From assembly GCA_937974415.1 (NCBI GenBank), contig CALJXB010000457.1:1-17499 (forward strand): a stretch of DNA of 17,499 nucleotides, read 5' to 3'. The position numbers were made by a program, and so were the translations under genes. Shown here piece after piece: positions 1 through 17,499 of the stretch; position 1 is the first letter of the stretch, and the number at the start of each line of letters is the position of its first letter. The notes beneath the pieces were generated by a model. The model searched no databases, had not been told where the DNA came from, and saw only the letters and a program-made list of their open reading frames with translations. The DNA comes from an uncultured Kiloniellales bacterium. Lineage in GTDB: Bacteria; Pseudomonadota; Alphaproteobacteria; Kiloniellales; JAKSDN01.

Positions 1-1290
1 CTCGGGATGGATAGCGAGCGTACGTACCGAGCCCATCATGACCTTGTCGCGCATCTCGTCTAGATGCCGCATAGTGACTTGTCCCACCTCTTCTCGCGCG
101 GCAGCCATGGCCGCCTCGTTCACCAGGTTTTTCAGATCCGCGCCTGAAAAACCCGGCGTGCCGGCGGCGATCTCCCCTAAGTCGACGTCCTTGGCCAATG
201 GTACCTTGCGGGTATGGACCTTGAGAACCGCTTCGCGGGCCGCCTTGTCCGGCAGCTCCAAAGTAACGTGCCGGTCGAAGCGGCCCGGCCGCAGCAGGGC
301 CGGGTCGAGCACGTCGGGCCGATTGGTCGCAGCCAGGACGACAACCGCCTCATGTCCGGAAAACCCGTCCAACTCGGCCAGAATTTGATTCAAGGTTTGC
401 TCGCGCTCGTCGTGCCCGCCGCCATATCCGGCACCACGCATGCGGCCGACACTGTCCAATTCATCGATGAAGATGATGCAGGGCGCCCGTTTCTTGGCTT
501 CGTCAAACATTCGGCGCACGCGTGACGCGCCCACGCCGACGAACATTTCGATGAATTCCGAGGCCGAGATATGGAAGAACGGCACCCCGGCCTCACCGGC
601 CAGCGCTCGCGCCAAAAGGGTCTTTCCAGTTCCCGGCGGTCCCATGAGCAGCACGCCCCTGGGCGGTTCCGCGCCGAGGCGCCGGTAACGTTCCGGTTCG
701 CGCAGAAAATCGACCAATTCCGCAACTTCCCGCTTGGCATTGTCTTGGCCGGCAACGTCGTCGAAGGTGATATTGGTGCCGGCCTTCTCCTCCTTAGCCG
801 AGGAACCTTTGAGAAAGTCGGTGACGTCACCCCCGCCGTAACGCCCGATGGCGTTTCCCCGCATGCGGTTCTGGAACCAGAAGAAGAACGCCAGCATCAG
901 CAACCACGGCAGAAACGCAAAGATCCAGCGGCCTTCCGTCTCGCCGACGTCAGGCAAACTTCGAAGATCAGTGTTCTGAGCTTCGAGCAAAGGAAGCAGT
1001 TCAGGATCACCGAAAGACGGAATTCTGGCCCATAGCTTGTGGACGTCTTTTCCCGCTTCTCCCATCGGGAGCGGAATTTTCAGCGTACCCGTCGCCTGGT
1101 CGTCGTGCAAAACCACCTCGGAAAAGCTACCTTTGCCGGCGAACTCCTTGAATTCGCTGTAAGAAACCTCGACAACAGGCAGAGGCGCCTCGATGGCGGT
1201 CAGAGAATCGAGCTGTCGAGCCAGATAGATAGCGACCAAGATCAGAAGCCCAGCTGCGATCCAGGGGCCCCATTTGCGCGTGTGGTTCAT
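1..1290 (-). CDS. ftsH: ATP-dependent zinc metalloprotease FtsH, copy 1 (3' end cut by window edge)
   Basis: Membrane-anchored AAA+ protease that degrades misfolded membrane and regulatory proteins. The frame is open from ATG at 1290 down to base 1 (430 residues), so the zinc-protease domain lies outside the window. Seen: TM1 at about residues 8-24, a periplasmic segment, TM2 at about 121-139, Walker A GPPGTGKT (217-224), Walker B FIDELD (274-279), pore-type motif [10 protein letters not shown] (250-259), and the second region of homology with its arginine fingers (about 321-340). A GAGG Shine-Dalgarno lies 6 nt upstream of the start. The sequence clearly differs from the second FtsH at 4117 (different periplasmic part and linker), so the two are paralogues, not a recent duplication. 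An FNR-like half-conserved palindrome lies about 140 bp upstream (1424-1437). The AAA assignment is certain; whether the protease half is intact cannot be judged here. Confidence 0.93.
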
Positions 1291-1584
1291 GGCAGTCCTC
1301 AAAGCTCTTCACGCTGCGAGATAAAGAACCATTGAGTCCCCCAGTTCACATGCAGAACCCAGGCTCATCGCCCTCGGCGAGATCCATCAGGCGTTCCATA
1401 CCACGCAGCTGGACATGGTCGGGATGATGCAGATCAATCACCACTGGCTGAATTCAGAGCAAAAAGCCAATGGGATATGGCGGCGCTATGGAGGGGGCTA
1501 AACAGTGGAGCGACGCAATCTCGGAGTCCAATAGCTGTGGTGTAGGATTTGCAAGTGGAAACGTGACAACATAGATTGCTAGTG
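1291..1584. other. divergent intergenic region between ftsH copy 1 and the amidotransferase gene
   Basis: Shared upstream region of two divergent genes. It holds one near-consensus FNR/FixK-like palindrome (1424-1437). Two short open stretches were seen: a plus-strand frame without a start codon from about 1325 to a TAA at 1499-1501, and a minus-strand frame reading VVIDLHHPDHVQLRG and ending at a TGA near 1349. Neither is recognised, and both may be chance or remnants of a lost gene. Confidence 0.4.
1424..1437 (-). promoter_or_regulatory. FNR/FixK-like box, imperfect
   Basis: On the minus strand it reads TTGAT-CTGC-ATCAT, 9 of 10 conserved half-site positions of TTGAT-N4-ATCAA. It is about 140 bp upstream of ftsH copy 1 and about 150 bp upstream of the amidotransferase gene, so it could serve either. 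The distance is longer than for a classic class II site. Confidence 0.4.
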
Positions 1585-2439
1585 ATGTGCCGCCTCTATG
1601 GATTTCGGGGAACCGAGCCGACGCGCCTGGAATGCAGCCTGGTCCGGGCGCAGAACGCCCTCATGGCTCAAAGCAGAAAGGACCGTGAAGGGCTGACGCA
1701 CGGCCATGGCTGGGGCGTTGCGGAACACCCCGATGGCGTGCCCTTCGTCGAGAAACAGGCCTGGGCGGCCTATCATGGCGAGCACTTCAAGAAGACGGCC
1801 GCGCGGCTTTACTCTCGGGCCGCCATTGCCCATGTCCGTCGCGCCACCGTAGGTCCCCCGAGTTTGGAAAATACGCACCCCTTCGTTCACGGGGTCTGGC
1901 TTTTCGCCCACAACGGTACGGTGCCCAACTTCGAGCGGGTGCGCGAACGGCTGCTGCCGCAACTGGACGAGCCGCACCGCAGCGAGATACACGGCACCAC
2001 CGACAGCGAGCATATCTTTCGCTATCTTCTCACGCTGTGGCAGCGCCATCCGGACCGGCCATTCATCGAGACACTGCGCGATGGCCTGGAGCAGGTGATC
2101 GCCTGGGCCATTGAAATTGATGCGGCGGCCAAGATCTCGCTCAACGTCCTCTGGACGAATGGCGACCGGTTGGTCGGTTCACGACTGAACCGGACGCTCT
2201 GGTATCTCGAGCGCGACGGGCTCGTTCCCTGCGAGATCTGCGGTGAGACCCACGTGCATCACGATCCCCAGCAGCACTATCGCGCCGTGGAAGTCGCCTC
2301 CGAACCCATCACCAACGAGTCTTGGCAACAGATTCCCGATGGAACCGTGTTTACCGTCGACACCGATATGAGGCTGCGTATCGAGCCGATGGGAGAACAT
2401 GGCCTGGCCACTGCTCACGTTGCGACGCAGACCGCTTAA
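1585..2439 (+). CDS. class II glutamine amidotransferase (YafJ/EgtC-like)
   Basis: Predicted glutamine-hydrolysing enzyme of the Ntn-hydrolase class II amidotransferase family. The start is placed at ATG 1585, not the upstream TTG at 1576, because the protein then begins Met-Cys-Arg-Leu-Tyr-Gly; removal of Met exposes Cys2, the expected N-terminal nucleophile. Supporting motifs are HGHGWGVA, AHVRRATVG, ENTHPF and the oxyanion/Asn motif FAHNGTVPN, followed by a TTDSEHIF segment. There are 284 residues, typical for the stand-alone family. A CEICGETHVHH cluster in the C-terminal third could bind metal, but I believe it is common in this subfamily. The acceptor of the released ammonia is unknown; no synthase partner is adjacent. 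No clear Shine-Dalgarno precedes the start. Confidence 0.88.
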   Translation: MCRLYGFRGTEPTRLECSLVRAQNALMAQSRKDREGLTHGHGWGVAEHPDGVPFVEKQAWAAYHGEHFKKTAARLYSRAAIAHVRRATVGPPSLENTHPFVHGVWLFAHNGTVPNFERVRERLLPQLDEPHRSEIHGTTDSEHIFRYLLTLWQRHPDRPFIETLRDGLEQVIAWAIEIDAAAKISLNVLWTNGDRLVGSRLNRTLWYLERDGLVPCEICGETHVHHDPQQHYRAVEVASEPITNESWQQIPDGTVFTVDTDMRLRIEPMGEHGLATAHVATQTA

Positions 2440-2572
2440 CTCACCAAAAGCTTCAAGTACCACGCGAAGTCGACCTCAATGTCACGCTTCGGCGACCGCT
2501 GGAGGTCCCATCCTGCGTCCGGCCCTGGACCTCGGCCTCTGCTGGCGCCGGGGCCCGCGCCGAGCCGATGCG

Positions 2573-2593
2573 CGCTTCGGTTAATCCGAAGCG
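2573..2593. repeat. inverted repeat: 8-bp stem, 5-nt loop
   Basis: CGCTTCGG, then TTAAT, then CCGAAGCG form a perfect hairpin about 135 bp after the amidotransferase stop. No T-run follows on either strand, so it is not a textbook intrinsic terminator. It may still act as a transcript end or mRNA-stabilising structure. Confidence 0.55.
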
Positions 2594-2687
2594 GAACCGG
2601 ATGGCCGGCGCTCTTGGTTCGTAGAGACACACGTGACCGACAGCGTTCGCAGCCGTTGGATTGGCGTTATGGTCCGCCCCTGTGGCC

Positions 2688-2701
2688 TTGACCTGGGTCA
2701 A
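2688..2701 (+). promoter_or_regulatory. FNR/FixK-type operator, perfect palindrome halves
   Basis: TTGAC-CTGG-GTCAA is a fully symmetric FNR-family half-site pair with 4-bp spacing. The identical 14-mer occurs again at 9051-9064. Its centre (2694.5) is about 64 bp upstream of the ATG at 2759. A class II position at -41.5 would put the transcript start near 2736 and leave a short leader. Confidence 0.7.
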
Positions 2702-2758
2702 TGCGCCCCTGGCAGGAGATGGGCATCTTCCAATCGGACTTTGGATCGGCGTTGGAGC

Positions 2759-3034
2759 ATGTCGAATTCTATGAACCCAGACGACCGAGCGAACGCTGCC
2801 GCATCCCACCTCAGCCGCCGCGATATCTTGGACATAGCCGGCAACATCGAGGACGCCAAAGTGGCCGCCATCGAGCGGGCCGGCGCCACCGTCGAACAGC
2901 TCGAGGAGGCCGTGGCCTGGGCGTCGGGGCTGAGCGGTGTAATGGGCAAGGAGCGACACCCACGATCCGGCGTCGTTGCCGAGGTTTACGAGGTCCTGAC
3001 CGCCGATGAAGATTATGGGGACGAACTCGACTAG
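2759..3034 (+). CDS. small acidic protein of unknown function, first gene of a pair
   Basis: A 91-residue protein if the ATG at 2759 is used, or 87 from the ATG at 2771. GGAG at 2754-2757 is too close to the first start (1 nt) and far from the second (13 nt), so the start is unresolved. It is rich in Asp, Glu and Ala and predicted largely helical, with the pattern SRRDILDIAGNIEDAKV, then ATVEQLEEAVAWA, and an acidic tail. No signal peptide or membrane segment was seen. I recall similar unnamed proteins beside stress genes in proteobacteria but cannot name a function. Coding is supported by smooth composition, a perfect FNR-type box just upstream, and the host-attachment-family gene 62 bp downstream on the same strand. 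Confidence 0.75.
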   Translation: MSNSMNPDDRANAAASHLSRRDILDIAGNIEDAKVAAIERAGATVEQLEEAVAWASGLSGVMGKERHPRSGVVAEVYEVLTADEDYGDELD

Positions 3035-3096
3035 GACGCGTCTCGCAACCCCCACCGCTCCCAACTACGCCAAGAGCATGCTATAAGGTCGCTACC

Positions 3097-3546
3097 ATGA
3101 AGCCGACGATCACCTGGATCCTTGTTGCCGATAGCGCCCGCGCCCGCCTGTTCTTCAACGATGGGCCGGGCAAGGGCGTCAAGTCGGTCTCCGACCATGT
3201 GTTTCAGCACCCGACCCCGCCGGGTCGAGAGATCATGAGCGACCGGCCGGGACGGACTTTCGATTCGGTGGGCGGGGGACGCCATGCCAAGGAACCCAGG
3301 ACCGACCCGCGCAAGGTCGAAAAGCGCAGCTTCGCCCACGAACTCGCAGCGATGCTGGATGACGGACTCAAGCAAGGAAAATTCGAGCGGCTTGTGCTTG
3401 TGGCGCCGCCTGGAGAACTTGGACTTCTGCGCGCGGAGCTCTCTGAAGCCGTGCAAAAACGGGTGAGCGCTGAACTGAACAAGGACCTGACAGGTTTAAC
3501 CCCGAGCGAGATCCCGGACCACCTTGGCGACGCGATCGCCATATGA
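3097..3546 (+). CDS. host attachment family protein (Host_attach)
   Basis: A 149-residue soluble protein starting WILVADSARARLFFND, the hallmark beginning of the family Pfam calls 'protein required for attachment to host cells'. The body continues with HAKEPRTDPRKVEKRSFAHE, LAAMLDDGLKQGKFERLVLVAPP and ends LTGLTPSEIPDHLGDA, all in the family order and near its usual length. The name comes from early Agrobacterium work and the biochemical role is not established. No secretion signal is visible, so a cytoplasmic stress-related role is more likely than adhesion. AAGG lies 8 nt before the ATG. It probably forms an operon with the small gene upstream, under the FNR-type box at 2688. Confidence 0.88.
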   Translation: MKPTITWILVADSARARLFFNDGPGKGVKSVSDHVFQHPTPPGREIMSDRPGRTFDSVGGGRHAKEPRTDPRKVEKRSFAHELAAMLDDGLKQGKFERLVLVAPPGELGLLRAELSEAVQKRVSAELNKDLTGLTPSEIPDHLGDAIAI

Positions 3547-4116
3547 CGTCCAAGCTTGCGAATAACATTTAGAGGAGGCTAAGGATTTCGGGGCAACCCT
3601 TGCTTCGACCGACAGGCCCACACCGTGGCCGCGAGAGATCATTTTCCGGTCGCTGAGTGTTACTCCACGGACCACGGCCGAGAAGGCGCGAGCCGCTCTG
3701 TCCGGCGCCCTTGACGTCATCCAATGCACTCCTTCCGCTGATTTATCGTGTCCGCGACCATGGGATCACGTCTGCCTGCAGGCCTGGACCCACGTCAACG
3801 GAGGGAAAACCATCGGAATTGTCGAAGGCGCGCACTCGAAGAACACTTGAGGTGCGTCAATGCGTCGAATGGAGTGCCAACATAAGCTTCCTGTGAGATC
3901 CCGGGCGTCGAAAGCCGACAGAGCGATGGCGACAGAGGATTGCAGGCTAAAGGCACCAGTCGGAGATCAAGGAATTTGCCAGGGCAGGAGTAGCACGGCA
4001 GTGTTGATCCCAGGGGCCCGAGACTTGATGCCGACACCCCTCCTGCCAAGCTAGTATCGCTCGCTCGTGCTTGATCACAGCGGATCGATAGGCGCCAGTG
4101 GAACTGCGCGAAGACC
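3547..4116. other. long intergenic region upstream of ftsH copy 2
   Basis: 570 bp without a convincing gene. It contains an ideal AGGAGG at 3573-3578 with no ATG, GTG or TTG at the right distance, and an open frame 3566-3850 (94 codons) that lacks any start codon, which may mark a decayed gene. Two imperfect FNR-like palindromes lie at 3785-3798 (TGGAC-CCAC-GTCAA) and 3847-3860. Longer open frames on the minus strand have no recognisable signature. Confidence 0.45.
3847..3860 (+). promoter_or_regulatory. FNR/FixK-like box, imperfect
   Basis: TTGAG-GTGC-GTCAA matches 9 of 10 half-site positions. It is about 260 bp upstream of ftsH copy 2, far for direct activation unless the transcript has a long leader. 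A weaker companion is at 3785-3798. Confidence 0.3.
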
Positions 4117-5946
4117 ATGGAACGCAAGACCCATTTCAATTTCTGGTACTTCGTGATCGCCATGCTGCTGATCATGGTACTGCAGCACTGGCTGTTCGGC
4201 GCCCGGCAGGTGGAGACGGTGCCCTACAGCGAGTTCCAGTCCATGGTCCGCGACGGCCAAGTATCCGAGGTCTCGGTGGCCGACGACTACATTCGCGGCG
4301 TCCTGCGCCAGCCCCTACCCGACGGCCGCACCCAGATCTTCGCCCTCCGCGTCGACCCGGATTTGGCAAAGGACCTCGAGCAGTACGGCGTCACCTTCAC
4401 GGGCATTGCCCAGAACACCTTCGTCAGCACCTTGCTTTCGTGGGTGGTGCCGGTCCTTATTTTCGTGGTTGCCTGGATGTACCTCTTTCGCCGCATCGCC
4501 GAGCGCCAGGGCATGGGAGGCTTTCTCAACGTCGGCAAGAGCAAGGCCAAGGTCTATATGGAGACCGACACCAAGGTTTCCTTCGAGGACGTCGCCGGCG
4601 TCGACGAGGCCAAGGAGGAATTGCAGGAGGTGGTTCGCTTCCTGCGCGAGCCGGAGTCCTATGGGCGCCTCGGCGCGCACATTCCCAAGGGGGTGCTTTT
4701 GGTGGGGCCGCCCGGTTGCGGCAAGACCTTGCTCGCTCGCGCCGTCGCCGGCGAGGCTCAGGTCAAGTTCTTCTCGATCAACGGCTCGGAGTTTGTGGAG
4801 CTCTTCGTGGGCGTCGGAGCGGCCCGGGTGCGCGATCTGTTCGAGCAGGCGCGCAAGAATGCGCCCTGCATCGTCTTCATCGACGAGCTGGACGCCCTCG
4901 GCCGGGCGCGCGGTCTCTCCCCCGTTTCCGGCGGCTCGGACGAGAAAGAGCAGACCTTGAACCAGCTGCTGAGCGAGCTCGACGGCTTCGACCCGAGTTG
5001 GGGCGTGGTGCTGCTGGCCGCCACCAACCGGCCGGAGATCCTCGACCCCGCCTTGCTGCGAGCCGGGCGGTTCGACCGGCAGATCCTGGTCGACCGGCCG
5101 GATCGCGTGGGCCGGGTGCAGATCCTCAAGGTGCACCTCAAGAACGTTCAGGTCGGCGCGGACATCGATTCGGAAAAGATCGCCCAGTTGACGGCCGGAT
5201 TCACCGGCGCGGACCTCGCCAATCTGGTCAACGAGGCCACCATCCTCGCCACCCGCCGCGATGCTGCCGCCGTCGGACTGGACGACGTCGTGCGCGCCAT
5301 CGAGCGCATCGTGGCTGGGCTTGAAAAGAAGAACCGGCTGCTCAACCCGCGGGAACGGGAGGTCGTGGCGTACCACGAAACCGGCCACGCCCTGGTCGCG
5401 CTCGCCACGCCGGGAAGCGAAACTGTCCACAAGATTTCGATCATCCCACGCGGCATCGGCTCGCTGGGCTACACCATTCAGCGGCCGACCGAAGACCGTT
5501 ACCTCATGTCCAAGGAGGAGCTGAAGAACAAGATGGCGGTCCTCATGGGCGGGCGTGCCGCGGAATCGCTCGTTTTTGGAGAGATTTCCACGGGCGCGGC
5601 CGACGATCTCACCAAGGCGACGGATATCGCCCGCAGCATGGTCATGCGCTACGGCATGGATGAAACACTCGGCCACGCGATCTATGCCGAGGACCGCCCG
5701 ACGTTTCTGGAAGGCACGCCGGCCCAGCCGAACATGAGCATCCCTTGGTACAGCCAGGACACCGCCCGCGAGATCGACACCGCGGTCCGGGAGCTGGTGG
5801 GCGAGGCCTTCGAGCAGGCCATCGCCCTCCTCACGAAACACCGTAAGGAACTAAACGAAACGGCCCAACTGCTGCTGGCGCGAGAAACCTTGAACGCGGA
5901 GGACTTGCCCGCCATCGGCCCCGACGACGCGAAAGCAGCCGAGTGA
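4117..5946 (+). CDS. ftsH: ATP-dependent zinc metalloprotease FtsH, copy 2
   Basis: Complete 609-residue membrane AAA+ protease, near the family's usual 600-650. TM1 at about residues 9-27, periplasmic domain, TM2 at about 106-125, Walker A GPPGCGKT (197-204), Walker B FIDELD (254-259), pore motif FVGVG (230-234), second region of homology (about 302-321), zinc site HETGH (420-424), third zinc ligand probably Asp497 in STGAADDL, and a short helical C-terminus. Walker A has Cys where most FtsH have Thr, and the zinc helix is HETGH instead of the usual HEAGH; all catalytic ligands remain. The start fits the common FtsH N-terminus (MERKTHFNFWYF); only a weak GAAG precedes it. Likely an accessory stress FtsH rather than the housekeeping copy, inferred from the surrounding genes and a second ftsH about 2.8 kb away. 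Confidence 0.97.
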   Translation: MERKTHFNFWYFVIAMLLIMVLQHWLFGARQVETVPYSEFQSMVRDGQVSEVSVADDYIRGVLRQPLPDGRTQIFALRVDPDLAKDLEQYGVTFTGIAQNTFVSTLLSWVVPVLIFVVAWMYLFRRIAERQGMGGFLNVGKSKAKVYMETDTKVSFEDVAGVDEAKEELQEVVRFLREPESYGRLGAHIPKGVLLVGPPGCGKTLLARAVAGEAQVKFFSINGSEFVELFVGVGAARVRDLFEQARKNAPCIVFIDELDALGRARGLSPVSGGSDEKEQTLNQLLSELDGFDPSWGVVLLAATNRPEILDPALLRAGRFDRQILVDRPDRVGRVQILKVHLKNVQVGADIDSEKIAQLTAGFTGADLANLVNEATILATRRDAAAVGLDDVVRAIERIVAGLEKKNRLLNPREREVVAYHETGHALVALATPGSETVHKISIIPRGIGSLGYTIQRPTEDRYLMSKEELKNKMAVLMGGRAAESLVFGEISTGAADDLTKATDIARSMVMRYGMDETLGHAIYAEDRPTFLEGTPAQPNMSIPWYSQDTAREIDTAVRELVGEAFEQAIALLTKHRKELNETAQLLLARETLNAEDLPAIGPDDAKAAE

Positions 5947-6100
5947 CAGCCCAAAGAGCGAGCGCGTCGGGCCGCCCGGCCGCTCGGCCTTGCGTCGATG
6001 GCTCGCCGGCCGTTGGCCCGATCTGCTCACCAGCCGAAGGATCGCACACTGCGCCACACTCGCAGCCTGTCCAAGACTGCCGCAGAACGCAGGCGACACG

Positions 6101-6553
6101 CTATTTCACGGTTATGCAGGTGCAGGGAGAATGGGCGGTCACCTTGTGCGACACGCTTCCCAGCAACAGGCCTTTCATGTCTCCCAGTCCTCGGCTGCCC
6201 ATTACGATGAAATCGGCGCTCTGGGTCTCGGCAACGGATAGTACGGTCGCAGGGACGTCGCCGTATTCGAGCATCGTATCGATCTGCTCGAGACCTTCTT
6301 CGCGCGCGGCGGCGTCGGCGCTCCGCAGGATCTGCTGGCCCACGGTCTCCAGAATTTCCCGCTCCGTCGCCTCGATATTCTCGTTGCGCGCATAGCTCCG
6401 CATCTCCTCAGGGATTCGACGGCCCAAGGAGGGCGACATGACATGGAGCGCAATCATCCTGGCGCCATATTTCTGGGCCAGATCGGCAGCGAGCTTCACC
6501 GCCTTGGCGGCGTGCTCCGATCCGTCGGTCGGAACGAGAATGACTTCGACCAT
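6101..6553 (-). CDS. universal stress protein, single UspA domain
   Basis: A 150-residue UspA-fold protein. It opens with EVILVPTDGSEHA, the beta1 and Asp-containing nucleotide-pocket motif, and ends with the ATP-binding signature GSRGLGDMKGLLLGS, matching G-x2-G-x9-G-S. It therefore belongs to the ATP-binding rather than non-binding Usp class. The Cys-rich end (PCTCITVK) is usual in proteobacterial members. AGGAG lies 6 nt before the ATG. An FNR-like box (6615-6628) is centred about 68 bp upstream of the start, which fits a class II promoter with a leader of about 27 nt. Usp proteins of this kind support survival under starvation or anoxia in other bacteria; the specific partner here is unknown. 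Confidence 0.93.
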   Translation of the reverse strand: MVEVILVPTDGSEHAAKAVKLAADLAQKYGARMIALHVMSPSLGRRIPEEMRSYARNENIEATEREILETVGQQILRSADAAAREEGLEQIDTMLEYGDVPATVLSVAETQSADFIVMGSRGLGDMKGLLLGSVSHKVTAHSPCTCITVK

Positions 6554-6584
6554 CTCTAGCTCCTGTCTCCGGCTTCGTTTGAAT

Positions 6585-6598
6585 CTCGAATATTCGAG
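6585..6598. promoter_or_regulatory. 14-bp perfect palindrome in the uspA promoter region
   Basis: CTCGAATATTCGAG is self-complementary and lies between the FNR-like box and the uspA start. Its AT core sits about 29-30 bp downstream of the box centre, close to where a -10 element of a class II FNR promoter would be. It could be a -10 region, a second operator, or both. Confidence 0.4.
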
Positions 6599-6614
6599 CA
6601 GTCCGCGTAGCGCA

Positions 6615-6628
6615 TTGACCTGGATCAG
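6615..6628 (-). promoter_or_regulatory. FNR/FixK-type operator upstream of uspA
   Basis: Plus-strand TTGAC-CTGG-ATCAG matches 9 of 10 half-site positions and shares the GCATTGACCTGG context with the site at 9051. The centre is about 68 bp upstream of the minus-strand uspA start. Confidence 0.6.
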
Positions 6629-7177
6629 CCCAGCAAGTTCTGCGGTCCGCCGACTTCCGTTCCCCGCGGTCGTGAGGCCGGCAATCGCGTCTCGGAAATG
6701 CGCTGCTCGTGGGATTGAAAGCCCCCCGAAGCGGCCTGTTGGTGCGCCACCGTTTTCTCGATTGGCCGAGCTTGATCAGCGTGCGGCCGCTCCGCTTGCG
6801 AGCCAATTCCGGTCGGCGCTTCGCCGTTATCGAGGTCAAAGCGACGGGCCCGCTCGCCATGTCTAAATTCACCTGGATAGCCTGTCGAAGCCGATCCCGC
6901 TTCAAGCGGTCGGCATTGATCCTTATGATGGCACCCGGCCCCGGTTTCAGCGCTGCTGCGATTTGGCTCGAATCGGCAGGACAAGGCCCGACCCGGAAGG
7001 TAGTTTGACGGTCCATAGCCGGCATTCGCCTATGACGCCGGGATACGAGCAGCTCTGAGCCCTGCCGCTCCGTTGTGAACGGGCGCAGTCGGGGAGTCGC
7101 GGGAGCCGGCCCCGAGCGTGCCGGTGCGATGGCTCGGCATACACAAGGCACGCAGTCTGGCAGAAGAGTGCGATGTT

Positions 7178-8353
7178 ATGATGGGTCACACTTACAGCGG
7201 GACTCGTTGCAGCGGCGAGCGCTCTCTGCAGCGTGCCGCAACTGAGATCCGATGGCCGGCCCTCTGGGCCGTCGTCCTATTGTTCGCCTGGCCACCGACT
7301 CAAACGGCAGCCGAATTTCCAACGAAGCCGGGCGGCATACCGTCGTTGGCGCCTCTTATGGAGGACGTGACGCCTGGTGTCGTCAATATCGCGACGCGCG
7401 GCCATGTACGGATCGAACGGACCCCGTTTTTCGATGACCCGGGGTTCCGCGAGTTCTTTGAAAATCCTTCTCTTCGTCGTTTTTTCAATCTGCCCGAGGA
7501 GCCCGTCGGGCGCGAGGTGCAAAGTATCGGGTCCGGAGTGATCGTCGATGCCGAAGAAGGCTACGTTCTCACCAACCACCACGTCATCGCACAGGCCGAC
7601 GATATTCTGGTGACGCTCAAGGACGGGCGGCGCGTCGAGGCCAAGTTGCTGGGCTCAGATCCAGGTACGGACATTGCAGTGCTGAGGATCGAGCCCGAAA
7701 GGCTGCATTCCGTACCGCTTGGCAACTCAGAAGAACTGGAGGTCGGCGACTTCGTGGTGGCGATCGGCAATCCCTTCGGCCTGGGTCAGACCGTCACCAT
7801 GGGAATTGTCAGCGCCCTAGGCCGCCACGGGCTCCGTGCTGAGGGCTACGAAGATTTCATTCAGACGGATGCGTCGATCAACCCAGGCAATTCCGGTGGC
7901 GCGCTTGTTGACTTGCAGGGCCGGCTCGTCGGCATCAACACCGCCATTATCGGCCCAGCTGGTGGCAACATCGGTATCGGGTTTGCCATACCCGTCAACA
8001 TTGTGCACGAGGTCATGGATCAAATTGTCGCATTCGGCGTGGTCCGGCGAGGTCGCCTGGGTGTCTTGATCCGGGATCTCACTCCAGAGCCTGCACAAGG
8101 TCTCGGAATCGATACTGCCAAGGGCGTGATCATTGAGGAGGTGGTCCCCGACTCGGCGGCGGATCGTGCAGGGATCCAACCCGGCGACGTCATCCTTCGG
8201 GTCAACGGAGAGGAAGTCGTCGACTCGGCCGCCTTGCGTACGAAGATCGGCCTATCGCGCGTTGGAGAGGTCGTCAGGCTTGAAGTCCTGCGGGGAGACC
8301 GCAAGATTCAGGTCGCGATTCAAATCGAAGAGGCGCCCACGCAGGGCGAATGA
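7178..8353 (+). CDS. periplasmic trypsin-like serine protease, one PDZ domain (DegS/DegQ/HtrA family)
   Basis: HtrA-family protease for envelope protein quality control. From the ATG at 7178 it has 391 residues; an in-frame ATG at 7118 and another at 7181 are also possible. A hydrophobic stretch WPALWAVVLLFAW near residues 26-38 is followed by TQTAA, so it is either a cleaved signal peptide or a membrane anchor. Catalytic triad: His135 (NHHV), Asp165 (PGTDIAV) and Ser239 (PGNSGGAL). A single PDZ domain follows at about 290-385 with the ligand-loop sequence RGRLGVLI. One PDZ is the DegS/HhoB layout, whereas DegP and DegQ have two. It is convergent with hsp20, 64 bp away. No FNR-type box was found upstream. 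Confidence 0.94.
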   Translation: MMGHTYSGTRCSGERSLQRAATEIRWPALWAVVLLFAWPPTQTAAEFPTKPGGIPSLAPLMEDVTPGVVNIATRGHVRIERTPFFDDPGFREFFENPSLRRFFNLPEEPVGREVQSIGSGVIVDAEEGYVLTNHHVIAQADDILVTLKDGRRVEAKLLGSDPGTDIAVLRIEPERLHSVPLGNSEELEVGDFVVAIGNPFGLGQTVTMGIVSALGRHGLRAEGYEDFIQTDASINPGNSGGALVDLQGRLVGINTAIIGPAGGNIGIGFAIPVNIVHEVMDQIVAFGVVRRGRLGVLIRDLTPEPAQGLGIDTAKGVIIEEVVPDSAADRAGIQPGDVILRVNGEEVVDSAALRTKIGLSRVGEVVRLEVLRGDRKIQVAIQIEEAPTQGE

Positions 8354-8417
8354 CGCCTGCCGACGCGCCGCGGACGCGGAACCCGTTTCATCCTCTACTG
8401 GAGATCTATCCAACCTC

Positions 8418-8972
8418 CTATTTGATAGGAATGCTCCGGCCCTTGAGTTTGGCTCCGGCTACTCTCGGTAGCGTAATGGTCATCACGCCTTTGTCGAACT
8501 TGGCTGAAATTCTGTCCGCATTGACGTCGTCCGGCAAACGGAAAGAACGCCGGAAGGATCCATAACTTCGCTCGGACACGTGGTAGCCCTCCTTTTTCTC
8601 TTCGTGCTCAGACTTCTTCTCGCCGGAAAGCATTAGCACATCATCCTGCAGGCTCAAGTTGACGTCCTTCTCCTCCACTCCTGGCAACTCAGCGGTGATT
8701 TCATAGGACTTTTTGTCCTCCGAGACCTCTACATGGGGCACCACCTCGCCGCCGCCAAGTTCGAACGCCGAGCTCAGCCGGCGGAAAGGATCGAAGCCGA
8801 TACTTGTCGGAAACTCTGGGGCTAGGCGCTCGAAGAACCGGTCGATGTCCCGGCGCATCGAGGCCAGCGGCTCGAACAGCTGTCCGAAGGACTCTGGCGA
8901 GGCCCTGCCTTCCTCACCCTTCACCGGAGTAGAGGCCTTACTCTTGGACACCTTGACGCTTCCCTTTGCCAT
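8418..8972 (-). CDS. small heat shock protein, Hsp20 / alpha-crystallin family
   Basis: ATP-independent holdase chaperone, 184 residues. The ATG at 8972 is chosen because AGGAG lies 8 nt upstream and the product starts MAKGSVKVSKSKAS; the longer frame from 9020 would add 16 unlikely residues. N-terminal arm about 1-76 with the SMRRDIDRFFERL helix; alpha-crystallin domain about 77-170 including ITAELPGVEEKDV and GVMTITLP; C-terminal IPI anchor motif at 181-183, used in oligomer assembly. A perfect FNR-type box is centred about 85 bp upstream, suggesting induction by low oxygen in addition to any heat control. I saw no ROSE or other thermosensor leader. Confidence 0.95.
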   Translation of the reverse strand: MAKGSVKVSKSKASTPVKGEEGRASPESFGQLFEPLASMRRDIDRFFERLAPEFPTSIGFDPFRRLSSAFELGGGEVVPHVEVSEDKKSYEITAELPGVEEKDVNLSLQDDVLMLSGEKKSEHEEKKEGYHVSERSYGSFRRSFRLPDDVNADRISAKFDKGVMTITLPRVAGAKLKGRSIPIK

Positions 8973-9050
8973 CGTCGGACTCCTTTGGTTTCGGAGTGAA
9001 AGTTCAAAGAATTTCACCACACCAACTTGCCGAGGAGTTCGAGGAAAGCA

Positions 9051-9064
9051 TTGACCTGGGTCAA
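9051..9064 (-). promoter_or_regulatory. FNR/FixK-type operator, perfect, upstream of hsp20
   Basis: TTGAC-CTGG-GTCAA, identical to the site at 2688-2701. It is centred about 85 bp upstream of the hsp20 start; a class II arrangement would give a leader of about 44 nt. Confidence 0.7.
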
Positions 9065-9272
9065 CGGATGGCGCCGCATCGCAAATGCCGGCCTCTCGGC
9101 CGTCTCGGGCTACACCGCTTCCACGATCCAGACGTGCCTATGGTCATCACCGGTCTTCCAGTACCTTTACCCTTCTAGAATCTCTCTCACACATTCACCT
9201 CGGAGGCGCTGACGTTGGCGCCTGGAGCAAGTCTAGATCGACCTACTTAGCCTGCATTGGCGAATTAGCCTA

Positions 9273-9286
9273 TTGATGCCGATCAA
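9273..9286 (+). promoter_or_regulatory. FNR-type operator, canonical
   Basis: TTGAT-GCCG-ATCAA is the textbook FNR consensus, 10 of 10. It lies 178 bp upstream of the CBS gene start, with a weaker second site at 9352 between. Confidence 0.65.
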
Positions 9287-9351
9287 CGCGGGCGGTTATG
9301 CAAGCCTGTCCCAGGACAAGCCAAATTGATCGGTCATCAGCGTCCACTAAC

Positions 9352-9365
9352 TTGTCATGGATCAA
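9352..9365 (+). promoter_or_regulatory. FNR-like box, imperfect, upstream of the CBS gene
   Basis: TTGTC-ATGG-ATCAA matches 9 of 10 positions. Its centre is about 105 bp upstream of the CBS gene ATG and 79 bp downstream of the perfect site's centre at 9279.5, so the two may act in tandem. Confidence 0.45.
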
Positions 9366-9463
9366 TGCAACCGGTGCCGCGGGTGTCCTTGAATGAGCTA
9401 TAGACGTGGCCGGCGACTGTTCTCGTTGGTCAAGCCACATCGGGCCAGCAAGGAGAAGAAGAA

Positions 9464-9886
9464 ATGTCTCGCAAGATAATACCCGATGTAATACGCGGGC
9501 AACGGGTGGTGCTCGTGAAGGAAGAGGCCACTGTGCGGGAGGTCGCAAATCTCATGCGAAAGCAGAATGTTGGCGCAGTGCCGATCGTAGAGGACGGAAC
9601 CCTCAAGGGCATTCTCACAGTCAACGACATGACCTACCGCGTCATCGCCGAGGGGCGAGATCCGGACGCGACGCCTGTAAAGGAGGTCATGACCCCCAAC
9701 CCGGACACGGTCGGCTGCGATACCACGGCTATTGACGCATTGCGCCTCATGCAAGACGGCGGTTATCGACATCTGCCGGTCGTGGATGGCGGGCGAATTC
9801 TGGGTCTCGTTTCCCGTCGCGACTTCTATGGCGTAGAAAAAGCTAGACTAGATGACGAAACAGCTCTCTGGGAGCGCATCGCTTAG
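9464..9886 (+). CDS. CBS-domain pair protein (stand-alone), copy 1
   Basis: A 140-residue protein made almost entirely of two CBS motifs (about residues 10-62 and 75-125), forming one Bateman module that usually senses adenine nucleotides or related ligands. Typical elements are VREVANLMRKQNVGAVPIV, GILTVNDMTYRVI, VMTPNPDTV and YRHLPVVDGGRILGLVSRRD. A strong AAGGAG lies 8 nt before the ATG. No fused effector domain is present, as in mycobacterial Hrp1, a DosR-regulated protein of the same layout. One perfect and one imperfect FNR-type box lie upstream. Remnants of apbE and an nqrM-like gene begin 14 bp after its stop. Confidence 0.92.
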   Translation: MSRKIIPDVIRGQRVVLVKEEATVREVANLMRKQNVGAVPIVEDGTLKGILTVNDMTYRVIAEGRDPDATPVKEVMTPNPDTVGCDTTAIDALRLMQDGGYRHLPVVDGGRILGLVSRRDFYGVEKARLDDETALWERIA

Positions 9887-9900
9887 AATGCGGCATGTAG

Positions 9901-10071
9901 GTCGATGCCCTATCCACGGCCCTGATGGTTCTCGGTCCTGACGATGGATGGGCGCTGGCCGAACACGAGAAACTCGCCGCACTGTCTATCCTAAGGCACG
10001 GCGACAGCTTCGCTGAAGTCTCTTCGTCGGCGTTTGAACGCTATAGGGTTGGGGGACGGGCCGCAGGATGA
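9901..10071 (+). pseudogene. 3' remnant of apbE (FAD:protein FMN transferase)
   Basis: An open frame of 56 codons, directly preceded by an in-frame TAG (9898-9900), reads VDALSTALMVLGPDDGWALA and ends at TGA 10069-10071. This is the C-terminal signature of ApbE, where T-A-D-A-L-(A/S)-T-A-L followed by VLG is near-invariant. Full ApbE has about 300 residues, so roughly the first four fifths are missing and there is no start codon. The stop overlaps the ATG of the following NqrM-like frame (ATGA), as in intact apbE-nqrM pairs. ApbE attaches FMN covalently to flavoproteins such as NqrB/NqrC or RnfG. Interpreted as a deletion relic between the two CBS genes. Confidence 0.75.
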
Positions 10072-10310
10072 CGATGCTGGTCATGAATTTCCTTGTCATG
10101 ACGCTTGCCGCGCTGGGAATGGCAGTGGGCGTGATCGCGGGACGTCGGCCAATCGCGGCCGGATGAGCGCGTTTCGACGGTCTGCTCGATGGGCCGGCGG
10201 AATGCGAGGTTTGTAGCGGAATATGTGACGCCCGGCCTAAGGATGCTAACGGCGCAAAAGCGTCGTCGGACGCGAGACCGGTTTTAGGGCTTGCCCATCT
10301 TCTTGAGTGA
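10068..10310 (+). pseudogene. NqrM-like protein gene with an in-frame TGA at a conserved Cys position
   Basis: The ATG at 10068 overlaps the apbE stop. The first 32 codons give one membrane helix and the family motif GMAVGVIAGRRPIAAG, then TGA at 10164-10166. The same frame stays open for another 47 codons to TGA 10308-10310 and includes CEVCSGICDAR. NqrM proteins, as I remember them, follow the helix with G-S-C-G-G and later Cys residues ending C-D-A-R, so the TGA falls on the first conserved Cys. NqrM matures the iron site of Na+-NQR. With apbE upstream truncated, pseudogenisation is the likeliest reading; selenocysteine or a sequencing error remain possible. The frame ends 9 bp before the next CBS gene. 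Confidence 0.6.
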
Positions 10311-10319
10311 CGCAGCCAC

Positions 10320-10715
10320 ATGGCTCAACGGTTCACAGCAGAGCAATACATGTCGAGCGACTTGGTCACCTTCTCGCCGGCAATGGATCTTCGCTGCGCG
10401 ATCAGGCTGCTATTGAAGAATCGCATTTCCGGTGCGCCAGTTGTCGACAGCCTGGGCCGGCTTGTCGGCATTCTTACAAAAAAGGATTGTCTCAAGGTCG
10501 CCTTCTCTGCCAGCTATCACCAGGAATGGGGCGGCCACGTGGCCCAGGTCATGAGCCGCGAAGTGCAGACGGTGGAGGCCCAATCCGACGTCGTGGAGGT
10601 GGCCGGGCTGTTCCTCAACAGCCGGTTCCGGCGGTTCCCTGTGATGAAGAATGGTCGTCTCGTGGGGGTGATCAGCCGCCACGACGTCTTACGGGCGCTC
10701 GACGACCTTTGGTAA
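10320..10715 (+). CDS. CBS-domain pair protein (stand-alone), copy 2
   Basis: A 131-residue Bateman module with two CBS motifs: AEQYMSSDLVTFSP, RISGAPVVDSLGRLVGILTKKD in the first half and VMSREVQTVEAQSDV, RFRRFPVMKNGRLVGVISRHD in the second. It is clearly divergent from the copy at 9464, so this is an old paralogue. No effector domain, membrane segment or strong Shine-Dalgarno is seen. The start sits 9 bp after the NqrM-like frame, so its translation may once have been coupled to that gene. It ends 50 bp from the convergent tandem UspA gene. Likely ligand is an adenine nucleotide, by family only. Confidence 0.9.
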   Translation: MAQRFTAEQYMSSDLVTFSPAMDLRCAIRLLLKNRISGAPVVDSLGRLVGILTKKDCLKVAFSASYHQEWGGHVAQVMSREVQTVEAQSDVVEVAGLFLNSRFRRFPVMKNGRLVGVISRHDVLRALDDLW

Positions 10716-10765
10716 CCCCTTAGGCTGTTCGCAATGAGTATATTCGTCGCCACTGCGCGATCGGA

Positions 10766-11653
10766 TCAGTCCACCATCAGGACCGGGAGCGTTGCCCGGG
10801 AGAGAACCGTTCCCGTGACGCTGCCGAAGATCAAGCGCCGGATCCGGTCTCGCGTATAAGCACCCATCACCAGCATATCAGCGCCGGCCTCGCCGATCTG
10901 CTCAAGGAGTATATCGCCGGCCGAGACGGCCGTGCTGTCAAGCGTGATGCTTCTTGCGCCGACGCCGTGCCACCTTAGAAAGTCCACCAGGTTTTCGGCG
11001 TTTGGCTCGAACGGTTCGCCCTCATTAATCGTGATTACGACCACGTCCTCGGCCGCTGCGAGAAAGTCCATTGCCATCGCAACCGCACGCGACGCTTCAG
11101 CGCTCCCGTTCCAGGCTACCGCGACGTGCTGGCCAAAGGTCTCGCCCGTGGTCTTCGAGCAGATGAGGACGGGGCGGCCGGTTTCCCGCAACGCTACTTC
11201 AAGCATGAGAGGACGATCGGTGTCCGTGGCAAGCGGTGGGCGGGCGGTGACGATGATATCGGCAAGCCGGCCACGAACGGCAAGCGACCTCCGCACCTCC
11301 CCAACCCGCTCGATGAAGTTGGCCGAGAATCCCTCTTTGGCGCCGGGCTGCGACAATGCTGGCGGCTTGAGGCGGGCCGAGACGGTGTCGAACAGGGTCC
11401 GGGCCCGGTGACGGCGTCTGTCGCTTTCAACGTCGATGGTGTCGAGCAATTCATCCACGGCCGCGCCGGGGATCCAAGGGGCCAATTGGGTTCGCGTATC
11501 GGAGCGTTCTGCTTCGATGCAAAAGACCTCCACGTGCGCATCGAACCGGCGGCCAAGCACGAAGCCGGTTTCGAGGGCCGGCTGCTCCAATGATTCCGGA
11601 TCCTCCGGATCATATTGACCGCTGAGGGGTACCAGTATCTTCCTGATCGCCAT
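10766..11653 (-). CDS. universal stress protein, tandem UspA domains
   Basis: A 295-residue protein from the ATG at 11653, preceded by AGGAG about 7 nt upstream. A longer frame from 11797 adds 48 residues of unlikely sequence and is rejected. The N-terminal half starts MAIRKILVPLSG and has lost a clear ATP motif; the C-terminal half restarts at HVAVAWNGSAEASRAVAMAMDF and ends GAYTRDRIRRLIFGSVTGTVL, a variant of the Usp signature in which the second Gly is Thr. This tandem layout is common in alphaproteobacteria. It is the last gene of a minus-strand group after the hydrolase and phosphoribosyltransferase genes, about 170 bp beyond the latter's readthrough end. No FNR-type box lies directly upstream, so it may depend on readthrough. 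Confidence 0.9.
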   Translation of the reverse strand: MAIRKILVPLSGQYDPEDPESLEQPALETGFVLGRRFDAHVEVFCIEAERSDTRTQLAPWIPGAAVDELLDTIDVESDRRRHRARTLFDTVSARLKPPALSQPGAKEGFSANFIERVGEVRRSLAVRGRLADIIVTARPPLATDTDRPLMLEVALRETGRPVLICSKTTGETFGQHVAVAWNGSAEASRAVAMAMDFLAAAEDVVVITINEGEPFEPNAENLVDFLRWHGVGARSITLDSTAVSAGDILLEQIGEAGADMLVMGAYTRDRIRRLIFGSVTGTVLSRATLPVLMVD

Positions 11654-11821
11654 GGAGTGCTCCTCTGGTGTCGGGGCCCAATGGTAGGTGCGATGCCTTC
11701 CCACAACTCCCTCTTCCGGATTATGGCATCTCTCGCGTTTTTTGTTGCGGGAGAATCTTACCGGTTGAAGGAGCTCGTTAAAGCGCTTCCCGAACAAATC
11801 GTGTGCGTACCGTAGTACGAG

Positions 11822-11917
11822 TCAACTTACACCGGAGGCTTCGATGTCTTTCTGAAGCTCTTCCGCCTCTGCCAGAAGCTTTACGACCTCATCGTCCGAA
11901 AGCTGATGAAAATCCTC
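11822..11917 (-). other. in-frame C-terminal tail of the phosphoribosyltransferase beyond the TAG
   Basis: After TAG the same frame reads EDFHQLSDDEVVKLL and on to a TGA at 11822-11824, 31 residues in total. EDF, Q and the acidic D-x-E-V run are the usual ending of this PRTase family. One base change (TAT or TAC to TAG) explains the break, so it is either a recent nonsense mutation, a readthrough site or a base-call error. Confidence 0.8.
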
Positions 11918-12499
11918 CTAGAAGATCCCGATTGCCATGAAGAACTCGGGCGTCTCGAGGCAGTGGACGGCATCCACCTCCTGCCGGAGGGCCTCGACTG
12001 TCTCGGGAGGTGCTACCGGCGCGGCCAGAACGAGGCGAGCTGGCTCCCGACGGCGAATCGCGCGCAGGGCCGCCTTGATCGTCGCGCCCGTTGCAATGCC
12101 GTCGTCGGCGACAATGGCCGTCGTTCCACGCGGATCGACGCGGCTCCGGCCCGAGAGGTAGGCATGTCGCCGTTCCTCGATTTCCACGAGTTTCCGATCT
12201 GTCTCCTCTTTGAGAAACGCTTCCGACAACCGCAACGGTTCCACCACGGTCGGGTTCAATACGACCTGGGGTTCGTCTCCGTCGACTACAGCGCCGGCGG
12301 CCAGTTCCGGCTGAAACGGCACGCCGATCTTACGGACCAGAATGAGATCGAGTGGTGCCCTCAGGGCTTTGGCAATCTCGTATCCGATTGGCACGCCCCC
12401 GCGCGGAAGGGCGAACACCGCCGGACGCTGATCCGCATAGCGAAGCAGATCTTGGGCGAGCTTTCGGCCGGCCTCGTGGCGGTCAAGAAATCGTATCAT
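11918..12499 (-). CDS. phosphoribosyltransferase family protein, shortened by an amber codon
   Basis: Type I PRTase fold, 193 residues. N-terminal FLDRHEAGRKLAQDL, substrate-side loop ALPRGGVPIGYEIA (about 30-43) and the PRPP-binding motif IVADDGIATGAT (129-140) are intact. The substrate is unknown; members of this group are often called predicted phosphoribosyltransferases and are not purine salvage enzymes by sequence. The start overlaps the end of the hydrolase gene by 17 bp, so the two are translationally linked; in Mycobacterium tuberculosis the same two domains are, as I recall, fused in Rv0571c. The frame stops at TAG (11918-11920) exactly where the family normally has Tyr in (W/F)-Y-E-D-F, and the conserved tail continues in frame to 11822. 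Activity of the shortened form is uncertain. Confidence 0.88.
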   Translation of the reverse strand: MIRFLDRHEAGRKLAQDLLRYADQRPAVFALPRGGVPIGYEIAKALRAPLDLILVRKIGVPFQPELAAGAVVDGDEPQVVLNPTVVEPLRLSEAFLKEETDRKLVEIEERRHAYLSGRSRVDPRGTTAIVADDGIATGATIKAALRAIRRREPARLVLAAPVAPPETVEALRQEVDAVHCLETPEFFMAIGIF

Positions 12500-13178
12500 C
12501 CGTCTTCGTCCTCGCCGAGGCGAGATGGCCGGCGAACCAGTCGCGGGTCAACGCGATCACTCGGTCGAGCGTCCCTGGCTCCTCGAAGAGGTGCGTCGCA
12601 CCCGGCACCACTTCGAGCGCCTTCTCGCAGATCAGTGCCTCATAGGCAGCTTGGTTGAGGGCAAGCACCTGGCTATCCAGGCCGCCCACGATCAAAATCG
12701 TCGGCGCATCGACTCCATCGAGCCCGTCCATCGCCAGATCCGGACGACCACCGCGCGAGACAACGGCAACAATTCGGCCGCGCGCCTCGCTGGCCGCGAC
12801 CAGGGCGGCTGCGGCGCCGGTGCTGGCCCCGAAATAACCGACCGGCAGGAGGCGCGTGCGTTCGTCCGAAGCGGCCCAGCGCCGAGCCATATCGAGGCGG
12901 CTAGCCAACAACGGAATGTCGAACACATTGGCCCGATCCAAAGCCTCTTCTTCCGTCAGCAGGTCGAAGAGCAAGGTGGCGAGGCCGGCTTGGTTCAAGA
13001 CGGTCGCCACGTAGGTGTTGCGCGGACTCAACCGACTGCTGCCGCTGCCATGGGCGAAAACGACCAGGGCCCGGCTGGGCTGAGCCAGGGCCAGGATTCC
13101 GTTCAGGCCGACCGGTGGCACGACGACCTCGTGCCGATCGATCCGAACCACGCCTTCTGCAGATTTCTCCGGTTCCAC
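12483..13178 (-). CDS. alpha/beta hydrolase (dienelactone-hydrolase-like)
   Basis: A 231-residue serine hydrolase. Oxyanion-hole region FAHGSGSSRLSPRN (about 41-54), nucleophile elbow GASTG with Ser119 preceded by YF, acid residue Asp168 in VGGLDSQV and catalytic His196 in GATHLFEEPG give a complete triad in the family order. No signal peptide. This subgroup is often found fused to, or beside, the phosphoribosyltransferase; here the two genes overlap by 17 bp with the hydrolase first. The natural substrate is unknown and may be the product or precursor of the PRTase step. A degenerate FNR-like palindrome (13265-13278) lies 87 bp upstream. Annotated by similarity of motifs only. Confidence 0.9.
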   Translation of the reverse strand: MEPEKSAEGVVRIDRHEVVVPPVGLNGILALAQPSRALVVFAHGSGSSRLSPRNTYVATVLNQAGLATLLFDLLTEEEALDRANVFDIPLLASRLDMARRWAASDERTRLLPVGYFGASTGAAAALVAASEARGRIVAVVSRGGRPDLAMDGLDGVDAPTILIVGGLDSQVLALNQAAYEALICEKALEVVPGATHLFEEPGTLDRVIALTRDWFAGHLASARTKTDDTIS

Positions 13179-13264
13179 TGCGCCTCGATGCCTGATACCT
13201 GCGACCTAGGGTTAGGGCTCTGTCCTCAGCTGTTTAGGTTTATGGTGGAGGGGGCGGTCCAACA

Positions 13265-13278
13265 TTGCGCTAGATCAG
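13265..13278 (-). promoter_or_regulatory. degenerate FNR-like palindrome upstream of the hydrolase gene
   Basis: Plus-strand TTGCG-CTAG-ATCAG keeps the outer TTG and ATCA, the CATTG prefix and the spacing of the stronger sites, but only 7 of 10 half-site positions. It is 87 bp from the hydrolase start, a distance similar to the hsp20 site. Weak. Confidence 0.25.
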
Positions 13279-13343
13279 GTTCAGCCTCAAAAAGAACCCT
13301 TATCAAAGTCACCTGACGACGTCCGGTTCGAAAGGGGTAAAGT

Positions 13344-14405
13344 GTGCCGGAGCAACCAGTGAGCGGTCGGGAGCCTGGCCCAAGCCTGGCGGAAAAGGTC
13401 GCGGTGCTGATGCGGCCTGACAGCTACCCCAGTCCGGACGGTCGGGTCGAGGCCTTGGAGACCCATATGTCCTGGGTCTTCCTGACGGATCGACACGCCT
13501 ACAAGCTCAAGAAACCGGTACGTTTCGATTTTCTCGACTTCAGCACCCTTGAGGCTCGGGAGTGGGATTGCCGCGAGGAAGTTCGGCTGAACCGCCGCCT
13601 CGCTCCAAAGACCTATCTCGGGGTGGTGCCTCTGACGATGAGTGGCCGGGACCATCTGCGGCTCGGTGGCAAAGGAACGGTCGTCGATTGGCTCGTCAAG
13701 ATGCGGCGGTTACCGAGTGCGTTGATGCTCGACACGGTTATCAAAGCGGGCCAGGCCGACGCGGCTGTGGTCTCGAAGGTGGCCGCTCTGTTGAGCCGGT
13801 TCTATGCGGGTCTTGCTCCGGTCCCGATGAGCCCATCTGACTATATCGAGCGATTCGAGCGCGAGATTGACGAACATCGCCGCGAACTGGCGATACCGGA
13901 CTACGGCATGCCGGACGAACTCGTCTCGTCCATCGCCCTTGCTCAGGCGAATTTCCTTCAAGGCAGTGCAGGGCTGTTGCGCGAACGCATCAACGGGCAC
14001 CGCATCGTTGAGGGCCATGGCGACCTCAGGCCCGAGCACGTATTTGTCGGTAGTCCGCCGGTCGTGATCGATTGTCTGGAGTTCAACAAGCAGTTTCGCA
14101 TTGTCGACCCGGCGGACGAGCTTGCGTTTCTCTGGATGGAATGCGCGTTCCTGGGGGCACCGGCAGTGGGTGGGGGAATTTGGCGCGGCTATGCGGAGGC
14201 GACGGGCGATGCGGTGCCCGGCGCACTGCTCTCGTTCTATCGCTCCCACCGGGCTTGTCTCAGGGCCAAGCTGTCGCTCTGGCACCTCAAGGATCACGAC
14301 GTTCGCGAGCCGGGCAAGTGGCGGTCCCGCGCGAAAAAGTACCTGGGCCTGGCCGATCACGCTGCGAGGCAATTCGCCGTTGTCAGCGGGCAAGCGGCCA
14401 GCTAA
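13344..14405 (+). CDS. aminoglycoside-phosphotransferase-like kinase (COG2187 type)
   Basis: A 353-residue protein from GTG 13344, with AGGGG 7 nt upstream. Kinase-like APH fold: nucleotide-lobe segment [16 protein letters not shown] (51-66) with the probable ATP lysine, a variant hinge VKMRRLP, catalytic-loop motif HGDLRPEHV (225-233) and metal-binding VIDCLEF (241-247). The family often carries an N-terminal or C-terminal P-loop kinase domain as well; here only the APH-like part is present. The substrate is unknown and antibiotic resistance is not implied. The mycobacterial relative Rv2004c belongs to the DosR regulon. Its stop overlaps the convergent PRPP synthetase stop by a few bases (14402-14405). 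Confidence 0.88.
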
Positions 14406-15409
14406 GCCTCAGGCCGAGGAGATGAATCCTCGAGAAGGTCGACAATCGACTCTCCGGTATGAAGCCGTTTGATTGCTTCGGCGAACAGCTGCGCGGCGTC
14501 AATCTCGACGAGCTTTCGGTCGCGTAACTCGGGCGAAAGGCGGAACGGCGGAATGGTATCGGTGACCACCAACTCGTCGATATCCGGGCCAGACAGAAGG
14601 CAGTTTGCATCCCCCACGAACAAACCATGCGACGCTGCCGCCAATACGTCCGTCGCGCCCTGTGCCCGGCAGGCTTTGGCGGTTCGTGCCATGGTCGTTC
14701 CAGCGCTGATCAGGTCGTCGATAATGACGGCGGCCTTGCCCGCAACATCGCCGACAAGCGTCTGACCGCGGACCTCACCGAGGCTCCGGGTTTTCTCCAT
14801 GAAGGCGCTGCCGATCGGCCGGTCCATCACCCGGCTCAGGACATCGCGAAGACGGTCCGCGCGTTTCACGCCTCCCGCGTCCGGCGAGACCACCACGATC
14901 TCGGGATTGTTGATCCTCGTCACGAAATGGCGGGCAAAGAGTCGGGCTGCTTCCAGGTGCTCTGTGCAGCAGCGGAAGGCGTTCTGAAAGGCGGCGAGAT
15001 TATGAACGTCAAGCGTCACTACCCGGTCCGTCCCCACCGCCTCGAATAAGCCTGCAAGATAGCGAGTTGTGACCGGGTCGCGCGGCTTCGTCTTGCGGTC
15101 CTTCCGCGCAAAGCAAAGATAGGGAACGACCGCCGTGACCCGTCCGGCCGAGGCGTCCTTGAGCGCGCCAATGAAAAACAGCAAACGGCATAGCTTTTCG
15201 TCCGCGCTGCGCTCGTCGTCACCGTGCAACGATTGAACCACGAAGACATCGCTGGCGCGCACACTCGCCAGGGGCCTGACCTTGTATTCGCTGTCTTCGA
15301 AGTCCCGCTCTTCGTGATCGCTCAAGGCGGTTCCCAGATGCCCTGCGACCTTCTCGGCATAGGCGCGGCCGCAATTGAGGCTGAAAAGATGAAGGGTCGA
15401 ACGGGTCAC
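14402..15409 (-). CDS. ribose-phosphate pyrophosphokinase (PRPP synthetase) paralogue
   Basis: Transfers pyrophosphate from ATP to ribose 5-phosphate to make PRPP. The GTG at 15409 is preferred: it overlaps the upstream GYD stop as GTGA, and gives [14 protein letters not shown], the expected first strand; an ATG at 15457 would add 16 stray residues. 335 residues. Motifs: [16 protein letters not shown] (56-71), [17 protein letters not shown] (96-112), TLDVHN (132-137, catalytic His region), VSPDAGG (174-180), and PRPP loop [11 protein letters not shown] (229-239). The flexible catalytic loop reads FMEKTRS, differing from the common KRR form. Probably an accessory stress copy rather than the essential prs, and a likely PRPP source for the phosphoribosyltransferase at 12499. 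Confidence 0.92.
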
Positions 15410-15717
15410 GTTTTCGCCGGCGGCAGATAACGCACCAGTTCCTTGAACCTCTTCCATTCCGTCGCACCCCAGACCTCGGTCTCAGCATGACCGAAAGTTC
15501 GCACCACGGTCGCCACTTTCGTGGCAGTTTCGTTGTCCGGCGCCGTGAAGATATCGAGGTAGTCACTAGGACCGAGCACAGCATAGCTGCTCAACCACTT
15601 GACCTCGGGGCATTCCGCCTCGATCCGCTCCATCACCTCCCGCTCGAGATTCTCCAGGGAACTCGGCGATTGAAGGGCGCTATGGGACAGTCTCGTCAGC
15701 ATGATGAATGTTTGCAT
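15406..15717 (-). CDS. GYD domain protein
   Basis: A 103-residue single-domain protein of the GYD family, a ferredoxin-like fold of unknown function. It starts [12 protein letters not shown] and has the family core [21 protein letters not shown], where G-P-(S/Y)-D is the naming motif, followed by [19 protein letters not shown]. No clear Shine-Dalgarno. It is the first gene of a two-gene operon with the PRPP synthetase (stop and start share GTGA). An FNR-like box is centred 102 bp upstream (15813-15826). A link between GYD proteins and PRPP synthesis is not known to me, so the pairing is of interest. Confidence 0.88.
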
Positions 15718-15812
15718 CGCACAGGCTCGCTTGGCGGTCTAAGTGTGAGCCATCCGGCCGAGATTAGCCGTGAGGCTTTCTCACAATGAAACGCAAGATC
15801 TCCCAACGCGCA

Positions 15813-15826
15813 TTGACCTGTGTCAT
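15813..15826 (-). promoter_or_regulatory. FNR/FixK-type operator upstream of the GYD-prs operon
   Basis: TTGAC-CTGT-GTCAT, 9 of 10 half-site positions, with the same GCATTGACCTG context as the sites at 6615 and 9051. Centred 102 bp upstream of the GYD start. Confidence 0.55.
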
Positions 15827-16002
15827 CTGTTTCGCCGTCTCAAGACACAACCGGCTCTACTTGCCGGATCTGAACAGGCCGGGATCTCAACACGTGGGCG
15901 CGAGGCGGCTGGGCCGGGCACCGATTTCACCGGGCTTGCGGTGACAGCCTATCCAGGGGCGGATAGATACCTGCAGGGTTCTGCCGTGCAAAAGGCCGGG
16001 CG

Positions 16003-16016
16003 TTGACTTGCATCAA
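16003..16016 (+). promoter_or_regulatory. FNR/FixK-type operator, perfect
   Basis: TTGAC-TTGC-ATCAA, 10 of 10 half-site positions. It lies 267 bp upstream of the MFS start and 286 bp from the GYD start, too far for simple class II activation of either. It may drive an untranslated transcript or a long leader. Confidence 0.6.
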
Positions 16017-16159
16017 TCGAGGAGACCGTCGTTGTGAGCTAGGTTGGCTACTGGATCGAAAACTATGATTGAAGAATCCTGTCGAACGCCAAAAAGGGGG
16101 CAAATTGGGATATGAGCGGCGTTGCAATCGGAAGATGCTGGAAGGTTTGTAGGTCTGGG

Positions 16160-16203
16160 CGGCTCCGAACCATTGATGCTGTCGATTAGAAGTGTCGGAG
16201 CCG
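16160..16203 (+). repeat. inverted repeat, 9-bp arms, possible transcript end
   Basis: CGGCTCCGA at 16160-16168 is the exact reverse complement of TCGGAGCCG at 16195-16203. The right arm is followed by GTCTTTATT, a weak T-rich tract. Together with the FNR box at 16003 it could bound a short RNA; the long loop makes an efficient terminator doubtful. Confidence 0.4.
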
Positions 16204-16282
16204 GTCTTTATTGCGCCGACCGGATCAGCGGCATTCCGATCGTGGAAAAATTGGCGCTGGGAATTTGAGGTAAGTTGGCAGT

Positions 16283-17499
16283 ATGGCCGAAGGTTCGCCT
16301 GATATGCCTCCCTCGCGCTTGGCGATCTTGTCATGGTGTCTCTACGACTGGGCAAATACGGCGTTCTCGACTGTTATCACGACCTTCGTGTTTGCGACTT
16401 ACTTCACCCAGGCTGTAGCGCAGGATCCGCTTGTCGGCACGACTCAATGGGGCCAGACGCTGAGCCTTTCGGCATTCGTTATTGCGCTCGCAAGTCCCGT
16501 CATGGGCGCCATCGCCGACAAGGGAGGACGGCGTAAGCCCTGGCTTCTGGCGTGCACGGCAGTCTGCGTCGTAGCGACTGGCTTCATGTGGTTCGTAAAG
16601 CCGTCTACCGACTACACCACGATGGCCCTGGTCCTTTTCTTCACGTCATCGACCGCCTACGGCCTCGGAACCGTGTTCTACGATGCTATGTTGCCGACAC
16701 TTGTACCAGCTTCGCGCCGAGGCCGGGTGTCGGGTTGGGGCTGGGGTTTAGGATACGCCGGTGGATTGGTCTGCTTGCTCCTCACGCTGACTGGTCTCGT
16801 GCAGGCGGACGTACCTTGGTTTGCCCTTGACAAAGACATCGCCGAGCCCGTGCGCGCCGCGGCGTTATTGGTCGGCCTGTGGTTTGGCGTGTTCTCCCTG
16901 CCCTTGTTCCTGGTGACGCCAGACCGGCCACAGACCAGTCTGTCGCTGGTAAAAGCCGCTCATGAAGGTATTCGAACTCTACTCAACACTCTGCGCCATC
17001 TTCGTCACGAGGCGGACATACTGCGTTTCCTTTTGGCTCATATGTTTTACATCAACGGCCTGACGACCCTGTTCGGCTTTGGCGCCATCTATGCGGCCGG
17101 GACCTTCGGCATGGATTTTCCAGAGGTCATACGCTTCGGGATCGCACTCAATATCGCGGCAGGATTGGGCGCGCTAGTCTTTGCATGGGTTGACGACTGG
17201 ATTGGATCCAAGCACACGATTCTTATTGCGCTGGTCGGCCTCATGTCGTTTGGCGGAATTCTGATCCTGACACATTCGAAGGAAATTCTGTGGATCTTCG
17301 GAATGGCGCTCGGAATTTTTGTCGGGCCGGCCCAGGCCGCAAGCCGTTCCCTGATGTCCCGTCTGGCGCCCCAGGGGCAGGAGGCGGAATTGTTTGGGCT
17401 CTATGCCTGCGCCGGCAAGGCGACCGCGTTTCTCGGGCCGCTCGTCCTCGCCTTTGCGACGGACATATTCGAGAGTCAGCGAGTTGGTATGGCGACGAT
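16283..17499 (+). CDS. MFS transporter, UMF1/Atg22-like family (3' end cut by window edge)
   Basis: Inner-membrane transporter of the major facilitator superfamily. The frame is open from ATG 16283 to the window end (405 codons plus 2 bases). It starts with the UMF1 hallmark WCLYDWANTAFSTVI and the first helix, then helices around SLSAFVIALASPVMGAIAD, with the cytoplasmic loop ADKGGRRKPW between helices 2 and 3, YGLGTVFYDAMLPTL, GWGWGLGYAGGLVCLLLT, and later LAHMFYINGLTTLFGFGA and FGMALGIFVGPAQAASR. At least ten helices are visible before truncation; the family has about 11-12. ATG 16304 is an alternative start; neither has a strong Shine-Dalgarno. The substrate is unknown. A perfect FNR-type box lies 267 bp upstream. 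Confidence 0.9.
   Translation, partial: MAEGSPDMPPSRLAILSWCLYDWANTAFSTVITTFVFATYFTQAVAQDPLVGTTQWGQTLSLSAFVIALASPVMGAIADKGGRRKPWLLACTAVCVVATGFMWFVKPSTDYTTMALVLFFTSSTAYGLGTVFYDAMLPTLVPASRRGRVSGWGWGLGYAGGLVCLLLTLTGLVQADVPWFALDKDIAEPVRAAALLVGLWFGVFSLPLFLVTPDRPQTSLSLVKAAHEGIRTLLNTLRHLRHEADILRFLLAHMFYINGLTTLFGFGAIYAAGTFGMDFPEVIRFGIALNIAAGLGALVFAWVDDWIGSKHTILIALVGLMSFGGILILTHSKEILWIFGMALGIFVGPAQAASRSLMSRLAPQGQEAELFGLYACAGKATAFLGPLVLAFATDIFESQRVGMAT

Follow-up and report, generated by a model that had tools for sequence, protein, structure and literature searches.

Predicted FNR-type operators before stress genes and an accessory PRPP-synthase unit in an uncultured Kiloniellales bacterium

Do the short palindromes dispersed among the stress genes of an uncultured Kiloniellales bacterium place these genes under low-oxygen control, and under how many regulators? 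A first-pass annotation read nine such palindromes as CRP/FNR-type operators that unite Usp, Hsp20, CBS, host-attachment, GYD-prs and perhaps ftsH genes in one hypoxia-induced response governed by one regulator. The stretch of DNA analysed here (the window) comprises 17,499 nt of contig CALJXB010000457.1 (assembly GCA_937974415.1). Matching of the 14-bp palindrome TTGA-N6-TCAA, a pattern and not a weight matrix, recovered all nine sites, which are exact at 2688, 9051, 9273 and 16003 and have one mismatch at 1424, 3847, 6615, 9352 and 15813. Two additional one-mismatch sites were found at 3785 and 14910, the latter of which was rejected as an operator because it sits inside the prs coding DNA. 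The four exact sites compare with 0.05 expected and the 11 sites with up to one mismatch with 1.20 expected; neither count was reached by any of 200 shuffled sequences, and the palindromes are far above chance. The context GCATTGACCTG is indeed common to three sites (6615, 9051 and 15813). The suggested distance of 60-110 bp to a start codon, counted from the site centre, applies to five of the nine sites (2688, 6615, 9051, 15813 and 9352), including two of the four exact ones, and does not apply to those at 9273 (184 bp before the CBS gene), 16003 (274 bp before an MFS gene and 292 bp before the GYD gene), 3847 (264 bp before ftsH) and 1424 (128 or 158 bp).

Across the draft genome, the exact pattern occurs 31 times and a reversed control pattern 0 times. 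The sites favour intergenic DNA over coding DNA: 26 of the 31 fall outside the coding frames called by script, and 29 when start codons are judged by eye. Four of the 31 lie in this 17.5 kb of 2893 kb (P about 4e-5, for a window that was not drawn at random). Elsewhere in the genome, sites precede genes for a COX1-type oxidase, a cytochrome cd1 nitrite reductase, a norB-like COX1 protein, a membrane protein of 4Fe-4S type interpreted as NosR, three further Usp, a CBS protein, a cytochrome c assembly protein and a nitroreductase, as well as a dnr-like gene. The only same-genus genome compared (n = 1, 72% complete) contains six sites and yielded no match to Hsp20 or to the orphan protein described below.

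The exact box TTGACCTGGGTCAA at 2688..2701 has its centre 64 bp upstream of the gene for an orphan 91-aa protein (2759..3034, plus strand), here named DUFx91, which has homologues and has no match in NCBIfam or, when scanned within a longer frame, in Pfam. All 14 homologue promoters scanned, two of them from the same genome, carry a box, which is exact in 10 and has a single mismatch in the others; in this and the following promoter counts, related genomes are non-independent samples. The gene for a Host_attach/baeRF family 12 protein (3097..3546, plus strand; Pfam PF10116) follows after a gap of 62 bp and probably forms one unit with the orphan gene; no separate site lies within 350 bp of it, and its homologue promoters carry a site with up to one mismatch in 13 of 30 cases and an exact one in three, its own copy counted. 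The one-mismatch site TTGAGGTGCGTCAA at 3847..3860 is a weak candidate for the control of ftsH (4117..5946, plus strand; AAA and peptidase M41 domains in Pfam), and the ftsH homologues of L100 and L110, two of the four that were placed in proteobacterial prs loci, have exact sites 82-89 bp upstream.

The gene for a universal stress protein (Usp; 6101..6553, minus strand; Pfam PF00582) has a one-mismatch box at 6615..6628, 68 bp upstream of its start. This site is kept in the nearer homologues, and the homologue promoters have an exact site in 11/29 and a site with up to one mismatch in 15/29 cases (own copy counted). For the small heat-shock protein Hsp20 (8418..8972, minus strand; Pfam PF00011), the ATG at 8972 was preferred to the GTG at 9020, and the exact box TTGACCTGGGTCAA at 9051..9064 lies 86 bp upstream of that ATG; 14 of 30 homologue promoters are exact and 25 deviate at one position at most, the own copy included. 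The gene for a CBS-domain protein (9464..9886, plus strand; Pfam PF00571) is preceded by two boxes. The exact one, TTGATGCCGATCAA at 9273..9286, is not conserved, with 0/29 relatives exact and 4/29 with up to one mismatch, and the one-mismatch box TTGTCATGGATCAA at 9352..9365, 106 bp before the gene, is kept in the three closest orthologues (L219, L220 and L221; 69-76% protein identity). Conservation in orthologous promoters, which the first-pass annotation had proposed as a check, is therefore present for the orphan gene, Hsp20 and, among nearer homologues, Usp, is confined at the CBS gene to the imperfect site in three orthologues, and is absent at 9273. Two sites have no clear target: the exact box TTGACTTGCATCAA at 16003..16016, where inspection by eye revealed no convincing short gene between 16003 and 16283, and the one-mismatch site at 1424..1437, between a second FtsH-type gene and a gene for a class II amidotransferase. 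As operators, the sites at 9273, 16003, 1424, 3785 and 3847 are doubtful.

The remaining unit encodes a GYD-domain protein (15409..15717, minus strand; Pfam PF08734) directly upstream of an accessory PRPP synthase (prs; 14402..15457, minus strand; identified by Pfam), and a one-mismatch box at 15813..15826 lies 102 bp before it. Convergent with prs is a gene for an APH-like kinase (13344..14405, plus strand; a weak Pfam APH match below the cut-off), whose homologues stand beside prs in other loci as a recurrent partner. We compared 80 titled loci of prs homologues, divided into 55 proteobacterial loci and 25 others, the latter including seven loci of Methylococcales (Gammaproteobacteria) that were moved there after no exact sites had been seen in them. 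With this division, the 55 proteobacterial loci contain 108 sites against 2.35 expected, a 46-fold enrichment, and site density in the 25 others is at background; when the Methylococcales are included, the 108 sites compare with 2.90 expected in 62 proteobacterial loci. The seven Methylococcales loci have 22 sites with up to one mismatch, where 15.7 are expected. For 49 of the 55 loci, 88 sites were found against 8.6 expected from whole-genome density, and site density in the prs loci is 10.5 times that elsewhere in these 49 genomes. Boxes precede these genes in 33 of the 55 proteobacterial loci and in none of the 25 others, a contrast that serves as a natural control within the limits of that division. 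Two proteobacterial prs loci have a GYD homologue; in one of them, L107, an exact TTGACCTGGGTCAA lies 60 bp before GYD-prs. One-mismatch sites precede prs in L060.

When sites were pooled, a -10-like element was found to start 28-29 bp from the site centre, which is class II geometry. The form nANNNT occurs at +28/+29 in 15/40, 22/39 and 8/20 cases in three site sets, against means per offset of 2.16, 1.41 and 0.71, respectively; for the own-genome set, 18 of the 31 exact sites were picked by hand together with three window sites that have one mismatch, and 20 of these 21 could be used. In set A, the TATAAT form, scored before the looser forms, is present at +28 in 12/40 cases. In set B, the promoters of relatives, the TATAAT-based score gave 2/39 at +29, though with the second-highest mean match there, and TANNNT gave 11/39; since TANNNT and nANNNT were chosen after the weak TATAAT score, set B is no blind test. 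TANNNT shows small peaks at +29 on the opposite strand too (4/40 and 5/39), and single window sites have weak -10 matches only.

Which proteins may read these boxes? An E-x-x-S-R helix reads TTGA. The genome encodes two FnrL-like proteins, one Dnr-like protein and a fourth CRP/FNR relative, all with an E-x-x-S/C-R helix (E-T-[VT]-S-R, E-T-L-S-R and E-T-I-C-R, respectively), and their solved structural relatives include FixK2, FNR and DNR. Both FnrL-like proteins possess C-x2-C-x7-C and a later cysteine, which make up the four [4Fe-4S] cluster cysteines (Cys 15/18/26/114 in the C447 protein; 18/21/29/117, with an extra one at 103, in the C332 protein), and score 167.5 and 188.9, below the NCBIfam equivalog cut-off of 300 bits. 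The best NCBIfam match of the Dnr-like protein is FtrB (139.3, below the cut-off of 211), and DNR ranks third among its solved relatives, after two unnamed CRP-type chains. The examined contig stretches around both FnrL genes have no exact site; a one-mismatch site precedes one of these genes, and a Usp gene adjoins one. A CRP/FNR homologue occurs in 8 of the 80 prs loci, within the DNA stretches examined, and is not the rule in such islands. Because four candidates are available and the Dnr site is described as indistinguishable from the Anr box (PMC5398030, in the part available), the claim of one regulator is unsupported as written.

The number of compatible helices and the mixture of TTGAC and TTGAT half-sites in the genome would also fit different CRP/FNR members acting at different genes, with a shared operator type and no single co-ordinated response. 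We consider this somewhat unlikely, as the clustering of sites in this contig and their density in prs loci point to shared neighbourhood control. Another reading is that nitric oxide or denitrification, acting through the Dnr-like protein, is the main signal for the island, rather than oxygen acting directly through FnrL. A paralogue of the orphan gene, together with a Usp gene, lies behind the identical 14 bases TTGACCTGGGTCAA and adjoins dnr-like and nor/nos-type genes; two exact boxes precede the dnr-like gene, and the shared Dnr/Anr box suits this reading as well. It is nevertheless unlikely: the Usp gene next to one FnrL gene counts against Dnr alone, and the available part of a regulon survey of alphaproteobacteria predicts uspA and cbb3 oxidase as FNR targets and Hsp20 and CBS proteins as FixK targets, although it lists a Usp under DNR too (PMC2908626). 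Palindromes arising by chance or from a dispersed repeat element, as two sites with the same 14 bases and three with a GCA prefix might suggest, were rejected as practically negligible, given the shuffles, flanks that differ apart from that prefix, prs-locus enrichment, promoter conservation and -10 spacing.

We therefore prefer to regard the window as very probably part of a low-oxygen stress island, as judged from sequence, in which several units (orphan and host-attachment/baeRF; Usp; Hsp20; CBS; GYD-prs; perhaps ftsH) are each under a predicted FNR-type operator with class II activation. An FnrL dimer, whose activity depends on a [4Fe-4S] cluster that persists at low oxygen, and/or a Dnr-like dimer responding to nitric oxide would bind roughly 41 bp upstream of the transcription start and contact RNA polymerase at the -10 element. 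Predicted FNR-type control of the island genes is well supported, and the CRP/FNR-type operator reading agrees with the genome scan, intergenic bias, promoter conservation, class II spacing and fitting regulators. The assignment of regulators to sites, the signal and the induction by hypoxia are inferred. The proposed gene list as a whole is unsupported as written, given the unconserved 9273, the location of 14910 in coding DNA, the lack of a clear target for 16003 and 1424 and the weak ftsH site at 3847. What was a guess is now a regulon prediction that has been tested and has its operators named, and the orphan small-protein family and the accessory PRPP synthase are named as likely low-oxygen survival genes. 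A search of open-licence literature found no paper combining most of PRPP, Usp, Hsp20, Fnr, FNR box and anaerobic. It is close to an even call, in our view, whether accessory prs with APH-like kinase, phosphoribosyltransferase and hydrolase is a portable nucleotide/PRPP kit for oxygen-limited survival, wired to FNR/Dnr repeatedly in Proteobacteria with class II spacing and otherwise in Cyanobacteria, Bacteroidota and Methylococcales, and whether the 86-91-aa family belongs to the core of the FNR regulon as a new member. The prs-locus contrast makes a role of PRPP metabolism in oxygen-free bacterial survival testable in laboratory strains.

The mycobacterial DosR regulon also contains Usp, Hsp20 and CBS proteins and differs in its two-component haem sensors and its box. 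As far as the available portions of the sources cited below extend, the NmpR regulon of Myxococcus xanthus likewise links Usp, cbb3 oxidase and a CBS protein under oxygen-linked control, but NmpR is an NtrC-like response regulator of a two-component system, unlike the candidates here (PMC11841059). In Bradyrhizobium diazoefficiens, microoxia raises Usp, CBS-domain and host-attachment proteins; Usp blr2761 and bll6069, CBS blr6074 and host-attachment bll5315 are marked as direct FixK2 targets, and the consecutively numbered bll4644 (Usp), bll4645 (host attachment) and blr4646 (CBS) are marked as not. Control there runs through a FixLJ-FixK2 cascade, whereas the regulators found here are FnrL- and Dnr-like (PMC6515984). 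The FNR, FixK and DNR regulons predicted for alphaproteobacteria by Dufour et al. (2010) use the same box as here, and the portion available has no mention of GYD-prs, of the APH-like kinase, of ftsH or of the orphan 91-aa protein (PMC2908626). The lxa locus of Burkholderia cenocepacia comprises 50 genes, including six Usp genes, a putative heat-shock protein and DUF1488, BON, PhbB and phosphofructokinase proteins, is raised in low oxygen and is suspected to be under the Anr-like regulator BCAM0049 (PMC6127331, PMC3759415, PMC9733578). No Pfam match to lxa-type DUF1488, BON, PhbB or phosphofructokinase was found among the 17 window proteins scanned, and clustered Usp and heat-shock genes are common to both loci. 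The FnrL/FixK/Dnr-type low-oxygen regulon is of an already known kind and resembles the lxa locus; the uncharacterised 91-aa protein family and the unusual PRPP-synthase gene set are its fresh parts.

The window contains four exact copies of the FNR-type pattern TTGAY-N4-RTCAA (shuffle mean 0.05) and 11 sites with at most one mismatch (shuffle mean 1.20), and 0 of 200 shuffles reached either number. A pattern scan recovered all nine sites that the first-pass annotation had listed (exact at 2688, 9051, 9273 and 16003; one mismatch at 1424, 3847, 6615, 9352 and 15813); the two absent from its list are at 3785 and at 14910, the latter within the accessory PRPP synthase gene prs (14402..15457, minus strand). 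Its description of sites mostly 60-110 bp before a start codon fits five of those nine, measured from the site centre, and not the other four. At window 1-1302 a second gene of FtsH type, with extracellular and AAA domains, is truncated by the contig end, so any protease domain would lie beyond it.

The exact pattern occurs 31 times in the draft genome (2.89 Mb, 469 contigs, completeness 69%) vs 0 times for the reversed control pattern. Four of the 31 sites are in the window, the 17.5-kb contig C457 (binomial P ~4e-5, indicative since the window was not randomly drawn). In line with the intergenic placement claimed earlier, a codon-score script put 26 of the 31 outside called coding frames and five inside, although 26 may be slightly too high since sub-threshold frames, including a 91-aa orphan protein gene of the window, were uncalled. 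When start codons were read by eye, three of the five (C32:3880, C133:1609 and C334:5216) were in over-long N-terminal extensions and two (C91:2140 and C346:4886) were truly coding, leaving 29/31 outside coding sequence; a P value computed for this bias assumed the intergenic fraction and is given no weight here. Exact sites adjoin genes for a COX1-type oxidase (C334), a cytochrome cd1 nitrite reductase and a cytochrome c (C133), a CBS protein (C275), a cytochrome c assembly protein (C69) and a nitroreductase (C283), and on C188 a Dnr-like gene, a norB-like COX1 protein and a 4Fe-4S membrane protein taken as NosR; exact sites are also near three Usp genes (C18, C35 and C188, the last behind an orphan paralogue). 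The nor, nos and nir labels are our own assumption, as Pfam supplies domain families only, and the small protein preceding the norB-like gene matched no Pfam family. Further neighbours have no obvious oxygen link (solute-binding, papain-type peptidase, phospholipase-D-type, nitrilase-type, DUF47 and DUF3775 proteins). This list looks like an FNR/Dnr regulon plus extras.

Promoters (up to 350 bp upstream) were searched in this genome, own copies counted, and 57 relatives, using the best-scoring loci, at most 30 per search; these are homologues of unproven orthology, many of the relatives are mutually close, and the counts are not independent. Orphan homologues occur in 18/58 genomes (19 loci, 15 placed), and the 14 promoters scanned, two of them from the window's own genome, carry an exact box in 10 and one with at most one mismatch in all 14 (Markov expectations 0.00 and 0.20). 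The corresponding counts are 14/30 and 25/30 for the best Hsp20 homologues (0.02 and 0.60), 11/29 and 15/29 among the best Usp matches (0.06 and 0.90), with the box mostly absent at lower rank, and 3/30 and 13/30 for the best host-attachment homologues (0.06 and 0.66). The window's host-attachment gene has no box within 350 bp upstream and probably forms one unit with the preceding orphan gene. Among the best 30 CBS homologue promoters, one has an exact site (the window's own 9273) and five have at most one mismatch (0.58 expected). Because the imperfect site 9352 (TTGTC-N4-ATCAA), the weaker CBS site in the first-pass annotation, is retained in the three closest orthologues, letter-identical in two, and 9273 in its own copy alone, 9352 is probably the functional one. 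Conservation is therefore found for the orphan, Hsp20 and nearer Usp homologues, and for CBS at 9352 and not at 9273. The sole same-genus genome (72% complete) has six sites, and neither Hsp20 nor the orphan protein has a match there. The uncharacterised orphan family (73 proteins found, 86-91 aa) has no Pfam or NCBIfam match; its two copies in the window's genome, at 2759-3034 and at C188:6601-6861 (L035), each lie behind the identical box TTGACCTGGGTCAA.

Close homologues of the window prs are rare in the relatives (G007, 66%; G042, 56%; G028, 55%; G013, 50% identity), and the remaining matches (at most 48%) were taken as other prs types. A four-sequence profile gave 440 candidate places; the best 80, selected on protein sequence alone, were retained and grouped by hand from record titles. 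Among these best 80, the 55 proteobacterial loci contain 108 exact sites vs 2.35 expected from a first-order Markov model; 18 other loci (six Cyanobacteria, five Bacteroidota and seven single loci from further groups, two of these from older 'delta' lineages) contain two vs 1.60, and seven Methylococcales loci, separated after the absence of sites was seen, 0 vs 0.55. The reversed control pattern occurs twice over all 80. Homologues of window genes are preceded within 350 bp by 48 sites in 33/55 proteobacterial loci (22/55 have none there) and by 0 in the other 25 loci. A matched background came from 49 of the 55 genomes, with 2300 sites over 213.6 Mb (234 for the reversed control). The prs loci of these 49 contain 88 sites vs 8.6 predicted by the site density in each genome, and sites are 10.5 times denser there than in the remaining DNA. 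Locus L107 has the window-like order of a GYD-domain gene directly upstream of prs, with TTGACCTGGGTCAA 60 bp before GYD. In the Methylococcales loci (L092, L094, L098, L101, L103, L104 and L109) the same genes stand in the order phosphoribosyltransferase-hydrolase-prs and the exact box is absent from the fetched DNA; they have 22 one-mismatch sites vs 15.7 expected, and may be under another regulator. Prs and an APH-like kinase (window 13344-15457) lie side by side in several phyla; the two genes converge at many of the 80 loci and are in tandem in 5/5 Bacteroidota loci, and the kinase was placed in just 1/6 Cyanobacteria loci. At window 11918-13178 a phosphoribosyltransferase adjoins an alpha/beta hydrolase, and members of both families are repeatedly found close to prs, at many of the 80 loci.

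Spacing was scored from the site centre to hexamers with at least four of six TATAAT letters, including A2 and T6. For prs-locus sites of unambiguous direction, such hexamers start at +28 in 12/40, at +29 in 6/40 and elsewhere in at most four, with at most five at any offset in reversed orientation. With the looser form nANNNT, adopted after inspecting the second set, peaks are 15/40 at +28 for the prs-locus set (per-offset mean 2.16), 22/39 at +29 for that second set, the orphan and Hsp20 homologue promoters with one-mismatch sites included (1.41), and 8/20 at +29 for promoters of the window's genome (0.71). Minor TANNNT peaks at +29 on the opposite strand (4/40 and 5/39) could be due to divergent promoters. 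A hexamer at +28/+29 would place the middle of the box at about -41, as in class II promoters; individual window sites have weak hexamer matches.

Five proteins of this genome exceed the HTH_Crp_2 cut-off, and the wider cNMP-binding family occurs at twelve places. Two are FnrL-like paralogues, each with a full set of cysteines, and one of them is encoded beside a Usp gene. For the paralogue on C447 (L016; Cys 15, 18, 26 and 114; helix ETVSR), the top-ranking proteins of solved structure are FixK2 (4i2o) and FNR; that on C332 (L045) has Cys 18, 21, 29, 103 and 117 and helix ETTSR. Their NCBIfam FnrL scores (167.5 and 188.9) are below the equivalog cut-off of 300. The fetched stretches of both contigs have no exact box, and a one-mismatch site is upstream of the C332 gene. 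The Dnr-like protein on C188 lacks the N-terminal cysteines of the FnrL-like pair, has helix ETLSR and is encoded behind two exact boxes; DNR (3dkw) ranks third among its solved relatives, behind two unnamed CRP-type chains, and its top NCBIfam model, FtrB, is below cut-off. The C133 protein has helix ETICR and a box before its gene; the fifth is on C384. An E-x-x-S-R helix reads TTGA. Since several CRP/FNR proteins have compatible helices, and the available text of one study describes the Dnr site as indistinguishable from the Anr box (PMC5398030), the one regulator proposed by the first-pass annotation cannot be claimed.

We consider it very likely that window genes are under FNR-type control, as predicted for the orphan, Hsp20, Usp and, via 9352, CBS genes; the full gene list proposed earlier is not established, with 14910 inside prs and 9273 unconserved, and neither are the single regulator and the signal. 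In the literature searched, mostly the accessible text of non-subscription papers, no FNR box was found linked to the accessory prs set or the orphan family. The portions available of several studies offer parallels. Dufour et al. (2010) predicted that uspA belongs to the FNR regulon, that FixK controls Hsp20 and a CBS protein, and that a Usp is under DNR (PMC2908626). In B. diazoefficiens, Usp, CBS and host-attachment proteins are up in microoxia, some of each being direct FixK2 targets (PMC6515984), and in D. shibae three usp genes are activated by FnrL, while nosR2 and hemA3 each have a site 41.5 bp upstream of the transcription start (PMC5398030). B. cenocepacia has the lxa locus, a low-oxygen island whose 50 genes include six for Usp and one for a putative heat-shock protein (PMC6127331, PMC9733578). 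Given these parallels in alphaproteobacterial regulons and the lxa locus, the window's island is therefore of a kind already known.
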